Part shown: in pieces, positions 1-64,000 of the stretch
Layout: each line of letters starts with the position of its first letter
How positions within the stretch are numbered: the first letter of the stretch is position 1
NCBI RefSeq assembly: GCF_021401345.1
Contig: NZ_JACBGE010000001.1
Location: forward strand, 124,001 to 188,000
Direction: 5' to 3'
Length of the DNA stretch: 64,000 nt
DNA from: Hydrogenophaga sp. NFH-34
GTDB lineage: Bacteria; Pseudomonadota; Gammaproteobacteria; Burkholderiales; Burkholderiaceae_C
Position numbers and translations under genes: made by a program
The notes under the pieces: model-generated
Database searches by the model: none
Told to the model about the DNA's origin: nothing
What the model saw: only the letters and a program-made list of their open reading frames with translations

Positions 1-68
1 GAGAGTCACGGATACCGATTGCCGCTCGCGCGGGCGCGTGCCAGGCGCCACGCTTACCACCATGTTCC

Positions 69-194
69 GCTGACACCCGTCAGCAGCATGCCCAGGCAGT
101 CTCGATCTTCAAGACTGCGATGCGGTTCCGACCGCGCTGATCACCCAGTTCGCTCCGGCATCCCAGCGCGAACGGCCATCGGTTCTCCCGATGG
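69..194 (+). ncRNA. Structured leader RNA, copy A (upstream of DUF3577 gene)
   Basis: Five successive hairpins can be drawn. H1 is GCTGAC/GTCAGC (69-74 with 79-84). H2 is GCAGTC/GACTGC (96-101 with 113-118), with an 11-nt loop ending in ATCTTCAA. H3 is GCGGT/ACCGC (122-126 with 131-135). H4 is GTTCGC/GCGAAC (148-153 with 168-173). H5 is CCATCGG/CCGATGG (176-182 with 188-194). The H1-H2 linker contains CATGCCCAGG. Copies at 3674 and 23403 keep H1-H3 with different but still complementary stems, which indicates selection on RNA (or ssDNA) structure. A further stem CACACC/GGTGTG lies near 237-264 before the start codon at 296. I recall a published candidate RNA motif named after DUF3577 genes; identity with this one is unverified. 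Confidence 0.7.
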
Positions 195-295
195 TGATGC
201 CACCCAAGCTGTTCCTTCAACCCACGCGGGGGTTCCACACCTTCCCCGCCTTGGGTCGGGTGTGTCTCCGCCTCTTTGTTCTCAGGAGATTCACC

Positions 296-859
296 ATGAC
301 CACTTCCACCGAAAAGTCCTTCTTCGACCTGCACATCACCGGACTCGGGTATCTCAATCGCATCCGCGAAGTGAAGCCCAAGAAAGGCGATGCGTTCCTG
401 GCCTGCGACATCGCGGCGCTCAACGGCCCCAGCGATGATGTGGCCTACGTGCGTTTCGACACGCGCGTCTCGGGCTCCGAAGCGCAGCACCTGGTGCGCC
501 GCTGCATCCAAGCGGTTGATGCCGAGAAGAAGGTGATGATCGGCTTCCGCCTGGGCGACCTGTGGACCGACACCTTTACCTACTCCAAGGGCAAGCGTGC
601 CGGCGAGCAGGGCGTTAGCCTCAAGGCCCGCCTGCTGTTCGTCAGTTGGATCAAGGTCGATGGCAAGCTCGTCTACAAGGCCGAGCCCAAGCCGACCGAC
701 GCCGACGACCGCGACGAACGCGACGTGCGCGCCACGGATGTCCCCGCGACGTCCGCCGAGCCGCAAGCCGCTGCGTCCGAGCCCGCCAGGCCCGCCGCTG
801 AAGCTGCCGATGAAGCCACTGCCGATGCGCCCGCATTGGAAGTTGCCGAGTCGTTCTGA
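296..859 (+). CDS. DUF3577 / STY4534-family ICE protein
   Basis: 187 aa. Conserved accessory protein of clc/PAGI-type ICEs; family members are annotated as STY4534-family ICE replication proteins, but no biochemical role is established that I know of. The recognisable core is residues 1-125 (FFDLHITGLGYLNRIREV near the N-terminus, then a beta-rich segment with KVMIGFRLGDLWTDTF), followed by a low-complexity Ala/Pro/Glu-rich acidic tail. The core resembles a small OB-like or ssDNA-binding fold, which is inference. The start at 296 was chosen because CAGGAGATT precedes it by 8 nt; the frame is open further upstream to 191, but that would overlap the structured leader. Followed by a strong hairpin terminator, so probably its own transcription unit. 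Confidence 0.85.
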   Translation: MTTSTEKSFFDLHITGLGYLNRIREVKPKKGDAFLACDIAALNGPSDDVAYVRFDTRVSGSEAQHLVRRCIQAVDAEKKVMIGFRLGDLWTDTFTYSKGKRAGEQGVSLKARLLFVSWIKVDGKLVYKAEPKPTDADDRDERDVRATDVPATSAEPQAAASEPARPAAEAADEATADAPALEVAESF

Positions 860-864
860 TCCGC

Positions 865-905
865 AAGGCCCTGACTCTGAATTGAGCCCAGGGCCTTGTC
901 TTCTC
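865..905 (+). terminator. Rho-independent terminator after DUF3577 gene
   Basis: Perfect 9-bp stem AAGGCCCTG (865-873) with CAGGGCCTT (889-897), 15-nt loop, followed by a T-rich stretch (GTCTTCT). It lies 6 bp after the stop codon. Confidence 0.7.
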
Positions 906-979
906 CCACTCGCGTGCGCATGCGACCGTCACCATGACGGCCGTGTGCGTGACCGCAGCTTCGTCCGCAGGAGTTCTTC

Positions 980-1609
980 ATGATCACCATTCCCGGCCAA
1001 TTGGCCATCAAGACCATCCACGGCCGCAACGGCGACTTCAACGTCGGGCGCCTTGCGACCTCCATCGGCGAGTTCGTCGTGAAGAACGCCGAACTCGACC
1101 AGTACGCCGAAGGCAAGTACGAGGGCGATTTCGCCATCGCGGAGATTCGCCCGTCCACGTACAGCGCCAACGGCCGCATGGTCATCGAGATCCGCGCCCT
1201 CCTGGGTGGGATGACTTTGTCCAACATCGACGCCCTGAGCCGTGACGACGCCCGCCGGCTGAGTCCGCAGGAAGTCGATCCGATCGACGAGGAAGCGCAG
1301 ACCGCCACGCCGACGCCGACGACCGCCCCCAAGGCGGCCGGCCGGAAGAAGGCGCGCAGCTCGCGCGACCCGCTGGTCGATACCACGCCGTTCGGCAGCG
1401 AGCCGGCTGCTGCGTCTGCCGAGGCTACGGCCCATGCGGACGACGACGGCGACGCGGCGCTGTTCGACACACTCTGGCCGCTGGGCGATGTCGTCAAGCT
1501 CGATGCCACCGTGGATCGGCGCGTGCTGCGCCAGCAGCGCGACCGCCTCGGCGACCTGGGCTACGAGTTCGCTCCGCTGTCCCAGGACTGGCACCTCGCC
1601 AGGGTGTGA
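980..1609 (+). CDS. DUF3275-family ICE protein
   Basis: 209 aa. N-terminal conserved domain (residues 1-90; MITIPGQLAIKTI start and a YEGDFAIAEIRPSTY segment) matches the DUF3275 family, found almost only in ICEs of this class. The middle (100-155) is a low-complexity Pro/Thr/Ala linker with a basic AGRKKARS patch. The C-terminal 45 residues (ALFDTLWPLGDVVKLDATVDR) form a second conserved block. Function unknown. The start has GCAGGAG about 9 nt upstream. The gene sits in a string of individually leadered accessory genes between DUF3577 and the helicase. Confidence 0.8.
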   Translation: MITIPGQLAIKTIHGRNGDFNVGRLATSIGEFVVKNAELDQYAEGKYEGDFAIAEIRPSTYSANGRMVIEIRALLGGMTLSNIDALSRDDARRLSPQEVDPIDEEAQTATPTPTTAPKAAGRKKARSSRDPLVDTTPFGSEPAAASAEATAHADDDGDAALFDTLWPLGDVVKLDATVDRRVLRQQRDRLGDLGYEFAPLSQDWHLARV

Positions 1610-1651
1610 TCCCATCGCCATTTCACGCCGCATGCCTGCGGCTTTCCACCA

Positions 1652-1677
1652 CCCGCCGGGGCTCCTTCCCCGGCGGG
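1652..1677 (+). promoter_or_regulatory. Leader hairpin before gene at 1711
   Basis: Ten-bp perfect stem CCCGCCGGGG (1652-1661) with CCCCGGCGGG (1668-1677), 6-nt loop and no T-tract. It ends 33 nt before the ATG at 1711, between the preceding stop codon and the CAGGAGTC ribosome binding site. It could be a processing, attenuation or stability element. Confidence 0.5.
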
Positions 1678-1710
1678 AGGACTCCGGCCCTTTCTCACAG
1701 GAGTCATTCC

Positions 1711-2103
1711 ATGGGCTGGACATTCGTTCGATTGACGCGCGATCAGTTGATCCGCGAGCTGACCGCAACCGAGGAAACCGAGCGGTCGTGCAGTGAGGTC
1801 ATCGACCACACGCTGGTCGGCAACGTGCTGTGGACGGTGGTGCGCGTCACCGCCAAGCAGGCCGGTGTCCTGGGTCTCGCACCCGGCGAGTCGGCCACCT
1901 TGATCGGCTGCCATCTGCTGGAAAGCGAGGGCCGCGAATGGGGCTACAAGTTCCTGGTCGAGGCCGAGCACCCGTACTACTACTCGTGCCCGCTGCGCTA
2001 TCTCGACATGGCGCCGCAGCGCTGCGCCACCTGGCGCGCAAGGGTGCATGCCTTCCACCAGCAGCCGACGCGCAAAGCGGCCGGCGATGCAGCCACCGAC
2101 TGA
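1711..2103 (+). CDS. Conserved ICE protein, possibly DUF6927-like
   Basis: 130 aa, function unknown. Begins MGWTFVRLTRDQLIREL. Contains a conserved core (residues 20-110) with SCSEVIDHTLVGNVLWTVV and a PYYYSCPLRYLDM segment. No signal peptide or membrane segment. The MGWT start and YYSCP block resemble a small family usually annotated DUF6927 in conjugative elements; this is from memory and moderate. The start at 1711 is supported by CAGGAGTC 8 nt upstream. The end nearly abuts the next small gene. Confidence 0.7.
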   Translation: MGWTFVRLTRDQLIRELTATEETERSCSEVIDHTLVGNVLWTVVRVTAKQAGVLGLAPGESATLIGCHLLESEGREWGYKFLVEAEHPYYYSCPLRYLDMAPQRCATWRARVHAFHQQPTRKAAGDAATD

Positions 2104-2110
2104 GGCGCAC

Positions 2111-2380
2111 ATGGACACCCTCATGTCGTCCTTGCCGCCCGAGCTGCTTCGCTTCGTCGAAGACCAGTTGGCCAACAACGAGGTTTCCGACGACGACGAA
2201 CTGCGCGAGCACTTCATCGCCAACGGCCTGAGCGAAGAACAGGCGTGGCAGGCACTGACCTACCGCGCCCTGTACTTGCGCTACATCTTCCTCGAAGGCT
2301 TCACGCCGATCCTTAAAGGCCAGGAAGCGCTTTGCTTCAACCCGCATAGCCGAGGCTGGGAGCCGGTTCAGAACCCATAG
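2111..2380 (+). CDS. Small conserved ICE protein
   Basis: 89 aa acidic protein (MDTLMSSLPPELLRFVEDQ...), predicted largely helical. Residues 15-60 contain a VSDDDELREHFIANGLSEEQAWQAL segment that looks like a UBA- or HTH-like helical bundle (inference). Starts 7 bp after the preceding stop, so is probably translated with it. An in-frame ATG at 2087 inside the previous gene is an alternative start; neither has a good Shine-Dalgarno sequence. I do not recognise a named family. Confidence 0.65.
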   Translation: MDTLMSSLPPELLRFVEDQLANNEVSDDDELREHFIANGLSEEQAWQALTYRALYLRYIFLEGFTPILKGQEALCFNPHSRGWEPVQNP

Positions 2381-2418
2381 GCCGCTTCCCAGCGACGCGC
2401 TTCTTCATCCCTTCCATC

Positions 2419-2443
2419 AGGCCCTGTTCAGCAGGGCTTTTCT
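2419..2443 (+). terminator. Rho-independent terminator
   Basis: Stem GCCCTG (2421-2426) with CAGGGC (2432-2437) followed by TTTTCTTC. It lies 40 bp after the stop codon of the gene ending at 2380 and before the leader of the DUF932 gene. Confidence 0.7.
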
Positions 2444-2515
2444 TCGTCCCATGCAATCCGCGCATCCGGCCTCGGCCGCTGGATACCGATTGCTTCATTC
2501 CGCAAGGAGATCATC

Positions 2516-3343
2516 ATGCAACTCGCTTCCCGCTTCGCTTTTCGCTCCCCGGTGCTGCGCGCCGACTATCCGCTGTCGGATGATCAGATTCGCACCGTGG
2601 CCCCGTCCATCTTCGCGGACACCCCGCACGAAAGCCGCTCCGAACGGTACAGCTACATCCCCACGGCGGCTGTGCTGACTGAACTGCGCAAGGAAGGCTT
2701 CCAGCCGTTCATGGTGTGCCAGACCCGCGTGCGGCACGAGGACCGCCGCGACTACACCAAGCACATGCTGCGCCTTCGCCACGCCAGCCAGATCAACGGT
2801 GCCGAGGCGAACGAGATCATCCTGCTCAACTCGCACGACGGCAGCAGCAGCTACCAGATGCTCGCGGGCCTGTTCAGATTCGTCTGCCACAACGGCCTGG
2901 TGTGCGGCGACACCTTCGCCGACGTGCGGGTGCCCCACAAGGGCAACGTCACCGATCACGTGATCGAAGGCGCCTACGAGGTGCTGCACGGCTTCGAGCG
3001 CGTGCAGGACTCGCGCGACGCCATGCAGGGCATCACGCTGGACAACGGCGAGGCCGAGGTCTTCGCCAGGTCGGCGCTGACCTTGAAGTACGACGATTCG
3101 GGCAAGGCCTTGCCCATCACGGAGACCCAGATCCTGCGGCCCCGTCGTTACGACGACAACCGCGCCGACCTGTGGACTGTCTTCAACAGAGTCCAGGAGA
3201 ACCTGGTCAAGGGCGGCCTGAGCGGCCGTGCTGCCAACGGGCGCCGGCAGCGCACGCGAGCCGTCCAGGGCATCGACCAGAACGTCCGGCTCAACCGGGC
3301 GCTGTGGCTGCTCGCGGACGGCCTACGCCAGCTCAAAGCCTGA
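2516..3343 (+). CDS. DUF932 domain protein
   Basis: 275 aa. DUF932/phage-plasmid-like family protein common on plasmids and ICEs, function unknown. The core runs from about residue 10 to 270 and includes RYSYIPTAAVLTELRKEGF, the highly conserved QINGAEANEIILLNSHDGSSSYQMLAGLFRFVCHNGL block (about 90-125) and a C-terminal RAVQGIDQNVRLNRALWLLADGL. Start preceded by GCAAGGAG, 8 nt upstream. The leader carries a GGATACCGATTGC sequence also found at 11-23. It is a single-gene unit flanked by terminators. Confidence 0.85.
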   Translation: MQLASRFAFRSPVLRADYPLSDDQIRTVAPSIFADTPHESRSERYSYIPTAAVLTELRKEGFQPFMVCQTRVRHEDRRDYTKHMLRLRHASQINGAEANEIILLNSHDGSSSYQMLAGLFRFVCHNGLVCGDTFADVRVPHKGNVTDHVIEGAYEVLHGFERVQDSRDAMQGITLDNGEAEVFARSALTLKYDDSGKALPITETQILRPRRYDDNRADLWTVFNRVQENLVKGGLSGRAANGRRQRTRAVQGIDQNVRLNRALWLLADGLRQLKA

Positions 3344-3348
3344 CCCAC

Positions 3349-3388
3349 AAGCGGATCGTGCCTCACGGCATGGTCCGCTTTTTTTTGG
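3349..3388 (+). terminator. Rho-independent terminator after DUF932 gene
   Basis: Stem AAGCGGA (3349-3355) with TCCGCTT (3374-3380), inner GTG/CAC pairing, followed by a run of eight T. A classical strong terminator 6 bp after the stop. Confidence 0.85.
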
Positions 3389-3673
3389 CTGGTGCTGTGC
3401 TGCCAGCGCACCGTGTTCCATTTGGTTCGGTGTAACCCTAATGCGGCAATTCGCGGCTGCCTCGAAAATCGAGATTCGACTGCATACCTCCCTGGCTTTT
3501 CCTCCCTGAGCCAAGCAGTCATCTTTGCCGCCTCGGTGTCCCCGGGGCGGTTTTCTTTTGCGGCCGTCCTTCCGGCGCCGCGGGCGATGCGCCAGCGCAA
3601 ACAGGGTTGGGCGCCGGGTCGGTTTTTCGCTCACGCGGTGTACGCAGCTTGGCGCAGGCTATGACTCGTGTCC
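3389..3673 (+). other. Non-coding spacer before leader RNA copy B
   Basis: No convincing gene. Short open frames here lack ribosome binding sites and typical codon bias. A hairpin-like CCGCC...GGCGG followed by TTTTCTTTT near 3518-3557 could be a terminator or part of a longer leader. From about 3648 the sequence (GGCGCAGGCT...TGTCCG) begins to resemble the corresponding region before copy A. Confidence 0.4.
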
Positions 3674-3803
3674 GTCGGCGTAGCCGACAACATGCCCAGG
3701 TAGCCCAGACCTTCAAGGCTACGGTGCGTTGCGACGCACGGTCTGATTCTTCACAACGACGTTCACCGCGTCTTCTTTCATCCCCCTGGGGCAGTGACTG
3801 CCC
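3674..3803 (+). ncRNA. Structured leader RNA, copy B
   Basis: H1 is GTCGGC/GCCGAC (3674-3679 with 3683-3688). H2 is GTAGCC/GGCTAC (3700-3705 with 3717-3722), with the same 11-nt loop pattern ending CTTCAA. H3 is GTGCGT/ACGCAC (3724-3729 with 3734-3739). The CATGCCCAGG linker is identical to copy A. Stem bases differ from copies A and C but pairing is kept. The H4 seen in A and C is not evident; instead a GGGCAG/CTGCCC hairpin lies at 3789-3803, 41 nt before the start codon at 3845. Confidence 0.7.
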
Positions 3804-3844
3804 TAGCGGGTGGTGCTGTCTCCGCTCACTTCGAGGACATCACC

Positions 3845-4501
3845 ATGCCTGCACCTTCTTCCCCCAAGACGCTCTATCGCATCGACGAATGCCCCGACCT
3901 GATGGCCGATGGCGTCGTCGGTGACGAGAACGGCAACCTGGTCTTCATCTCTCTCTGGTCGCGCGACACCGCCGTCCAGGGATTCCTGGCCCGCCTCACC
4001 CTGGGCCGGGACGAGCAGGGACTGGACCAGTTCCACGTCATCACCGAGCAGGGCGCGAGCATCCCGGTCTTCGTCGGCAACGTCGAGAACCTGGAAAAGC
4101 GCAGCGCACGCGCCTACCGGCGCACGCTGTTCGGCTCGCTGACCAACATCTGGCTGTTCGATCGGCGCTGCGTCAAGCCCGACAAGGCCAACGCCAGCGC
4201 GCTGGCGCTCCTGCCCCGCGGCTCCGCGCACCGGCTCGACCGGATGTGGAGGCTGGTGCGGGACACCTGCCCGCTGCCGCTTCTCGATCCCTGGCGCGAT
4301 GGCGTGCTGGAGCTGCTGCAGGCGAAGTCAATGCTGACGCGCCTGCCGTTCGCCCTCGGTCCCCTGGAAGGCCATCGGCTCGCCATCGACGTGCCGACGC
4401 TGACCCAGGTGCTGGGCGGCCTGATCCGCAGCGGTGCGCTGGTCGCCGACACGCCCGTCAGCCGCATGCCCTCGGCCCGCCCGCTCGAAGCGGTGGCTTG
4501 A
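3845..4501 (+). CDS. Conserved ICE protein of unknown function
   Basis: 218 aa, soluble, no signal peptide. Contains a conserved N-terminal region (LYRIDECPDLMADGVVGDENGNLVFI..., residues 9-80) and a C-terminal region with SAHRLDRMWRLVRDTCPLPLLDPWRDGVLELL (125-165). I cannot assign a family; similar proteins sit beside DUF932 and DUF6094 genes in related elements. The ATG at 3845 is preceded by CGAGGACATCACC. It is the gene behind leader RNA copy B. Confidence 0.75.
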   Translation: MPAPSSPKTLYRIDECPDLMADGVVGDENGNLVFISLWSRDTAVQGFLARLTLGRDEQGLDQFHVITEQGASIPVFVGNVENLEKRSARAYRRTLFGSLTNIWLFDRRCVKPDKANASALALLPRGSAHRLDRMWRLVRDTCPLPLLDPWRDGVLELLQAKSMLTRLPFALGPLEGHRLAIDVPTLTQVLGGLIRSGALVADTPVSRMPSARPLEAVA

Positions 4502-4514
4502 GGTTCCTTCACCG

Positions 4515-4540
4515 GACATGCACGCGCGCATGTCCGCATC
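4515..4540 (+). promoter_or_regulatory. Leader hairpin before DUF6094 gene
   Basis: Stem CGGACATG with CATGTCCG, about 8-nt loop, placed between the preceding stop codon (4501) and the TCAGGAGATT ribosome binding site. No T-tract, so attenuation or processing is as likely as termination. Confidence 0.45.
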
Positions 4541-4562
4541 CCTTCATCTTCAGGAGATTCCC

Positions 4563-5678
4563 ATGGCCCTCATGTTCCCGCGGCTCGCCCGCAACTTCAT
4601 CAAGAACGGGTACTTCCCCACGGATGAACCCACGCTCGAAAGAGCACTCGCCGCACTGGCGCCCGCCGAGGCCTCGGCCGGACCGCTGTGCATCCTCGAT
4701 CCCTGCGCCGGCGAAGGCGTGGCGATCGCCGAAGCCGCGCACGCCCTCGGGCGCGAGCGGGTCCAGGCCTTCGCCGTCGAGTACGAGGCCGAGCGTGCAC
4801 GCCACGCCCGGCAGTTGGTCGATCGCTGCATCCACGGCGACCTGATGGACACGCTGATCAGCCGGCAGAGTTTCGGCCTGCTGTGGCTCAACCCGCCGTA
4901 TGGCGACCTGTCCAAGGATGCCAACGGCAACGTCGGCTACCAGAGCCAGGGCCGCGCCAGGCTGGAAAAGCTGTTCTATCAGAAGGCGCTGCCGCTGCTG
5001 CAATACGGCGGCGTGCTGATCTACATCGTGCCGCACTATGTGCTCGATGCCGAGCTGGTCGGATGGCTGACCCGGCACTTCGCCGAGCTGCGCATCTACC
5101 GCGCGGTGGACGCGCAGTTCAGGCAAATCGTGATCTTCGGTCGCAAGGTTCGCCAGCGTGACCAGGTATCGGATTCGTGCAAGGCCACGCGCGCGCTGCT
5201 GTTGCAGATCGGGCAAGGCGACGCCGAAGCGGAGGAACTGCCGGTTGAATGGCCGTTCCTGCCGTACACGGTGCCTGCCACGGCCGAGCCGGAGCACTTC
5301 TACCGCGTGACGATGGAGCCCGAGCAGTTCGCCGATGAAGTCGGCCGGCTGCAAGGACTCTGGCCGACGCTCGACACGCACCTTGGCGCCGCGCAGCAGT
5401 CGCTGCGGTCCCCGGCGCGAGGGTTATCGCATTGGCATCTCGCCTTAGCGCTCGCCGCGGGTGCGATTTCCGGCGTGGTGAAGTCTAAGACGGGCCGCGT
5501 GCTCGTCGTCAAGGGCGACACGCACAAGGAGAAGACCTTGCAGACGGAGTACACCGAGCGCGACGACGGCACCGTGGCCGAGACGCGCATCCTGACCGAC
5601 AAGTTCGTGCCGGTCATCCGCGCCTGGGACATGACGCCGGGCTCGTCGACGTGTGGCGAGGTGCTGACCATCCGCTGA
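4563..5678 (+). CDS. DUF6094 protein, N6-adenine methyltransferase-like
   Basis: 371 aa. Starts MALMFPRLARNFIKNGYFPTDE, typical of DUF6094 ICE proteins. SAM-binding motif I is DPCAGEG (about residues 46-52) and motif IV is NPPYGD (about 110-115), the signature of amino-group DNA methyltransferases. The C-terminal half (200-371) is a separate domain without an obvious target recognition region. No partner restriction nuclease is nearby, so it is either an orphan methyltransferase protecting the element or a non-DNA methyltransferase. ATG at 4563 with CAGGAGATT upstream. Confidence 0.8.
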   Translation: MALMFPRLARNFIKNGYFPTDEPTLERALAALAPAEASAGPLCILDPCAGEGVAIAEAAHALGRERVQAFAVEYEAERARHARQLVDRCIHGDLMDTLISRQSFGLLWLNPPYGDLSKDANGNVGYQSQGRARLEKLFYQKALPLLQYGGVLIYIVPHYVLDAELVGWLTRHFAELRIYRAVDAQFRQIVIFGRKVRQRDQVSDSCKATRALLLQIGQGDAEAEELPVEWPFLPYTVPATAEPEHFYRVTMEPEQFADEVGRLQGLWPTLDTHLGAAQQSLRSPARGLSHWHLALALAAGAISGVVKSKTGRVLVVKGDTHKEKTLQTEYTERDDGTVAETRILTDKFVPVIRAWDMTPGSSTCGEVLTIR

Positions 5679-5732
5679 TCGCTGTTCCCTGACGGTTCGC
5701 CGTCGCTTCATCCACCAACTCATCCACCCAAC

Positions 5733-5771
5733 GGGGCCATGTCACCCCGCCGGGTGCCGTGGCCCCTCTTT
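5733..5771 (+). promoter_or_regulatory. Leader hairpin before gene at 5791
   Basis: Stem GGGGCCA (5733-5739) with TGGCCCC (5760-5766), a GC-rich inner loop that can itself pair, and TCTTTC following. It could act as a weak terminator or a leader structure, 20 nt before the start codon. Confidence 0.5.
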
Positions 5772-5790
5772 CATCCGAAGGAGAAACACC

Positions 5791-6096
5791 ATGGCATTCG
5801 CAGTTCTCAACGTGGCGTTGCAAGCACGCTTTGCCCCCGGTCACCTTGTCATGACCTGCGGCATTGACGCGCTGGTCCGGCAGGGCCGGCTCAACCCGAC
5901 CCCGTACCTCTGCCGCCATCTCAGCGGCGATTGGGGCGACCTCGACGACAGCGACCGGCGGCAGAACGATGCCGCGTTGCGCTCCGGCGAGGATCGGCTG
6001 TTCTCGTCCTACCAGGTCGCGCCCGACCTGAAGCTTTGGATCATCACCGAATGGGATCGCAGCGTGACCACGCTGCTGTTGCCCAGCGAATACTGA
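5791..6096 (+). CDS. Small conserved ICE protein
   Basis: 101 aa. MAFAVLNVALQARFAPGHLVMTCGIDALVRQGRLNPTPYLCRHLSGDWGDL...: an N-terminal half with a LNPTPYLxRHxxGDWGD motif and a C-terminal LWIITEWDRSVTTLLLPSEY. Such proteins occur on many plasmids and ICEs and are sometimes mislabelled as restriction subunits; nothing here supports restriction activity. Start has GAAGGAG 8 nt upstream. Confidence 0.75.
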   Translation: MAFAVLNVALQARFAPGHLVMTCGIDALVRQGRLNPTPYLCRHLSGDWGDLDDSDRRQNDAALRSGEDRLFSSYQVAPDLKLWIITEWDRSVTTLLLPSEY

Positions 6097-6140
6097 TCTT
6101 CATCTACCGCGGCCACGCGCCGTTCTTCTCTTCCCACCAC

Positions 6141-6178
6141 GGGGCATGCAATCGCCCCGCAGGGGAGGTGCATGCCCC
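6141..6178 (+). promoter_or_regulatory. Ten-bp leader hairpin before helicase gene
   Basis: Perfect stem GGGGCATGCA (6141-6150) with TGCATGCCCC (6169-6178); the enclosed loop contains a smaller CCCC/GGGG stem. Followed by ATTTCATTT and the start codon at 6199. Confidence 0.55.
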
Positions 6179-6198
6179 ATTTCATTTGGAGCATCACC

Positions 6199-8481
6199 AT
6201 GTCCCTCGATACCGACGTTGTTTCCGCCGCCGATGGCACGCCCGTCCAGGGCGATCTGCTCGAAGCGGCTGCTTCTCCCCTGGCGATGAGCCTCCAGGAT
6301 TTCGTTGCCGAATTCGGCGACGAGCTGCTGGACTCGCTCAACCGCGCCAACCCCCCCGTCTACGCCGGCCAGGCCCGGCCGCATCGCCAGCTCGTGCTGG
6401 CCAGTCTCAAGCGCAAGCTGTTCGGCGCGCAAGCCGAGGTGGTGCATGCCGTCACCGAGCTGCTGGCCGACCGCGGCGAACGCGCCGCGATCGTCAATGG
6501 CGAAATGGGCTGCGGCAAGACCACCGTTGGCATTGCCACGGCGGCCGTGCTGCACGCCGAAGGCTACCGTCGCACGCTGGTCCTCTCACCGCCCCACCTG
6601 GTCTACAAGTGGCGCCGGGAAATCCAGGAGACGGTGGCCGGTGCCAAGGTCTGGGTGCTCAATGGCCCGGACACGCTGGTCAAGCTCATCAAGCTGCGCG
6701 AGCAGTTGGGCGTGCCGGTACGCGGCCAGGAGTTCTACGTGCTCGGGCGCGTGCGCATGCGCATGGGGTTCCACTGGAAGCCCGTCTTCAACGTGCGGCG
6801 CACGCGGCACGGCGAAGTGGGCGCATGCCCGGACTGCGGCCAGGTCATCACCAACCTCGACGGCGAGCCGATCAACCCGGTCGAACTCGAAGCCGAGGAC
6901 TACCGCCGCCGGTGCAGCCATTGCGCCGCACCACTGTGGACGCTGATGCGACCGCGGAGCCTGTCCGCCAGCGACCAGTCCACGGCCGTCTTCAAAGCCT
7001 TGCAGCGCATCCCGACCATCGGGGAAGTCACCGCGCAGAAGCTGATGAAGAAGTTCGGCGACGGCTTCCTGGCCTCGATGCTGGGCGACAACATCCACGA
7101 GTTCATCAACCTCATGGATGCCAAGGGCGAGCTGGTCTTCTCGGATCGTCAGGCGCACCGCATGGAGCGGGCGATGGCGAACATGGAGTTCGGCTTCGGC
7201 GAAGGCGGCTACCAGCCGTCCGAATTCGTCAAACGCTACCTGCCGCAAGGCACGTTCGATTTGCTCATCGCCGACGAGGCGCACGAGTACAAGAACGGCG
7301 GCTCCGCACAGGGCCAAGCGATGGGGGTTTTGGCGGCCAAGGCACGCAAGACGCTGCTGCTCACCGGCACGCTGATGGGCGGCTACGGCGACGACCTGTT
7401 CCACCTGCTGTTCCGAGCCCTGCCGGGGCGAATGATCGAAGACGGCTACCGCCCGACCAAGAGCGGCAGCATGACCTCGGCCGCGATGGCGTTCATGCGC
7501 GATCACGGCATCCTCAAGGACATCTATTCCGAGAGCACGGGCACGGCGCACAAGACGGCCAAGGGCACCAAGGTTTCGGTGCGCACGGTCAAGGCGCCGG
7601 GCTTCGGCCCGAAGGGCGTGCTGCGTTGCGTCCTGCCGTTCACGGTATTCCTCAAGCTCAAGGACATTGGCGGCAACGTGCTGCCGTCCTACGACGAGGA
7701 GTTCCGCGAGGTGGCGATGGACACGGCGCAAGCCGCGGCCTATCGCGATCTGTCGTTTCGTCTGACCTCGGCGCTGAAACAGGCGCTGGCCAAGCGCGAC
7801 ACGACGCTGCTCGGCGTGGTCCTCAACGTGCTGCTGGCCTGGCCGGATTGCTGCTTCCGGTCGGAGACGGTGGTGCACCCTCGCACGCGCCAGACCTTGG
7901 CCTTCGTCCCGGCTCAGTTCAACGAGCTGGAGGTGATGCCCAAGGAGCGCGAGCTGATCGAGATCTGCAAGCAGGAGAAGGCTGCGGGTCGCAAGACGCT
8001 GGTCTACTCGGTCTACACCGGAACGCGCGACACCACGTCGCGTTTGAAGGTGCTGCTGGAGCAGGAGGGCTTCAAGGTGGCGGTGTTGCGCGCGAGCGTA
8101 GACGCCAGCCGTCGCGAAGACTGGATCGCCGAGCAGTTGGACCGTGGCATCGACGTGCTCGTCACGAACCCGGAGCTGGTCAAGACGGGTCTCGATCTGT
8201 TGGAGTTTCCGACGATCGTGTTCATGCAGTCGGGCTACAACGTCTACAGCCTGCAGCAGGCGGCCCGGCGCTCATGGCGCATCGGCCAGAAGCTGCCGGT
8301 TCGCGTGATCTACCTCGGCTATGCGGCTTCCTCGCAGATGACCTGCCTGGGGCTGATGGCGCGAAAGATCATGGTCTCGCAGAGCACGTCGGGAGACGTG
8401 CCCGAGTCGGGACTGGATGTGCTGAACCAGGACGGTGATTCCGTCGAGGTGGCACTGGCCCGGCAACTCGTCGCGGCCTGA
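6199..8481 (+). CDS. SNF2/DEAH-type helicase with zinc-ribbon insertion
   Basis: 760 aa. Walker A GEMGCGKTT at about residues 101-109, motif Ia LSPPHLVYKWRREI, DEAH box (IADEAHEYKNG) at about 357-362, motif III LLTGTLMGG, and C-terminal motifs ending QAARRSWRIGQ (about 687-697), as in SNF2-like ATPases. Between Walker A and DEAH there is a putative zinc ribbon (CPDC near 211 and CSHC near 239). Likely acts on element DNA (remodelling or replication). ATG at 6199 chosen because it follows GGAGCATCACC; the frame is open to 6172. Single-gene unit closed by a terminator at 8496. Confidence 0.85.
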   Translation: MSLDTDVVSAADGTPVQGDLLEAAASPLAMSLQDFVAEFGDELLDSLNRANPPVYAGQARPHRQLVLASLKRKLFGAQAEVVHAVTELLADRGERAAIVNGEMGCGKTTVGIATAAVLHAEGYRRTLVLSPPHLVYKWRREIQETVAGAKVWVLNGPDTLVKLIKLREQLGVPVRGQEFYVLGRVRMRMGFHWKPVFNVRRTRHGEVGACPDCGQVITNLDGEPINPVELEAEDYRRRCSHCAAPLWTLMRPRSLSASDQSTAVFKALQRIPTIGEVTAQKLMKKFGDGFLASMLGDNIHEFINLMDAKGELVFSDRQAHRMERAMANMEFGFGEGGYQPSEFVKRYLPQGTFDLLIADEAHEYKNGGSAQGQAMGVLAAKARKTLLLTGTLMGGYGDDLFHLLFRALPGRMIEDGYRPTKSGSMTSAAMAFMRDHGILKDIYSESTGTAHKTAKGTKVSVRTVKAPGFGPKGVLRCVLPFTVFLKLKDIGGNVLPSYDEEFREVAMDTAQAAAYRDLSFRLTSALKQALAKRDTTLLGVVLNVLLAWPDCCFRSETVVHPRTRQTLAFVPAQFNELEVMPKERELIEICKQEKAAGRKTLVYSVYTGTRDTTSRLKVLLEQEGFKVAVLRASVDASRREDWIAEQLDRGIDVLVTNPELVKTGLDLLEFPTIVFMQSGYNVYSLQQAARRSWRIGQKLPVRVIYLGYAASSQMTCLGLMARKIMVSQSTSGDVPESGLDVLNQDGDSVEVALARQLVAA

Positions 8482-8495
8482 TCCCACCCACCCAC

Positions 8496-8530
8496 GCCGG
8501 CTGCCCTTCGGGGCGCCGGCTTCTTTTTTG
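8496..8530 (+). terminator. Rho-independent terminator after helicase gene
   Basis: Stem GCCGGC-t-GCCC, loop TTCG, GGGC-GCCGGC, then TTCTTTTTT. It separates the accessory genes from the transfer operon. Confidence 0.9.
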
Positions 8531-8570
8531 TTCTGCACATCGACGGCAGGCCATGAAGTCGGGCGCATGC

Positions 8571-8640
8571 CAGTTCCCTTTGTTTGCTGCCCCAACGCCC
8601 TGCGGCGGCGATGGTGAGGGCTCCGTGTTCCAGGGAACTG
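8571..8640 (+). promoter_or_regulatory. Inverted repeat in transfer operon leader
   Basis: CAGTTCCCT (8571-8579) and AGGGAACTG (8632-8640) are exact 9-bp inverse complements 52 nt apart, with the second arm ending 4 nt before the ATG at 8645. This may be an operator for transfer gene control or an RNA structure that covers the start region. Confidence 0.45.
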
Positions 8641-8644
8641 CCCC

Positions 8645-9247
8645 ATGCAACCACTCACCTGCGTCGTTCATCGCCTGGCTGCGCCTGCCTTGCTGGTTGG
8701 CTGCGTGCTCATCACCGGCTGCGCCGCCACGGGCACGGCGAGCACCCCGACTGCCCCTGACTCGATTCCCGAGCCTGCGGTGTTGGTCAGGACCATCGCC
8801 CCGGAGCCCGAGCCGAGCCTGATCCCGGTGGCCCGTTATGGGCGCTACACGCTGGTCGAGATGGTGCCGGAACCGGCGCAGCGCGACCTGCTGCGGCAGG
8901 TGATCGAGATTTCGATTCCGCCGACCTTGGACGCGAGCGTCGGCGATGCCCTGCGGCACGTGCTGCTGCGCACCGGCTACCGCCTTTGCGATGCGCCGGA
9001 CGCCGCTTCGCTGTTCACGCTGCCGCTGCCGGCGGCGCACCTGCGGCTCGGGCCACTGCCGCTGCGCGATGCCCTGCTGGCGCTGGCCGGTCCGGCCTGG
9101 GATCTGTCCGTCGATGACGCTGCGCGCGCGGTGTGCTTCGCGCGCCTGACGACTGCGCGTGCGCCGGGCGCCAGCCCCATTCCTGCGGCTGCCGCATCGA
9201 GCGCGCCGGCCGCCGAACCCCACGTGCCCCAGGAGGCCCAGCCATGA
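8645..9247 (+). CDS. PilL N-terminal domain lipoprotein (TIGR03748 family)
   Basis: 200 aa. First gene of the mating-pair operon. The N-terminus has a hydrophobic signal and lipobox-like ITGC (Cys about residue 26), so is probably a lipoprotein. Residues 55-160 form the PilL-N domain (GRYTLVEMVPEPAQRDLLRQVIEISIPP...), with a secretin/STN-like repeat (TLDASVGDALRHVLLRTGYRLC, LPLRDALLALAGPAWDL). In PFGI-1 class ICEs this gene opens the type IV secretion operon. Overlaps the next gene by 4 bp (ATGA). Confidence 0.85.
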   Translation: MQPLTCVVHRLAAPALLVGCVLITGCAATGTASTPTAPDSIPEPAVLVRTIAPEPEPSLIPVARYGRYTLVEMVPEPAQRDLLRQVIEISIPPTLDASVGDALRHVLLRTGYRLCDAPDAASLFTLPLPAAHLRLGPLPLRDALLALAGPAWDLSVDDAARAVCFARLTTARAPGASPIPAAAASSAPAAEPHVPQEAQP

Positions 9248-9888
9248 CCATCCCGCAGCTTCCCGACGAGAACGCCGGCCGCGCGCGCTGGTTGAACATC
9301 GCAGCGACCGCGTGGCTGCTGCTCGTGAGCATCCTCGCGGTCGTCAGCAGCGTGGGCCTGTCGCGCCTGAGCGAGCAGAGCCAGGCCAGCGCCCAGGATG
9401 CGCACGTGCAGGCGCTCAACACGCGCGTCGCCGAACTCGAACAGCAGGCGGCGGCCTCGAAGAACCAGCCCAAGCCTGTCACCCAGCCCGACTTCGAGGC
9501 CGCGCACAAGGCGCTGGACGAGCGCCTGACGCAGGTCGAGCAGGCCCAGGCCGCAGACGCCCATACCGGCGACTTGCAGGCGCTGCAGGCGCGCATGGGC
9601 GACCTCGAAGCGCGCATGAAGCGAACCGCCGCGCCTGCCGCGGCACCCCGGCGCACCGCCGAGCCGGCCAATCCCAAGGTGCCCGAACCGCCGTTCAACG
9701 TCGTGGGCGTGGAGCTGCGCGGCGGCGAGCGCTTCCTGTCGGTGGCGGCGCCCAAGGCCTCGTCGGTGCTGGACGTGTGGCTGCTGCGCGAAGGCGATGC
9801 CGTAGGCGCGTGGCATCTGCTGGCGATCGAGGCGCGCGCCGCCGTATTCCGCGTGGACGGCCAGACCCAGCGCCTTGCGCTGCCATAG
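9244..9888 (+). CDS. ICE membrane protein with coiled coil
   Basis: 214 aa. One transmembrane segment (about residues 17-40), then a long coiled-coil-like region (45-125, rich in Ala, Gln and Glu), then a C-terminal globular part from 150 (PPFNVVGVELRGGERFLSVA...). Topology suggests an inner-membrane-anchored periplasmic protein linking layers of the secretion channel. I cannot name a family with confidence; position between PilL-N and TIGR03759 is conserved in related elements. Confidence 0.75.
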   Translation: MTIPQLPDENAGRARWLNIAATAWLLLVSILAVVSSVGLSRLSEQSQASAQDAHVQALNTRVAELEQQAAASKNQPKPVTQPDFEAAHKALDERLTQVEQAQAADAHTGDLQALQARMGDLEARMKRTAAPAAAPRRTAEPANPKVPEPPFNVVGVELRGGERFLSVAAPKASSVLDVWLLREGDAVGAWHLLAIEARAAVFRVDGQTQRLALP

Positions 9889-9897
9889 GAGCCGGCC

Positions 9898-10620
9898 ATG
9901 AAGCACGCCGCGATCTGCTTCGCCGCCATCCTCGCCGCTGTCGCAGGCACGGCCTCGGCGCAGTCGGCGCCGGTCGCGTCCTCTCGCACCGTTCCCGCCC
10001 AGGTGCAGAACAGCAGCGACGCTGCGCTGGACGAGCGCCTGGCACGCGATTGGGGCCTGCGCCCCGAGGAGTGGGCGCGCTACCGCCAACTGATGCAGGG
10101 GCCGCTGGGCATCTATTCCCCGAACCTCGATCCGCTGACGGCGCTGGGCATCGAGGCGCGCAGCGACGAGGAACGCAACCGCTATGCAGAGCTGCAGGTG
10201 CAGGCGGAATCGAAGCGCGTGGGCAAGACGCTGGCGTACCAGCGGGCCTACGACGCGGCGTGGAAGCGGCTCTATCCGGGACAGCAGCGCGTGAACATGC
10301 CCGGCGCGAAGGTGCCGGGCGCCGGCAACCGGGGCTCGGGCCGGCTGGCGGTTTTCGTGAAGGCCGAGTGCCCGCCGTGCGAGCAGCGCGTGCGCCAGTT
10401 GCAGGCGGCCGGCACCGCCTTCGACCTCTACATGGTCGGCAGCCGCCAGGAGGACGCCCGCATCCGCCAGTGGGCGACGCAGGCCGGCATCGACGCCGGC
10501 CGCGTGCGCTCCCGCACCATCACGCTCAACCATGACGCCGGGCGCTGGCTGTCGCTCGGCCTGCCCGGCGATCTGCCCGCTGTGGTGCGCGAGGTCAACG
10601 GCCAATGGCAGCGGCAGTAA
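9898..10620 (+). CDS. TIGR03759-family ICE protein
   Basis: 240 aa, secreted: signal peptide 1-21 (cleavage after ASA). Conserved body includes DWGLRPEEWARYRQLMQGPLGIYSPNLDPLTALGIEA (about 50-85) and a C-terminal thioredoxin-like half with AECPPCEQRV (CPPC near residue 157), suggesting a redox or disulfide role in the periplasm. Matches the PFL_4693-type family. ATG preceded by AGGAGCCGGCC. Overlaps the next gene by 16 bp. Confidence 0.85.
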   Translation: MKHAAICFAAILAAVAGTASAQSAPVASSRTVPAQVQNSSDAALDERLARDWGLRPEEWARYRQLMQGPLGIYSPNLDPLTALGIEARSDEERNRYAELQVQAESKRVGKTLAYQRAYDAAWKRLYPGQQRVNMPGAKVPGAGNRGSGRLAVFVKAECPPCEQRVRQLQAAGTAFDLYMVGSRQEDARIRQWATQAGIDAGRVRSRTITLNHDAGRWLSLGLPGDLPAVVREVNGQWQRQ

Positions 10621-11189
10621 CCCGCCGTGCAGGCTGCGCGGCCTTGGTCCTCGGCCTTTGCGCCCATGCCGCCATCGTCTTCGGCCAGGAGGTGCCGCCA
10701 CCCGCCTACCAGCTCGCCGCTCAGCAGGCGGGCGTGCCGTCGCCGGTGCTGTATGCGGTGGCGCTGCAGGAGAGCGGCGCCCGGCTGCGCGGCCGGTTGA
10801 TCCCGTGGCCGTGGACGCTCAACGTCGCCGGCCGCGCCGAACGCTACGCCACGCGGGCCGAGGCCTGCGCAGGCATCCGCCGGGCGCTCGCCCGCACGCC
10901 GGCCAACCGCATCGACGCCGGCCTCGGCCAGGTCAACCTCGGCTACCACGCGCACCGCTACGCGCATCCCTGCGAGCTGCTGGACCCATACCGCAACCTC
11001 GCCATCGCCGCGGAAATCCTGCAGGAGCAGCACACGCCGGGCGAGGACTGGCTGGTCGCCATTGGCCGCTACCACCGCCCCGCGGGCGGCGAGCCCGCCG
11101 CCCGCTACCGCCGCAGCGTCCACCAGCACCTGACCCGCGTGCTCGGGCCGGGCGCCTCACTTCCCTCTGCCCGGAGCCCCATGCCATGA
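10605..11189 (+). CDS. Lytic transglycosylase (SLT domain) of transfer system
   Basis: 194 aa. Signal peptide about 1-27, then an SLT-type lysozyme fold: catalytic Glu in ALQESGAR (about residue 51), IDAGLGQVNLGYH corresponding to the conserved GLxQ/N motif, and Tyr in AIGRYHRP. Cleaves peptidoglycan locally to let the secretion channel assemble. Overlaps both neighbours, so is translationally coupled. Equivalent in position to the PFL_4694 gene. Confidence 0.85.
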   Translation: MAAAVTRRAGCAALVLGLCAHAAIVFGQEVPPPAYQLAAQQAGVPSPVLYAVALQESGARLRGRLIPWPWTLNVAGRAERYATRAEACAGIRRALARTPANRIDAGLGQVNLGYHAHRYAHPCELLDPYRNLAIAAEILQEQHTPGEDWLVAIGRYHRPAGGEPAARYRRSVHQHLTRVLGPGASLPSARSPMP

Positions 11190-11740
11190 ACCGCATCCTC
11201 GTTGCCGCGACTGCGGCGCTGCTGGCCACCACCGCCGACGCGCAGGACCGCGGCCCTCTCAGCAAGAACAGCTCCCCGCCGCTGATCGTGGTCGAGGACA
11301 AGGGCGGCACCTCGGTGCTGCCGTACTACCGCGCCTTGAACCCGCAGGATGCGCAGCCCGGTCAGCCAGCCACGCCGCAATCCAAGCCGCGCATTGGCGG
11401 CCCGGCCGAAGCCGAGGCGGCCATGCTGCCGGTGCGCTCGATGCGGCTAACACCCGGCGACGAGCCGCGCCGCGTGATCCGCGCACCGGGCCTGACGCCG
11501 CTGTTCCTGGTCGGCGACGACGACCGCTCGCGCGCCTGGCTCAAACAGCGGGGCAAGGACTTGCAGGCGCTGCGCGCCGTGGGCCTGGTGGTCAACGTTG
11601 CGACGCCCGAAGCCCTGGCCGCACTGCGCCGCCTGGTACCGGGCTTGATGCTCTCGCCGGCCTCGGGCGACGAGCTGGCGCAGCGCTTGGGGCTCAAGCA
11701 CTACCCGGTGCTGATCACCGCCTCCGGCATCGAGCCCTGA
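11186..11740 (+). CDS. TIGR03765-family ICE protein (PFL_4695 type)
   Basis: 184 aa, signal peptide 1-19 (TTADAQ). Conserved C-terminal half (95-184) with LTPLFLVGDDDRSRAWLKQRGKDLQALRAVGLVVNV and LKHYPVLITASGIEP, a thioredoxin-fold-like arrangement of unknown activity. Starts within an ATGA overlap with the transglycosylase gene. Confidence 0.85.
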   Translation: MNRILVAATAALLATTADAQDRGPLSKNSSPPLIVVEDKGGTSVLPYYRALNPQDAQPGQPATPQSKPRIGGPAEAEAAMLPVRSMRLTPGDEPRRVIRAPGLTPLFLVGDDDRSRAWLKQRGKDLQALRAVGLVVNVATPEALAALRRLVPGLMLSPASGDELAQRLGLKHYPVLITASGIEP

Positions 11741-11760
11741 CGTGACGTGAAGCACCCGCC

Positions 11761-13920
11761 ATGGCCCAGTCCCAAGCCGTCGAAGTCTTGCTGCGGCCAG
11801 CGGTGGAGCTATACACCGTCGCGGTCTGTGCGGGCGCCGCGCTTCTGTGCCTGGTGGCCCCGTGGTCGCTCGCGCTGAGCCCCTTGCTCGGCCTGGGCAG
11901 CGCGCTCGCTTTCCTCACCTTCGGCACGCTGCGTTTTCACGATGCTTGGGCCATCCTGCGCTACCGGCGCAACATCCGCCGCCTGCCGCGCTACGTGATG
12001 ACCAGCCGCGACGTGCCGGTGAGCCAGCAGCGGTTGTTTGTCGGCCGGGGCTTCCGCTGGGATCAGCGACACACGCACCGGCTCATGCAGACCTACCGGC
12101 CGGAGTTCCGCCGCTACGTCGAGCCGACGACGATCTACCGGATGGCGCGGCGCATGGAAGAGCGCCTGGAGTTCGCGCCGTACCCGCTGTCGAAGATGGC
12201 GAAGGCCCTGGCCTGGGACAACCCGCTCAACCCGGCGCGTCCGCTGCCGCCGGTGGGCGGTATGCCGCGGCTGCACGGTATCGAACCGCACGAGGTCGAC
12301 GTCACGCTGCCATTGGCCGAGCGCGTCAGCCACAGCCTGGTGTTAGGTACGACCCGCGTCGGCAAGACCCGCCTGGCCGAGCTGTTCATCACCCAGGACA
12401 TCCGGCGCAAGGTCAACGGACAGCACGAGGTCGTGATCGTCTTCGACCCGAAGGGCGATGCCGACTTGCTCAAGCGCATGTACGTGGAAGCCAAGCGCGC
12501 CGGGCGCGAAGGCGAGTTCTATGTCTTTCACCTGGGCTGGCCGGACATCTCCGCGCGCTACAACGCGGTGGGCCGCTTCGGACGCATCTCGGAAGTCGCC
12601 ACGCGCATCGCGGGCCAGCTTTCCGGTGAAGGCAACAGCGCGGCGTTCCGCGAGTTCGCCTGGCGCTTCGTCAACATCATCGCGCGGGCCTTGGTCGAGC
12701 TGGGGCAGCGGCCCGACTACCTGCTGATCCAGCGCCATGTCATCAACATCGATGCGCTGTTCATCGAGTACGCCCAGCACTACTTCGCCCGGAACGAGCC
12801 CAAGGCCTGGGAGGTCATCGTCCAGCTCGAAGCCAAGCTGAACGACAAGAACATCCCGCGCAACATGATCGGCCGCGAGAAGCGCGTCGTCGCGCTGGAA
12901 CAGTACCTCTCGCAGGTGCGCATCTACGACCCGGTGCTCGACGGCCTGCGCAGCGCGGTGCGCTACGACCGGACGTACTTCGACAAGATCGTCGCGTCGC
13001 TGTTGCCTCTGCTGGAGAAATTGACCACCGGCAAGATCGCCCAGTTGCTGGCGCCGAACTATTCGGACCTCTCCGACCCGCGGCCGATCTTCGACTGGAT
13101 GCAGATCATCCGAAAGCGGGCCGTGGTCTACGTCGGCCTCGATGCGCTGTCGGACGCGGAAGTCGCGGCGGCAGTCGGCAACTCGATGTTCAGCGATCTC
13201 GTCTCGGTCGCCGGCCACATCTACAAGTTCGGCATCGACGACGGCCTGCCGGGTGCCGCGACGGGCGTGAAGGTGCCGATCAACGTGCACGCCGACGAGT
13301 TCAACGAACTCATGGGCGATGAGTTTATTCCGATGGTCAACAAGGGTGGCGGTGCCGGCGTGCAGGTCACGGCCTACACGCAGACCCTCTCGGACATCGA
13401 GGCGCGCATCGGCAACCGCGCGAAGGCGGGTCAGGTCGTCGGCAACTTCAACAACCTGTTCATGCTGCGCGTGCGCGAGACCGCCACGGCCGAACTGCTG
13501 ACGCGCCAACTGCCCAAGGTCGAGGTCTACACGACGACGGTGATGAGCGGCGCCACCGACAGCTCCGACCCGACCGGCAACACCGCGTTCACGTCGAACA
13601 CGCAGGACCGCATCAGCAGCAACAGCGTGCCATTGATCGAACCAGCGCACGTGGTCGGCCTGCCCAAGGGCCAATGCTTCGCGCTGATCGAGGGCGGGCA
13701 CCTGTGGAAGGTGCGCATGCCCTTGCCGGCACCCGATCCCGACGAGGCCATGCCCAAGGATCTGCAGGAGCTGGCCGGCTATATGCGGCGGCACTACGTC
13801 GAGGCCGGCGACTGGTGGGACAACAAGGGGCTTCCCGGTCTGCAGGACCAGGCACTGCCCGACGATCTGCTCGCCGACTTCAAGCAGATGGCGAGCGCGG
13901 ATGAAGAGGCCACGGCATGA
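11761..13920 (+). CDS. traD: TraD, type IV coupling protein
   Basis: 719 aa. Two N-terminal membrane segments (about 15-65), then a FtsK/VirD4-like ATPase: Walker A GTTRVGKTR at about 196-204, Walker B region VVYVGLDAL near 455, and a DEFNELM segment near 510. Recruits the relaxase-DNA complex to the secretion channel. Closest to the PFGI-1/TOL-type TraD family (TIGR03754). Overlaps the next gene by 4 bp. Confidence 0.92.
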   Translation: MAQSQAVEVLLRPAVELYTVAVCAGAALLCLVAPWSLALSPLLGLGSALAFLTFGTLRFHDAWAILRYRRNIRRLPRYVMTSRDVPVSQQRLFVGRGFRWDQRHTHRLMQTYRPEFRRYVEPTTIYRMARRMEERLEFAPYPLSKMAKALAWDNPLNPARPLPPVGGMPRLHGIEPHEVDVTLPLAERVSHSLVLGTTRVGKTRLAELFITQDIRRKVNGQHEVVIVFDPKGDADLLKRMYVEAKRAGREGEFYVFHLGWPDISARYNAVGRFGRISEVATRIAGQLSGEGNSAAFREFAWRFVNIIARALVELGQRPDYLLIQRHVINIDALFIEYAQHYFARNEPKAWEVIVQLEAKLNDKNIPRNMIGREKRVVALEQYLSQVRIYDPVLDGLRSAVRYDRTYFDKIVASLLPLLEKLTTGKIAQLLAPNYSDLSDPRPIFDWMQIIRKRAVVYVGLDALSDAEVAAAVGNSMFSDLVSVAGHIYKFGIDDGLPGAATGVKVPINVHADEFNELMGDEFIPMVNKGGGAGVQVTAYTQTLSDIEARIGNRAKAGQVVGNFNNLFMLRVRETATAELLTRQLPKVEVYTTTVMSGATDSSDPTGNTAFTSNTQDRISSNSVPLIEPAHVVGLPKGQCFALIEGGHLWKVRMPLPAPDPDEAMPKDLQELAGYMRRHYVEAGDWWDNKGLPGLQDQALPDDLLADFKQMASADEEATA

Positions 13921-14666
13921 GCGATCCCGCCGTCGCCGTCCAGCGCCAACAGATTCGCCAGCAGGGCCTGATCGCGGGGCTGGTGACGCTGCCGTTCCGG
14001 CTGTTCGGTGTGTTGATCGGCTCGCTGCTGCTGTGCATCGTGATCGAGTGCATCGGCATGCACTTCCTCTGGCCCGAGCAGGGCTGGCGCCATGCGCAGG
14101 GCATGTTGAACTACGAACTGTCGCAGCTCTCGGAGCATTTCACGCAAAGCGTGCTGGTGCAGGAGCCGGGGCGTAGTGCGCGCCAGCTTGTCGAGTGGGC
14201 CTACCAGGGCTTGTTCGTGAAGACGGGCCTGCTGGACTGGATACGCGACGCCGCGGCGCAATCACGCGCCGGTGCCAAGAGCCAGGCGCAGGACTTCCGC
14301 TACTACATCGGGCAGCTCTACGCGCATGTCGAGAGCTACGTCATCGCCTCGGCCTACACGGTGCTGGTGTTCCTCGTGCGGCTGCTGGTACTGATCCTGA
14401 CCTTGCCGCTGTTCCTGATGGCGGCCTTCACCGGCCTGGTGGATGGCCTGGTGCGCCGTGACGTGCGCGGCTTCGGCGCCGGGCGCGAATCGGGCTTCGT
14501 CTACCACCGGGCGAGGGCCAGCCTGATGCCGCTGGCGGTGCTGCCCTGGGTCACGTACCTGGCGCTGCCGGTCAGCGTGCATCCGCTGCTGATCCTGCTG
14601 CCAAGCGCCGCGCTGCTCGGCGTCGCGGTCTGCATCGCGTCGGCGACGTTCAAGAAGTACCTGTAG
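13917..14666 (+). CDS. TIGR03747-family ICE membrane protein
   Basis: 249 aa, polytopic inner membrane protein: hydrophobic segments at about 18-45, 142-172 and 205-240. Conserved stretch PFRLFGVLIGSLL and DGLVRRDVRGFGAGRESGFVYHRA. PFL_4697 type; always next to traD in this ICE class and may assist coupling protein assembly (inference). Confidence 0.87.
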   Translation: MSDPAVAVQRQQIRQQGLIAGLVTLPFRLFGVLIGSLLLCIVIECIGMHFLWPEQGWRHAQGMLNYELSQLSEHFTQSVLVQEPGRSARQLVEWAYQGLFVKTGLLDWIRDAAAQSRAGAKSQAQDFRYYIGQLYAHVESYVIASAYTVLVFLVRLLVLILTLPLFLMAAFTGLVDGLVRRDVRGFGAGRESGFVYHRARASLMPLAVLPWVTYLALPVSVHPLLILLPSAALLGVAVCIASATFKKYL

Positions 14667-14779
14667 CCGCATCGGCCGCCGTCGCGGAAAGCGGTGGCGG
14701 GCCGGTTCCGATTGATTGCGGCACCGGAAGACCGGCCGTTTGAGCATCAAGCCATCCGCATCCCTCGGAGAACGGCTCG

Positions 14780-15190
14780 ATGGAAACCACTCGCAATCCC
14801 GCGCAGGTTCGGCGCTTTGCCGTCGCGGCACCCTGGACCGTGCGTCTTGTCGCGCTTCTGCTTGCCGCTGCCGGATTGCAGCCCGCCATCGCCGCCGATG
14901 CCTCCGACAACGCCGCGGAGCGCGAGATGCTCGCCGCGGTGACGCGCCAGCTCGACCTACTGGACCGCCTCGCCGAGCGAGCCGCCGCCACCGCGCCGCA
15001 GGAGCGCACCCGCTACCACTTTGACTACGCGCGGCTGCGTGCTGATCTGGAGCGCGTGCGCACCGGCGTGCACGACTACCTCGTTCCGCAACGCGCCCAG
15101 CCGCGCGATCCTGTGCCGCTGCTGGCCGGCGACTACACGCGCAGCAATGCAACCACCGCGACGCCTGCCAAGGAGGCGCCGTCGCCATGA
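14780..15190 (+). CDS. RAQPRD-family ICE protein
   Basis: 136 aa. Signal peptide about 12-36. Contains the literal RAQPRD motif near residue 106 that names the family (TIGR01690). The mature protein is a helical periplasmic polypeptide (EREMLAAVTRQLDLLDRLAERAAA...). Start at 14780 follows CGGAGAACGGCTCG. Overlaps the next gene by 4 bp. Role in the channel unknown. Confidence 0.88.
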   Translation: METTRNPAQVRRFAVAAPWTVRLVALLLAAAGLQPAIAADASDNAAEREMLAAVTRQLDLLDRLAERAAATAPQERTRYHFDYARLRADLERVRTGVHDYLVPQRAQPRDPVPLLAGDYTRSNATTATPAKEAPSP

Positions 15191-15426
15191 CGCCTTCCGC
15201 CGATCAGGTCGCCGCCTTCACGGCCAATGGCGGTTTCGCGCCCGGGGCCGTCTCCACCGTCGTGCTCGGTTTCGTCTTCGCCGTCCTGCTGCTGTGGGGC
15301 GTGTGGGCGATGCGCACCGCCTATGTCGGCTGGGCCGAACACCACCTGACCCAACGCCAGTTCCTCGGCGTCATCGTGCGCTTCGTCGCGATGTACCTGG
15401 TGCTGGGCTTTTTCCTCCTGTCCTGA
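15187..15426 (+). CDS. TIGR03758-family small ICE membrane protein
   Basis: 79 aa with two membrane segments (about 18-40 and 58-78). Sequence VAAFTANGGFAPGAVSTVVLGFVFAVLLLWG is typical for the PFL_4701-type family (DUF3262). Probably a pilin-like or inner membrane channel component. Confidence 0.85.
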   Translation: MTPSADQVAAFTANGGFAPGAVSTVVLGFVFAVLLLWGVWAMRTAYVGWAEHHLTQRQFLGVIVRFVAMYLVLGFFLLS

Positions 15427-15447
15427 CCCCATGAAAGGTACTTCGCC

Positions 15448-15825
15448 ATGAACGCTCCCGCTACTTCTCGCCGCCCCACGTCGCGGCCCGCCGCGCGCCT
15501 CGCTGCGCTGCTGATCCCGCTGGGCATCGCCGCCACGCCGCTGCCGTCGTTCGCCGACCTTCCCACACTGGAAGACCCGTCGCGCGGCACTGGCAGCGGC
15601 ATCATGCAGACGCTGCAGAACTACGGCTATGACATCGTGCTGCTGGTGGCGTTGCTCGTGGTCGCTTCGATGTTCGTCGGCGTCTGCTACCACGCCTACA
15701 CGCGCTACGCCGAAATCCACACCGGCCGCGCGACCTGGGGCCAGTTCGGCTTGACCGTAGCGGTGGGCGCGATCCTGCTGGTCGTCGGCATCTGGCTGCT
15801 GACCAAGGCCACCGGCGTCCTGTAA
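15448..15825 (+). CDS. TIGR03745-family ICE membrane protein
   Basis: 125 aa. Cleavable signal (about 1-36, ATPLPSFA), then two membrane segments (about 60-82, 96-118). Sequence LPTLEDPSRGTGSGIMQTLQNYGYDI is typical of the DUF2976/TIGR03745 group. The size and topology resemble VirB2-like pilins, a plausible but unproven role. Preceded by GAAAGGTACTTCGCC. Confidence 0.85.
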   Translation: MNAPATSRRPTSRPAARLAALLIPLGIAATPLPSFADLPTLEDPSRGTGSGIMQTLQNYGYDIVLLVALLVVASMFVGVCYHAYTRYAEIHTGRATWGQFGLTVAVGAILLVVGIWLLTKATGVL

Positions 15826-15837
15826 GGCCCGGCAACG

Positions 15838-16266
15838 ATGGCCGGCTCCCTGGAGAGTCCGTCGCGCGACGGGCTCGTGACCTTCCTGCCGCACCGCCTC
15901 AACCGCCATCCGGTGGTCGTGCGTGGGCTCACGGCCGACGAGCTGTGGGTCTGCGCCGGCCTGTCCGGCACGGCCGGCCTCGTGGTCGGCGTGCCGCTGG
16001 CCTGGCTGACGCACAGCATCGCGATGGTGCCCACGCTGATCGTCGCCGGCATCGGCATCGGCGTCTTCGTGGGCGGCGGCCTGCTGCGGCGGTGGAAACG
16101 CGGCCGGCCCGACACCTGGCTGTACCGCCAGCTCCAGTGGCGCCTCGCGCTGTGCTACCCCGTGCTGACCGCGCATACGGGCGGGAGCCAGCTCATCACC
16201 CGTTCGGGCTGGTGGTCCACGCGGCGCCTGCGGCCTGACCCGTCCCTGCGTCGAGGTAGACCATGA
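15838..16266 (+). CDS. TIGR03750-family conjugal transfer protein
   Basis: 142 aa. Two membrane segments (about 42-62 and 64-82) following a soluble start with FLPHRLNRHPVVVRGLTADELW. Resembles DUF3487/TIGR03750, with a VirB3-like size and location, so likely an inner membrane channel part. Overlaps the next gene by 4 bp. Confidence 0.85.
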   Translation: MAGSLESPSRDGLVTFLPHRLNRHPVVVRGLTADELWVCAGLSGTAGLVVGVPLAWLTHSIAMVPTLIVAGIGIGVFVGGGLLRRWKRGRPDTWLYRQLQWRLALCYPVLTAHTGGSQLITRSGWWSTRRLRPDPSLRRGRP

Positions 16267-16955
16267 GCCGATTCAAGAACGAGGTCGCGCACCTGCAGGC
16301 GCACGTGAAGACCTTGCGCCTGGCCGGCGCTGCGCTTTTCATCGTAGCGCTGCTGCTTGGCTTCGGCTGGTGGAGCGCGCCCAAGAGCCTGACCATCCAC
16401 GTGCCGCCCGACCTGCGCTCGGGCAGCACGCGCAAGTGGTGGGACGTTCCGCCCGAGAGCGTCTACGCCTTCACCTTCTACATCTGGCAGCAAGCCCAAC
16501 GTTGGCCGACCAACGGCGAGCAGGACTACCCGCGCAACCTGCATGCGCTGTCGGCGTACTTCACGCCGAGCTGCCGCGCCTTCCTGCAACAAGACTACGA
16601 ATTCCGGCGCAGCAATGGCGAGTTGCGTCAGCGCGTGCGCGGCATCTACGAGATTCCGGGTCGCGGTTACGGCGACGACTCGGCCATGCGCGTGCGCACT
16701 GTGTCGGCCAACAACTGGATCGTCACGCTCGACGTGAGCGCCGACGAGTACCTGGGTGCCGAGCAGGTCAAGCGCGCGCTCGTGCGCTACGCGCTCAAGG
16801 TCGTGCGCATGGACGTGGACCCCGAGCGCAACCCCTTTGGCCTGGCGCTGGACTGCCATGCGCGCGCGCCGGAGCGCATCGAAACCCCGCCGCCTGCGGC
16901 GCCGCCCGGCCGGGCCGCGAGCGCTGGCTCCAACCTGCAGGGAGACACCCCATGA
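16263..16955 (+). CDS. TIGR03746/PFL_4703-family protein, VirB8/TraE-like
   Basis: 230 aa. One membrane anchor (about 19-40) and a periplasmic domain containing KWWDVPPESVYAFTFYIWQQAQRWPTNG and VKRALVRYALKVVRMDVDPERNPFGLALD. This DUF2895 type is considered the VirB8/TraE-like core component. C-terminal 25 residues are low-complexity. ATGA-type overlap with next gene. Confidence 0.87.
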   Translation: MSRFKNEVAHLQAHVKTLRLAGAALFIVALLLGFGWWSAPKSLTIHVPPDLRSGSTRKWWDVPPESVYAFTFYIWQQAQRWPTNGEQDYPRNLHALSAYFTPSCRAFLQQDYEFRRSNGELRQRVRGIYEIPGRGYGDDSAMRVRTVSANNWIVTLDVSADEYLGAEQVKRALVRYALKVVRMDVDPERNPFGLALDCHARAPERIETPPPAAPPGRAASAGSNLQGDTP

Positions 16956-17881
16956 AGTCCCTCGTGAAGCGTTCATCTGCGGCGGCCCTGGCCGGCCTGC
17001 TGCTGTGCCTGGCTTTCGTGCCTGCAGTCCATGCCGTCGAAATCCTGCGCTGGGAGCGCCTGCCGCTGGCGGTGCCGCTCGTCGTCGCCCAGGAGCGCGT
17101 GGTGTTCGTCGAGCGCAACGTGCGCATCGGCGTTCCACCCACCGTTGGCGAACAGTTGCGCGTGCAGAGCGCCGGGGGCGCGATCTACCTGCGCGCCAAT
17201 GCGCCGATCCCGCCCACGCGGCTGCAATTGCAGGACGTGGAATCGGGCGCGCTGATCCTGCTGGACATCGCGGCCGAGCCGGCGAAGGCGGGCCAACCCG
17301 CGCTCGAACCCGTGCGCATCGTGGAAGGCGACGTGCCGGCCACGCGCTACGGCGAGCCGGCCAGGCCTGGGGCGACGGCGGACGACGATGCTGAACGCAC
17401 GGCACCTGCTGCGAAGCGCGCTACGCCGGTGGCGGTCGTGCTCACGCGCTATGCGGCGCAGAACCTCTATGCGCCGCTGCGCACCGTGGAGCCCGTGCCT
17501 GGCATCGGCCGCGTCAACCTGCGGCGCGGCCTGGAGCTGTCCACCTTGGTGCCGACGCTGCCGGTGCGTGCGCAGGCGCTGGCCGCCTGGCGGCTCGAAG
17601 ACCAGTGGGTGACGGCGGTGAAGCTCACCAACGCCTCCGGGCGCTGGCTCGACCTCGATCCCCGCGCGCTGCAGGGCGACTTTCTCGCCGCGACCTTCCA
17701 GCACCCGAACCTGGCGCCGGCCGGCCGCGCCGCCGACACCACGGTGGTCTACCTCGTTACCCGTGGCCACGGCCTGGCCGAGTCGCTGCTGCCCAAGCTC
17801 TCACCGATCGACGCGACGGTGAACCTGCCGCCGGCTGCGGCGGCCGGCCAGGCCGAAGGAGGTGCCCGCCATGAAAAGTAA
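16952..17881 (+). CDS. TIGR03749-family ICE protein, TraK/VirB9-like
   Basis: 309 aa, secreted: signal peptide 1-28 (VPAVHA). Periplasmic beta-rich domain (VEILRWERLPLAVPLVVAQERVVFVERNVRIGVP...), a low-complexity linker near 135-165, and a second domain with NLRRGLELSTLVPTLPVRAQALAAWRL. The DUF3438/TIGR03749 group corresponds to the outer-membrane core TraK/VirB9 position. Overlaps the next gene by 11 bp. Confidence 0.87.
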   Translation: MKSLVKRSSAAALAGLLLCLAFVPAVHAVEILRWERLPLAVPLVVAQERVVFVERNVRIGVPPTVGEQLRVQSAGGAIYLRANAPIPPTRLQLQDVESGALILLDIAAEPAKAGQPALEPVRIVEGDVPATRYGEPARPGATADDDAERTAPAAKRATPVAVVLTRYAAQNLYAPLRTVEPVPGIGRVNLRRGLELSTLVPTLPVRAQALAAWRLEDQWVTAVKLTNASGRWLDLDPRALQGDFLAATFQHPNLAPAGRAADTTVVYLVTRGHGLAESLLPKLSPIDATVNLPPAAAAGQAEGGARHEK

Positions 17882-19343
17882 TCCCCTCCTGAAGTGGCTG
17901 CTGATCCCGATGGCGCTGGTGCTGCTGTTCGTCGGCATCAAGATGTTCTCCGGGGATCGCGGCGCCAAGCCCGTTCCGGCCGGCAGCGCCAACCCACTCA
18001 CGCCCGAAGAGATGAAGGCGCTGGGCATCGAGGGCGACACGCCGCGCGATACCGTCGCGACGCTGGTGGCCCAGGTCAAGCAGTTGCGCAATGAGCTGCA
18101 GACGGCGCTCAACGACAACAAGAACCAGAAGAGCGAGAACGAGCGCATGCGCGCGCGGGAGAGCGCCATCGACCAGCGCATCCAGTCCGCGCTCGAAGGC
18201 GAGCGCGGCCGCCTGCAGCAGGACCGCGAGCAGTTGGCCGGCGACCGCCAGCAGACCCAGGGCCTGTTGCAAGACCTGCAGCGGCGCCTGGATGGGCTTT
18301 CCGGCAAGGGCGGCCAGGCCGACCTGCCGGTGGGGCTGGGCCTGGAGGATGGCGACGGCAAGGGCTTCGGCGGCACCCAGGGCGGCGCCGCGCGCAGCGC
18401 CAGCGGCACGCGCTGGGTGGAACCGGACGACGCGAAGCCCTCGGCGAAGAACGGCAGCGGCGGCGCCCTGAACTTCCCGACCAGCTTCGGGCCGGCGCAG
18501 AAGACGCTTTCCGACACGGCCGACAACGTGGCCAGCACCGTGGCGGACGCCGGCAGCCGCGCGGTGGGCGCGTCGGCCAAGCCGGTCTACACGGTGCCGT
18601 CGAACTCGACGCTGATGGGCTCGATCGCGATGACCGCGCTGATCGGCCGCGTGCCGATCGACGGCACGGTCAACGACCCGTACCCGTTCAAGGTGCTGAT
18701 CGGCCCGGACAACCTGACCGCCAACGGCATCGACATCCCCGACGTGGCGGGCGCGGTGGTCAGCGGCACGGCCTCGGGCGACTGGACACTTTCCTGCGTG
18801 CGCGGACAGATTCGCTCTGTCACGTTCGTCTTCAACGACGGCACGGTGCGCACCATTCCGGAGGACGGCAACCGCAACCAGAATGGCGGCGGTGGCTCGG
18901 GCGGCAACGCGAACAGCATCACGCACGGCGGCCTGGGCTGGATCAGCGATCCTTACGGCATCCCCTGCGTCAGCGGCGAACGGCGCAGCAACGCGCAGCA
19001 GTACCTGGGCTCGCAGGCCCTCATCACCGCGGCCGGTGCCGGCGCAGCCTCCCTCATCAAGTCGGACAACGGCAGCGTGGCCGTGGTCGCCAACAGCAAC
19101 GGCTCGCTCGGCACCGTGGGCATCAGCGGCAACGAGGCGATGGGCCGCATCCTGGCCGGTGGCGTGCGCGACATGGCCGATTGGGTCAACAAGCTGTATG
19201 GGCAGGCCTTCGCCGCGGTCTACGTGCGCCCCGGCGCCAAGGTCGCCGTGCACCTGGAGCAGCCGCTCAACATCGACTACGACGCCAAGGGGCGCCGGGT
19301 CAATCACCGCATCGGAGGCAAGCATGCGTCGGATTTGGATTGA
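17871..19343 (+). CDS. TIGR03752-family ICE protein, TraB/VirB10-like
   Basis: 490 aa. Membrane anchor (about 9-26), periplasmic coiled coil (55-145, LVAQVKQLRNELQTALNDNKNQK...), then a C-terminal VirB10-like domain from about 245 (YTVPSNSTLMGSIAMTALIGRVPIDGTVNDPYPFKVLIG), with an antenna-like region including QYLGSQALITAAGAGAASL. Spans inner to outer membrane in the channel. Start at 17871 follows GAAGGAGGTGCCCGCC. Confidence 0.9.
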   Translation: MKSNPLLKWLLIPMALVLLFVGIKMFSGDRGAKPVPAGSANPLTPEEMKALGIEGDTPRDTVATLVAQVKQLRNELQTALNDNKNQKSENERMRARESAIDQRIQSALEGERGRLQQDREQLAGDRQQTQGLLQDLQRRLDGLSGKGGQADLPVGLGLEDGDGKGFGGTQGGAARSASGTRWVEPDDAKPSAKNGSGGALNFPTSFGPAQKTLSDTADNVASTVADAGSRAVGASAKPVYTVPSNSTLMGSIAMTALIGRVPIDGTVNDPYPFKVLIGPDNLTANGIDIPDVAGAVVSGTASGDWTLSCVRGQIRSVTFVFNDGTVRTIPEDGNRNQNGGGGSGGNANSITHGGLGWISDPYGIPCVSGERRSNAQQYLGSQALITAAGAGAASLIKSDNGSVAVVANSNGSLGTVGISGNEAMGRILAGGVRDMADWVNKLYGQAFAAVYVRPGAKVAVHLEQPLNIDYDAKGRRVNHRIGGKHASDLD

Positions 19344-19770
19344 ATCGGCCGCGATCCTGTGCGCGGCCGTGGTGCTGGGTGGCTGCGCCACCAGCAAGGA
19401 CAAGCTGCTGCCGCACGGCGATCACACCATGCTCGATGTGTGGAACCAGGAGACGGGCGGCAGCGCCGGTGGCGCTGCGGGTGGCGGACAGGCTGCACGG
19501 CAACTGCTCGATGCACGCCAGGGCCTGCGCCGGCCGCTGACGGAGGCCGACGTGCAGGCAGCACCTGCCGCCGCAGCAGCCTACACGCGCACCGCGGCCA
19601 ACGAGATCTACCGCCAGTTCCACCGGCTGCCGAACCCCGACCTGGTGATGTACGTGTTTCCGCACCTGGCCGGCAGCGATCCGGTGCCGGTGCCCGGCTA
19701 CACCACCGTCTTTCCCCTGTATCAGCGCGTGCAGTACGCGATGCCCGGCGAACGCCTGGAGGACTACTGA
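19324..19770 (+). CDS. TIGR03751-family conjugal transfer lipoprotein
   Basis: 148 aa. Lipobox VLGGCATS (Cys about residue 21) defines a lipoprotein. Followed by a flexible Gly/Ala region and the conserved AANEIYRQFHRLPNPDLVMYVFPHL segment. Analogous in position to VirB7/TraV. Overlaps both neighbours (20 bp and 1 bp). Confidence 0.87.
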   Translation: MRRIWIESAAILCAAVVLGGCATSKDKLLPHGDHTMLDVWNQETGGSAGGAAGGGQAARQLLDARQGLRRPLTEADVQAAPAAAAAYTRTAANEIYRQFHRLPNPDLVMYVFPHLAGSDPVPVPGYTTVFPLYQRVQYAMPGERLEDY

Positions 19771-22664
19771 TGGCCTGGCCCTTGCCCTGGCCGCGCAAGG
19801 CCCTGACGTCTGCTGGTCCCGACCTGGATGCCGATGACGCCTGGTCGCAGCATGTCACGATGATGGCGTCGCACGGCATCCCCGAGCCGGGCATCGCAGC
19901 GGACGACCGGCCGCGCCGACCGGCCACCGAGGCGGACCTGCAAGCGCTCTACGGCGTGGCGCCGTCCTTCGCCGACCTGCTGCCTTGGGTGGAGTACCTG
20001 CCGGATTCCAAGAGCATGCTGCTGGAAGACGGCCAATCGGTGGCTGGCTTCTTCGAGCTGGCGCCGGTGGGCACCGAGGGCCGCGAGATGGCCTGGCTGT
20101 GGCAGGCGCGCGATGCGTTGGAGAACGCGCTGCAGGACTCCTTCGACGAACTCGACGAGAACCCCTGGGTGGTGCAGCTCTACGCCCAGGACGAATCGAC
20201 CTGGGACAACTACCTGCGCGGGTTGGCCGACTACGTGCGGCCGCGCGCGCAGGGCAGCACCTTCACAGAGTTCTACGTGAGGTTCTTCGCACACCACCTG
20301 CGCGCCATCGCCAAGCCCGGGGGCCTGTTCGAGGACACGACCGTGACGCGCCTGCCGTGGCGCGGCCAGGTGCGGCGCGTGCGCATGGTGGTCTACCGGC
20401 GTGCTAACACGGCGAACGCATCGCGGCGCGGCCAGTCGCCCGAGCAGGCGCTGACGACGATCTGCGACCGGCTGGTGGGCGGCCTCGCCAACGCAGGCGT
20501 GAAATCCCGGCGCATGGAGGCGGCCGACATCCACGACTGGCTGCTGCGCTGGTTCAACCCGCATCCGACGCTGCTCGGCCCCAGCGCCGACGACCGCGAG
20601 CGCTTCTATGCGCTCACGCGCTATCCCGAGCAAGCCGAAGACGGAGAGATCGAATTGGCCAGTGACGACTTCGGACAGCGCCTGTTCTTCGGCCAGCCGC
20701 GCTCGGACGTGGCGAACGGTACGTGGCTGTTCGATGGCCTGCCGCACCGGGTCATCGTGATGGACCGGCTGCGCATGCCGCCAGCGACCGGCCACGTCAC
20801 CGGCGAAACCCGCAAGGGCGGCGATGCGGTCAATGCGCTGTTCGACCAGATGCCCGAGGACACGGTGATGTGCCTGACGGTCGTCGCGGCGCCGCAGGAC
20901 GTGCTCGAAGCTCACCTGAACCACCTGAGCAAGAAGTCGGTCGGCGAGACGCTGGCCTCGGAGCAGACGCGCCGCGACGTGCAGGAAGCGCGCGGGCTGA
21001 TCGGCAGCGCGCACAAACTGTACCGCGGCGCGCTCGCCTTCTACCTGCGCGGGCGCGACCTGGCGCAGCTCGACGCCCGCGGCCTGCAACTGATCAACGT
21101 CATGCTCAACGCCGGCCTGCAGCCGGTGCGCGAGGAAGACGAGGTGGCGCCGCTGAACAGCTACCTGCGCTGGCTCCCGTGCGTGTTCGATCCGGCGCTG
21201 GACAAGCGCCAGTGGTACACGCAACTGATGTTCGCGCAGCACGCTGCGAACCTTGCGCCGGTGTGGGGCCGCAGCCAGGGCACGGGGCATCCGGGCATCA
21301 CGTTCTTCAACCGCGGCGGCGGGCCGATCACCTTCGATCCCTTGAACCGGCTCGACCGCCAGATGAACGCGCACCTGTTCCTGTTCGGGCCGACCGGCTC
21401 TGGCAAGTCGGCAACGCTCAACAACATCTTGAACCAGGTCACGGCCATCTATCGGCCGAGGCTGTTCATCGTGGAGGCTGGCAACAGCTTCGGTCTGTTC
21501 GGCGACTTCGCCACGCGGCTCGGCCTCAAGGTGCATCGCGTGAAGCTCGCTCCCGGCGCCGGCGTCAGCCTCGCGCCGTTCGCGGATGCCCACCGATTGG
21601 TCGACACGCCCAGCCAGGTGCAGACGCTGGACGCCGATGCGCTGGACGAGGACCAGGAGCCTGTCGCGCAGGCGGTAAGCCGCAGCGAGGAGGTGGACGA
21701 GCAGCGCGACGTGCTCGGCGAGCTGGAGATCACCGCGCGGCTGATGATCACCGGCGGCGAGGACAAGGAAGAAGCGCGCATGACGCGCGCCGACCGCAGC
21801 CTGATCCGCCAGTGCATCCTCGATGCGGCCCAGCTTTGCGTGGCCGACCGGCGCACGGTGCTCACGCGCGACGTGCGCGACGCGCTGCGCGAGCGCGCCC
21901 GCGATACCTCGCTGCCGGAGGTGCGCCGCGCACGGCTGTTGGAGATGGCGGACGCGATGGATATGTTTTGCCAGGGCGTGGACGGCGAGATGTTCGACCG
22001 GTCCGGCACGCCCTGGCCCGAGGCCGACATCACCATCGTGGACCTCGCCACGTTCGCGCGCGAGGGCTACAACGCCCAGCTCTCGATCTCGTACATCAGC
22101 CTCATCAACACGGTGAACAACATCGCCGAGCGCGACCAGTTCCTGGGCCGGCCGATCATCAACGTGACGGATGAAGGCCACATCATCACCAAGAACCCAC
22201 TGCTCGCGCCCTATGTCGTGAAGATCACGAAGATGTGGCGCAAGCTCGGCGCCTGGTACTGGCTGGCGACGCAGAACATCGACGACCTACCGAAGGCGGC
22301 CGAGCCCATGTTGAACATGATCGAATGGTGGATCTGCCTGTCGATGCCGCCCGACGAGGTGGAGAAGATTGCGCGCTTCCGCGAGCTGAACCCGGCGCAG
22401 AAGGCGCTGATGCTCTCCGCGCGCAAGGAGGCCGGCAAGTTCACTGAGGGCGTGATTCTCTCCAAGAGCATGGAAGTGCTGTTCCGTGCGGTGCCTCCCA
22501 GCCTCTACCTGGCGCTGGCTCAGACCGAGCCCGAGGAGAAGGCGGAACGCTTCCAGTTGATGCAGCAGCACGGCATCGGCGAGCTGGATGCGGCCTTCAA
22601 GATCGCCGAGAAGATCGACCGTGCTCGCGGCATCGAATCGCTGGCGATCGGTGCACTGGCTTGA
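19770..22664 (+). CDS. traC: TraC/VirB4-type conjugative ATPase
   Basis: 964 aa. Energises assembly of the conjugation channel. N-terminal VirB4 domain (about 60-470), Walker A FGPTGSGKSA at about 539-548, an acidic insertion near 620-650, Walker B-like PIINVTDEGHII near 797, and a C-terminal AAA region with WYWLATQNIDDLPKAAEPMLN. Belongs to the TraC_PFL_4706 group (TIGR03744). The start codon shares one base with the previous stop (TGATG). Confidence 0.93.
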   Translation: MAWPLPWPRKALTSAGPDLDADDAWSQHVTMMASHGIPEPGIAADDRPRRPATEADLQALYGVAPSFADLLPWVEYLPDSKSMLLEDGQSVAGFFELAPVGTEGREMAWLWQARDALENALQDSFDELDENPWVVQLYAQDESTWDNYLRGLADYVRPRAQGSTFTEFYVRFFAHHLRAIAKPGGLFEDTTVTRLPWRGQVRRVRMVVYRRANTANASRRGQSPEQALTTICDRLVGGLANAGVKSRRMEAADIHDWLLRWFNPHPTLLGPSADDRERFYALTRYPEQAEDGEIELASDDFGQRLFFGQPRSDVANGTWLFDGLPHRVIVMDRLRMPPATGHVTGETRKGGDAVNALFDQMPEDTVMCLTVVAAPQDVLEAHLNHLSKKSVGETLASEQTRRDVQEARGLIGSAHKLYRGALAFYLRGRDLAQLDARGLQLINVMLNAGLQPVREEDEVAPLNSYLRWLPCVFDPALDKRQWYTQLMFAQHAANLAPVWGRSQGTGHPGITFFNRGGGPITFDPLNRLDRQMNAHLFLFGPTGSGKSATLNNILNQVTAIYRPRLFIVEAGNSFGLFGDFATRLGLKVHRVKLAPGAGVSLAPFADAHRLVDTPSQVQTLDADALDEDQEPVAQAVSRSEEVDEQRDVLGELEITARLMITGGEDKEEARMTRADRSLIRQCILDAAQLCVADRRTVLTRDVRDALRERARDTSLPEVRRARLLEMADAMDMFCQGVDGEMFDRSGTPWPEADITIVDLATFAREGYNAQLSISYISLINTVNNIAERDQFLGRPIINVTDEGHIITKNPLLAPYVVKITKMWRKLGAWYWLATQNIDDLPKAAEPMLNMIEWWICLSMPPDEVEKIARFRELNPAQKALMLSARKEAGKFTEGVILSKSMEVLFRAVPPSLYLALAQTEPEEKAERFQLMQQHGIGELDAAFKIAEKIDRARGIESLAIGALA

Positions 22665-22676
22665 GGGGAGAACACC

Positions 22677-23432
22677 ATGCGGATCGCTCGCTTCATTCCA
22701 TCCCGCCCGGTCGCACTGGTCGCCGTGCTGCTCGTCGTCGCGCTGATCGCAGCGGTCTGGCTAGGCATGCAGCCACAGGCGCCGATCGCTGAAGACGTTT
22801 CCACGTCGGCCGACTTCAAACCGGCGCCCGCGCCGGCATCCGCCACCACCACCGGCCCGCCGTGGCGCTACGGGCGCGACGATGCGCGCTTCACGGTGGT
22901 GGAGTACGCCGACCTCGAATGTCCGTTCTGCCGCGCCTACTTCGCGGTGCTCAAACAGTGGATCGATGCTCACCCCGAGGTGAACTGGCAGTGGCAGCAC
23001 CTGCCGCTGACCACGCATGAGCCTGCGGCGACTGCCAATGCGCGCCTGGTCGAGTGTGTCGGCGAGGCCGGCGGCCCGGCCGCTTTCTGGCACGCCGTGG
23101 AGTGGGTCTACGCGCATACCCGCGGCGACGGCCAGGGCCTGCCCGAGGGCCTGGGCTATCCCGGCATCACGCCCGCCGCCCAGCAATGCCTCGACAGCGA
23201 CCGTCCCGATGCGCTGATCCGCGCGCAGTCGGCGATCGCCGCGCAGGAGGGCATCAAGGTCACGCCCACGCTGCGCCTGCGGGACCGCCATTCCGGAAAG
23301 ACGCTGTTGCTGCATGGCCCGGTGGAAGGCGATGCGCTGCTGTCGGCCATCGACCTGCTGGCGGCCGGCGGCACCACCGAGACCGCATCGAAGGAAATGC
23401 CTGCCGAGTCCCTCGGCGACATGCCCAGGTAG
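22677..23432 (+). CDS. DsbA-like thiol-disulfide protein of transfer operon
   Basis: 251 aa. Membrane or signal anchor (about 12-32), then a thioredoxin-fold domain with catalytic CPFC (Cys82, Cys85) and a cis-Pro in KVTPTLRLRD. Would catalyse disulfide formation or isomerisation in the periplasmic parts of the mating apparatus, several of which are Cys-rich (for example the TIGR03755 and TIGR03756 proteins downstream). Oddity: the last residues (LGDMPR) and the stop codon are encoded within leader RNA copy C, so the RNA element and the gene end overlap. Confidence 0.88.
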   Translation: MRIARFIPSRPVALVAVLLVVALIAAVWLGMQPQAPIAEDVSTSADFKPAPAPASATTTGPPWRYGRDDARFTVVEYADLECPFCRAYFAVLKQWIDAHPEVNWQWQHLPLTTHEPAATANARLVECVGEAGGPAAFWHAVEWVYAHTRGDGQGLPEGLGYPGITPAAQQCLDSDRPDALIRAQSAIAAQEGIKVTPTLRLRDRHSGKTLLLHGPVEGDALLSAIDLLAAGGTTETASKEMPAESLGDMPR

Positions 23433-23545
23433 CCCCGATCTTCAAGGCTACGCCGCGGCCCCCGGCCGCGCTGATCGACCCCGTTCGCTTCGCATCCCTC
23501 GACGCGAACAGCCGCCGCGCTGCGGTGGCGGATGCCTGTTCTTCC
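23403..23545 (+). ncRNA. Structured leader RNA, copy C
   Basis: H1 is GCCGAG/CTCGGC (23403-23408 with 23412-23417). H2 is GTAGCC/GGCTAC (23429-23434 with 23446-23451), with loop ending GATCTTCAA. H3 is GCGGCC/GGCCGC (23455-23460 with 23464-23469). H4 is GTTCGC/GCGAAC (23483-23488 with 23504-23509), identical in stem to copy A, with GCATCCC in both loops. H5 is CCGCCGC paired with GTGGCGG, one G-U. The stop codon of the DsbA-like gene lies in the 5' arm of H2. Homology to copy A continues downstream (CCCACGCGGG block). Confidence 0.7.
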
Positions 23546-23626
23546 TTCGCTTGTTGTTTATCCCACGCGGGTCGCCCACGCCCGCAGGGGCGGCATGGCG
23601 CTTCCGCACCTTCTTTGGAGACTGCC

Positions 23627-24214
23627 ATGCAACCCAAGATCCATGTTGTTGATGGTGTGACCTTCGTGGCCACGCCTTACCGCGCCGGAACCTTCATCCG
23701 CGAGGATGTGTTCTGGCGCCAGTTCACGATCACCTGCCAAGGCTACATCGAGTACCCCGAGGATGATCCCGTTTTCGGGACCTGGTGGACACCTCACATC
23801 CTTGAGCTGGGCCAACACGGCCTGATCGAGGAGGCCCTGGCCCTCGCAGCGGACGAACTGTCAAAAGACGAGTTCGATCTGAGATCGGAGATCGAGGCGC
23901 TGGACTTTAGGCCGGAGCTGGTCCTGATCCGCGATTCGCTCGATCGGCTGGTTGTCTCCAGCGAGGTGCAGTGCGGCAGTCGCATCCGCTGGTGCGAACC
24001 CACCGCCTCAGATGCGGAAGCCGCCGACGTCGCGAAGCAGGTTGATGACCTGCGCGGCGAGGCTTCCTACGAAGCTGGCTGGGACAACCACAGCACGGCC
24101 GAGCGCCTGCGCCTGCGTGCCCGCGTGCTCGCCGGCCGGCTGGTCGATCCATTCTGGCAGGCCCATGCCCGCCGCGCCGTTCAAGCCTCGGCGGCCACGG
24201 CTGCGGTCGCCTGA
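23627..24214 (+). CDS. Conserved ICE protein behind leader RNA copy C
   Basis: 195 aa, soluble. N-terminal part MQPKIHVVDGVTFVATPYRAGTFIREDVFWRQFTITCQGYIEYPEDDPVF. The remainder is helical and acidic (LIEEALALAADELSKDEFDLRSEIEALDF). No family recognised. Start preceded by TTTGGAGACTGCC. It sits between the two transfer operons as a separate unit with its own leader and terminator, and shows no obvious similarity to the genes behind RNA copies A and B. Confidence 0.75.
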   Translation: MQPKIHVVDGVTFVATPYRAGTFIREDVFWRQFTITCQGYIEYPEDDPVFGTWWTPHILELGQHGLIEEALALAADELSKDEFDLRSEIEALDFRPELVLIRDSLDRLVVSSEVQCGSRIRWCEPTASDAEAADVAKQVDDLRGEASYEAGWDNHSTAERLRLRARVLAGRLVDPFWQAHARRAVQASAATAAVA

Positions 24215-24219
24215 TCCAC

Positions 24220-24248
24220 ACGGGAGCTTCGGCTCCCGTTCTTCTTCC
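24220..24248 (+). terminator. Rho-independent terminator
   Basis: Stem ACGGGAGC (24220-24227), TTCG tetraloop, GCTCCCGT (24232-24239), then TCTTCTTCC. It lies 5 bp after the stop at 24214. Confidence 0.85.
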
Positions 24249-24356
24249 TTGAGGCGCTGGCGAAAGCGGGGTGTGCGCGGTGCGCATTCCTTGTCGCAGC
24301 GGACATGCCTTCGGCGTTCGACTAGGGACCTTGCTCTCATTCCCAGGACGCCCGCC

Positions 24357-24803
24357 ATGACGGCTCCCTTGTTCAATTCCATCCCGCGGCTGCGGGCCAC
24401 GCGCATCGCGTGCGCGGGAGGGCTGCTGCTTGCCCTGTGTGGCCAGGTCGCTTCTGCCGCCGACGTGCTGGTCGTGACCGACAGCAGCCATCCGGTGCAA
24501 TCCACGTCCGGCGCCCGCGTGGTCGAGCTGGACCTGCCCGAGCGCATCGAGGCCGAGCTGGCGGCCGGTCTGCCCAACGATCCCAGCCGCGCCGCTGCCC
24601 TCGTGCAGCAGCGCTTGCGCGATGGCGGCCAGGCCTTGCAGCGCCGGATCGGCACCGCCTACCAAGGTGTGGCCGATGCCTGGGGCCTGGGCATCGCCAA
24701 GGTGCCCGCCGTCGTGGTCGATCGCCGGTATGTGGTTTACGGCGAGCCCGACGTGGCGCGCGCCGTGGCCCGCATCCAAGCCCATCGGAGGACACAGCCA
24801 TGA
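24357..24803 (+). CDS. TIGR03757-family ICE protein
   Basis: 148 aa, signal peptide about 1-34 (GQVASAAD). Thioredoxin-like mature domain without a CxxC, ending GIAKVPAVVVDRRYVVYGEPDVARAVARI, typical of the PFL_4709 group and related to TrbC-N. Opens the second transfer operon. Start at 24357 after CAGGACGCCCGCC. Overlaps the next gene by 4 bp. Confidence 0.85.
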   Translation: MTAPLFNSIPRLRATRIACAGGLLLALCGQVASAADVLVVTDSSHPVQSTSGARVVELDLPERIEAELAAGLPNDPSRAAALVQQRLRDGGQALQRRIGTAYQGVADAWGLGIAKVPAVVVDRRYVVYGEPDVARAVARIQAHRRTQP

Positions 24804-25750
24804 AGCGCCTGCTGTCGGCATCGTCGCGCCGCGCGCGCCTTGCCATCGCTTCGGTGCTGCTGGGCGGCGCGGCATCGAGCTTCGCCCTGAACACCGCCAC
24901 CATCGTGTCCTCGGCCCTGTCGCCCGACTGCATCGAGTACCGCGTCGTCGGCATCTGCTACTGGCTGTTCTGCACCACGTTCGGCTGCTCGGTACGCACG
25001 TCGGTGAAGGTGCGGCACTACGTGCCGGACGCGGTGGTGTCGAGCTACAGCAACACTGGCGAGAACCCCTGGGTCGAGGTGCGCGCGATGAGCACGCCGA
25101 ATCCCACGGCGCAGGCCGGCGGCGATGGCACGACGAACCACGACAACGAGAACAACCTCGCCAAGTTCAAGAACGCCGATGTCATCGGCCACCCCGGCGG
25201 CTACGTGTTCAGCCAGTTCGCGAGTTCCTTCGGCTACTCCTGCGAGGGCGCCGGCACGGCCTTCATGCCGTACCTGCTCAGCACGCTGGACACCATCGCC
25301 TGGCGCTACAACATCCCGGAAGCCTTCTACCCCGAAGCGCTCATTCCCGGCCGGCGCGAGATCGGCACGCGCACCGGCCTGAACCTGTGGGGCAACGTGT
25401 ACGCCCGCGGGGGCTTCCTGCACCAGACCGATGACCACAAGAGCGGCGCCGTGGTCGCGCAACGCGCGGGCGACGTCGTGACGCGGCGCAACCAGATCCA
25501 CGTGTACCAGCCGCTGCTCGCCGACGCCCGCGACGGCTACTGGCCGGCCGGCGCACTGATGGAGACCGACGCCTCGACGGGCAAGTGGCAACCGCTCACG
25601 CCCACGCTCTCGAACAGTTGCGTTGTCTTCCCGCACAGCGGAAGCCTCACGCAGGCGCAGCAGGGCGACTACGCCTGGGCGCTGTGGCGGCCCTATGCCT
25701 GCTGCCAGCGCCGCGGCCAGGTTTTCCTCGGCAGCGTCGATTTCAACTGA
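24800..25750 (+). CDS. TIGR03756-family ICE protein, TraU-like
   Basis: 316 aa, secreted (signal 1-29, SSFALN). Contains a TraU-like Cys-rich region (SPDCIEYRVVGICYWLFCTTFGCSVRTSVKVRHYVPDAVVSSY) and C-terminal YAWALWRPYACCQRRGQVFLGSVDFN. Multiple cysteines fit a need for the DsbA-like protein at 22677. PFL_4710 type; in F-like systems TraU is part of the DNA-transfer machinery. Confidence 0.87.
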   Translation: MKRLLSASSRRARLAIASVLLGGAASSFALNTATIVSSALSPDCIEYRVVGICYWLFCTTFGCSVRTSVKVRHYVPDAVVSSYSNTGENPWVEVRAMSTPNPTAQAGGDGTTNHDNENNLAKFKNADVIGHPGGYVFSQFASSFGYSCEGAGTAFMPYLLSTLDTIAWRYNIPEAFYPEALIPGRREIGTRTGLNLWGNVYARGGFLHQTDDHKSGAVVAQRAGDVVTRRNQIHVYQPLLADARDGYWPAGALMETDASTGKWQPLTPTLSNSCVVFPHSGSLTQAQQGDYAWALWRPYACCQRRGQVFLGSVDFN

Positions 25751-25759
25751 GGAAAGCCC

Positions 25760-27172
25760 ATGAAAACCCCCGTGCAAACTTTCATCTCCCGTCTCGCGCA
25801 ACGCGCCAAGCCCTACACACTCAGCATCGCGCTCGCCTGCGCCATCACCGCCGCGGCCGGCGTCGCGTGGGCGCAGACCCGCATCAACCCGACCGGTGTC
25901 GGCGTGAGCGGCAGCGTGATCGGCGACGACGTGCTCTACAGCATCGGTGGCGGTCGGGCCGTGTCCATGGGCGGCGCCGGGAACATGCAGAGCATCGGTG
26001 TGGGCATTGGTTGGAACAGCAACCTCATTTGCGGCGACATGAGCATCACGACGACGCTGCAGAACCAGTTGAACGGCATCACCAACGGCTTCCAGCAGAT
26101 CATGAGCAACGTGATCCAGAGCGCGACCAGCGCGGTGGCCTCTCTGCCGGCGCTGATCATCCAGCGCGCCGATCCGGGCCTCTACAACCTGCTGACAAAT
26201 GGCGTGCTGCAAGCTCGGCTCGACTTCGACCGCAGCAAGCTGACGTGCAAGGCGATGGCCAACCGGATGGCGGACATGGCCGGTGGCCAGGCCGGTTGGG
26301 ATCAACTCGCCGAAGGCTTCGCGCTGCGCGATGCGGTGAGTAGCACCGATGCGGTGTCCGCCGTCGAGCAGGCCGAATCGAACAAGGGCAACAACGGCGT
26401 GCCCTGGGTCGGGGGCAGCAACGCAGGTGGCTCGGGCCAGGGTTCGATCAAGGTGGTCGGCGACGTGACCCGCGCCGGCTACAACCTGCTGAACAGCCGC
26501 GGCGTCACGGACACCTCGTCCATCCCGCGCGCGTCCTGCGGCAACCGGCTGACCTGCCAAACCTGGTCCTCGCCGCAGGCCGCCGCGGACTTCGCAACGC
26601 GCGTGCTCGGCGAGCGCGAGCAACGCACCTGCGAGACCTGCACGAAGACGCAGACGACGCCCGGCGTCGGCCTGACGCCGGTGATCCAGGAAGAGTACGA
26701 GGCCAAGCTGCAGGCGCTGCAGGGCCTTGTGACGGGCTCGACGCCGATGACGGTGGCGAACCTCGAAGCCGCCGGCAGCAACTCGCTGCCGATCACGCGC
26801 GGCGTGGTCGAGGCGCTGCGCGACGAGCCCGATCAAGACCTGCTGGGCAAGCGCCTGGCGTCCGAGGCCGCGCTGTCGAGCGTTCTGGAGAAGGCCCTGC
26901 TGTTGCAGCGCACGCTACTGACCGGCAAGAAAGAGCCGAACGTCGCCGCCAACGAGCTGGCCGTGAAGGCAGTCGACCGGGAGAACACCACGCTGGAGCA
27001 GGAGATCAACAACCTCAAGACCGAACTAGAGCTGCGGCGCACGCTGGCTGGCAATTCGGCGATGGCGATCGTGCAGCGGCACGGCACCCGCGCCGCCGGC
27101 TCGCGCGGCATCTTCGAGGGCGACACCACGCGCGACCGGCTCAAGGAAGTGCAGAAGCCGAGGAACAACTGA
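25760..27172 (+). CDS. TIGR03755-family ICE protein, TraH-like
   Basis: 470 aa, secreted (signal about 1-38, GVAWAQ). Contains NLICGDMSITTTLQNQLNGITNGFQQIMSNVI, a CxxC pair in QRTCETCTKTQ, and a C-terminal coiled coil (ENTTLEQEINNLKTELELRRTL). PFL_4711 type, located as TraH relatives are. Preceded by GAGGAAAGCCC. Its last base is the first base of the next gene's ATG. Confidence 0.86.
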   Translation: MKTPVQTFISRLAQRAKPYTLSIALACAITAAAGVAWAQTRINPTGVGVSGSVIGDDVLYSIGGGRAVSMGGAGNMQSIGVGIGWNSNLICGDMSITTTLQNQLNGITNGFQQIMSNVIQSATSAVASLPALIIQRADPGLYNLLTNGVLQARLDFDRSKLTCKAMANRMADMAGGQAGWDQLAEGFALRDAVSSTDAVSAVEQAESNKGNNGVPWVGGSNAGGSGQGSIKVVGDVTRAGYNLLNSRGVTDTSSIPRASCGNRLTCQTWSSPQAAADFATRVLGEREQRTCETCTKTQTTPGVGLTPVIQEEYEAKLQALQGLVTGSTPMTVANLEAAGSNSLPITRGVVEALRDEPDQDLLGKRLASEAALSSVLEKALLLQRTLLTGKKEPNVAANELAVKAVDRENTTLEQEINNLKTELELRRTLAGNSAMAIVQRHGTRAAGSRGIFEGDTTRDRLKEVQKPRNN

Positions 27173-27531
27173 TGGCCGCGCGCGCATGGGCCTGGCTGCG
27201 GCCCGCCTGGTTGTTCAACCGGCGCGTAGTCCTCGCGCTGCTGTGGGTGCTGGCGGTCGCCGGCATCGCGGCGGGTGTCAACGTCGTCGGCGTGCATGTC
27301 GTCGGCAGCATCGACGGTTGGGAGCGGTGGCTGCGCGAGCACTCGGCCCACTTCCTAGTGTGGCGGCTGCTGCTCTACGCAGCCACGTCCTACGGCTGGT
27401 GGTGGATGCGTCGGCGCCTGCGCGAGCGCGAGCCTTCGCCCGAGGCGCACCAGCGCCTGCTGCGCGTCGAGATCGCGGCCGTCGTCACCCTCGTGCTGCT
27501 CGAAGGCAGCCAACTGCTGCGCAGCGGCTGA
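27172..27531 (+). CDS. Small ICE inner-membrane protein
   Basis: 119 aa with three hydrophobic stretches (about 17-40, 62-75 and 98-115) and a very basic loop (WWWMRRRLREREP). Conserved position between the TIGR03755 and TraG genes, but no family that I recognise. Start codon overlaps the previous stop (TGATG). Confidence 0.75.
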   Translation: MAARAWAWLRPAWLFNRRVVLALLWVLAVAGIAAGVNVVGVHVVGSIDGWERWLREHSAHFLVWRLLLYAATSYGWWWMRRRLREREPSPEAHQRLLRVEIAAVVTLVLLEGSQLLRSG

Positions 27532-27554
27532 ACGACTGAGGCGAGGAGCACGCC

Positions 27555-29075
27555 ATGACCCTCTACACGACCGACTACCTGGAGTATTACCTGACGCTCG
27601 TCGGGTGGATCGTCAACAACGGCATCTGGAACATCCTGGTGGCCAGCGGCGTGTTTGCGCTGCCCTTCGTTGTGATCGTCGTGCAGGAGTGGCTGCGCGC
27701 ACGCGCCGAAGGCGCCGACGAGGGCAATAAGGGCGTGCTGTCCTCGATGCGCATCGAGAACCGCGTGTGGGTGGCGATCGTCGTCATCCTGTTCGCCGGC
27801 ATCCCCTTCATACCGGTCGACCTCAGCACGATCCGGTTCGACACGACGCGCTCTGCGCAGTGCCAGGTCAGCGTCCCGCAACCCAACGACACGGGCTGGT
27901 CCAACGCCTACACGACGCTCAACAACCAGAACGCGCTGGTGCCGGTGTGGTGGTTCTTCATGCACGCGATCTCGAAGGCGGTCACGGGCGGGGCGGTGGC
28001 GGCGATCCCCTGCGGCACCGACCTGCGGCAGATGCGCATGGACGTGGACGCCACCCGCATCGACGACCCAGTGCTGGCTCAGGAGGTGGGCGACTTCGTG
28101 CACGACTGCTACGGCCCGTCGCGTGCCAAGTTGTTCATGAACCGGCCCACGCTCTCCGACGAGCAGATGAACGACGTCACCTGGATCGGGTCGAGCTACT
28201 TCCTGGGCAGCACGGGCTTCTACGACACATACCACTCCAACACGCCCCGCACCGCCTGGCCGTATGACGCGACGCGCGATGCGGGGCTGGCTCAGGTGGA
28301 CAGCGGCGGGGGCTATCCCACGTGCCAGCAATGGTGGTCCGACGGCAACAGTGGCCTGCGTGCGCGCCTTCTGGCCCAGGTCGACCCCGATCTGCTGACG
28401 CGCATGGGCCGCTGGGCGGGCTTCCTGTCACAGGCGGAGGTGAACGACTCGGTGGTCCGCGCCGTGGTCTCGCCAAAGCAGCAGAAGATGAACCAGGGCT
28501 CGGTCTACACCGACTACGGAGGGCAGATCGAAAAGACGCTGCCCAACATCGTCACGCGCGGCGCCGGCGACCTCGGCATGACGATGGGCTCGCTCGGCGT
28601 TTTCCCGGCCATGGACGTGGTGCGCCAGGCGCTGCCGATGGTGCTGTCGCTGCTCAAGATGGCGCTGGTCATCTGCATCCCGCTGGTGCTGGTTTTCGGC
28701 ACCTACGAGCTGAAGGCCCTGGTCGCGGTGAGCTGCGTGGAGTTCGCGCTGTTCTTCGTGGACTTCTGGTTCCAGCTCGCGCGCTGGCTCGACTCGACGA
28801 TTCTCGACGCGCTCTATGGCTGGGGGTTCGGAGCGAACCGGCCGCACAGCAACTTCGATCCGCTGATCGGGCTAAACAACGCTTTCGGGGACATGTTGTT
28901 GAACTTCGTGATGGCGACGATGTTCCTCGTGCTACCCAGCTTGTGGATCACAGCGTTGGGATGGGTCGGTGTCCGTGCTGGCGGTGTTCTTCAAGGCCTC
29001 GCCAACGGTACTCGGGACGCGGGCCAAGCGGGACGTTCGGGAGCTAACGTGGCGATCAGTGCAGTGAAAAAGTAG
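27555..29075 (+). CDS. traG: TraG N-terminal domain protein
   Basis: 506 aa, polytopic: hydrophobic segments at about 12-45, 72-92, 365-400, 400-420 and 455-490. TraG-N features include YLEYYLTLVGWIVNNGIWNIL at the start and FGANRPHSNFDPLIGLNNAFGDMLLNFVMATMFLVLPSLW at the end. In F-like systems TraG acts in mating pair formation and stabilisation and entry exclusion. Last gene of the second transfer operon; faces the convergent DUF3742 gene 9 bp away. Confidence 0.87.
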   Translation: MTLYTTDYLEYYLTLVGWIVNNGIWNILVASGVFALPFVVIVVQEWLRARAEGADEGNKGVLSSMRIENRVWVAIVVILFAGIPFIPVDLSTIRFDTTRSAQCQVSVPQPNDTGWSNAYTTLNNQNALVPVWWFFMHAISKAVTGGAVAAIPCGTDLRQMRMDVDATRIDDPVLAQEVGDFVHDCYGPSRAKLFMNRPTLSDEQMNDVTWIGSSYFLGSTGFYDTYHSNTPRTAWPYDATRDAGLAQVDSGGGYPTCQQWWSDGNSGLRARLLAQVDPDLLTRMGRWAGFLSQAEVNDSVVRAVVSPKQQKMNQGSVYTDYGGQIEKTLPNIVTRGAGDLGMTMGSLGVFPAMDVVRQALPMVLSLLKMALVICIPLVLVFGTYELKALVAVSCVEFALFFVDFWFQLARWLDSTILDALYGWGFGANRPHSNFDPLIGLNNAFGDMLLNFVMATMFLVLPSLWITALGWVGVRAGGVLQGLANGTRDAGQAGRSGANVAISAVKK

Positions 29076-29084
29076 AGCGTTCCG

Positions 29085-29459
29085 TTAGTCGTCTTTGAAT
29101 CGCGGATCGGGATCATCGTCATGCATGGCCGGGTGATAGAACAGCCCTTCACGATGGTCTCTCTCTTCCGCTTTGCGCCCGAGGAAATCGGCATCGTCGT
29201 CAGAGTCGTGTTGCCAGGCCATCCTCGCAACGACCACGATGCACAGAAGCAGCAACGCCATCCAGAACGCAGCGTAGAGCAGCACGGCAAACGCTGCGAT
29301 CTTGACGATCAGCATCACGCCCTTTGCGACACCGGGTTTCCAACCCTTTGCCACCAGTCCCTGCATCGCACGTCGATCCAGCCGAACGCAGCCACGCCAC
29401 AGCCGGCCCAGGGTTCGGCCCACGCGCTCGGGGAATGTTGTCTGTGCTGCGGTCTTCAT
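29085..29459 (-). CDS. DUF3742-family protein
   Basis: 124 aa. Central hydrophobic segment (about 48-80) flanked by a basic N-terminus (RRAMQGLVAKGWKPGVAKGVM) and an acidic C-terminus (HDSDDDADFLGRKAEERDHREGLFYHPAMHDDDPDPRF). DUF3742 proteins accompany traG in many ICEs of this class; role unknown. Convergent to traG. Confidence 0.85.
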   Translation of the reverse strand: MKTAAQTTFPERVGRTLGRLWRGCVRLDRRAMQGLVAKGWKPGVAKGVMLIVKIAAFAVLLYAAFWMALLLLCIVVVARMAWQHDSDDDADFLGRKAEERDHREGLFYHPAMHDDDPDPRFKDD

Positions 29460-29479
29460 GGTGCTACCTCATGTTCAAT

Positions 29480-29917
29480 TCATCTTTCCTGGCGAGGCCT
29501 GGTCATTCGTTGCCTCCGTACCTTCGTCACTGTCGGGTCGATCTGACTGCTCAGTGCATCCGACTGTTCGCGGCTCGGTGCTATCGCCGTAGCCCGGTCC
29601 TTGAGTGCTGCGAACACGATGACTTTCGCCCTCGCGTCGTAGCGGAAGAACAAGCGGAACCGCCTGCCGATCCTCGCGCACCGCCAGTTGGAGTGCGCCG
29701 GCTCCGCGATGTTGCAGTAACGAAACTCATCCCGCGAGGGATCGCCCGGCACGGCGTCCATGACCCGATGGCTCAACGCCTGAAACAGCTTGGCGTTGGC
29801 ATCGCCATCGAACTGCTGCGGCTCGCTGTCGCTGAGCGGCACTGCGGCCGCCTGTACCTTGCGCAACTGCTCGATGAAGCCCTCATGGAACAGCAGGGTC
29901 CAGCCGTGCCGCTGCAT
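29480..29917 (-). CDS. yhaV: YhaV-type toxin (RNase)
   Basis: 145 aa. RelE-superfamily ribosome-associated ribonuclease of the PrlF-YhaV pair: starts MQRHGWTLLFHEGFIEQLRKV and contains FQALSHRVMDAVPGDPSRDEFRYCNIAEPAHSNWRCARIGRRFRLFFRYDARAKVIVFA. Starts inside the stop codon of its antitoxin (TGATG), as expected for a coupled TA pair. The C-terminal QRMTRPRQER is a basic extension. Confidence 0.9.
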   Translation of the reverse strand: MQRHGWTLLFHEGFIEQLRKVQAAAVPLSDSEPQQFDGDANAKLFQALSHRVMDAVPGDPSRDEFRYCNIAEPAHSNWRCARIGRRFRLFFRYDARAKVIVFAALKDRATAIAPSREQSDALSSQIDPTVTKVRRQRMTRPRQER

Positions 29918-30237
29918 CAGATTTCCACGCGCCCATCGAAGTCGTCGCCCAGGACAACCTCATGGCCTGCATGCTCCAGCATTGTGCGAGCCAGTTCCTC
30001 GGGCAGACCGCGGATGTTTCGCCCTGCCTCGATGTCACGAGCCAGCAGGGTCAGGAACGCACCGATAGCCGGGTCTTCATGCTCTGCCTCCCCGCGGCTG
30101 ACGACGACCTGGCCATCCTCGCGCAACTCGAACGCCACCTTGTCGCCGGCCTCCACGCCCAGCGCCTGGCGAACCGCCTTGGGCAGGGTGAGCTGTCCCT
30201 TGGACGTGACAGTGGCGAGTTCCTTGACGTTGGGCAT
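29917..30237 (-). CDS. prlF: PrlF-type antitoxin
   Basis: 106 aa. N-terminal AbrB/MazE-like swapped-hairpin DNA-binding domain (LATVTSKGQLTLPKAVRQALGVEAGDKVAFELREDGQVVVSR) followed by a helical toxin-binding tail. Start at 30237 chosen for CAGGAGAGCCGTC upstream. Neutralises YhaV and probably represses the operon through the inverted repeat at 30262-30275. Confidence 0.9.
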   Translation of the reverse strand: MPNVKELATVTSKGQLTLPKAVRQALGVEAGDKVAFELREDGQVVVSRGEAEHEDPAIGAFLTLLARDIEAGRNIRGLPEELARTMLEHAGHEVVLGDDFDGRVEI

Positions 30238-30261
30238 GACGGCTCTCCTGGCAATCACCGC

Positions 30262-30285
30262 AAGGAAAATTCCTTACGATGTCAA
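30262..30285 (-). promoter_or_regulatory. Candidate promoter and operator of prlF-yhaV
   Basis: On the minus strand a TTGACA -35 hexamer (30285-30280) is followed by the inverted repeat AAGGAA-TT-TTCCTT (30275-30262), which would lie in the spacer. The -10 is weak (TGCGGT at 17 nt). The arrangement fits autorepression by the AbrB-like antitoxin. Confidence 0.5.
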
Positions 30286-30403
30286 GGGGTGGCGCCGTCA
30301 GGCGCGATTAGAAGGTGCATTGAAAATACCCGATGAGGCGAATTTCAGCGCTGAATCCTGTCCTCTGGAAGCGCTTGATTGGATTCTGTGCTATTTTTCC
30401 ACG

Positions 30404-31159
30404 ATGGATGGAAATTCACGGCATCAAGTAATCAAGCGGCTGCAGACCACGCTGCCACGTGGTGCGCCGTTCGACCTGACCACCCTGGCGCCGCTGGGGG
30501 TGTCGTCCAAGCTCGCCGCGCGCTATGCCGAGGGCGGCTGGCTCGTGCGCCTGGCCCAGGGCGTCTACGCCTTCCCGAACGACGAGTTCGGCGTCTACGG
30601 GGCGCTGAAGTTCCTGCAGCAGCGCGTGCCCGGCCTGCACGTCGGCGGCAAGAGTGCGCTGGGCCTGCAGGGTGTGCGCCACAACCTCGGCCGCGACACG
30701 CTGGTCCTGTGGGGCAACAGCCGCTACGAGCTGCCGGTCTGGTTCACTTCGCGCTTTCCGGCACGCTACGTCCATGCGCACCTGTTCGACTGGCCCGATG
30801 CCGCACTGGCCGACAAGACCCTGACCACGCCGCCCGGCCTGCCCGATCGGTTGCAAGTCGCCGTGTCCGAGCGCGCCGTGCTGGAGCTGCTCTACGAGGC
30901 CGGGACGAAGCAGAGCCTGGAAGAGGCCCGCAACCTCTTCGATGGCCTGCGCTCGCCGAGGAAGGAACTGCTCGGGCAACTGCTGTCGTGCTGCACCAGT
31001 GTGAAGACCGTTCGTCTGTTCCTCACCTGGGCACGCGAGACGCAGGTGGTCGACGTCAAGGATCTGCTGGAGCGGCATCCGCTGCGCACCGGCAGCGAAA
31101 AACGCTGGATGAGCCGACTGGCCGACGGCACCTTGCTGAGCCTGAATCCCCATGGATAA
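30404..31159 (+). CDS. abiEi: AbiEi-family antitoxin of type IV TA system
   Basis: 251 aa. N-terminal winged-helix part (HQVIKRLQTTLPRGAPFDLTTLAPLGVSSKLAARYAEGGWLVRLAQGVYAFP) and a C-terminal domain (AVSERAVLELLYEAGTKQSLEEARNLFDGLRSPRKELLGQLL). The frame stays open far upstream, but that part is antisense to the PrlF-YhaV genes and is rejected. ATG at 30404 gives the family's normal start; no clear Shine-Dalgarno, so possibly a short-leader mRNA. Overlaps the toxin gene by 8 bp. Confidence 0.85.
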   Translation: MDGNSRHQVIKRLQTTLPRGAPFDLTTLAPLGVSSKLAARYAEGGWLVRLAQGVYAFPNDEFGVYGALKFLQQRVPGLHVGGKSALGLQGVRHNLGRDTLVLWGNSRYELPVWFTSRFPARYVHAHLFDWPDAALADKTLTTPPGLPDRLQVAVSERAVLELLYEAGTKQSLEEARNLFDGLRSPRKELLGQLLSCCTSVKTVRLFLTWARETQVVDVKDLLERHPLRTGSEKRWMSRLADGTLLSLNPHG

Positions 31160-32072
31160 GAACTACGCCGATACCGTTCGCCTGCTGCTGGCCGTCACGC
31201 CCGAGGTCTTCGCCAACGACATCTTTGCGATGAAGGGCGGCACAGCGATCAACCTGTTCGTGCAGGATATGCCGCGCTTGTCGGTGGACATCGACGTGGT
31301 GTACCGGCCCTGGCAGGTCGCACGCGACGACGCGCTGAAGGCGATCAACGGCGAGCTGGCCGCCATCGCGCAACGCGTGCAACCGCTGGGCATCCAGACG
31401 CGCCTGGTGCGCAGCAAGGATCTCGGTGACACCAAGCTGATCGTCGAGAACGACACCAGCCAGGTCAAGATCGAGGTGAACGTCGTCTTCCGCGGCACGG
31501 TGCTCCCGGTTGAACGAAAGCCGTTGAGCGCCAAGACCGGCGACCTGTTCGGTGTCGAGTTCGAGGCGCCGATCCTGGCGCGCGACGAGCTGTATGCCGG
31601 CAAGTTGGTGGCGGCCCTGGACCGGCAGCACCCACGTGACCTGTTCGACGTCTGGCAGCTCTATGGGTCTGGCGGCCTCAGCGACGGCATGGTCGAGTGC
31701 TTCGTGCTCTACCTCGCCGGCCATAACCGGCCGCCGCATGAAGTGCTGTTCGGCAACGACAAGGACATCGCAGCGGAGTACGAGCGCGCTTTCGTCGGCA
31801 TGACCGAAGTGGAGTGCTCGCTGGACACGCTGCTTGCCGCTCGTGCACAGATGCGACAGGAACTGCCTCGTCGCCTGACCGAGGGGCACAGACAGTTCCT
31901 GAGCGGGCTGGTACGCGCCGAGCCCGACTGGTCGCTGGTGCTGTGCCCGCACGCGGCCGAATTGCCCGCCTTGCGCTGGAAGCTCGCCAATCTGGAGGCG
32001 TTTCGCAAGCGGCGCCCAGCGGACTTCGCAGCGCAGGCCAACGCCCTCGATGAGGGGCTGGGTCAGGCCTGA
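31152..32072 (+). CDS. abiEii: AbiEii-type nucleotidyltransferase toxin
   Basis: 306 aa. Nucleotidyltransferase fold: KGGTAINLFVQD with the GG motif (about residues 29-31), RLSVDIDVVY giving the DxD metal ligands (about 45-47), and a third acidic position in KIEVNVVFRG. Also conserved are ARDELYAGKLVAALDRQHPRDLFDVWQLY. AbiEii toxins modify tRNA ends or otherwise block growth; the pair protects against phage or stabilises the element. Confidence 0.87.
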   Translation: MDKNYADTVRLLLAVTPEVFANDIFAMKGGTAINLFVQDMPRLSVDIDVVYRPWQVARDDALKAINGELAAIAQRVQPLGIQTRLVRSKDLGDTKLIVENDTSQVKIEVNVVFRGTVLPVERKPLSAKTGDLFGVEFEAPILARDELYAGKLVAALDRQHPRDLFDVWQLYGSGGLSDGMVECFVLYLAGHNRPPHEVLFGNDKDIAAEYERAFVGMTEVECSLDTLLAARAQMRQELPRRLTEGHRQFLSGLVRAEPDWSLVLCPHAAELPALRWKLANLEAFRKRRPADFAAQANALDEGLGQA

Positions 32073-32360
32073 CGGCGATCCTGCTGGTCATCGACGGCTG
32101 TGGAGAGCGGCAGGAGGCGTTTCAGTCTTTGGCGCTGTTTCAACGGCTGCTGAAAGCAGGCCGTTCCTTGAAACATCATCACCAATCGGCCTGGGCCAGC
32201 TCCGTATTGGTTGTGGTCGGGACACCCTGGTTGCCCTATATCCAAAGGCTTCCAAAGGCCAAAGGGCTGGGGAAGGGGCAAGGGAATGGGGCCAAGGGGA
32301 ATGGCCCTACCCGAAAAGGCCAAAAGGCTCCCCCGACCGGCCCGCCGTCCGGGGTTCGCC
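32073..32360 (+). other. Spacer upstream of traI; candidate oriT region
   Basis: No gene seen. The second half is strongly purine-biased on the plus strand with repeated AAAGGC and AAGGGG words (about 32235-32330), and contains an inverted repeat GGGCCA (32289-32294) / TGGCCC (32302-32307). In clc-type ICEs an origin of transfer lies close to the relaxase gene. This is position-based inference. Confidence 0.35.
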
Positions 32361-34226
32361 ATGCTCTCGCTGTTCCAACGCAAACGGCCGCCGCCATCCT
32401 CTGGCACGACGCCGACACCCATACCTCCCGCCGACACCGGCAAAGGGTTGATGCGGCCCGAGCCGGCCGCATCGCTGCTGGCGACGCCCCGGCGGCAGAA
32501 GCTGTTGGAGCACATCTGGCAGCGCACCTCGCTGTCGCGCAGGCAATTCGCATCGCTGTACCTCGCGCCGCTGGAGCGCTACGCCGAGCTGGTCCAGCAA
32601 TTCCCCGCATCCGAGAGCCACCACCACGCCTACCCGGGCGGCATGCTGGACCACGGCCTGGAAATCGTCGCCTACGCGCTCAAGCTGCGGCAGTCGCACC
32701 TGCTGCCCGCCGGCACCACGCCGGAGGCGCAAGCGGCCCAGGCCGAAGCCTGGACGGCCGGCACCGCCTATGCGGCGCTGTTGCACGACGTTGGCAAGGT
32801 CGCCGTCGACCTGCACGTGGAGTACGCGGACGGCACGGTCTGGCATCCGTGGCACGGCCCGCTGCGGCGGCCGTACCGCTTCCGCTACCGCAAGGAGCGC
32901 GAGTACCGGCTGCACAGTGCCGCCACCGGGCTGCTCTACGCCCGGCTGCTCGATCCGGGCATCTTCGACTGGCTCGCCGGCTACCCCGACCTCTGGGCCG
33001 CGCTCCTGTACGTGCTGGCAGGCCAGTACGAGCATGCCGGCACGCTCGGCGAACTGGTGGTGCAGGCCGATCAGGCCTCGGTGGCCCAGGAACTCGGCGG
33101 CGATCCCAGCAAGGCGTTGGCCGCGCCCAAACACGCCTTGCAGCGCAAGCTGCTCGATGGCCTGCGCTTCCTGCTGCGGGAGGAATTCAAGCTGAACCAA
33201 CCTCAAGCCTCGGACGGCTGGCTGACCCAGGACGCACTCTGGCTGGTGAGCAAGACCGTCTCGGACAAGCTCCGCGCCCATTTGCTGCAGCAAGGCATCG
33301 ACGGCATCCCGGCCAGCAACACGGCGGTGTTCAACGTGCTGCAGGACCACGGCATCGCCTTGCCCACGCCGGACGGCAAGGCGATCTGGAAGGCCACGGT
33401 GGCCAGCGATGCCGGTTGGTCGCACAGCTTCACGTTCCTGAAACTCTCGCCCGCATTGATCTGGGAGGCGGCCGAGCGGCCCGCTCCGTTCGCCGGCCAG
33501 GTGCAGGTCGAGCAGGAGCACGAGGACGTGGCGCAGCAGGTTCCCGCAACGCCTGGTGCGGCACGCACGGGGCCAGAGCCCGCCTACAGCGGCGCCCCGC
33601 CGGTCGCGCCCCCGATGACGGCAGCGACGGCGGACAACGGTGTCGGGGCGCTGCTCGACCTGCTGGACATGGCGCCCGCCGCGTCGGCGCCGCTCCCGAT
33701 GCCACCCGAGCCCGTCGCCGACGCGCGGGCAGACGCCGAAGGAGATTCCCTGGCCAGCGCGGTGATGGCGCCGCCGACACCGCCAACCTCGGCACCCCGG
33801 CCACAGGCCGAGCCCTCCGGCGACGACTTCATGGCCTGGCTGACCCATGGCGTGCGCTCGCGCAAACTCATCATCAACGACGCCAAGGCCCTGGTGCATA
33901 CCGTCGCCGGGACCGCCTACCTAGTCAGCCCCGGCGTGTTCCAGCGGTACGCACAGGAACATCCGCAGGTGGCGAGCATCGCGCGGCAGGAGAAGCTAGA
34001 GGCTTGGCAGTGGGTGCAGAAGCGCTTCGAGAAACTGGCCGCGCACCGCAAGCAAGCCAGCGGACTGAATATCTGGACATGCGAAGTCACGGGACCGCGC
34101 AAATCGCGGCGACTGCACGGCTATTTGCTCCTGGCACCGGACAGCGTATTCGGAGAAACGCCACCCGATAACCCTTACCTACGTCTCGCCAGCGACATGC
34201 CAAGAGACGAAAATCTCTCGGTTTGA
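32361..34226 (+). CDS. traI: TraI, MobH-family relaxase
   Basis: 621 aa. MobH relaxase with TraI_2 domain: the conserved SHHHAYPGGMLDHGLE (about 84-99) and HDVGK (His142, Asp143) form the HD-type metal site that nicks oriT. Residues 385-500 are a Pro/Ala linker. The C-terminal domain begins DDFMAWLTHGVRSRKLIINDAKALVHTV (about 490) and ends with a DNA-binding-like RKSRRLHGYLLLAPDSVFGE. Start ATG at 32361. Belongs to the Pseudomonas-type TraI group (TIGR03760). Confidence 0.9.
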   Translation: MLSLFQRKRPPPSSGTTPTPIPPADTGKGLMRPEPAASLLATPRRQKLLEHIWQRTSLSRRQFASLYLAPLERYAELVQQFPASESHHHAYPGGMLDHGLEIVAYALKLRQSHLLPAGTTPEAQAAQAEAWTAGTAYAALLHDVGKVAVDLHVEYADGTVWHPWHGPLRRPYRFRYRKEREYRLHSAATGLLYARLLDPGIFDWLAGYPDLWAALLYVLAGQYEHAGTLGELVVQADQASVAQELGGDPSKALAAPKHALQRKLLDGLRFLLREEFKLNQPQASDGWLTQDALWLVSKTVSDKLRAHLLQQGIDGIPASNTAVFNVLQDHGIALPTPDGKAIWKATVASDAGWSHSFTFLKLSPALIWEAAERPAPFAGQVQVEQEHEDVAQQVPATPGAARTGPEPAYSGAPPVAPPMTAATADNGVGALLDLLDMAPAASAPLPMPPEPVADARADAEGDSLASAVMAPPTPPTSAPRPQAEPSGDDFMAWLTHGVRSRKLIINDAKALVHTVAGTAYLVSPGVFQRYAQEHPQVASIARQEKLEAWQWVQKRFEKLAAHRKQASGLNIWTCEVTGPRKSRRLHGYLLLAPDSVFGETPPDNPYLRLASDMPRDENLSV

Positions 34227-34280
34227 GCAGAACAAATATAACGAACAGGGATAGGTAAAGCGGCCAGCGCGAGACCGGCT

Positions 34281-34586
34281 TCAATCCTCAGTCTTGGAAG
34301 GAGCCGGTTCGGCCAGCTTGGCTTCGGTCAGGGCCATCAGGTGGGCAGAACTGCATTTCAGCGCACGGGCGATCTTGAGGATCAGGGGCAGCGTGGGCGT
34401 GTGCTCGCCGCGCTCGATCTTGCCTACGTGCGAGCGCTCGATGCCGGCCAAGTGAGCCAGCGTTTCCTGGGCGATGCCCTGGTTGGTTCTCTCGTCGCGA
34501 ACGGCGGCCCCAAACGCGATGGCTGGTTCTGCTTCGTAGGTGGTCGTGCCGGTCGGTCGGCCTCTCTGAATCTGGCGCTTCTGCAT
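34281..34586 (-). CDS. XRE-family transcriptional regulator
   Basis: 101 aa. Helix-turn-helix in AFGAAVRDERTNQGIAQETLAHLAGIERSHVGKIERGEHTPTLPLILKIARAL (about 25-78). Preceded in frame by TTG two codons earlier; ATG at 34586 preferred. Divergent from the ligand-domain gene at 34709, with two inverted repeats in the intergenic region that could be operators. Such small regulators near the integrase often control ICE excision or transfer (inference). Confidence 0.82.
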   Translation of the reverse strand: MQKRQIQRGRPTGTTTYEAEPAIAFGAAVRDERTNQGIAQETLAHLAGIERSHVGKIERGEHTPTLPLILKIARALKCSSAHLMALTEAKLAEPAPSKTED

Positions 34587-34597
34587 TAGCAAAAGCG

Positions 34598-34635
34598 TCG
34601 AGCATTGCCTCGATATAAACCACGTTAAACTTAAC
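34598..34635. promoter_or_regulatory. Paired inverted repeats in divergent regulator region
   Basis: TCGAG (34598-34602) / CTCGA (34609-34613) with a 6-nt spacer, and GTTAA-AC-TTAAC (34624-34635). The local sequence is AT-rich compared with its surroundings. Candidate operators for the XRE protein and promoter sites for both directions. Confidence 0.45.
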
Positions 34636-34708
34636 TCAAAAGCGCGATTGCATGCTTCATGCTTTCACCGTCGCGATGAGTTTCTTGCCCTTGGGAAGGA
34701 GGTTGGAT

Positions 34709-35329
34709 GTGACATCGATCTATGCTTCCACCGCGATCCGTGTGGCAGTGCTCGGCGAGTGGGTGCCTTCACAGCTTGCCGACGTGCTGGCACTGCAACG
34801 TGCCGAAGAGCCGGAGACCTCTGCTGCATTGGTCCGATGTGCTGCGGCGGAACTGGCGAGCAAGTCGCTGGACGATGACTTCGATTTCGCGTTGTCGTCC
34901 ACGGACCTGGAATGGCCTGGCTGGGTGTGCGAGCCGTTGTGGCACGACACGCTGGCTGTCGCCGTCGCCAAGCGTTCGCACCTGCTGGTCCATCGCGACG
35001 TACCGTGCCATGAACTGCAAAAGCAGCCCCTCATCTGTGCGCAATCTACCGCGGACGAGCCATGGCAGGCCCTGGTGCATCGGTTGATCGGCGACGCGCC
35101 ACACGAGCAGGTCGTGAGCACCTTCGACATGGCGATGACGCTGGTCGCCGCGGGTTACGGCATCGCCATCGCGCCCGCCGCGCGGCTGGCAGGATACCAG
35201 TGCCGCGGCATCGTGGTGCGACCGCTGGCCGGCGCACCGCCGATCGTCATGTCCTACCTGCTGCACACGTCTGAGGCCTTGACCGAACCCCAGGAGCGGT
35301 TCGCGCGCCGCGTCCGCTCCGTGACCTGA
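34709..35329 (+). CDS. LysR-type substrate-binding domain without HTH
   Basis: 206 aa. The sequence from TAIRVAVLGEWVPSQLADVL onward is a periplasmic-binding-protein-like LysR effector domain (EPLWHDTLAVAVAKRSHLLVHRDVPCHELQKQPLIC; VVSTFDMAMTLVAAGYGIAIAPAARLAGY). No winged-helix DNA-binding domain precedes it. GTG at 34709 chosen because AAGGAGG sits 6 nt upstream; ATGs at 34652 and 34676 would add short non-conserved sequence. Could be a stand-alone sensor that partners another regulator. Confidence 0.8.
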   Translation: MTSIYASTAIRVAVLGEWVPSQLADVLALQRAEEPETSAALVRCAAAELASKSLDDDFDFALSSTDLEWPGWVCEPLWHDTLAVAVAKRSHLLVHRDVPCHELQKQPLICAQSTADEPWQALVHRLIGDAPHEQVVSTFDMAMTLVAAGYGIAIAPAARLAGYQCRGIVVRPLAGAPPIVMSYLLHTSEALTEPQERFARRVRSVT

Positions 35330-35341
35330 AGTCCCGCCGCG

Positions 35342-37264
35342 TCAAGGCTCCATCAGGTCTTCGGCGGCATCGGCCGTGATGGCGTCTTGCACCAGGCGCT
35401 GCACGCTGCGCCGCACCTGCACCGGAATGTCGGAGTCCTCGAGATCATCCGCCGCGATGCTCTGCGCCGCGACCAGCCGCGCAGCCAGGTGCAGGTTCTT
35501 CGGGTTGACTGCCTCGATGGCAGAGCGCCCGCCGAGCGCGTCATAGGGCTGTAGCAGCGCGTGGTAGATCGCCCAGGTGTCGAGCCCGCGCGGCACCTGC
35601 TTGAGCACGGACTGCACGAGCCTGCGCTTGAGCGGATCGAGTTGCCAGTCGGGCACACGCTGCCCGCGGTGGCCCATGTGGATCGACAGCAGGTTGCCAG
35701 CCTGGATCTCGTAGGTGATCCACCGGCGCGACTTGCCGGCGAGCTTGGCGTAGTCCGCCACCGAGAGGTTGTGCGGCGCCTCAAAGGTCTCCAGCACCTG
35801 CAGGCGTTCGCGCTGCACCTCCGACAGGCGCGGCCGCGCGTACTCGGGCATGCGCACGGCCGACAGCCGCTGCACCGATGCCGGCGCTGCGGGCAGGTCG
35901 GGCGTCGGCGCGGTCACGATCAACTGTGGTGCCGTGAGGTCGATCACCGGCGGCTGTACCGCCGCTTGGCCGGCGATGGTCGGCAGGCCCTGCAGCGTGA
36001 TGGTCAGATGACGGCTGGCGACCTCGACCTGGTTCTGCTCGAACAGGTCCAGGCGATCGGCCCAATCCTGCATCATCACGCGGCGCTGCTCGACGTACTC
36101 GGCATGGTTGTAGGTCGCGCTGATCTTGTCCGGGTCGGCGTGCGAGAGCTGGGCATCCACCCACTTCTTCGGGTAGCCAAGTTCGTTGAGCGCGGTCGAC
36201 ATCGTGGCGCGGATGCCGTGCCCCGTGAGCTGGTCCTCGTAGCCCATGCGCTTGAGCGCGCCGTTGAACGTGTTCTCGCTGACGGGATGCTTCAAGCACC
36301 AGTCGCCAGGGATGAGGTAGACCTGGGCCGGCTTGCACTGGTCCAGCAGGTGGCGAACGATCTCCTGGGCTTGCACCGACAACGGCACAATGTAGGGCGG
36401 GATGTCCACCAGGCGCTTGCGCTTCTTCTTGGTGAGCAGTGCGCGCTGCTTGAGCCTGGCCACCGGGATGATCCACAGGCCTTGCTCCAGGTCGAACTGG
36501 TCGGGCGTGGCGAAGCGCAGCTCGCCGGTGCGCACGCCGGTGAGCATCAGCAGCCGAATCCCCAACTGCGTGTTCAGGCGCCCGCGGTACTTGCGCAGCG
36601 TCTGCAACATGATCGGCAGCTCGGGCATGCGCAGGAACGGGTTGTGTTCGACCGGCGGCAGCGGCAGCGCGACGACCTCCAAGTCCTTGGACGGGTTGTC
36701 GTGCATGTTCGGGATCGCCACCGTGGCGTAGGTGAACAGTTGGGTAAACCAGGTCCGCAGCTTCTCGGCCACCGACAGCGAGCCGCGCTTTTCTACCTTG
36801 CCGATGATGTCCAGCAGGTGCGCGCGGGTGATGTCGTAGATGGTCAGGTGACGCAGCACCGGGAAAACGTCCTTCTTGAAGACGCGGGCGATCTGCTCCA
36901 GGCTGGTCTGCCGTCCTTCCTCCAGTGACAACTTGCGGTGTTTCAACCATTGGTCATATACCGCCTGGAACGTGTGTTCGCCCGCCAGCACGATCGCGTG
37001 GCGCTTGCGCTTCCGTTCGGTGTGCGGGTTAACGCCCTTGGCGAGCAGGTTGTGGGCTTCATCGCGAAGTTCGCGCGCCTCCTTCAGGGAGAGCGCCGGG
37101 TAGCTGCCGAAGGACATGCGATCACGCTTGCCGCCCCAACTGAAGCGGAAGTGCCAGGCCTTGGCGCCGTTGGCGGAAACGAAGAGGGAGAGGCCGTCCG
37201 AATCGGCCAGCGTGTATGTCTTGCCAGTGGCCTTGGCCTGGCGAACCATGAGGTCTGAGAGCAT
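35342..37264 (-). CDS. int: Tyrosine-recombinase integrase of the ICE
   Basis: 640 aa, the size of IntB13 from ICEclc rather than a 400-aa phage integrase. N-terminal DUF4102-like arm-binding domain (residues 1-85, ADSDGLSLFVSANGAKAWHFRFSWGGKRDRMSFGSYP), SAM-like core domain, then the catalytic domain: Arg245 (GVRTGE), His349-xx-Arg352 (HGIR), His in SHAD, nucleophile Tyr385 (ATYNHAEY). A further 255 residues follow, containing a helical region (LSVADYAKLAGKSRRWITYEI) that resembles an excisionase-like HTH. Transcribed away from tRNA-Gly into the element. Confidence 0.92.
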   Translation of the reverse strand: MLSDLMVRQAKATGKTYTLADSDGLSLFVSANGAKAWHFRFSWGGKRDRMSFGSYPALSLKEARELRDEAHNLLAKGVNPHTERKRKRHAIVLAGEHTFQAVYDQWLKHRKLSLEEGRQTSLEQIARVFKKDVFPVLRHLTIYDITRAHLLDIIGKVEKRGSLSVAEKLRTWFTQLFTYATVAIPNMHDNPSKDLEVVALPLPPVEHNPFLRMPELPIMLQTLRKYRGRLNTQLGIRLLMLTGVRTGELRFATPDQFDLEQGLWIIPVARLKQRALLTKKKRKRLVDIPPYIVPLSVQAQEIVRHLLDQCKPAQVYLIPGDWCLKHPVSENTFNGALKRMGYEDQLTGHGIRATMSTALNELGYPKKWVDAQLSHADPDKISATYNHAEYVEQRRVMMQDWADRLDLFEQNQVEVASRHLTITLQGLPTIAGQAAVQPPVIDLTAPQLIVTAPTPDLPAAPASVQRLSAVRMPEYARPRLSEVQRERLQVLETFEAPHNLSVADYAKLAGKSRRWITYEIQAGNLLSIHMGHRGQRVPDWQLDPLKRRLVQSVLKQVPRGLDTWAIYHALLQPYDALGGRSAIEAVNPKNLHLAARLVAAQSIAADDLEDSDIPVQVRRSVQRLVQDAITADAAEDLMEP

Positions 37265-37504
37265 GCGCCCAACTCCTGAGAATCGAGTTGGCTGCCATGG
37301 TCCTGTCCGACCCCGCGCCGCTCCAGCAACTATGCGGAAACGGGAAGCTCCGCTTTCCGATGTACCACTTGATGTACCGTTTTGTACCGGCAGTCAGTGG
37401 TTTTCGCTGGAAGTCACTGGATTCAGCGATGGTGAAAAAGCTGAATGGTGACAATCACTTGCGACGTTCCTCGGTCTTTTCTGGAAGTCCCTGGAAAGTC
37501 GAAG

Positions 37505-37528
37505 TGGAGCGGGTGAAGGGAATCGAAC
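37505..37528 (-). other. Candidate right attachment site (att) of the ICE
   Basis: The 3' end of the tRNA-Gly gene (T-arm, acceptor and encoded CCA). In clc/PAGI-type elements the core site is about the last 18 bp of tRNA-Gly. The integrase gene starts 241 bp inside. The matching repeat should lie left of the window and cannot be seen. Confidence 0.6.
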
Positions 37529-37578
37529 CCTCGTATGAAGCTTGGGAAGCTGCCGTTCTGCCATTGAACTACACCCGC
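37505..37578 (-). tRNA. tRNA-Gly(CCC)
   Basis: 74 nt including encoded CCA. Acceptor stem GCGGGTG/CACCCGC, discriminator T, D-arm with TTCAATGG, anticodon loop TTCCCAA giving anticodon CCC (reads GGG), T-arm GGGTTCGATTCCC. Serves as the ICE integration site and remains intact. Confidence 0.93.
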
Positions 37579-37591
37579 GAAGCCGCATAGT

Positions 37592-39070
37592 TTACTTGAG
37601 GATGTCGCCCAGGCAGAGATACTTGATTTCGACGTAGTCATCCATGCCGTGGTGCGAGCCTTCGCGGCCCAGGCCGGACTGCTTGACACCACCGAAAGGC
37701 ACGTGTTCGGTGGCCAGGATGCCGACGTTGATGCCCACCATGCCGTATTCCAGCGCTTCGCTGACGCGGTAGATGCGGCCGATGTCGCGGCTGTAGAAGT
37801 AGCTGGCCAGGCCGAATTCGGTGTTGTTTGCGGCGTCGATGGCTTCCTGCTCGGTCTGGAACTTGAAGACCGGGGCGAAGGGGCCGAAGGTTTCTTCGCG
37901 GGCGCAGAGCATGTCGGCGGTGGCGTCGGCGACCACCGTGGGTTCGAAGAACTGGCCCGGCAGGCGCTTGCCGCCAGCGACCACACGGGCACCCTTGGCC
38001 ACGGCGTCGTCCACATGGCGCTGCACCTTGGCCAGTGCGGCCTCTTCGATCAGCGGGCCCTGGTTCACGCCCTCTTCAAAACCGTTGCCGACCTTGGCCG
38101 TTTTGACCTTGGCCGCGAACTTGGCCACGAATTCGTCGTACACGCCTGCCTGCACATACAGGCGGTTGGAGCAGACGCAGGTCTGGCCGGCGTTGCGGTA
38201 CTTGCTGGCGAAGGCGCCTTCGACGGCGGAGTCGATGTCGGCATCGTCGAACACGATGAAGGGTGCGTTGCCACCGAGCTCCAGCGACATCTTCTTGACC
38301 GTGGGCGCGCTCTGCGCCATCAGGATGCGGCCGACTTCGGTCGAGCCGGTGAAGCTGATGTGGCGCACCACGTCGCTGGCGCACAGCACCTTGCCCACGG
38401 CGATGGAGCGGTCGCTGTCGGCGGTGAGGATGTTGAGCACGCCGGCCGGGATGCCGGCACGGATGGCCAGCTCGGCCGCGGCCAGCGCCGTCAGCGGCGT
38501 GAGTTCGGCGGGCTTGATCACCACCGGGCAGCCGGCGGCCAGCGCGGGCGCGACCTTGCGGGTGATCATGGCCAGCGGGAAGTTCCAGGGCGTGATGGCG
38601 GCGCAGACGCCGATGGGCTGCTTGAGCACCATCAGGCGGCGGTTGTTGTCGAACTGCGGCAGCGTCTCGCCGTTGACACGCTTGGCCTCTTCGGCAAACC
38701 ACTCCACGAAGCTCGCGCCGTAGGCCACTTCGCCCTTGGCCTCGGGCAGGGGCTTGCCCTGCTCGGCGGTCATGATGCGGCCCAGGTCGTCCTGGTTGGC
38801 CATCAGCAGGTCGTACCACTTGCGCAGGAGGATGCTGCGCTCCTTGGCGGTCTTGGCCTTCCAGGGGCCCCAGGCGGCGTTGGCCGCGGCGATGGCGGCC
38901 TCGGCATCGGCCGGGCCGAGATTGGCCACGTCGGCGAGTTTCTGGCCGGTGGCGGGGTCGAGCACGTCGAAGCGGCTGGTGCCCGGGACCCACTGGCCGT
39001 TGATCAGGCCATCGGTCTTGAGCAGGGAGGGGTCGTTGAGCAGGGCCAGAGGCGAGGTCTTCATGTCCAT
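37592..39070 (-). CDS. gabD: NAD(P)-dependent succinate-semialdehyde dehydrogenase
   Basis: 492 aa, full-length aldehyde dehydrogenase. Catalytic Cys298 in AGQTCVCSNR (the extra Cys after Val is typical of GabD), general base Glu in SLELGGNAPF, Rossmann region SFTGSTEVGR. Oxidises succinate semialdehyde (or glutarate semialdehyde) to the acid. ATG at 39070 has GGAGACACCC upstream. An AT-rich palindrome at 39103-39124 lies just upstream and may be an operator. No transaminase beside it. Confidence 0.87.
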   Translation of the reverse strand: MDMKTSPLALLNDPSLLKTDGLINGQWVPGTSRFDVLDPATGQKLADVANLGPADAEAAIAAANAAWGPWKAKTAKERSILLRKWYDLLMANQDDLGRIMTAEQGKPLPEAKGEVAYGASFVEWFAEEAKRVNGETLPQFDNNRRLMVLKQPIGVCAAITPWNFPLAMITRKVAPALAAGCPVVIKPAELTPLTALAAAELAIRAGIPAGVLNILTADSDRSIAVGKVLCASDVVRHISFTGSTEVGRILMAQSAPTVKKMSLELGGNAPFIVFDDADIDSAVEGAFASKYRNAGQTCVCSNRLYVQAGVYDEFVAKFAAKVKTAKVGNGFEEGVNQGPLIEEAALAKVQRHVDDAVAKGARVVAGGKRLPGQFFEPTVVADATADMLCAREETFGPFAPVFKFQTEQEAIDAANNTEFGLASYFYSRDIGRIYRVSEALEYGMVGINVGILATEHVPFGGVKQSGLGREGSHHGMDDYVEIKYLCLGDILK

Positions 39071-39102
39071 AGGGTGTCTCCGAAGCGGCTGGGCAAAAGG
39101 TA

Positions 39103-39124
39103 TTTATTTAATAAGTTAAATAAA
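39103..39124. promoter_or_regulatory. AT-rich palindrome upstream of gabD
   Basis: TTTATTTAA (39103-39111) and TTAAATAAA (39116-39124) form a perfect 9-bp inverted repeat with spacer TAAG, in an otherwise GC-rich region, 33-54 bp before the gabD start. Fits a dimeric repressor site overlapping the promoter. Confidence 0.5.
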
Positions 39125-39350
39125 GTGGGCGTGATGTTAGCGCATGCGTTCGGGCAGCGGGCCATTGTCTAGCTTACGGGTGGCCGTGGCGGCCCGCCAG
39201 TGCCGCCCGGGACAGCCCGATAAGGGCCAATGCCGGGCCAAGGATGACCGCCGGCCACCCAGGGCCCGCGCAGTGTTGGAAAATAGCGGGTTTCGCACCG
39301 GCTTGGCCGGTTGCCACCCGATTCCCTACGATCGCCCTGCGACCTTCATC

Positions 39351-42026
39351 ATGACCGCTCCCGTCACCGTTGCCGATATCCGCAAGAGCTTCCTGGATTT
39401 CTTTGCTTCCAAGGGCCACACCGTGGTGGCGTCCAGCCCGCTCGTGCCCGGCAACGATCCCACGCTGATGTTCACCAACTCGGGCATGGTCCAGTTCAAG
39501 GACGTGTTCCTGGGCACCGACAAGCGCTCCTACAACCGCGCCACCTCGGTGCAGGCCTGCCTGCGTGCCGGCGGCAAGCACAACGACCTGGAGAACGTGG
39601 GCTACACCGCGCGCCACCACACCTTTTTCGAGATGCTGGGCAACTGGTCGTTCGGTGACTACTTCAAGCGCGAAAGCCTGAAGTGGGGCTGGGAGCTGCT
39701 GACCGAGGTCTACAAGCTGCCCAAGGACAAGCTGCTGGCCACCGTCTACATCGACGACGACGAGGCCTACGACATCTGGACCCAGGAAATCGGCCTGCCG
39801 CCCGAGCGCGTGATCCGCATCGGCGACAACAAGGGCGGCAAGTACAAGTCCGACAACTTCTGGATGATGGCCGACACCGGCCCCTGCGGCCCGTGCTCGG
39901 AAATCTTCTACGACCACGGCCCGCACATCCCCGGCGGCCCTCCCGGCAGCCCGGACGAAGACGGCGACCGCTTCATCGAGATCTGGAACCACGTGTTCAT
40001 GCAGTTCGACATGAAGGAAGACGGCAGCATCGTGAAGCTGCCCGCGCCCTGCGTCGACACCGGCATGGGCCTGGAGCGGCTGGCCGCCATCCTGCAGCAC
40101 GTGCACAGCAACTACGAGATCGACCTGTTCGACAAGCTGATCAAGGCCGCCGCGCGCGAGACAGGCTGCACCGACCTGGCCAACCCCTCGCTCAAGGTGA
40201 TCGCCGACCACATCCGCGCGACCTCGTTCCTCATCGCCGATGGCGTGATCCCCAGCAACGAAGGCCGCGGCTACGTGCAGCGCCGCATCGTGCGCCGCGC
40301 CATCCGCCACGGCTACAAGCTGGGCCGCAAGACCCCGTTCTTCCACAAGCTGGTGCCCGACCTCGTGGCGCTGATGGGCGACGCCTACCCCAACCTGGCA
40401 GCCAACGCCCAGCGCATTGCCGACGTGCTCAAGGCCGAAGAAGAGCGATTTTACGAGACGCTGGAAAAGGGGATGGAGATTGTTTTTGGCACTCTGCATC
40501 AACTTTCCTATGGGCCTGGTTTTGAAGTCGAGGGGGTCACGCCCGGTATCGCCAGTGAGCTGTACCGGTTCCCTGGTGATGTGGCATTCACGCTTCACGA
40601 CACATATGGCTTCCCGGTTGATCTGACAGCTGACATTTGTCGCGAGTACGGCATTGGGCTGGATATGCAGATGTTCAATCTGCGTATGGAACATCAGAAG
40701 GCCCAGGCCCGCGCGGCCGGCAAGTTCAAGATGGACAAGGCGCTGGAATACACCGGCGCCGGCAACACCTTCACGGGCTACGACTCGCTGCAGGAAAACG
40801 CCCAGGTGGTGGCCCTGTACGTGGACGGCACGCCCGTGACCACGCTGCAGGCCGGGCAGGACGGCGTGGTGGTGCTCGACACCACCCCGTTTTACGCCGA
40901 GAGCGGCGGCCAGGTGGGCGACCAGGGCGCCCTCAGCACCGCGTCGGCGCGCTTTGACGTGGCCGACACGCAAAAGATCAAGGCCGACGTGTTCGGCCAC
41001 CACGGCACCCTGGCCCAGGGCACGCTGACCGTGGGCGATCGCGTGAATGCCGCCGTGGACACGGCCGTGCGCGCCGCCATCGTGCGCAACCACAGCGCCA
41101 CCCACCTGATGCACAAGGCGCTGCGCGAGGTGCTGGGCGATCACGTGCAGCAAAAGGGCTCGCTGGTGAATGCCGAGCGCACGCGCTTCGACTTCGCGCA
41201 CAACGCGCCCGTCACCGACGAGCAGGTGCGCCGCATCGAGGCCATCGTCAACGCCGAAATCCTGGCCAATGCGGCCACGCAGGCGCGCCTGATGGACATC
41301 GAAGCGGCCCAGAAGACCGGCGCCATGATGCTGTTCGGCGAAAAGTACGGCGACACCGTGCGCGTGCTCGACATTGGCTCCAGCCGCGAACTCTGCGGCG
41401 GCACCCACGTCAAGGCCACGGGCGACATCGGCCTGTTCAAGGTGGTGGCCGAAAGCGGTGTGGCCGCCGGCGTGCGCCGCATCGAGGCCGTGACCGGCCT
41501 GAACGCGCTGGCTTATCTGCAACAGCTCGAAACCACGGTGGACGAAGCCGCGGGCGCGCTCAAGGCGCCCGCCGCCGAACTCACCGGCCGCATCGCGCAG
41601 GTGCAGGAGCAGGTCAAGACGCTGGAAAAGGAAGTCGCCGCGCTCAAGGGCAAGCTGGCCTCCAGCCAGGGTGACGAACTGGTGAACCAGGCCGTGGACG
41701 TCAAGGGCCTGAAGGTGCTGGCCGCGCGCCTGGACGGCGCCGACGCCAAGACCCTGCGCGACACGCTGGACCAACTCAAGAACAAGCTCAAGAGTGCCGC
41801 CATCGTGCTGGCGGCGGTCGACGGTGGCAAGGTGCAGCTGGCAGCGGGTGTGACCGCCGACAGCGTGGGCAAGGTCAAGGCCGGCGAGCTGGTGAACTTC
41901 GTCGCCCAGCAGGTGGGCGGCAAGGGTGGTGGCAAGCCCGACATGGCCATGGCCGGTGGCACCGACGCGGCGGGCCTGCCGCAGGCGCTGGCCTCGGTGC
42001 CCAGCTGGGTGGCCGAACGGGTGTGA
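39351..42026 (+). CDS. alaS: Alanyl-tRNA synthetase
   Basis: 891 aa, full length. Charges tRNA-Ala. Aminoacylation domain opens [17 protein letters not shown], with [14 protein letters not shown] and RYNRATSVQ-type motif 1, [12 protein letters not shown] (motif 2) and [12 protein letters not shown] (motif 3). Editing domain carries [11 protein letters not shown] and [10 protein letters not shown] zinc/editing ligands; C-Ala domain follows a coiled coil. ATG at 39351. Oddity: codons about 40445-40695 (residues about 365-448) have far more A/T at third positions than the rest of the gene and encode an atypical stretch, suggesting a recombined patch. Confidence 0.95.
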
Positions 42027-42054
42027 GCCCGCCGCCCGGCCCGGCCGGGCGGGC
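42027..42054. terminator. Terminator-like hairpin between convergent genes
   Basis: GC-only inverted repeat GCCCG-ccg-CCCGGCC / GGCCGGGCGGGC after alaS, with a 3-nt bulge and no clear T-tract on either side. Could stop transcription from both directions weakly. Confidence 0.4.
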
Positions 42055-42083
42055 CTGAGGCCTGTTTCGCGCGGGTGTCCGCC

Positions 42084-43157
42084 TCAGCCGGCCAGCGGCG
42101 GGGCGCGGCGCCGACCGGCTGAGCCGATGCCCTGCGCCAGCGGCGCTTCGACCCAGCGTTCGAACGCCCAGCCCAGGGCCACGCTCGCGGCGCCCATCAG
42201 GGCGAAGGCCGCGATGGTGGCGGTACCCCCGTGCAGGCCGGCGCGTTCAAACAGCGCGTTGCCCAGCAGCAGCACGGGGAAGTGCACCAGAAACAGCGCG
42301 TAGGACGAACGGCTCAGGATGCCCAGCACCCGTTGGGCGGGGCCGGAAGGCAGCGCCGGGTAGCGGCCCTGCGTGAGCGCCAGCCAGAAGGCCACGGCCA
42401 GCGCGAGGGCAATGCGGGTACGGAATTCCAGCACCAGGGCCAACACGCCCACCAGCAACATGGCGCCCAGCCAGCCGATCCGTTGCCAGCGATCCGGCCG
42501 CTCGCCCGCCCAGCGGGCGGCCACGCCGAGCCCGTAGGCCCCGAGGAAATACAGCGGCCCGTCGTCGAGGCCGGGGTAGCGGTTCCACCAGCCCAGCGAG
42601 AGCGCGGTCGCACCGATCACCAGCGCCATGGCCCGCATGCTCTGCCCGCCGCGCTGGCCCAGCCAGAGCAGCAGCGCCAGCAGGGCATAGAGCTGGAAGT
42701 CGATGGCCACGTACCAGACGCCGGCCGACAGAGCGTCGACGTCGAACGTTTCGTGCAGCAGCGCCGCGTGCGCCAGCCACTGGCGCCAGGTGGGCGCTTC
42801 GGGCACGACGTCGCCGCCCAGCCAGGGCCGTGCCCAGGCCGCGGCCACCAAAGCCAGCAGCAGGGCAACCAGAAAAGGCGGTGCCAGCCGCAGGTAGCGG
42901 CGCCAGACGGTCCGCGCCAGGGCCTCGGCGTGGCCGGCCATGGCCGGCGCCAGGCGTTGCACCGCCAGATAGCCGCCCAGCACCAGAAACACCTGCACCG
43001 CCATGCGGGCATAGCCGTAGAGCCAGCCCAGCGGGGCGGGTGCGAGCCGGTGCATGGCCTCGGCCACCGGGCCGTACGCCGACAGGTGGTGCAGCACGAT
43101 CAGTTGCGAAGCCAGGACCTTGAGCAGGTCGATGCCCGGCTGCCGGGGCGTGCTCAT
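42084..43157 (-). CDS. Acyltransferase-3 family membrane protein
   Basis: 357 aa with about ten hydrophobic segments. Acyltransferase-3 (OafA/NodX-like) features: N-terminal GIDLLKVLASQLIVLHHLSAYGP with the catalytic His in LHHLS, and RRYLRLAPPFLVALLLA. Transfers acyl groups, often acetyl, to cell-envelope polysaccharide or glycolipid; substrate unknown. Its start overlaps the preceding pseudouridine synthase gene by 4 bp, suggesting co-transcription. Confidence 0.83.
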   Translation of the reverse strand: MSTPRQPGIDLLKVLASQLIVLHHLSAYGPVAEAMHRLAPAPLGWLYGYARMAVQVFLVLGGYLAVQRLAPAMAGHAEALARTVWRRYLRLAPPFLVALLLALVAAAWARPWLGGDVVPEAPTWRQWLAHAALLHETFDVDALSAGVWYVAIDFQLYALLALLLWLGQRGGQSMRAMALVIGATALSLGWWNRYPGLDDGPLYFLGAYGLGVAARWAGERPDRWQRIGWLGAMLLVGVLALVLEFRTRIALALAVAFWLALTQGRYPALPSGPAQRVLGILSRSSYALFLVHFPVLLLGNALFERAGLHGGTATIAAFALMGAASVALGWAFERWVEAPLAQGIGSAGRRRAPPLAG

Positions 43158-44086
43158 GGCGCCAGCGGGGCCAGCGCTCGCTGGCTGTCGAAGCGTCGCG
43201 CCGTGCCGGTGACCGGATCGTCGAACGCCAGGGAGCGGGCCAGCAGGGCCAGCGGTTCGGCAAAGTCTTCGGTTTCCCCGGGCTGGCGGCGCACGCTGGG
43301 GTAGAACTGGTCACCGTGCAGCGGCAGGCCCAGCGCGTTCATGTGCACGCGCAACTGGTGGCGTCTGCCGGTGACCGGCTCCAGCCGGAAGCGGGCCCAG
43401 GTGCCTTGGGTTTCAAGGAGGTCGATGCGGGTTTCGCTGTTGGGCGTGCCGTCGGTTTCGACCATCCGGTAAAAGGCCTGCGGGTCTTCTTCGATGCGGC
43501 TGCGGCGCCACACCGGCCCGCGCCAGTCTGTCGGCGCCGGCCCGATGGCTTCGTAGGTCTTGTGGATCGCGCGCTCGCGGAACAGGCGCTGGTAGGCGTC
43601 GCGGTCCTGTGGCCGCACGCTGAACACCACCAGCCCGGCGGTTTCGCGGTCGATGCGGTGCAGCGGGCTCAGGTCGGGCAGGCCGAGCGTGCGCTTGAGG
43701 CGCACCAGCAGGGTCTCGCGCACGTAGCGCCCGCCGGGGGTGACGGGCAGAAAGTGGGGCTTGTCGGCCACCACCAGGTGCTCGTCGCGGAACACGATGT
43801 GCTCGGCGAACGGAATGGCCGGCTCGTCGGGCAGGGCGCGCCAGTAGTAGACGCGCGCGCCGTTCACATAGGGCGCGTCGGGCGGCAGCGGGCGGCCGTT
43901 GTCGTCCACCACCTTGCCCTGGGCCAGGCGCTGGTGCCAGCCTTCGCGGCTGACCGCGGGCAGGCGTTCGGCCAGAAAGTCGAGCAGGCCGGGCCAGGGC
44001 ACGACCCGCAGGCGCGGCAGCGCCACGCAGCTGGGCGAAACGCCCTCGCGCATGGGGATGGCCGGGTTTTTCGGGACGTGCGCCAT
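43154..44086 (-). CDS. RluA-family RNA pseudouridine synthase
   Basis: 310 aa. Catalytic motif HRIDRETAGLVVFS (Asp in RID) at about 140-153, and C-terminal ARFRLEPVTGRRHQLRVHMNALGLPLHGDQFY, the RluA signature. An unusual N-terminal 90 residues precede the catalytic domain in the manner of the RluA-like TruC/RsuA hybrids. Exact target (rRNA or tRNA) cannot be told. Head of a minus-strand group with the acyltransferase. Confidence 0.85.
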   Translation of the reverse strand: MAHVPKNPAIPMREGVSPSCVALPRLRVVPWPGLLDFLAERLPAVSREGWHQRLAQGKVVDDNGRPLPPDAPYVNGARVYYWRALPDEPAIPFAEHIVFRDEHLVVADKPHFLPVTPGGRYVRETLLVRLKRTLGLPDLSPLHRIDRETAGLVVFSVRPQDRDAYQRLFRERAIHKTYEAIGPAPTDWRGPVWRRSRIEEDPQAFYRMVETDGTPNSETRIDLLETQGTWARFRLEPVTGRRHQLRVHMNALGLPLHGDQFYPSVRRQPGETEDFAEPLALLARSLAFDDPVTGTARRFDSQRALAPLAP

Positions 44087-44114
44087 GGCGGGCCGCGAGG
44101 GCGCAGGCGGGGTG

Positions 44115-44846
44115 TCAGCGGCGGATGAACACGAGGTCCCAGACCCCGTGGCCCAGCTTGAGGCCGCGGTTCTCGAACTTGGTCAGGGGCCGGTAATCCG
44201 GCTTGGGGGCGTAGCCGCCCAGGCCAGCGTCGGTGGCTGTGTTGGCCAGCAGCGGCTCGGCGTTGAGCACCTCAAGCATCTGCTCGGCGTAGGGTTGCCA
44301 GTCGGTGGCCAGGTGCAGATATCCGCCGGGCCGCAGGTGGCGCGCCAGCCGGTTCACGAACGCGGGCTGGATCAGGCGGCGCTTGTGGTGGCGGCTCTTG
44401 TGCCAGGGGTCGGGGAAAAAGATGTGCACGCCGTCCAGGCTGTTTTCGGCCAACTGGTGCTCCAGCACCTCGACCGCGTCGTGCTGGAAGATGCGGATGT
44501 TCTCGATGCCCTGTTCGCCGCAGAGTTTGAGCAGGGCGCCCACGCCGGGCTCGTGCACCTCGCAGCACAGGAAGTTGTCGCCGGGCCGGGTCTGCGCAAT
44601 CTGCGCGGTGGCGGCGCCCATGCCGAAGCCGATTTCCAGAATCAGCGGCGCGTTGCGCCCGAAGGCGGCCGCGGTGTCCAGCGGCTGCGCCGCGTCGTAG
44701 CGCAGCAGGAAGCGCGGGCCGAACTGATCGAACGCGCGCTGCTGCCCGGGGCCGACGCGGCCGGTGCGCAGCACGTAGCTTTTGATCTGGCGCAGGTAGG
44801 TGCCTTCTTCGGGCGGCTGGCGCGTGGCGTGGCGGGGATCGGTCAT
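44115..44846 (-). CDS. trmB: tRNA (guanine-N7-)-methyltransferase
   Basis: 243 aa. Methylates G46 of tRNA. SAM motif [14 protein letters not shown] (about 70-83), then [26 protein letters not shown], the diagnostic PDPW-K-H-RR substrate loop, and a C-terminal TKFENRG segment. ATG at 44846 overlaps the gluQ stop by 4 bp. Confidence 0.93.
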
Positions 44847-45832
44847 GGCAAGGTGGAAACGGGCGCGGGCGGGTATTTTAGGCGCCAGGCCTCCACCCAC
44901 CGAGCCAGGGCCTCGGGCACTTGGCCGGTCTGCGTGGGCAGGCCGAGTGCCTGGGCCGCGGCATTCAGCGTGGCCAGCGGGTCGTTCAGGTCCAGCGCCC
45001 GGGCGCCGTTCTGCTTGCTGAGTTTTTCGCCGTTGGCGCCGCACACCAGCGGCGTGTGCAGGTACACCGGCGTGGGCAGGCCCAGGGCGCGCTGCAGCGC
45101 GATCTGGCGGGGCGTGTTGTCGGCCAGGTCTTCACCGCGCACCACGTGCGTGATGCCTTGGGCCGCGTCGTCCACCACCACCGCCAGTTGGTAGGCCCAG
45201 AGACCGTCGGCGCGCCGCAGCACGAAATCGCCCACATCGCTGGCCACGTCCTGTGTTTGTGTGCCGAGCCGGCGGTCGGTCCAGGCCAGCGGGGCAGGAG
45301 CCCCGACGTGAAAGCGCCAGGCGCGGGCCGACCGGCCACGCAGTCCGCCGTTTTCGGGCCGGCAGGTGCCGGGGTAGACGGCGGCGTGGTGCCGCTCGCG
45401 CTGCAGGCCCTGGGCGAGCAGCGCGGCTTCGATGTCCTTGCGCGAACAGGCGCAGGGGTAGGCGCGGCCGGTGGCCGCGAGTGCGTCGAGTGCCTGCTGG
45501 TAGCGCGTGTCGTGCTGTGATTGCCAGCACACGGGCTCGTCGCTGACCAGGCCGCAGCGCGCGAGCTGGTCGAGGATCAGGCGGTCGGCGCCCGGCACGC
45601 AACGCGGCGTGTCGACGTCTTCGATGCGCACCAGCCAGGCGCCGCCGTGGGCGCGGGCGTCGAGCCAGCTGGCCAGTGCGGCCACCAGCGATCCGGCATG
45701 CAGCAGGCCGGTGGGCGAGGGCGCGAAACGGCCGCGGTACCCAGTGCCCTCGTTTCGCCGCGGCGCGGATTGCGGCCCTCTCTGGGGGCTGTCACCGTCT
45801 TGGGGCAACCCGGCGGCGGTGACCGGTGTCAC
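44843..45832 (-). CDS. gluQ: Glutamyl-Q tRNA(Asp) synthetase
   Basis: 329 aa from a GTG start. Truncated GluRS-like enzyme that attaches Glu to queuosine of tRNA-Asp. HIGH-like motif [14 protein letters not shown] (about 36-49), zinc-binding Cys residues around [10 protein letters not shown], and KMSKS-like [10 protein letters not shown]. No ATG is near; the GTG at 45832 forms a GTGA overlap with the upstream gene. This adds a 33-residue leader unlike the family, so translation may begin later at another weak codon. Confidence 0.85.
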
Positions 45833-46959
45833 GACCGTTCGGCAATCACACGCAGTGCCAGTTCCAGTCCCGAAATGAAGGCGTCTTCGACGCGATGGCC
45901 CAGGCACCAGTCGCCGCACAGGCCGATGCCGAGCGCGGCATCGAACAGATGGCTTTCGCCCAGCGGGGTCTGGGTCTGGGCGAAGCGCCAGCGATGGGCC
46001 TGCGCATGGCTGGGGGTGGCGCGGATGCCGGTGATTTCGGCAAAGCCCTTGAGCAGCTTGGCCGCGACGCGTTCTTCGGGATCGTCCAGGTGCTTGCTCG
46101 ACCAGGCGGGGCTGGCCTGCACGGTCCAGCGTTCCACCGGGTTGCGGCCGGGCTTGCTGTTCTCGCGCGCCAGCCAGCTGATGCGGTGGTGCGTGCTGCG
46201 GGCGGCGTTCCAGTGCGGGCCCAGGGTGCCGAGGCCGGGTTGCATGGCGTTGGGGAAGGCCAGCATGAGCGCCCAGCAGGGCGCGACGGACACGGCCGTC
46301 AGACGCTGGCGCAGCGCCGGGGCCAGGCCCGAGGCCAGCAGCAGGTCGTGCGCCTGGGGGTGGGGGATGGCCAGCACCACCTGGTCGAAGCCGCCCAGCA
46401 CGTGCTGGCCACCATCGCTGTCTTCGGCGCGCAGCTGCCACTGGCGCGGTTCGAGCGCATCGGGTTCGATGCGGTGGACGTGGTGGCTCAGCCGGGTCTG
46501 GGCGGTCAGGCCGCCGAAGCGCTCGGGCATCAGCAGCGGTTCGCCCCAGTGGCTCACCAGGGCGTTCATGCCGGGTTTGGCCACGAAGTGCGGTTCGGTC
46601 GGGGGCGGTGCGCTGGCCAGCACGTGGCCGAGTTCGTCGAGCACGCGCACGGTGCTCACGCTCCAGGGCCGGACGAGGTCCTGCACGCCCAACAGGATGC
46701 GGGCAAAGCGGCTGTCGCGCACGGTGAAGTACTGGGCGCCGTGATCAAAGCCGCCGAACTCGGTGTCGCGGGTCGCCATGCGGCCGCCAAACCCTGCGCT
46801 CTTTTCCAGCAGGGTCACCCGGTGACCGGCCTGGACCAGGGTGCGCGCGCACACGACGCCGGCCATGCCGGCTCCGATCACCGCCACATGGCGAGTCACG
46901 GCAGGACGCGAAGACGGGGAGCGGGCTGTGGAGCGGCGGCGGGCGGCGGGACGGGGCAT
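45829..46959 (-). CDS. FAD-dependent amine-oxidase/renalase-like oxidoreductase
   Basis: 376 aa. Rossmann dinucleotide motif [40 protein letters not shown] (about 24-63) and C-terminal FAD-contacting [26 protein letters not shown]. Similar bacterial proteins act on dihydronicotinamide isomers, but the substrate is not shown here. ATG at 46959 chosen; a GTG at 46899 just before HVAVIGAG is an alternative, and neither has a strong ribosome binding site. Confidence 0.82.
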
Positions 46960-47063
46960 GGCGCGGTCTCGGTAAGGAGCGTGAAGCCGGCGAGGGCGAT
47001 GGGGCCACTGTAGCAGCGCCGGACCGGGGCCCGGGGCCGGATTTGCCCGCGGACGTGCCGCAC

Positions 47064-48023
47064 TCAGTTCTGGTGATGGTGGTTCAGCAGCGCTTCGCGC
47101 GTGCCCGGGTGCTGCAGGCGCTCCAGCCACCAGCGCAGGGCGCGCCCGGTTTCGGTGGCGCTGCGGGGCTGGCGCCAGGCGTAGGCCACCTTCAGGCCGC
47201 GGTTGGGCTGGTGCACGTCCTTGACCACCAGCCGCCCGGCGTTGATGAACGGCTGGGCCAGCGGCTGCGGCAGGAAGCCGGCGGCCAGCCCGCGCAACTG
47301 GGCCTCCAGCTTGTGCTGCATGGTGGGCACGGTGAGCACGTCCTGCCCCGGGGCGAGGTTGTGGGTCATGCCCTGGCCGCGCGTGGTGCTGTCGGCCACG
47401 GCCACCGCCCGGTGCTGGCGCCGCTCTTCTTCGGTCAGCCGGTGCGCGATCCGGGCCAGCGGATGGTGGGGCGCGACAGCGAAGACGAAATCGATGGTGC
47501 CCAGCGGGGCGGTGCGGATGTCGGCCGGATGGGCGCCTTCGCCCACCACGCCCAGGGCCAGATCGGCCTGGCCGCTGTGCAGTGCCTCCTGGGTGCCCGA
47601 GAGGGTTTCGGCGCGCAGCTTGAGCCGGGTCGGCGGGTTTTCGGCGTAGAACGCCTCGCACAGCTCGAACAGGGTGGCGCGGGCCACGATGGCGTCGGCC
47701 GCGATGGTCAGCTGCGGCTCCCACCCGGTGGCCACGCGCCGCACGCGCTGGGCCACGGCATCGAGTTCGCCCAGCAGGTACTGGCCGGCGCGCAGCAACT
47801 CGGCGCCGGCCGGGGTGAGCTGGGCGCGGCGCGCGCTGCGGTCGAACAGCAGCACGTCGAGCGCGTCCTCGATCTGGCGCACTCGGTAGGTGAGGGCACT
47901 GGGCACCATGCCCAGTTCGCGGGCCGCCGCGGCCATGCTGCCCAGGCGGGCCACCGCTTCGACGAGGCCGAGGTTTTCGGGCGAGAGGGCGCTGCGCGTG
48001 GAGGTGGGATGGGCTGGGGGCAT
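47064..48023 (-). CDS. LysR-family transcriptional regulator
   Basis: 319 aa. N-terminal winged helix (LGLVEAVARLGSMAAAARELGMVPSALTYRVRQIEDALDVLLFDRSARRAQLTPAGAELL, about 16-76) and a C-terminal effector-binding domain. Divergent from the pirin gene with an AT-rich 129-bp gap holding repeated GAATT words (near 48028-48065), so probably controls pirin-DoxX-WrbA genes and itself. Confidence 0.9.
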   Translation of the reverse strand: MPPAHPTSTRSALSPENLGLVEAVARLGSMAAAARELGMVPSALTYRVRQIEDALDVLLFDRSARRAQLTPAGAELLRAGQYLLGELDAVAQRVRRVATGWEPQLTIAADAIVARATLFELCEAFYAENPPTRLKLRAETLSGTQEALHSGQADLALGVVGEGAHPADIRTAPLGTIDFVFAVAPHHPLARIAHRLTEEERRQHRAVAVADSTTRGQGMTHNLAPGQDVLTVPTMQHKLEAQLRGLAAGFLPQPLAQPFINAGRLVVKDVHQPNRGLKVAYAWRQPRSATETGRALRWWLERLQHPGTREALLNHHHQN

Positions 48024-48152
48024 GGTTTTTGAATTCGATTGAATTGAATGATGCCATCAAATTCATGCAAACCAAATGCACGGTTGGGTGCCCAGAATAC
48101 TGCCCATGCCGTCACATTCTGTGCGGCCCCCACGCATCGGAAAGGAGACCCC
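48024..48152. promoter_or_regulatory. Divergent LysR-pirin control region
   Basis: Contains TTGAATTCGATTGAATTGAATGAT-type repeats (split here: three GAATT/GAATG words within 25 bp) and a GATG-C-CATC dyad near 48048-48058, typical of LysR operator regions. AAAGGAGACC is the ribosome binding site of the pirin gene. Confidence 0.5.
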
Positions 48153-48854
<702 letters not shown>

Positions 48855-48905
48855 AGGTTTTTCCCTCACCCTGTAACGTCAATTTCCCCTGCAAGGAGTT
48901 TTTTC

Positions 48906-49313
48906 ATGAACGCTCTCCAATCTCCCCTGTCCCTGATCGGCCGTGTCCTGCTGGCCATCCTGTTCGTGCCGGCCGGCTTCGGCAAGATCGCGGGCTTCTC
49001 CGGCACCGTGGGTTACGCCACCGCCATGGGCATGCCCCTGCCCACCGTCGGGGTGGCGATCGCGCTGGTGATCGAGCTGGTCGGTGGCCTGGCGCTGCTG
49101 GTCGGTTTCGGCACCCGCGTGGCGGCCATCGCCCTGGCCGTGTTCACCCTGGTGGCCAGCTTCTTCTTCCATGCCTACTGGGCCGTGCCGGCCGAGCAGC
49201 AGATGGTCCAGCAACTGATGTTCTTCAAGAACATCGCCATCACCGGCGGCCTGCTGGCTTTCGCCGCCTTCGGTGCCGGTGCCTTCAGCCTGGACGCCAA
49301 GCGCGCCCGGTGA
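48906..49313 (+). CDS. DoxX-family membrane protein
   Basis: 135 aa with four membrane segments (about 10-28, 45-70, 72-95 and 107-125). DoxX core PLSLIGRVLLAILFVPAGFGKIAGFSGTVGYATAMGMP. Start has AAGGAG 8 nt upstream. Family members form membrane oxidoreductase complexes; the neighbours point to redox stress. Confidence 0.9.
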   Translation: MNALQSPLSLIGRVLLAILFVPAGFGKIAGFSGTVGYATAMGMPLPTVGVAIALVIELVGGLALLVGFGTRVAAIALAVFTLVASFFFHAYWAVPAEQQMVQQLMFFKNIAITGGLLAFAAFGAGAFSLDAKRAR

Positions 49314-49353
49314 CCCGCCTTCCGTGATATCCCCCCAACCCAGGAGTCTTTGC

Positions 49354-49908
49354 ATGTCCCAGATCGTTGTTGTCTACCATTCCGGCTACGGCCATACCCA
49401 GCGCATGGCGCAGTCGGTCGCCGACGGTGCCGGTGCCGAACTCCTGGCCATCGACGCCGACGGCAACCTGCCCGAAGGCGGTTGGGAAGCCCTGGACGCG
49501 GCCGACGCCATCGTGTTCGGCTCGCCCACCTACATGGGCAGCGTGAGCTGGCAGTTCAAGAAGTTCGCCGACGCGTCCAGCAAGGCCTGGTTCTCGCAGA
49601 AGTGGAAGGACAAGGTGGCCGCCGGTTTCACCAACAGCGCGGGCATGAACGGCGACAAGCTGGCCACGCTGAACACCCTGTTCACGCTGGCCATGCAGCA
49701 CGGCATGATCTGGGTCAGCCAGGGCCTGATGCCCAGCAACACCCAGGGTGCGCAGCGCAACGACGTGAACTACCTGGTTTCGTACAGCGGGGCCATCGCG
49801 CAGTCGCCGTCGGACGCAGGGGCCGCCGACATGCTGCCTGGCGACCTCGAAACCGCCCGCCTGTTCGGCGAGCGCGTGGCCGCCGTGACGAAGAAATTCA
49901 AGGGCTGA
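49354..49908 (+). CDS. WrbA/flavodoxin-type NAD(P)H:quinone oxidoreductase
   Basis: 184 aa. FMN phosphate loop VVVYHSGYGHTQRMAQSVADGA (about 4-25) and FGSPTYMGSVSWQFKKFAD (about 53-72), typical of flavodoxin-like NAD(P)H:quinone oxidoreductases. Reduces quinones by two electrons. Slightly shorter than WrbA and lacking some of its conserved central segment, so called WrbA-like. Confidence 0.85.
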   Translation: MSQIVVVYHSGYGHTQRMAQSVADGAGAELLAIDADGNLPEGGWEALDAADAIVFGSPTYMGSVSWQFKKFADASSKAWFSQKWKDKVAAGFTNSAGMNGDKLATLNTLFTLAMQHGMIWVSQGLMPSNTQGAQRNDVNYLVSYSGAIAQSPSDAGAADMLPGDLETARLFGERVAAVTKKFKG

Positions 49909-49921
49909 GGCTGGCCGGCCT

Positions 49922-49947
49922 CATGCCGCGTTAGCATCCGCGGCATG
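49922..49947 (+). promoter_or_regulatory. Hairpin covering the DUF599 start codon
   Basis: CATGCCGCG (49922-49930) and CGCGGCATG (49939-49947) form a perfect 9-bp stem with 8-nt loop; the 3' arm ends exactly with the ATG at 49945. It starts 14 bp after the preceding stop codon, so could also be a terminator without T-tract. Confidence 0.5.
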
Positions 49948-50640
49948 AAGATCTTCAGCATCCTTCCCTGGGCAGACTGGCTGGCGCTGGTCTGCTTTTT
50001 TGCGCTCTGGGTGGGCTACGCGGGTTTCGCCAAGGGGTGGGGCGTGCGGCAGTCGTCGCTGCTGGTCACCACCAACCGTTACCGCGGCTACTGGATGCTG
50101 CAGACCACGTTCCGCGATCCGCGCATGCTCGACGGCCTGATCACGCAGACGCTGTCGAACACGCCGGCGTTCTTCTCGTCGACCTCGATCCTGGTGATCG
50201 GGGGGCTGTTCGCTTTGCTGGGCACCACCGACAAGGCCACCGAGCTGATGAGCGAGATCCCGTTCGCGCAGGCCACCACGCTGATCGTGTTCGAGTTCAA
50301 GATCCTGGTGCTGGTGGCGATCTTCATCTACGCCTTCTTCCGCTTTTCGTGGTGCATGCGGCAGTACACCTTCGTGGCGCTGCTGATCGGTTCGATGCCG
50401 CCGCCGGAAGCTTTCGACAGCGGCGAGTTCGACCGCGAGCGGTTTGCCCACCGCGCCGCCAGGCTGGTGGCTTCGGCGGCCGACACCTTCAACGACGGGC
50501 TGCGGGCCTACTACTTCGCGTTCGCGCTGCTGGCCTGGTTCGTGTCGCCGGTGGCGATGGTGCTGGCCACTCTGGTGGTGGTGGCCATCCTCTACAGCCG
50601 GGAGTTCCGCTCCGACGTGCTTCAGGTGCTGCGCGACTGA
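49945..50640 (+). CDS. DUF599 membrane protein
   Basis: 231 aa with four membrane segments (about 9-27, 70-92, 110-135 and 185-215). DUF599 signature includes LLVTTNRYRGYWMLQTTFRDPRMLDGLITQTLSNTPAFFSSTSI. Function unknown. No Shine-Dalgarno is visible. Its 3' end overlaps the convergent PAP2 gene by 19 bp. Confidence 0.87.
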   Translation: MKIFSILPWADWLALVCFFALWVGYAGFAKGWGVRQSSLLVTTNRYRGYWMLQTTFRDPRMLDGLITQTLSNTPAFFSSTSILVIGGLFALLGTTDKATELMSEIPFAQATTLIVFEFKILVLVAIFIYAFFRFSWCMRQYTFVALLIGSMPPPEAFDSGEFDRERFAHRAARLVASAADTFNDGLRAYYFAFALLAWFVSPVAMVLATLVVVAILYSREFRSDVLQVLRD

Positions 50641-51338
50641 GCCAGGCGCTGCTGCAGCCGCTGCGACAGCCGGAGGTCGGCAGGCGTGAGGGACAGCCAG
50701 GCGAAGAGCGCGCCGACCAGCGCCCCGGTGATCGCGTCCAGGGCCACGTGCTGCAGCGTGGCCAGCGTCGACCAGGTGATGGCCACACAGACCCCCGCGT
50801 TGACGATGTGCCACCCCCGGGGCACCCCCATCTGTCGCAGCAGGTGGTAGAGCCACCAGGCCGAAAACACCGCCGTGGCCACGTGCAGCGACGGCCAGGC
50901 GTTGCCGGACGCATCGATGCCCTTGAGCGCCGACAGGCCGGGGTAGTTCGACCAGTCGATGCCGAAATCCGGCACGCGCGTGGGCCACAGCCAGAACACC
51001 AGCAGGCAACTGCCGCAGAGCAGGGCCACCCAGGCCCCGAGGCGCAGCAGCGCCCGCAGGTTGCCGATGAGAGCTGGGGGCAGCGACACGTACACCCACA
51101 GCGAGGCATAGACCGGGAAGGCGGCCGGGGTGAAGGGCACCAGCCGGTCCAGCCAGATCTCGGGCATCACCCAGGGCGCGCGCGACGGGTGCTGCAGCAC
51201 ATAAAAATAGGCTTGGAAGAACAGCACCATGAACAGGGTGGTGCCCACCGCTTTGAGCAGCCACAGATGGGCCACGCGCAGGCCCATCTCGGTAGGCCAG
51301 GTAGCAGAGACAGCGCGGGGAACAGAGCGGTCGGGCAT
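50622..51338 (-). CDS. PAP2-family phosphatase
   Basis: 238 aa, about six membrane segments. Catalytic motifs: NAWPSLHVATAVF (motif with SLH) and TLATLQHVALDAITGAL (His and Asp). Probably dephosphorylates lipid or polyprenyl phosphates at the membrane. ATG at 51338 taken; ATGs at 51374-51377 would add 12-13 residues, and none has a clear ribosome binding site. Divergent from the pigment operon. Confidence 0.8.
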   Translation of the reverse strand: MPDRSVPRAVSATWPTEMGLRVAHLWLLKAVGTTLFMVLFFQAYFYVLQHPSRAPWVMPEIWLDRLVPFTPAAFPVYASLWVYVSLPPALIGNLRALLRLGAWVALLCGSCLLVFWLWPTRVPDFGIDWSNYPGLSALKGIDASGNAWPSLHVATAVFSAWWLYHLLRQMGVPRGWHIVNAGVCVAITWSTLATLQHVALDAITGALVGALFAWLSLTPADLRLSQRLQQRLAQSRST

Positions 51339-51394
51339 GGTTGTGAAGGCGGGCGGGCCAAGGTCGTGGCGCATCATATCGGCGCCGCTGACGC

Positions 51395-51423
51395 CCGGTG
51401 CGCCGACCCGTGCCAGATACAAT
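51395..51423 (+). promoter_or_regulatory. Candidate promoter of aryl-polyene operon
   Basis: TACAAT (51418-51423) is a good -10 element about 75 bp before the first ACP gene; the -35 is weak (near 51395). It is the only AT-rich promoter-like stretch before the long co-directional gene string. Confidence 0.4.
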
Positions 51424-51498
51424 GAAACCAGGAACGGGAGGCGGCCAAACAGGGTGTGACGCAGCGGTCCTGGCTCACGAACTGGATGCACATTCACC

Positions 51499-51744
51499 AT
51501 GGATTCAACGGAAATCATTCGTAACTTTTTGCAGGACCGTCTCGGCGTCGAGGCCACCCGGGTGGTGGACGACGCACTGTTGGCCGATCTGGGTGTGGAC
51601 TCCCTGATGCTGGCCGAACTGATGTTCGAGGCCGAGGACCGTCTCGATATTTCCATCGATTCGCCCGATGTGCTGCCCAAGACCGTGGGCGAGATGCGCG
51701 GCGTCATCGACCGCGTGCTGGCGGCCAAGGCCGTGGGAACGTGA
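51499..51744 (+). CDS. Acyl carrier protein 1 of aryl-polyene cluster
   Basis: 81 aa. Four-helix ACP with phosphopantetheine Ser35 in GVDSLMLAE. Carries the growing polyene chain or starter. Ends in a 4-bp overlap with the ketosynthase gene that follows, an order (ACP-KS-ACP) different from the ACP-ACP pair usual in APE clusters. Confidence 0.88.
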   Translation: MDSTEIIRNFLQDRLGVEATRVVDDALLADLGVDSLMLAELMFEAEDRLDISIDSPDVLPKTVGEMRGVIDRVLAAKAVGT

Positions 51745-53009
51745 TGCTGCCGCGCCGTGTCGCGGTGACTGGCCTGGGACTGGTCAGCCCGTATGGCGGG
51801 AATCTGGACCATTTCTTCGATCGCCTGCTGGCCGGGGAGTCGGCCATCCGCCACGTGGTCACCGACGACCAGCCCCAGCCGATTTCGATGCCCTTCGTCA
51901 CCTGCCAGGACTTCAGTCCCGAGGCAGTGCTGGGCAAACCCCTGGCCTCGATGATGGAGCGGTTTGCGCACCTGGGGGTGTCGGCCGCCTTCGACGCCTG
52001 GGCCGACGCCGGCCTGGAGCGCCAGCCGCAGGACCCGGCCGAGCGCGACGCCTGGGGCTGCGAATGGGGCACCTCGCTGGGCGGGGTGCAGGCGTTTGAA
52101 CGCGGTTACCGCGACATGTGGATCAAGGGGCGCACCCGGCTGTCACCGCTGTCTGTCGTGCTGGGCATGAACAATGCGGTCAACGCCCACCTGTCCATCC
52201 AACTGGGGCTGGGGGGCGTGAGTTCGAGCCATGTGGCGGCCTGTGCCTCGGCCAGCATCGCCATCGGCGAGGCCTTCCGCCGCATCCGGGCGGGCGACGC
52301 CGACGTCATGCTGACCGGCGGCTCCGACGCCACGCTGACCTACGGTGTGGCCAAGGCCTGGGAAGCCATGCGCATGATCGCGCCGGGCGAGGGCGAGGCG
52401 GCCGCACAAGCCTGCCGACCGTTTGCCGCCGACCGCGGTGGCCTGGTGCTGGGCGAGGGCGCTGCGGCGCTGGTGCTCGAATCCTGGGACCACGCGGTCG
52501 CCCGCGGTGCGCGCATCCATGCCGAATTGGTGGGCTATGGCGGCAGTTGCGATCACAGCCACCTGGTCCGGCCCGATGCACTCGGGCAGGCGCGCGCGAT
52601 GCGCCAGGCCCTGCGGCAAGGTGGCTTGCAGCCCGACGAGGTGGACTATGTGAACGCCCACGGCACCGCCACCCAGGAAGGCGACCCGGTCGAGATCGCG
52701 GCCTTGCGCGACGTGTTCGGTGCGCACGCCCCCCGGTTGCCGGTCAGCGCCACCAAATCCATGCACGGCCACCTGCTCGGGGCGGCGGGCGCCATCGAGG
52801 CACTGGTCACCGTGCTGGCCCTGGCGCGCCAGTCGCTGCCCCCCACGGCCCACCTGGCCGGCCGCATCGACCCGGCCTGCGAAGGCGTGGACCATGTGCT
52901 GGCCGGTCGGCAGAGCACGCGCGTGCGGGCCGCCCTGTCCATTTCGTTTGCCTTCGGTGGCAGCAACGCCGTGCTGGCGTTCCGTGCCGCACCGGCCTCT
53001 CTTCATTGA
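51741..53009 (+). CDS. Beta-ketoacyl-ACP synthase 1 of aryl-polyene cluster
   Basis: 422 aa, FabF-like ketosynthase. Catalytic triad: Cys168 (AACASAS), His307 (VNAHGTAT) and His in KSMHGHLLGAAG (about 343). C-terminal FAFGGSNAVLAF. Catalyses chain-extending condensation, or acts with the first ACP. Start follows a GTGATG overlap with the ACP gene. Confidence 0.9.
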   Translation: MMLPRRVAVTGLGLVSPYGGNLDHFFDRLLAGESAIRHVVTDDQPQPISMPFVTCQDFSPEAVLGKPLASMMERFAHLGVSAAFDAWADAGLERQPQDPAERDAWGCEWGTSLGGVQAFERGYRDMWIKGRTRLSPLSVVLGMNNAVNAHLSIQLGLGGVSSSHVAACASASIAIGEAFRRIRAGDADVMLTGGSDATLTYGVAKAWEAMRMIAPGEGEAAAQACRPFAADRGGLVLGEGAAALVLESWDHAVARGARIHAELVGYGGSCDHSHLVRPDALGQARAMRQALRQGGLQPDEVDYVNAHGTATQEGDPVEIAALRDVFGAHAPRLPVSATKSMHGHLLGAAGAIEALVTVLALARQSLPPTAHLAGRIDPACEGVDHVLAGRQSTRVRAALSISFAFGGSNAVLAFRAAPASLH

Positions 53010-53016
53010 ATCCGCC

Positions 53017-53301
53017 ATGACGCAGAACCCCCCATTTCCTTCCGTCGACCTGCTGCTGCCAGAAGTGGCGGCCCTGGTGATCGAGGCGCTCAATCTCGAA
53101 GTCCAGCCCGCCGAGGTCGATCCGGACGAGCCGCTCTACGGCGATGGTCTGGGGCTCGATTCGATCGACATGCTGGAAGTGGCGCTGGTGGTGTCCAAGC
53201 GCTATGGGTTCCAGCTCAAGTCCGACAACGAGCAGAACCAGCAGATCTTCGCTTCGCTGCGCTCGCTCACGGCGCACATTGCCGAACACCGCACGCAATG
53301 A
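53017..53301 (+). CDS. Acyl carrier protein 2 of aryl-polyene cluster
   Basis: 94 aa. Phosphopantetheine Ser49 in LGLDSIDMLE. Longer and more acidic than ACP1, and with the LGLDSIDMLEVALVVSKRYGFQL pattern of ApeF-type carriers. Overlaps the membrane protein gene by 4 bp. Confidence 0.88.
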   Translation: MTQNPPFPSVDLLLPEVAALVIEALNLEVQPAEVDPDEPLYGDGLGLDSIDMLEVALVVSKRYGFQLKSDNEQNQQIFASLRSLTAHIAEHRTQ

Positions 53302-53996
53302 GCGCTTCGGCCGGTTCGGCAAGGTGGCAGGCGCCGCTGATGGGCCTGCTGCTGCTGGGCTGGGTGCTGTCGGCCCACCTGGCCAGCCTGGGCATCGGGC
53401 CGGCCGATCTGCATGCGGTGGTCGCCGTGGCCCCCCTCGGGCTGGCGCTGTTGTTGCTGGCCTGGCAATTGCCCCTGCCGCGCGGGGCCCGCAGCGCGGC
53501 CGTGGTGGGCGTCGTGGTGCTGACCGGCGCCCTGTTGCTGCGGCACTGGCACTGGCTGCGGGGCAACCTGGCGTGGCTGTACTACCTGCAACACCTGGGC
53601 GCCCATCTGGCGCTCGCCCACTGGTTCGGGCGCTCGCTGCTGCCCGGCCATGAGCCGGTGGTCACCGGCATGGCGCGGCTGATCTTCGGCCACGGCATCT
53701 CGCCGCGCAAGCAGCGCTACACGCGCGGCGTCACCTGGGCCTGGACCGTGTTCTTCCTGGTCAACGCGCTGGTGTCGACGTTGCTCTTCGCCTGGGCGCC
53801 GACCGAAGTCTGGTCGGTCCACGCCAACCTGCTGACCGGGCCGCTGGTGGGCCTCATGTTCCTGGTTGAAATGGGGATCCGCCAGCGCGTGTTGCCGCCC
53901 GAAGACCGGCCTTCGCTGCAGGCGATCGTGCGCGCGTACCGCGAGCGCGGCCGCCTGGGCCGGCAACCCGCTCCCCACGACACCCCTCGTTCATGA
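53298..53996 (+). CDS. COG4648-type membrane protein of pigment cluster
   Basis: 232 aa with about six hydrophobic segments. Contains YLQHLGAHLALAHWFGRSL and TRGVTWAWTVFFLVNALVSTLLF, as in the membrane protein (ApeG position) between ACP and ligase genes of APE clusters. Activity unknown. Overlaps the ligase gene by 4 bp. Confidence 0.85.
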   Translation: MSASAGSARWQAPLMGLLLLGWVLSAHLASLGIGPADLHAVVAVAPLGLALLLLAWQLPLPRGARSAAVVGVVVLTGALLLRHWHWLRGNLAWLYYLQHLGAHLALAHWFGRSLLPGHEPVVTGMARLIFGHGISPRKQRYTRGVTWAWTVFFLVNALVSTLLFAWAPTEVWSVHANLLTGPLVGLMFLVEMGIRQRVLPPEDRPSLQAIVRAYRERGRLGRQPAPHDTPRS

Positions 53997-55372
53997 GTGC
54001 TTCCCCCGCTTCCTACTGGCCCCTGGTCTCCGATCGTTCGCCCCAGGACATCCTGGCCTGGCGGCCGCAGGGCCCCGTCACTGTGGCGGACTATGTGCGG
54101 CATGTGCTCGCGCTGGCCGCCTGGCTGCCCGAAGGCCACCCCTGGGTGGTGAACCTGTGCGAAGACCGCTACCACTTTGCGGTGCTGCTGGGGGCCTGCG
54201 CGGTCAGCGGGCGGGTCAGCCTGCAACCTTCGTCGCAGTCGGCCGAAACCCTGCGCCAACTGGCGCAGAGCCATCCGGGCGCGCTGCTGGTCGGTGAAGC
54301 GCCGGTGACGGTGCCGGGCATGGCGGCGCTGGCCTGGCCGGCGCTGGACGGGCTGTCGCTGGCGGCCGAGCCCGCCATGCCACTCATCCCGGTGGAGCGC
54401 ACGGTCGCCGTGCTGTTCACCTCGGGCTCCACCGGCCTGCCGCAGCCGCACGCCAAGACCTGGGGCAAGCTGGTGGCCAACGGGCGTGCCGAGGCGCAGG
54501 CCCTGGGGCTGGACCAGCGTCCACACGCGCTGGTCGGCACGGTGCCGGCGCAGCACAGCTACGGGTTCGAATCGACCTTTCTGCTGGCCCTGCACGGCGG
54601 CTGCGGATTCTGGAGTGGCAAACCCTTTTTTCCGCAGGACCTGGTCGAGGCGCTGGCGGCCGTGCCGCGTCCGCGCATGGTGGTCACCACCCCCTTTCAC
54701 CTGGCCAGCGTGATGGCGGCCGAGGTGGCGCTGCCGGCCGTCGATCTCTGGTTGTCGGCCACCGCACCGCTGGCGCCGGAACTGGCGGCGCGCACCGAGG
54801 CGCTGACCGGCGCGCCGGTGCACGAAATCTACGGCTCCACCGAATCGTCGCAACTGGCCACGCGGCGCACCACCGACGGCCCGGTCTGGCGCCTGATGAC
54901 CGGTGTGGCGCTGGCGCAGACCGCCGGTGACAGCCTGACCTGGGCGCATGGCGGCCACGTCGAAGGCCGTGTGCCGCTGGCCGACCTGATCCGTTGCGAG
55001 CCCGACGGCCGCTTCGAACTGCTCGGCCGCCATGCCGACATGGTCAACCTGGCCGGCAAGCGCACCTCGCTGGCTTACCTGAATCACCAACTGACGGCGA
55101 TCGACGGTGTGCTGGACGGTGCTTTCTTCCTGCCCCACGACGATGAGGTCGACCGGGTGGGGCGCCTGAGTGCTTTCGTCGTGGCGCCGGGGCGCACGCG
55201 CGAAGCGATCATGGCCGCGCTGCGCGAGCGCCTGGACGCTGTCTTTCTGCCGCGCCCCCTGGTCTTGCTGGACAGCCTGCCCCGCAACAGCGCCGGCAAG
55301 CTGCCGCGCTGCGCGCTGGAACAACTGTATGGGCAGCACGTGTCGGGAAAGGCGCCGGATGCCACACGCTGA
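53993..55372 (+). CDS. AMP-dependent aryl/acyl-ACP ligase
   Basis: 459 aa ANL-superfamily enzyme, shorter than typical acyl-CoA synthetases. AMP-binding P-loop VLFTSGSTGLPQPHAKTWGKL (about 140-160), EIYGSTESSQLATRR (A5 motif) and ELLGRHADMVNLAGKRTS, with the catalytic Lys in PRNSAGKLPR. Would activate the aromatic starter (such as 4-hydroxybenzoate) and load it on an ACP, matching the ApeH position. Overlaps the dehydratase gene by 14 bp. Confidence 0.88.
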   Translation: MSASPASYWPLVSDRSPQDILAWRPQGPVTVADYVRHVLALAAWLPEGHPWVVNLCEDRYHFAVLLGACAVSGRVSLQPSSQSAETLRQLAQSHPGALLVGEAPVTVPGMAALAWPALDGLSLAAEPAMPLIPVERTVAVLFTSGSTGLPQPHAKTWGKLVANGRAEAQALGLDQRPHALVGTVPAQHSYGFESTFLLALHGGCGFWSGKPFFPQDLVEALAAVPRPRMVVTTPFHLASVMAAEVALPAVDLWLSATAPLAPELAARTEALTGAPVHEIYGSTESSQLATRRTTDGPVWRLMTGVALAQTAGDSLTWAHGGHVEGRVPLADLIRCEPDGRFELLGRHADMVNLAGKRTSLAYLNHQLTAIDGVLDGAFFLPHDDEVDRVGRLSAFVVAPGRTREAIMAALRERLDAVFLPRPLVLLDSLPRNSAGKLPRCALEQLYGQHVSGKAPDATR

Positions 55373-55655
55373 ATGGACCGTGCCGGCCGACCACCCGGCC
55401 CTGGCCGGGCACTTTCCGGGGCGGCCCATCGTGCCAGGGGTCGTGCTGCTGGACCGCGTGATCCTGCTGCTGCAGGGGGTCCAAGGCAGGCAGCCGGGCT
55501 GGCAGGTGGTGCGGGCCAAGTTCCTGCGGCCGGTCGTGCCCGGCGAGACGCTGGAGCTGCATTGCGAGCCGACCGCGACCGGTGCCTGGGCATTCCACAT
55601 CCGTTGTGGCACCGACGCCGTGGCCGCGGGCGTGCTGCAAGCGCCCGGCGCATGA
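55359..55655 (+). CDS. Hotdog-fold 3-hydroxyacyl-ACP dehydratase (ApeI-like)
   Basis: 98 aa, a short FabZ/FabA-like hotdog domain with HFPGRPIVPGVVLLDRVI; the His of HFPG is the expected catalytic residue. Would dehydrate 3-hydroxyacyl-ACP intermediates to give the conjugated double bonds. Overlaps both neighbours. Confidence 0.85.
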   Translation: MPHAEWTVPADHPALAGHFPGRPIVPGVVLLDRVILLLQGVQGRQPGWQVVRAKFLRPVVPGETLELHCEPTATGAWAFHIRCGTDAVAAGVLQAPGA

Positions 55656-56557
55656 AGGCGGTGGCCGGACCCGACTGGACGCAGCAGCGCGAGCGCAGCC
55701 ATGCCTGGGTGCTGCGGCTGATGGTCTGGCTGTCGCGGACCTTCGGCCGCCGCTTCGGCCGCGCGATCCTGCGCGGCATCGCCGCCTACTACCTGCTGTT
55801 CGCCGGTCGCGCCCGCCGCGCCAGCCGCGATTACCTGGCGCGCGCGTTGGGCCGGCCCGCCACCTGGGCCGAGCGCTACCGCCACATGTTCAGTTTTGCC
55901 AGCACCGTGCACGACCGCGTGTTCCTGCTGGGCGGGCGCGAGCGCGACTTTGCGGTGGATGTGCACGGCGCGCCCGCGCTGCTGGCGGCCTGCGCCGCCG
56001 GACCCGGGGCCCTGCTGGTGGGGGCGCACCTGGGAAGCTTCGAGGTCATGCGCGCCATGGGCCGCGAACGCGCGGGCCTGCGCGTGGCCATGGCCATGTT
56101 CGAGGACAACGCCCGCAAGATCAACGCGACGCTGCAGGCCATCAACCCGGCGGTGGTGCAAGATATCATCCCGCTCGGCCAGCTGGACGCCATGATCACA
56201 CTGCGCGACCGGCTGGACGAAGGCTGCCTGGTGGGCATCCTGGCGGACCGGTCGGTGGGGGACGAGCTCGGCGCGTTGCGCCCGTTTCTGGGCGAGGCAG
56301 CCCGCTTTCCCATCGGACCCTGGCGCCTGGCGGCGATGCTGCGGCGGCCGGTGTTCTTCATGACCGGGCTGTACCTGGGCGGCAACCGCTACCGGCTGCA
56401 TTTCGAGCCGCTGGCCGACTTCAGCGACGTGCCGCGCGAACGCCGCCAGGCGGCGATCGACCAGGCCCTGGACCGCTACGTGGCCATGCTGGAGCGCTAC
56501 ACCCGGGCCGCCCCCGACAACTGGTTCAATTTCTACGATTTCTGGCGCCATCCATGA
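55652..56557 (+). CDS. LpxL-like lipid acyltransferase
   Basis: 301 aa. Lauroyl/myristoyl-acyltransferase family: HLGSFEVMRAMG corresponds to the HX4D/E catalytic motif. A near-N-terminal hydrophobic stretch would anchor it at the inner membrane. In APE clusters this type is thought to attach the polyene acyl chain to its lipid or carbohydrate carrier. Confidence 0.87.
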   Translation: MKAVAGPDWTQQRERSHAWVLRLMVWLSRTFGRRFGRAILRGIAAYYLLFAGRARRASRDYLARALGRPATWAERYRHMFSFASTVHDRVFLLGGRERDFAVDVHGAPALLAACAAGPGALLVGAHLGSFEVMRAMGRERAGLRVAMAMFEDNARKINATLQAINPAVVQDIIPLGQLDAMITLRDRLDEGCLVGILADRSVGDELGALRPFLGEAARFPIGPWRLAAMLRRPVFFMTGLYLGGNRYRLHFEPLADFSDVPRERRQAAIDQALDRYVAMLERYTRAAPDNWFNFYDFWRHP

Positions 56558-57126
56558 CCTTCCGAATCCTGCTCGCCGTGTGTCTCGCCGGCCTCTCGCT
56601 GGCGGCGCATGCCGCGTTCGACATCGACGACCTCATGAAGAACCTGGCCCAGCAGAAGGGCGGCAAGGCGCGTTTCGTGGAAACCCGCACCGTGGCCCTG
56701 CTGGACAAGCCCGTGCAATCCAGCGGCGAGATGAGCTTCACGCCGCCCTCTCGGCTGGAGAAGCGCACGCTGTCGCCGCGGCTGGACACCGTGATCCTCG
56801 ACGGCGACTACGTGAGCTTCGAACGCATGGACGGCCGCCGCATGACCCTCAATGTGGCCAGCCGCCCGGAAGCGCAGGCCTTCGTGGAAAGCGTGCGCAG
56901 CACACTCGCGGGCGACCGCGCGGCGCTGGAGCGCCATTTCCGGCTTGCCCTCAGCGGCACGCCGGCCGAATGGTCGCTGCAACTGACGCCGCTGGCGCCG
57001 GCGGTCACGGCGCTGCTGCAGCGCATCACCGTGCAGGGCAAGGGCCAGCAGGTGCGGCGCATCGAGTACTTGCAGGCCGATGGCGACCGCTCCGAGCTGA
57101 GCATCGAGCCCATCACCGGACCGTGA
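56554..57126 (+). CDS. LolA-like outer-membrane carrier protein
   Basis: 190 aa, signal peptide about 1-20 (LAAHAAF). LolA-fold features: FVETRTVALLDKPVQSSGEMSFTPPSRLEKRTLSP and RRIEYLQADGDRSELSI. Probably carries the hydrophobic pigment lipid across the periplasm, together with the MMPL exporter that follows. Confidence 0.85.
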   Translation: MTFRILLAVCLAGLSLAAHAAFDIDDLMKNLAQQKGGKARFVETRTVALLDKPVQSSGEMSFTPPSRLEKRTLSPRLDTVILDGDYVSFERMDGRRMTLNVASRPEAQAFVESVRSTLAGDRAALERHFRLALSGTPAEWSLQLTPLAPAVTALLQRITVQGKGQQVRRIEYLQADGDRSELSIEPITGP

Positions 57127-57130
57127 CGCC

Positions 57131-59479
57131 GTGAAAGCCGCCGTTTTCAAGCTCGTGCTCTGGGCCATGGCCATGCTGGCCGGCCTGGCCGTGCTCACGC
57201 AGACACGCTTCGTGGCCGACATGTCGTTTTTCCTGCCGTCGTCGCCGACGGCCGAGCAGCGCCTGCTGGTCGACCAGATGAAGGATGGTTCGGTCTCGCG
57301 CCTGCTCATGGTGGCGATCGAAGGCGGCAGCGACGATCAGCGCGCCCAGGCTTCCAGGGACCTGCGCCAGGCACTGACCGCCAGCGATCTTTACGCCAGC
57401 GTGCAGAACGGTGAGCTCGACGGCCTGTCGGCCGAGCGCGACTTTCTGCTGCGTTTCCGCTACCACCTCAGCCCCCGGGTCGCGCCCGGGCGTTTCGAGG
57501 TGGCCAGCTTGCGCGACGCGGTGGCCAACGCCATCGATCTGGTCTCGTCGCCCATGGGGCAGCTGTTCAAACCCTATGTGCTGCGCGACCCCACGGCCGA
57601 ACTGGTCGAGGTGCTCACCGGCATGCAGGCCGGCGGCGAACCCCCGACCCGCCACGGCGTCTGGTCGTCGCCCGACGGCGAGCGCGCCCTGTTGCTGGCG
57701 CAGACCCGCGCCGGCGGCGCCGACACCGACGGCCAGGCCCAGGCCATCGCGGCGGTGCAGGACACCTTTGCCCGCCTGCAGGCGCAGCCGGCCCTGTCGG
57801 GCCTGCGGCTGGTGCTGTCGGGCCCCGGGATGTTCGCCGTGCAGGCGCGCGCGACGGTGCGCGACGCCATCGAACGCATTTCGCTGATCAGCGGCATCGG
57901 CATCGGGCTGTTGTTGCTGGTGATCTGCCGCTCGCCGCGCATGCTGGCGCTGGGCATGCTGCCGGTGGTCAGTGGTGCCATCGTCGCGGCCGCGGTGGTG
58001 GCGCTGGCCTACGGCAGCATTCACGGCATCACGCTCGGTTTCGGGGCCGCCCTCATCGGCGAAGGGGTGGACTACGCCATTTATTACTTCGTCCAGGCCG
58101 GACGGGTGGGCGTGCAGGGCTGGCGCGAGCGGTTCTGGCCCACCATCCGGCTCGGGGTGCTGACCTCGGTGGCCGGTTTCTCGGTGCTGATGCTGGCCGG
58201 CTTTCCCGGCCTGGCCCAGCTCGGGCTGTACGCGGTGACGGGGGTGGTGGTGGCCGCGGTGGTCACGCGCCATGTGCTGCCGGTGCTGGCGGGCGAACGC
58301 CTGCAGGTGCCGCCGCCCGGGGCGCTGGCGCGCATCACCCAGGGCTGGCTTTCGCAGGCGGCGGTGCTGCGCTGGCCGCTGGTGGTGGCCGCCCTGGTGG
58401 CGCTGGGCTATCTGGCGTTCCAGGGGCCGCGCCTGTGGAGCACCAACCTGTCGGCGCTGTCCACGGTCAGCGTCGAAGAGGCGCAGGTCGATGCCCGCCT
58501 GCGCGCCGACATCGGCGCCCCCGACGCCCGCTACCTGGTGCTGCTCTCGGGCGCCGACCGCGAAGCGGTCCTGCAGGCGGCCGAGCAGGCCGGCCAGCGC
58601 CTGGATGCGCTGGTGGCGCAGGGCCTGATCGGCGGCTACGACAGCCCGGCCCGTTTCCTGCCGAGCGAACGCACCCAGGCCGCGCGCCTGGCGGCGCTGC
58701 CGCCGCGTGAAGTGCTGGCACCGGCCCTGGCGCAGGCCCTGGTCGACGCGCCGCTGCCGGCCACCCGCCTGGGCGGTTTTCTCGACGATGTGCAGGCGGC
58801 CCGGCAGGCCGGCCCGCTGACCCGCGCCGATCTGGACGGCACCGCCATGGCGCTGGCCGTGGACGCGCTCATGAACCGCACCCCCGACGGGCGCTGGAAC
58901 GCGGTGCTGCCGCTGCGTCCGCCCCACGGCGCGGCCGAGGCCGAGGTGCCGGTCGAGCGCCTGGCGCAGGCCCTCGCCGGGACCGGCGCGGTGCTGGTCG
59001 ACCTCAAGGGCGAGTTCGAAGGCATCTATGCGAGCTACCTCGACCAAGCGATGGGCCTGTCGCTGGGCGGCGTGCTGGCGGTGATCGCGCTGCTGGCCTT
59101 CACGCTGCGTTCGCTGCGGCGCCTGGCGCGGGTGGTCACGCCGCTGCTGCTGGCGGTGGCCTTGGTGGCCGCCACGATGCACGCGACCGGCACCCCGCTG
59201 CACCTGATGCACCTGGTCGGGCTGTTGCTGATCGTGGCCATCGGGTCCAACTACGCGCTGTTCTTCGATCAGGTCCAGGAGGAAGGCGGGCTGACGCCCG
59301 ACCTGTGGCTGTCCATGAGCGTGGCGGTGCTGACCACCGTGATCGGTTTCGGCGCGCTGGCGGTGTCCCACGTGCCCGTGCTGCGCGCCATGGGGGTCAC
59401 CGTGGCGCCGGGGGTGCTGCTGACCCTGCTGCTTTCGGCGGCCTTCATGCCGCCCCCGCGCGGCGGGCAGACGGCATGA
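57131..59479 (+). CDS. MMPL/RND-family exporter
   Basis: 782 aa from a GTG start. Two blocks of membrane segments (about 5-25 with 255-420, and 635-780) separated by large periplasmic loops; the FGAALIGEGVDYAIYYFVQAG segment carries the acidic proton-relay residues of this family. Exports the aryl-polyene lipid from the inner membrane. Overlaps the hydrolase gene by 4 bp. Confidence 0.88.
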   Translation: MKAAVFKLVLWAMAMLAGLAVLTQTRFVADMSFFLPSSPTAEQRLLVDQMKDGSVSRLLMVAIEGGSDDQRAQASRDLRQALTASDLYASVQNGELDGLSAERDFLLRFRYHLSPRVAPGRFEVASLRDAVANAIDLVSSPMGQLFKPYVLRDPTAELVEVLTGMQAGGEPPTRHGVWSSPDGERALLLAQTRAGGADTDGQAQAIAAVQDTFARLQAQPALSGLRLVLSGPGMFAVQARATVRDAIERISLISGIGIGLLLLVICRSPRMLALGMLPVVSGAIVAAAVVALAYGSIHGITLGFGAALIGEGVDYAIYYFVQAGRVGVQGWRERFWPTIRLGVLTSVAGFSVLMLAGFPGLAQLGLYAVTGVVVAAVVTRHVLPVLAGERLQVPPPGALARITQGWLSQAAVLRWPLVVAALVALGYLAFQGPRLWSTNLSALSTVSVEEAQVDARLRADIGAPDARYLVLLSGADREAVLQAAEQAGQRLDALVAQGLIGGYDSPARFLPSERTQAARLAALPPREVLAPALAQALVDAPLPATRLGGFLDDVQAARQAGPLTRADLDGTAMALAVDALMNRTPDGRWNAVLPLRPPHGAAEAEVPVERLAQALAGTGAVLVDLKGEFEGIYASYLDQAMGLSLGGVLAVIALLAFTLRSLRRLARVVTPLLLAVALVAATMHATGTPLHLMHLVGLLLIVAIGSNYALFFDQVQEEGGLTPDLWLSMSVAVLTTVIGFGALAVSHVPVLRAMGVTVAPGVLLTLLLSAAFMPPPRGGQTA

Positions 59480-60099
59480 AGGGCCTGAGCTTCGGGCCGG
59501 ACGCCCCGCGCGCGCTGGTGCTGCTGCCCGGGGCGCAGATGTCGCCCGAACACGTGGAGCAGGCCGGCTTGCCGGCCACCCTGGCGCAAGCCCGGTCGCC
59601 GCTGACCCTGCATGTGCCCGACCTGCATCTCGACCCCACCACCGGGGATGCCGCGACCGAAGCGCTTGTGCACACGGTGCTGCGGCCGCTGCGGCGGCGG
59701 CATCACGAGCTGTGGCTCGGCGGCATTTCCCTGGGCGGGCTGCTGGCGCTGCGCGCGGCCCAGCGCGAGCCCGACGGGCTGGCGGGCCTGTGCCTGCTCG
59801 CGCCGTACACCGGCAGCCGCCTGACCCACAACGCCCTGGCCCAGGCCGGCGGGCTCGACGCCTGGCAGCCGAGCGCCGCCCAGCAGGCCGACCCGGAGTT
59901 CTGTCTCTGGCACGACCTGCGTGCCGGCCGGCCGGACCTGCCCTGTTTTGTCGGCTGGGGCCGCGACGACCGTTTTGCCGGGGCCATGCGCGACCTGATG
60001 GCGTGGTTGCCGCGCGCCGTGGCGCACGAGGTCGATGGCGGGCACGATTGGTCGGCCTGGCTGCCCCTGTGGCAGCGCTTTCTGGCGGGTTGGCGGTGA
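59476..60099 (+). CDS. Alpha/beta hydrolase
   Basis: 207 aa. Nucleophile elbow GGISLGGL (GxSxG, about 79-85), acid in WGRDDRFAG and His in DGGHDWSAW make a complete triad. Could hydrolyse the finished acyl-ACP thioester or remove misprimed chains. Not a standard member of described APE clusters as I recall them. Overlaps the next gene (GTGA). Confidence 0.8.
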   Translation: MKGLSFGPDAPRALVLLPGAQMSPEHVEQAGLPATLAQARSPLTLHVPDLHLDPTTGDAATEALVHTVLRPLRRRHHELWLGGISLGGLLALRAAQREPDGLAGLCLLAPYTGSRLTHNALAQAGGLDAWQPSAAQQADPEFCLWHDLRAGRPDLPCFVGWGRDDRFAGAMRDLMAWLPRAVAHEVDGGHDWSAWLPLWQRFLAGWR

Positions 60100-60914
60100 A
60101 CGTGCGCCCGGCGCCGCCGTCCCGCTGGACGCCCAGCCCGTTGCTGCGGCTCTCGGGCGTGGTCCATGGCGCCGCCGTGCTGGGTGTCGTCGCGGTGCCG
60201 TCGGCTTGGCCCTGGGCGCTGGGTGCGGTGGCCGCCAACCACGCACTGATCACCACGGCGAGCCTGTTGCCACGCTCCTCGTGGCTGGGGGCCAACATCA
60301 CCCACCTGCCGCCGCGCACGGCGGGGGCGGGGCGGGTCGCGCTGACCATCGACGACGGACCCGATCCCGAGGTCACGCCGCGGGTGCTCGACCAGCTCGA
60401 TGCCCTGGGCCTGCGCGCCAGCTTTTTCCTCATCGGACACCGCGCGCAGCGCCACCCGGCGCTGTGCCGGGAGATCGTCGCCCGCGGCCACCGCGTGGAG
60501 AACCACGGCCACAGCCATTCGCACGCCTTTTCGCTGTTCGGCCCGGGCCGCATGCGCGCCGACATTGCGCAGGCGCAGGCCGTGCTGTCGGACCTGAGCG
60601 GGCAGGCGCCGCGCTTTTTCCGCCCGACCGCCGGGCTGCGCAACCCCTTTCTCGACCCGGTGCTGGCCGGCCTGGGGCTGCGCCTGGCGTCCTGGACGCG
60701 CCGTGGCTACGACACGCGCAACCCCCACGCGGACACGGTGCTGGCGCGCCTGACGCGGGGGCTCGGGGATGGCGACATCCTTTTGCTGCACGACGGCCAC
60801 GCCGCCCGCACGACCGAGGGCCAGCCCCTGCTGCTGGCCCTGTTGCCGGTGCTGGCCGAGCGGCTGCAGACCCAGGGGTTGGCGACCGCCACCCTTCACG
60901 AGGAGCTGGATTGA
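60096..60914 (+). CDS. Polysaccharide-deacetylase (NodB-like) protein
   Basis: 272 aa from GTG at 60096. N-terminal hydrophobic region (about 15-50), then NodB motifs: TIDDGPDPEVTPRVLDQL (Asp-Asp), HGHSHSHAFSLF (HxxxH zinc site) and FFRPTAGLRNPFLDPVL; C-terminal LLLHDGHAA. A de-N-acetylase or related deacylase of a sugar carrier is likely. This is unusual in an APE-type cluster and hints that the pigment is joined to an amino sugar. Overlaps neighbours by 4 bp each. Confidence 0.83.
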   Translation: MNVRPAPPSRWTPSPLLRLSGVVHGAAVLGVVAVPSAWPWALGAVAANHALITTASLLPRSSWLGANITHLPPRTAGAGRVALTIDDGPDPEVTPRVLDQLDALGLRASFFLIGHRAQRHPALCREIVARGHRVENHGHSHSHAFSLFGPGRMRADIAQAQAVLSDLSGQAPRFFRPTAGLRNPFLDPVLAGLGLRLASWTRRGYDTRNPHADTVLARLTRGLGDGDILLLHDGHAARTTEGQPLLLALLPVLAERLQTQGLATATLHEELD

Positions 60915-61663
60915 CCCCGTTTTCGGCCCTTCCCGACGGACTGCTGGCGCGCGCCTGCGAGCGTTTTCGCCGCGCCGACCGGTTTGCCTACCACTACGCG
61001 CGCGGCAAACTCGGCGGCGACGCGATCTTCGCGGAACTGCTGCGCCGCGGCCTGCTGCCCGCGCGGCCCGATGTGCTCGATCTCGGCTGCGGCCAGGGCA
61101 GCCTGTTCGCGTGGCTGCTCGCGGCCGCCGAACAGCACGCCGACGGCCGCTGGCCGGCCGACTGGCCACCACCGCCCCGGCCGGTGCGGCTGCGCGGTGT
61201 GGAGCTGATGCCACGCGACGTGTGGCGTGCCCGGCAGGCGTTCGGCGCCGACCACCCGCTGGTGCGGGTGGAGCAGGGCGACATGAATGCGGTGGATTTC
61301 GGCCGCTGCGACGTGGTGACCATCCTCGACGCGCTGCACTACTTCGACCACGAGCGCCAGCGCCAGGTGGTCCGACGCATCCGGCGCGCGATCGGGCCCG
61401 GCGGGCTGTTCGTCACCCGCGTCGGCGACGAGGCCGCCGGCTGGCCGTTCGCGCTGTCGACCTGGGTCGACCACGTGGTGACCTTCCTGCGCGGGCACCG
61501 GCTGCCGCGCCTCTATGCCCGGCCGCTGGCCGACTGGCGCGCGCTGCTGCAGCAGGAGGGCTTCGCGGTGGAAAGCCTCGACATGAACGGCGCGCTGCCG
61601 TTTGCCAATGTGATGCTGGTGTGCCGGGCCCTGCCCGAAGACGCCGCCCCCGCCATCGCCTAA
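60911..61663 (+). CDS. SAM-dependent methyltransferase
   Basis: 250 aa from a TTG start at 60911 (TTGA overlap), with AGGAG 6-8 nt upstream. Class I SAM motif VLDLGCGQGSLFAWL (about 55-69), then VTILDALHYFD and GLFVTRVGDEA. Probably O- or C-methylates the aryl head group or the chain. The genes up to here form one coupled chain; an 83-bp gap follows. Confidence 0.82.
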   Translation: MTPFSALPDGLLARACERFRRADRFAYHYARGKLGGDAIFAELLRRGLLPARPDVLDLGCGQGSLFAWLLAAAEQHADGRWPADWPPPPRPVRLRGVELMPRDVWRARQAFGADHPLVRVEQGDMNAVDFGRCDVVTILDALHYFDHERQRQVVRRIRRAIGPGGLFVTRVGDEAAGWPFALSTWVDHVVTFLRGHRLPRLYARPLADWRALLQQEGFAVESLDMNGALPFANVMLVCRALPEDAAPAIA

Positions 61664-61746
61664 GATCGCCTCCCTGTCACCGCGCTCCCGAGGGGCGTCT
61701 CCGGCGTCCCGCCCAGGGGCGCTGCCGTTTTTGCCAGCGAGTTTCC

Positions 61747-62940
61747 GTGTCGCCTCTCCAGCTATCTGCCTGCACGCTGACCACCTGTCTCGGACAGGGT
61801 CTGGACGCCCACCGCCAGGCCCTGCGCGACGGGCGCAGCGGCCTGCGCCCCTGCCAGTTCGAAACCGTGGTGCTCGACACCTGGGCCGGCGAGGTGGCCG
61901 GCGTGGACGCCTGCCACCTGCCGCCCGCGCTGCGCGAGCACGACTGCCGCAACAACCGGCTGGCCGTGCTGGCCCTCGAAACCGACGGGTTTGCCGATCG
62001 CGTGCGCGACGCGGTGCGCCGCCAGGGTGCCCACCGCGTCGGGGTGTTCCTGGGCACCAGCACCTCGGGCATTCTCGAGACCGAGATCGCCTATCGCCAG
62101 CGCCATCCCGCCACCGGGGCGCTGCCGTCCGGCTTCGTGCACCACGGCTCGCACAACCCGTTTTCGGTGACCGACGCGGTGCGCCGCTACCTCGGCGCCG
62201 AGGGGCTGGCGCTGACGATTTCCACCGCCTGTTCGTCCAGCGCCAAGGTGTTTGCCGCCGCGGCGCGGCAGATCGCGCTGGGCCAGTTGGACGCCGCCGT
62301 GGTCGGCGGGGTCGACAGCCTGTGCCTGACCACCCTGTACGGCTTCGCGTCGCTGCAACTGACTTCGCGCCAGCCCTGCCGGCCCTACGACGCGGCGCGC
62401 GACGGCATCTCGGTCGCCGAGGGCGCGGCCTTCGCGCTGCTCGAACGCCCGGGGGCGGGCGAAGCGCCCGGCGGCGTGCACCTGCTCGGGGTGGGCGAGT
62501 CCAGCGACGCGTACCACATGTCGGCGCCCCACCCCGAAGGGCTGGGCGCGCGCCAGGCCATGGCCACCGCCCTGCGTTCGGCCGGGCTGGAGGCGTCGGC
62601 CATCGACTACATCAACCTGCACGGCACGGCCACGGTGGCCAACGACGCGGCCGAAGGCCTGGCGGTGGCGGCCCTGTTCGGCAGCGGCGTGCCCTGCAGT
62701 TCCACCAAAGGCGCGACCGGCCACACCCTGGGCGCGGCCGGCGCGGTGGAGGCCGTGATCGGCTGGCTGGCCCTGACAGAAGGCTGGCTGCCGGGCAGCC
62801 CGGGCACCCAGGTGGTGGACCCAGCGGCGGCACTCGACTACCGCCTGACCGGCGCGCCGGCCCCGCTGCGCACCGTGCTGAGCAATTCGTTCGGTTTTGG
62901 CGGCAGCAATTGCGCGCTCGTGCTCGGGAGGTCCGCATGA
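61747..62940 (+). CDS. Beta-ketoacyl-ACP synthase 2 of aryl-polyene cluster
   Basis: 397 aa from a GTG start. Intact FabF-type active site: Cys162 (STACSSS), His292 (LHGTAT) and His in KGATGHTLGAAG. With the chain-length-factor-like protein that follows it would form the heterodimeric extending KS-CLF (ApeO/ApeC-like). Overlaps the next gene by 4 bp. Confidence 0.88.
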   Translation: MSPLQLSACTLTTCLGQGLDAHRQALRDGRSGLRPCQFETVVLDTWAGEVAGVDACHLPPALREHDCRNNRLAVLALETDGFADRVRDAVRRQGAHRVGVFLGTSTSGILETEIAYRQRHPATGALPSGFVHHGSHNPFSVTDAVRRYLGAEGLALTISTACSSSAKVFAAAARQIALGQLDAAVVGGVDSLCLTTLYGFASLQLTSRQPCRPYDAARDGISVAEGAAFALLERPGAGEAPGGVHLLGVGESSDAYHMSAPHPEGLGARQAMATALRSAGLEASAIDYINLHGTATVANDAAEGLAVAALFGSGVPCSSTKGATGHTLGAAGAVEAVIGWLALTEGWLPGSPGTQVVDPAAALDYRLTGAPAPLRTVLSNSFGFGGSNCALVLGRSA

Positions 62941-63749
62941 ACCCCGCATCGCCCCTGCAGGGCTGGATCGAGGGCATCGGCCTGATCGCCCCCGGCCTGC
63001 CCGACTGGCCGACCGCCGCCGCGGTGCTCGCCGGCCGGCAGGCCCACGCGCAGGCGCCGTCGGTGCTGCCGGCCCCGGCGCTGCTGCCGCCGGCCGAACG
63101 CCGCCGTGCCAGCCGCGTCATCCGTCTGGCCCTGGCGCTGGGGCAGCAGGCCGTGGAACACGCGGGCGCCGACGCGGCGACGCTGGCCACGGTGTTCGCC
63201 GCCTCCGAGGCCGATGGCCACAACTGCCACGCGCTGTGTGAACAGCTGGCCGGTGACGACCGCCAGGTCTCGCCCACCCGTTTTCACAACTCGGTGCACA
63301 ACGCGGCGGCGGGTTACTGGGGCATCGCCACGCGCAGCATGGCGCCGTGCCAGGTGCTGTGCGCGCACGACGCCAGCCTGGGCGCGGGCCTGCTCGATGC
63401 GCTGGCGCAGGTTCAGGTCGACCAGGTGCCCGTGCTGCTGGTGTGCTACGACAGCGAATACCCCGAGCCGCTGCACGCGACGCGGCCGTTCCCCGACGCG
63501 GCCGGGCTGGCGCTGCTGCTGACCCCGGCACACACCGGGCGTTCGCTGGCCCGCCTGGCCGTGGGGCCTGCGGACAGCGCCGCCGCCGTGGCGCGCCTGC
63601 CGCAGGCGGGGCTCGAAGCGCTGCGCCAGGCGTTTCCCGCCTTGCGCCTGCTGCCGGCGCTGGCCGCGCTGGCGCAGGGGCAGGCGGCCAGCCTGGTCAT
63701 GGAACAGTTGCCGGGCGAGCCGCTGGACATCGAGATCGCGCCGTGCTGA
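62937..63749 (+). CDS. Chain-length-factor-like ketosynthase homologue
   Basis: 270 aa. Short KS-fold protein lacking the catalytic Cys: the position reads CAHDASLGAG. SVHNAAAGYWGIATR and RFHNSVHN are hallmarks of the beta-ketoacyl synthase-like CLF (ApeC type). Partner subunit that sets polyene length with the upstream KS. Overlaps the next frame by 7 bp. Confidence 0.85.
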   Translation: MNPASPLQGWIEGIGLIAPGLPDWPTAAAVLAGRQAHAQAPSVLPAPALLPPAERRRASRVIRLALALGQQAVEHAGADAATLATVFAASEADGHNCHALCEQLAGDDRQVSPTRFHNSVHNAAAGYWGIATRSMAPCQVLCAHDASLGAGLLDALAQVQVDQVPVLLVCYDSEYPEPLHATRPFPDAAGLALLLTPAHTGRSLARLAVGPADSAAAVARLPQAGLEALRQAFPALRLLPALAALAQGQAASLVMEQLPGEPLDIEIAPC

Positions 63750-64000
63750 ACCGCGACTGGATCGCCGCCCACATTCCGCACCAGGGCCGCATGTGCCTGC
63801 TGGACGCGGTGCTCGACTGGGACGCCCAGCGCGTGCGTTGCCGCGCCACCGGCCACACCGCCCCGGACCATCCGCTGCGTGAGGCGGGGCGCCTGGGCGT
63901 GGCGGCGGGCATCGAATACGCGGCCCAGGCCATGGCCGTGCATGGCGTGCTGCTGGCGGCCGATGGCGCGCCGCTGGGTGTGGGCTACCTGGCCAGCGTG
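63743..64000 (+). CDS. ApeP-like dehydratase (cut by window end)
   Basis: N-terminal 86 residues only. Starts VLNRDWIAAHIPHQGRMCLLDAVLDWD from GTG at 63743; the HIPHQGRMCLLD block and CGVEYAAQAMAVHG-like YAAQAMAVHG are typical of the second APE dehydratase. The gene continues past position 64000. Confidence 0.8.
   Translation, partial: MLNRDWIAAHIPHQGRMCLLDAVLDWDAQRVRCRATGHTAPDHPLREAGRLGVAAGIEYAAQAMAVHGVLLAADGAPLGVGYLASV

Follow-up and report, generated by a model that had tools for sequence, protein, structure and literature searches.

Two described systems lie closest to the locus analysed here, the radC RNA (RF01754; Weinberg et al. 2010, PMC2864571) and the transfer competence regulon of ICEclc (Sulser et al. 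2022, PMC9286271); both papers, and PMC2892462 and PMC13393423 below, are represented here by passages. Since its description in 2010, the radC RNA has remained an orphan candidate. A third name, the DUF3577 RNA motif, reportedly stands on a candidate list of 2017; it is called after the gene behind copy A (see below), whereas the leaders of DUF3577 genes considered here overlap only radC in the Rfam copy used. For ICEclc, the passages of Sulser et al. describe the promoters and a 27-bp motif (S3 Fig), and no mention of a leader, a hairpin or an untranslated region was found in them; the present analysis adds the leader. No publication linking the radC RNA to an ICE programme was found in a search that left most subscription papers and supplements outside, and the word radC is absent from two ICEclc papers of 2026. 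While the radC family is known, the three members described here, the support for a pseudoknot (PK1), the 44-bp motif and the coincidence with DUF2857 are new. The ICEclc programme has laboratory strains, reporters and RNA-seq, so that placing the RNA behind its promoters opens the function of the RNA to direct tests.

Identification of three radC RNAs

The window is a stretch of 64,000 nucleotides from Hydrogenophaga sp. NFH-34 (contig NZ_JACBGE010000001.1, here C11, positions 124,001 to 188,000). A sequence-only reading had proposed that one multi-hairpin arrangement recurs in it at three places, extending a motif named after DUF3577 to other genes. The arrangement is present at all three places, and each is a match to RF01754: the Rfam covariance scan gave four gathering-threshold matches in the window, one of them a tRNA and three of them radC RNAs, all three above the curated cut-off of 40 bits.

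51–200 (+), type I radC RNA (copy A) that leads the DUF3577 gene (RF01754, 115.3 bits, E 2.7e-21)
3657–3811 (+), radC RNA copy B, whose 3′ half consists of plain hairpins and which leads the gene at 3845 (RF01754, 86.7 bits, E 8.8e-15)
23386–23535 (+), radC RNA copy C, type I, between a thioredoxin-like ORF and the gene at 23627 (RF01754, 118 bits, E 6.6e-22)

The stems differ between copies A, B and C with pairing kept, just as had been written, and hairpins H4 and H5 are indeed common to copies A and C, both in sequence and in the folds. No other Rfam family overlaps the leaders at E ≤ 1 over the whole window, and none overlaps at E ≤ 0.1 at eleven leader loci, three of which precede DUF3577 genes. 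Judged by these matches, the three leaders are new members of the known radC family and not a separate DUF3577 motif; the idea of an extended DUF3577 motif is not supported, the leaders of the three DUF3577 genes included.

296–859 (+), DUF3577 gene behind copy A, by NCBIfam an ICE replication protein of the STY4534 family (PF12101, 202.6 bits; NF040584, 200.9 bits)
3845–4501 (+), gene behind copy B, without a family match in the Pfam and NCBIfam search
23627–24214 (+), gene behind copy C, likewise without a family match in the Pfam and NCBIfam search

The start codons previously assigned to these genes (296, 3845 and 23627) are compatible with open frames. Copy C is intercistronic, since no site of the promoter-like motif described below stands in front of it and its first 47 nt double as the 3′ coding end of the thioredoxin-like ORF (PF13462; stop codon 23430–23432). 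In ICEclc a RadC gene lies behind the RNA that corresponds to copy C, whereas the ICE in the window has the gene without a family match at this place. In the genome as a whole, nine copies exceed the cut-off: C11 has five (three inside the window and two just before it), and contig C4, where ICE core genes are present as a second set, has four.

At 23421–23432, the H2 stem has a T-A pair in copy C and in many copies of the RadC class, compared with C-G in most others; the T of copy C is part of the stop codon that ends the upstream ORF, and a matching change is seen on the opposite strand.

Secondary structure and the pseudoknot

The alignment comprises 143 above-threshold copies from 32 genomes. 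Its 126 distinct rows divide into 97 of type I and 29 others (22 of the ORF84835 class, three of the copy B class and four divergent ones from genome G599), with one ORF84835-class row still among the type I rows. The earlier proposal of a structured leader RNA with covariation is supported in this larger set. In type I (n=97), H1 is paired in 97.4%, H2 in 99.5%, H3 in 91.1% and H4 in 98.3%; on a tree of 62 type I rows, pair-to-pair changes on both sides number nine in H1, seven in H2, 12 in H3, five in H4, six in H5 and one in H6, with none in H0. PK1, in which the loop of H2 pairs with the bases just 3′ of H3, shows eight such changes on the same tree and is 93.8% paired in type I, its pairs varying in step as GC, AT and TA; in the non-type-I rows it is 75.2% paired as aligned.

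104–142 (+), PK1 of copy A, GATC (104–107) with GATC (139–142); sequence, with helix-scan support
3706–3745 (+), PK1 of copy B, CAGACC (3706–3711) with GGTCTG (3740–3745); placed by eye, the automatic alignment being one column off
23436–23477 (+), PK1 of copy C, CGATC (23436–23440) with GATCG (23473–23477); sequence, with helix-scan support

A scan of all 4-bp helices over 62 non-redundant type I rows places PK1 at the top, with a score that is reached by none of 200 alignments simulated on the same tree without pairing. It is followed by H2 (reached by 2 of the 200), H1 (20) and H4 (40), and the first helix that is not explained by the model is the tenth. PK1 came first again, at 0/200, after removal of the copies from the own genome, where it was first spotted. 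A stricter per-pair covariation test with a tree null, whose type I set contained three copy-B-class rows, gave one of 9,316 pairs below E 0.05 in type I and, with all rows included, none of 9,591, so that the pairs are not established individually; the helix-level test was adopted after this weak outcome was seen. The scan lends support to the pseudoknot PK1 in the radC RNA, which may already be implied in Weinberg et al. (2010, PMC2864571), to go by its passages. The structure line of RF01754 printed by cmscan leaves PK1 and H4 unpaired and has three H6 pairs only, in contrast to the model presented here, in which PK1 is paired and H4 is a likely helix on the aligned sequences. A second pseudoknot, with H4 crossing H6 (GCATC/GATGC; H6 is 93.6% paired in type I), was considered and not adopted, in view of the 40 of 200 nulls that reach the H4 score and the single both-sided change in H6.

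Folding of the single sequences is modestly unusual, with z values of -3.0, -2.5 and -2.1 for copies A, B and C. The complementary strands give -4.5, -1.7 and -1.5, so that, with values this modest and the complement of copy A lower than its sense strand, fold energies alone prove neither an RNA nor a strand. Read on the sense strand, changes from Watson-Crick to G-U outnumber those to A-C by 34:16 in type I (H1–H3, PK1 and H4) and by 19:5 in the remaining rows (H1–H3), 53:21 when pooled (p 2.6e-4). The excess is weaker, 42:28, when all eight helices of the 62-row set are counted, which tells against the leader reading proposed below. The mRNA-sense strand is indicated by these wobble changes as the one that folds.

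Distribution and gene partners

With the own genome counted in, matches to the radC RNA occur in 8 of 147 relatives (7 above the cut-off), in 2 of 369 genomes sampled across the class and in 27 of 398 sampled from the family (26 above the cut-off), where the filter was stricter and weak matches were lost. Three or more copies are found in 24 of the 27 positive family genomes, some of which hold two ICEs. In the plasmid search, 3 of 63 records cover at least 80% of the query.

Eight query proteins were compared by tblastn with the 600 nt downstream of each copy. A query gene follows 134 of the 143 copies, and nine were classed as other; the partners are DUF3577 (35), ORF84835 (29), RadC (28), ORF88400 (17), the ORF88400 relative at C11:120095 (11), ORF89247 (8), the copy B gene (3) and the copy C gene (3). 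The matches are thus far from being scattered without a link to these genes, and the claim that each copy precedes a different conserved ICE gene stands as regards fixed partners; its scope is wider than the three genes named, with five copies on this ICE. The distance from the RNA to the start codon is near-constant in most classes (29–36 nt for ORF84835, 69–80 for ORF88400) and widest for DUF3577 (93–136).

The element in the window has the features of an ICEclc-type ICE, namely DUF2857, an AcaB-type ORF95213, a TraI_2 relaxase and an integrase adjoining tRNA-Gly. At 130 bits or more, a limit of our own choosing in the gap between 133.6 and 91.2 bits, DUF2857 of the ICEclc type is present in 24 of the 398 family genomes, and 23 of these are radC-positive, the exception being G766 (Fisher p 3e-32, uncorrected for kinship). 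The curated cut-off admits 42 of the 398 genomes, 25 of them radC-positive. Of the four radC positives that lie under the 130-bit limit, G690 has a DUF2857 match of 71 bits, a partial one, and G772 has one of 88.7 bits, while G764 and G791 have none at E ≤ 0.001; the radC RNA of G791 is below the cut-off. The radC RNA and the ICEclc-type DUF2857 protein nearly coincide in the family searched. In G599, where DUF2857 has diverged (149 and 133.6 bits), the divergent radC RNAs L135, L136 and L137 lie in AT-rich flanks, the RNA being kept and the promoter-like motif barely visible by eye.

Promoter-like motif and the ICEclc programme

ICEclc was represented by Paraburkholderia xenovorans LB400, which a ClcD query found at 100% and whose ICEclc is near-identical. 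After a single shift of 1,853 bp, 12 of 15 published core ORF numbers coincide exactly with LB400 stop codons; the remaining three (89247, 88400 and 84835) are one base off, and ORF89247 as numbered may be a different frame from the protein used behind that RNA. Five radC RNAs are present, before ORF89247, ORF88400, ORF84835, ORF81655 and ORF58432, the last of which is RadC (PF04002). According to the passages of Sulser et al. (PMC9286271), nine promoter regions of ICEclc are bimodal, those of 88400, 81655 and 58432 included, with doubt over 58432 as an independent promoter, a doubt with which the intercistronic placement of copy C fits. For 84835, 89247 and 73676 the same passages give stationary-phase RNA-seq rises with inactive reporter fragments. 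This counts against our reading, since UR84835 and UR89247 carry the RNA and the motif and yet were inactive.

The upstream motif is described by a 44-bp matrix that reads AAAnnGGg, a gap of about 8 nt, GgTgCcGATTg and then GAcg. It was trained on 53 upstreams of radC RNAs, those of the own genome among them; LB400, G148, G599 and the RadC-class copies were intended to be excluded, and two RadC-place copies entered (G745:2024191 and G772, scoring -2.7 and 6.6). The motif precedes most copies outside the RadC class, and its end lies a median of 14 nt from the RNA (IQR 14–15); 47 of the 53 training upstreams score at least 16.5.

1–36 (+), BisDC-type promoter-like motif before copy A, score 28.5; the 44-mer starts 8 nt before window zero (C11:123992)
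3596–3639 (+), weaker promoter-like motif before copy B (C11:127596), score 15.2
8553–8596 (+), promoter-like motif without a radC RNA, 92 bp before the ORF at 8645, score 17.9
14685–14728 (+), promoter-like motif without a radC RNA, 95 bp before the ORF at 14780, score 27.6
24260–24303 (+), promoter-like motif without a radC RNA, after the copy C gene, score 25.1

All nine best sites of the ICE in the window are on the plus strand (C11:122393, 120035, 123992, 138685, 148260, 112079, 132553, 114088 and 127596). On C4 the ICE reads from the minus strand, which also has seven of the eight best sites; the exception, at 102934 (24.5), counts against the motif, and is a palindrome with T-runs that is probably a terminator.

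In LB400 (137 kb, both strands), whose own copies were outside the training set, the eight best sites score from 40.1 down to 16.6, and the next scores 14.5. They precede 88400, 84835, 81655, 73676, 91884, 89247, 67231 and inrR. Four of these are promoter regions published as BisDC-dependent, RNA-seq steps have been published for three more, and the eighth is ORF91884. Forty shuffles gave a mean of 0.07 matches of such strength, although the top single match, in one shuffle, reached 23.6. Orthologues of the four RNA-bearing sites were in the training set, and the independent test consists of the 73676, 91884, 67231 and inrR sites. From the start of the motif to the assigned start codon there are 93–107 bp at the four RNA-less sites and 243–293 bp at the four RNA-bearing sites, which points to the same promoter with or without an RNA module. 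Several regions count against the motif: the 58432 region has the RNA and lacks the motif (-7.4), while alpA (-1.2), where as at bisR (-3.7) the motif was not seen, traI (8.3) and int (5.0) have published activity with the motif weak or absent. A common motif upstream of transfer operons is found; this is a distinct claim from the published S3 Fig motif, and identity between the two is not asserted. The proposed tie to the transfer-competent state holds so far as it runs through this motif, which matches the transfer-competence programme. BisD has been described as a ParB-like protein that slides from bisS boxes (PMC13393423, 2026; passages), and expression of the operons in the window would, by analogy with their ICEclc orthologues, depend on BisDC.

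The match before inrR ends 26 nt before the published start site, which is 25 nt upstream of the start codon according to passages of PMC2892462, whose text and table disagree on the position of inrR. By the same spacing, a radC leader would start near position 12 of the model, at the foot of the first stem, as a rough placement. For ORF81655, those passages give a 5′ end by primer extension, from a weak product, about 250 bp before the start codon, and the RNA begins 235 bp before it, in agreement within about 25 nt.

Two other candidates were set aside. The published 27-bp motif as the core of the RNA was rejected, the RNA of LB400 being absent before inrR, 67231, alpA and traI; GCCGG..GACGC, about 152 bp before the mapped inrR start, was dropped as the published motif, the matrix favouring a site nearer the start.

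Proposed role of the leader

The radC RNA is probably a transcribed, pseudoknotted leader that stands behind a subset of the transfer-competence promoters, or between genes in the RadC class, and acts in cis after transcription. It would be a structured leader of about 150 nt with at least one further helix making a pseudoknot, most copies lying directly behind the promoters of some late operons of an ICEclc-type ICE and the RadC-class copy (copy C) between two genes of one operon. As the motif also stands without the RNA before inrR, ORF67231, ORF73676 and ORF91884, the RNA would be a module that can be present or absent between the coding region and a promoter of common type. We infer a transcription start near the first stem and an effect of the RNA, thereafter, on stability, translation or early elongation, its targets being the DUF3577, radC and ORF84835/88400/89247 operons in transfer-competent cells. 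The RNA is not the source of the dependence on BisDC and InrR, since late promoters with it (88400, 81655) and without it (inrR, 67231) are both dependent, as passages of PMC9286271 report. In the same passages, P. putida showed no drop in transfer once ORF88400-84388 or 81655-75419 had been deleted, so that the RNA-led operons may serve functions other than mating. With a leader of this kind, the ICE differentiation pathway, which the papers used here describe through its promoters, would gain a post-transcriptional layer.

An attenuator or antiterminator, by which the leader sets whether the polymerase enters the operon, is possible but unlikely. Passages of PMC2892462 show ICEclc transcript signals declining from 5′ to 3′, and in those of PMC9286271 the reads upstream of ORF81655 are the highest of all with a reporter only similar to Pint, the authors suggesting post-transcriptional control there; all of this would suit attenuation. 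Some classes have a T-run after the last helix, with a mean longest length of 4.6 for 88400 and 4.0 for 89247, but it is short in the 84835 (2.0), RadC (2.2) and DUF3577 (3.0) classes. Over all classes the mean ranges from 1.0 to 4.6, so that a U-tract after the last helix is not general. The RNA also stands before short transcripts, where long-range antitermination is needless.

It is improbable that the leaders are cleaved off and act elsewhere, or sequester a factor, as trans-acting RNAs. Several near-alike copies per genome (three or more in 24 of 27) would be expected of such RNAs, but each class keeps its own gene at the near-constant distance from the start codon noted above, 29–36 nt for 84835 and 69–80 for 88400. 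A small-molecule riboswitch, with which the compact pseudoknotted fold and the conserved loops would agree, is less probable again, the RNA being confined, across the family searched, to a single kind of mobile element and the genes downstream making up no pathway. The question-mark column in the table of the original description is presumably that of riboswitch status. The radC row has a question mark in that table, which would leave room for a riboswitch (Weinberg et al. 2010, PMC2864571; passages).

We give little credence to a DNA element, in which the hairpins would be inverted repeats forming a binding site for BisD, BisC or InrR. The co-occurrence with BisDC-type elements and the shared promoter motif described by Sulser et al. 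(PMC9286271; passages) speak for such a site; the compensatory stem changes, with G-U favoured over A-C, speak against it. In addition, the promoter-like motif is separate from the RNA and upstream of it, and inrR and ORF67231 respond to BisDC and InrR without the RNA. Frpo is a single-stranded DNA promoter for early genes in the recipient. An Frpo-like structure acting in single-stranded DNA during transfer is the least likely reading of all: genes of a DNA-handling kind behind the RNA (DUF3577, RadC) and operons dispensable for transfer in P. putida (PMC9286271; passages) would suit it, but the wobble bias favours the sense strand, while the opposite bias is expected if the promoter lay on the template strand and that strand were transferred (an objection that does not extend to a structure of the sense strand), and the motif upstream resembles that of a duplex promoter.

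Within the preferred reading of a cis-acting leader, it is conceivable, if doubtful, that the radC RNAs make up an RNA-level sub-regulon of the ICE transfer programme, in which one factor of transfer-competent cells would read the pseudoknotted leaders of DUF3577, radC and 84835/88400/89247 and make their output depend on the state of the DNA being transferred. Such a factor might perhaps be a DNA-processing protein of the ICE; the gp32 protein of T4 binds a pseudoknot in its own leader.

Other features of the element

The tRNA-Gly (CCC; 37505–37578, -) adjoins the gene of the 640-aa integrase (35342–37264, -) and marks one end of the ICE; a second copy of its last 14–25 nt was not found in C11:104001–188000. 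An AbiEii-type nucleotidyltransferase gene, the toxin of a type IV toxin-antitoxin system (31152–32072, +), adjoins the TraI_2 relaxase gene (32211–34226). The gap between the DUF932 gene and copy B holds, at 3489–3558 (+), a candidate ICE-borne small RNA with putative anti-ribosome-site loops. It is absent from the 260 nt preceding the copy-B-class RNA of genome G872, and is 95% identical in the relative G080. The candidate RNA matches the anti-hemB sRNA family weakly (36.3 bits, cut-off 49.5) and suhB/mmgR at 23.8 bits, and has two CCTCCC stretches and a terminator-like end.
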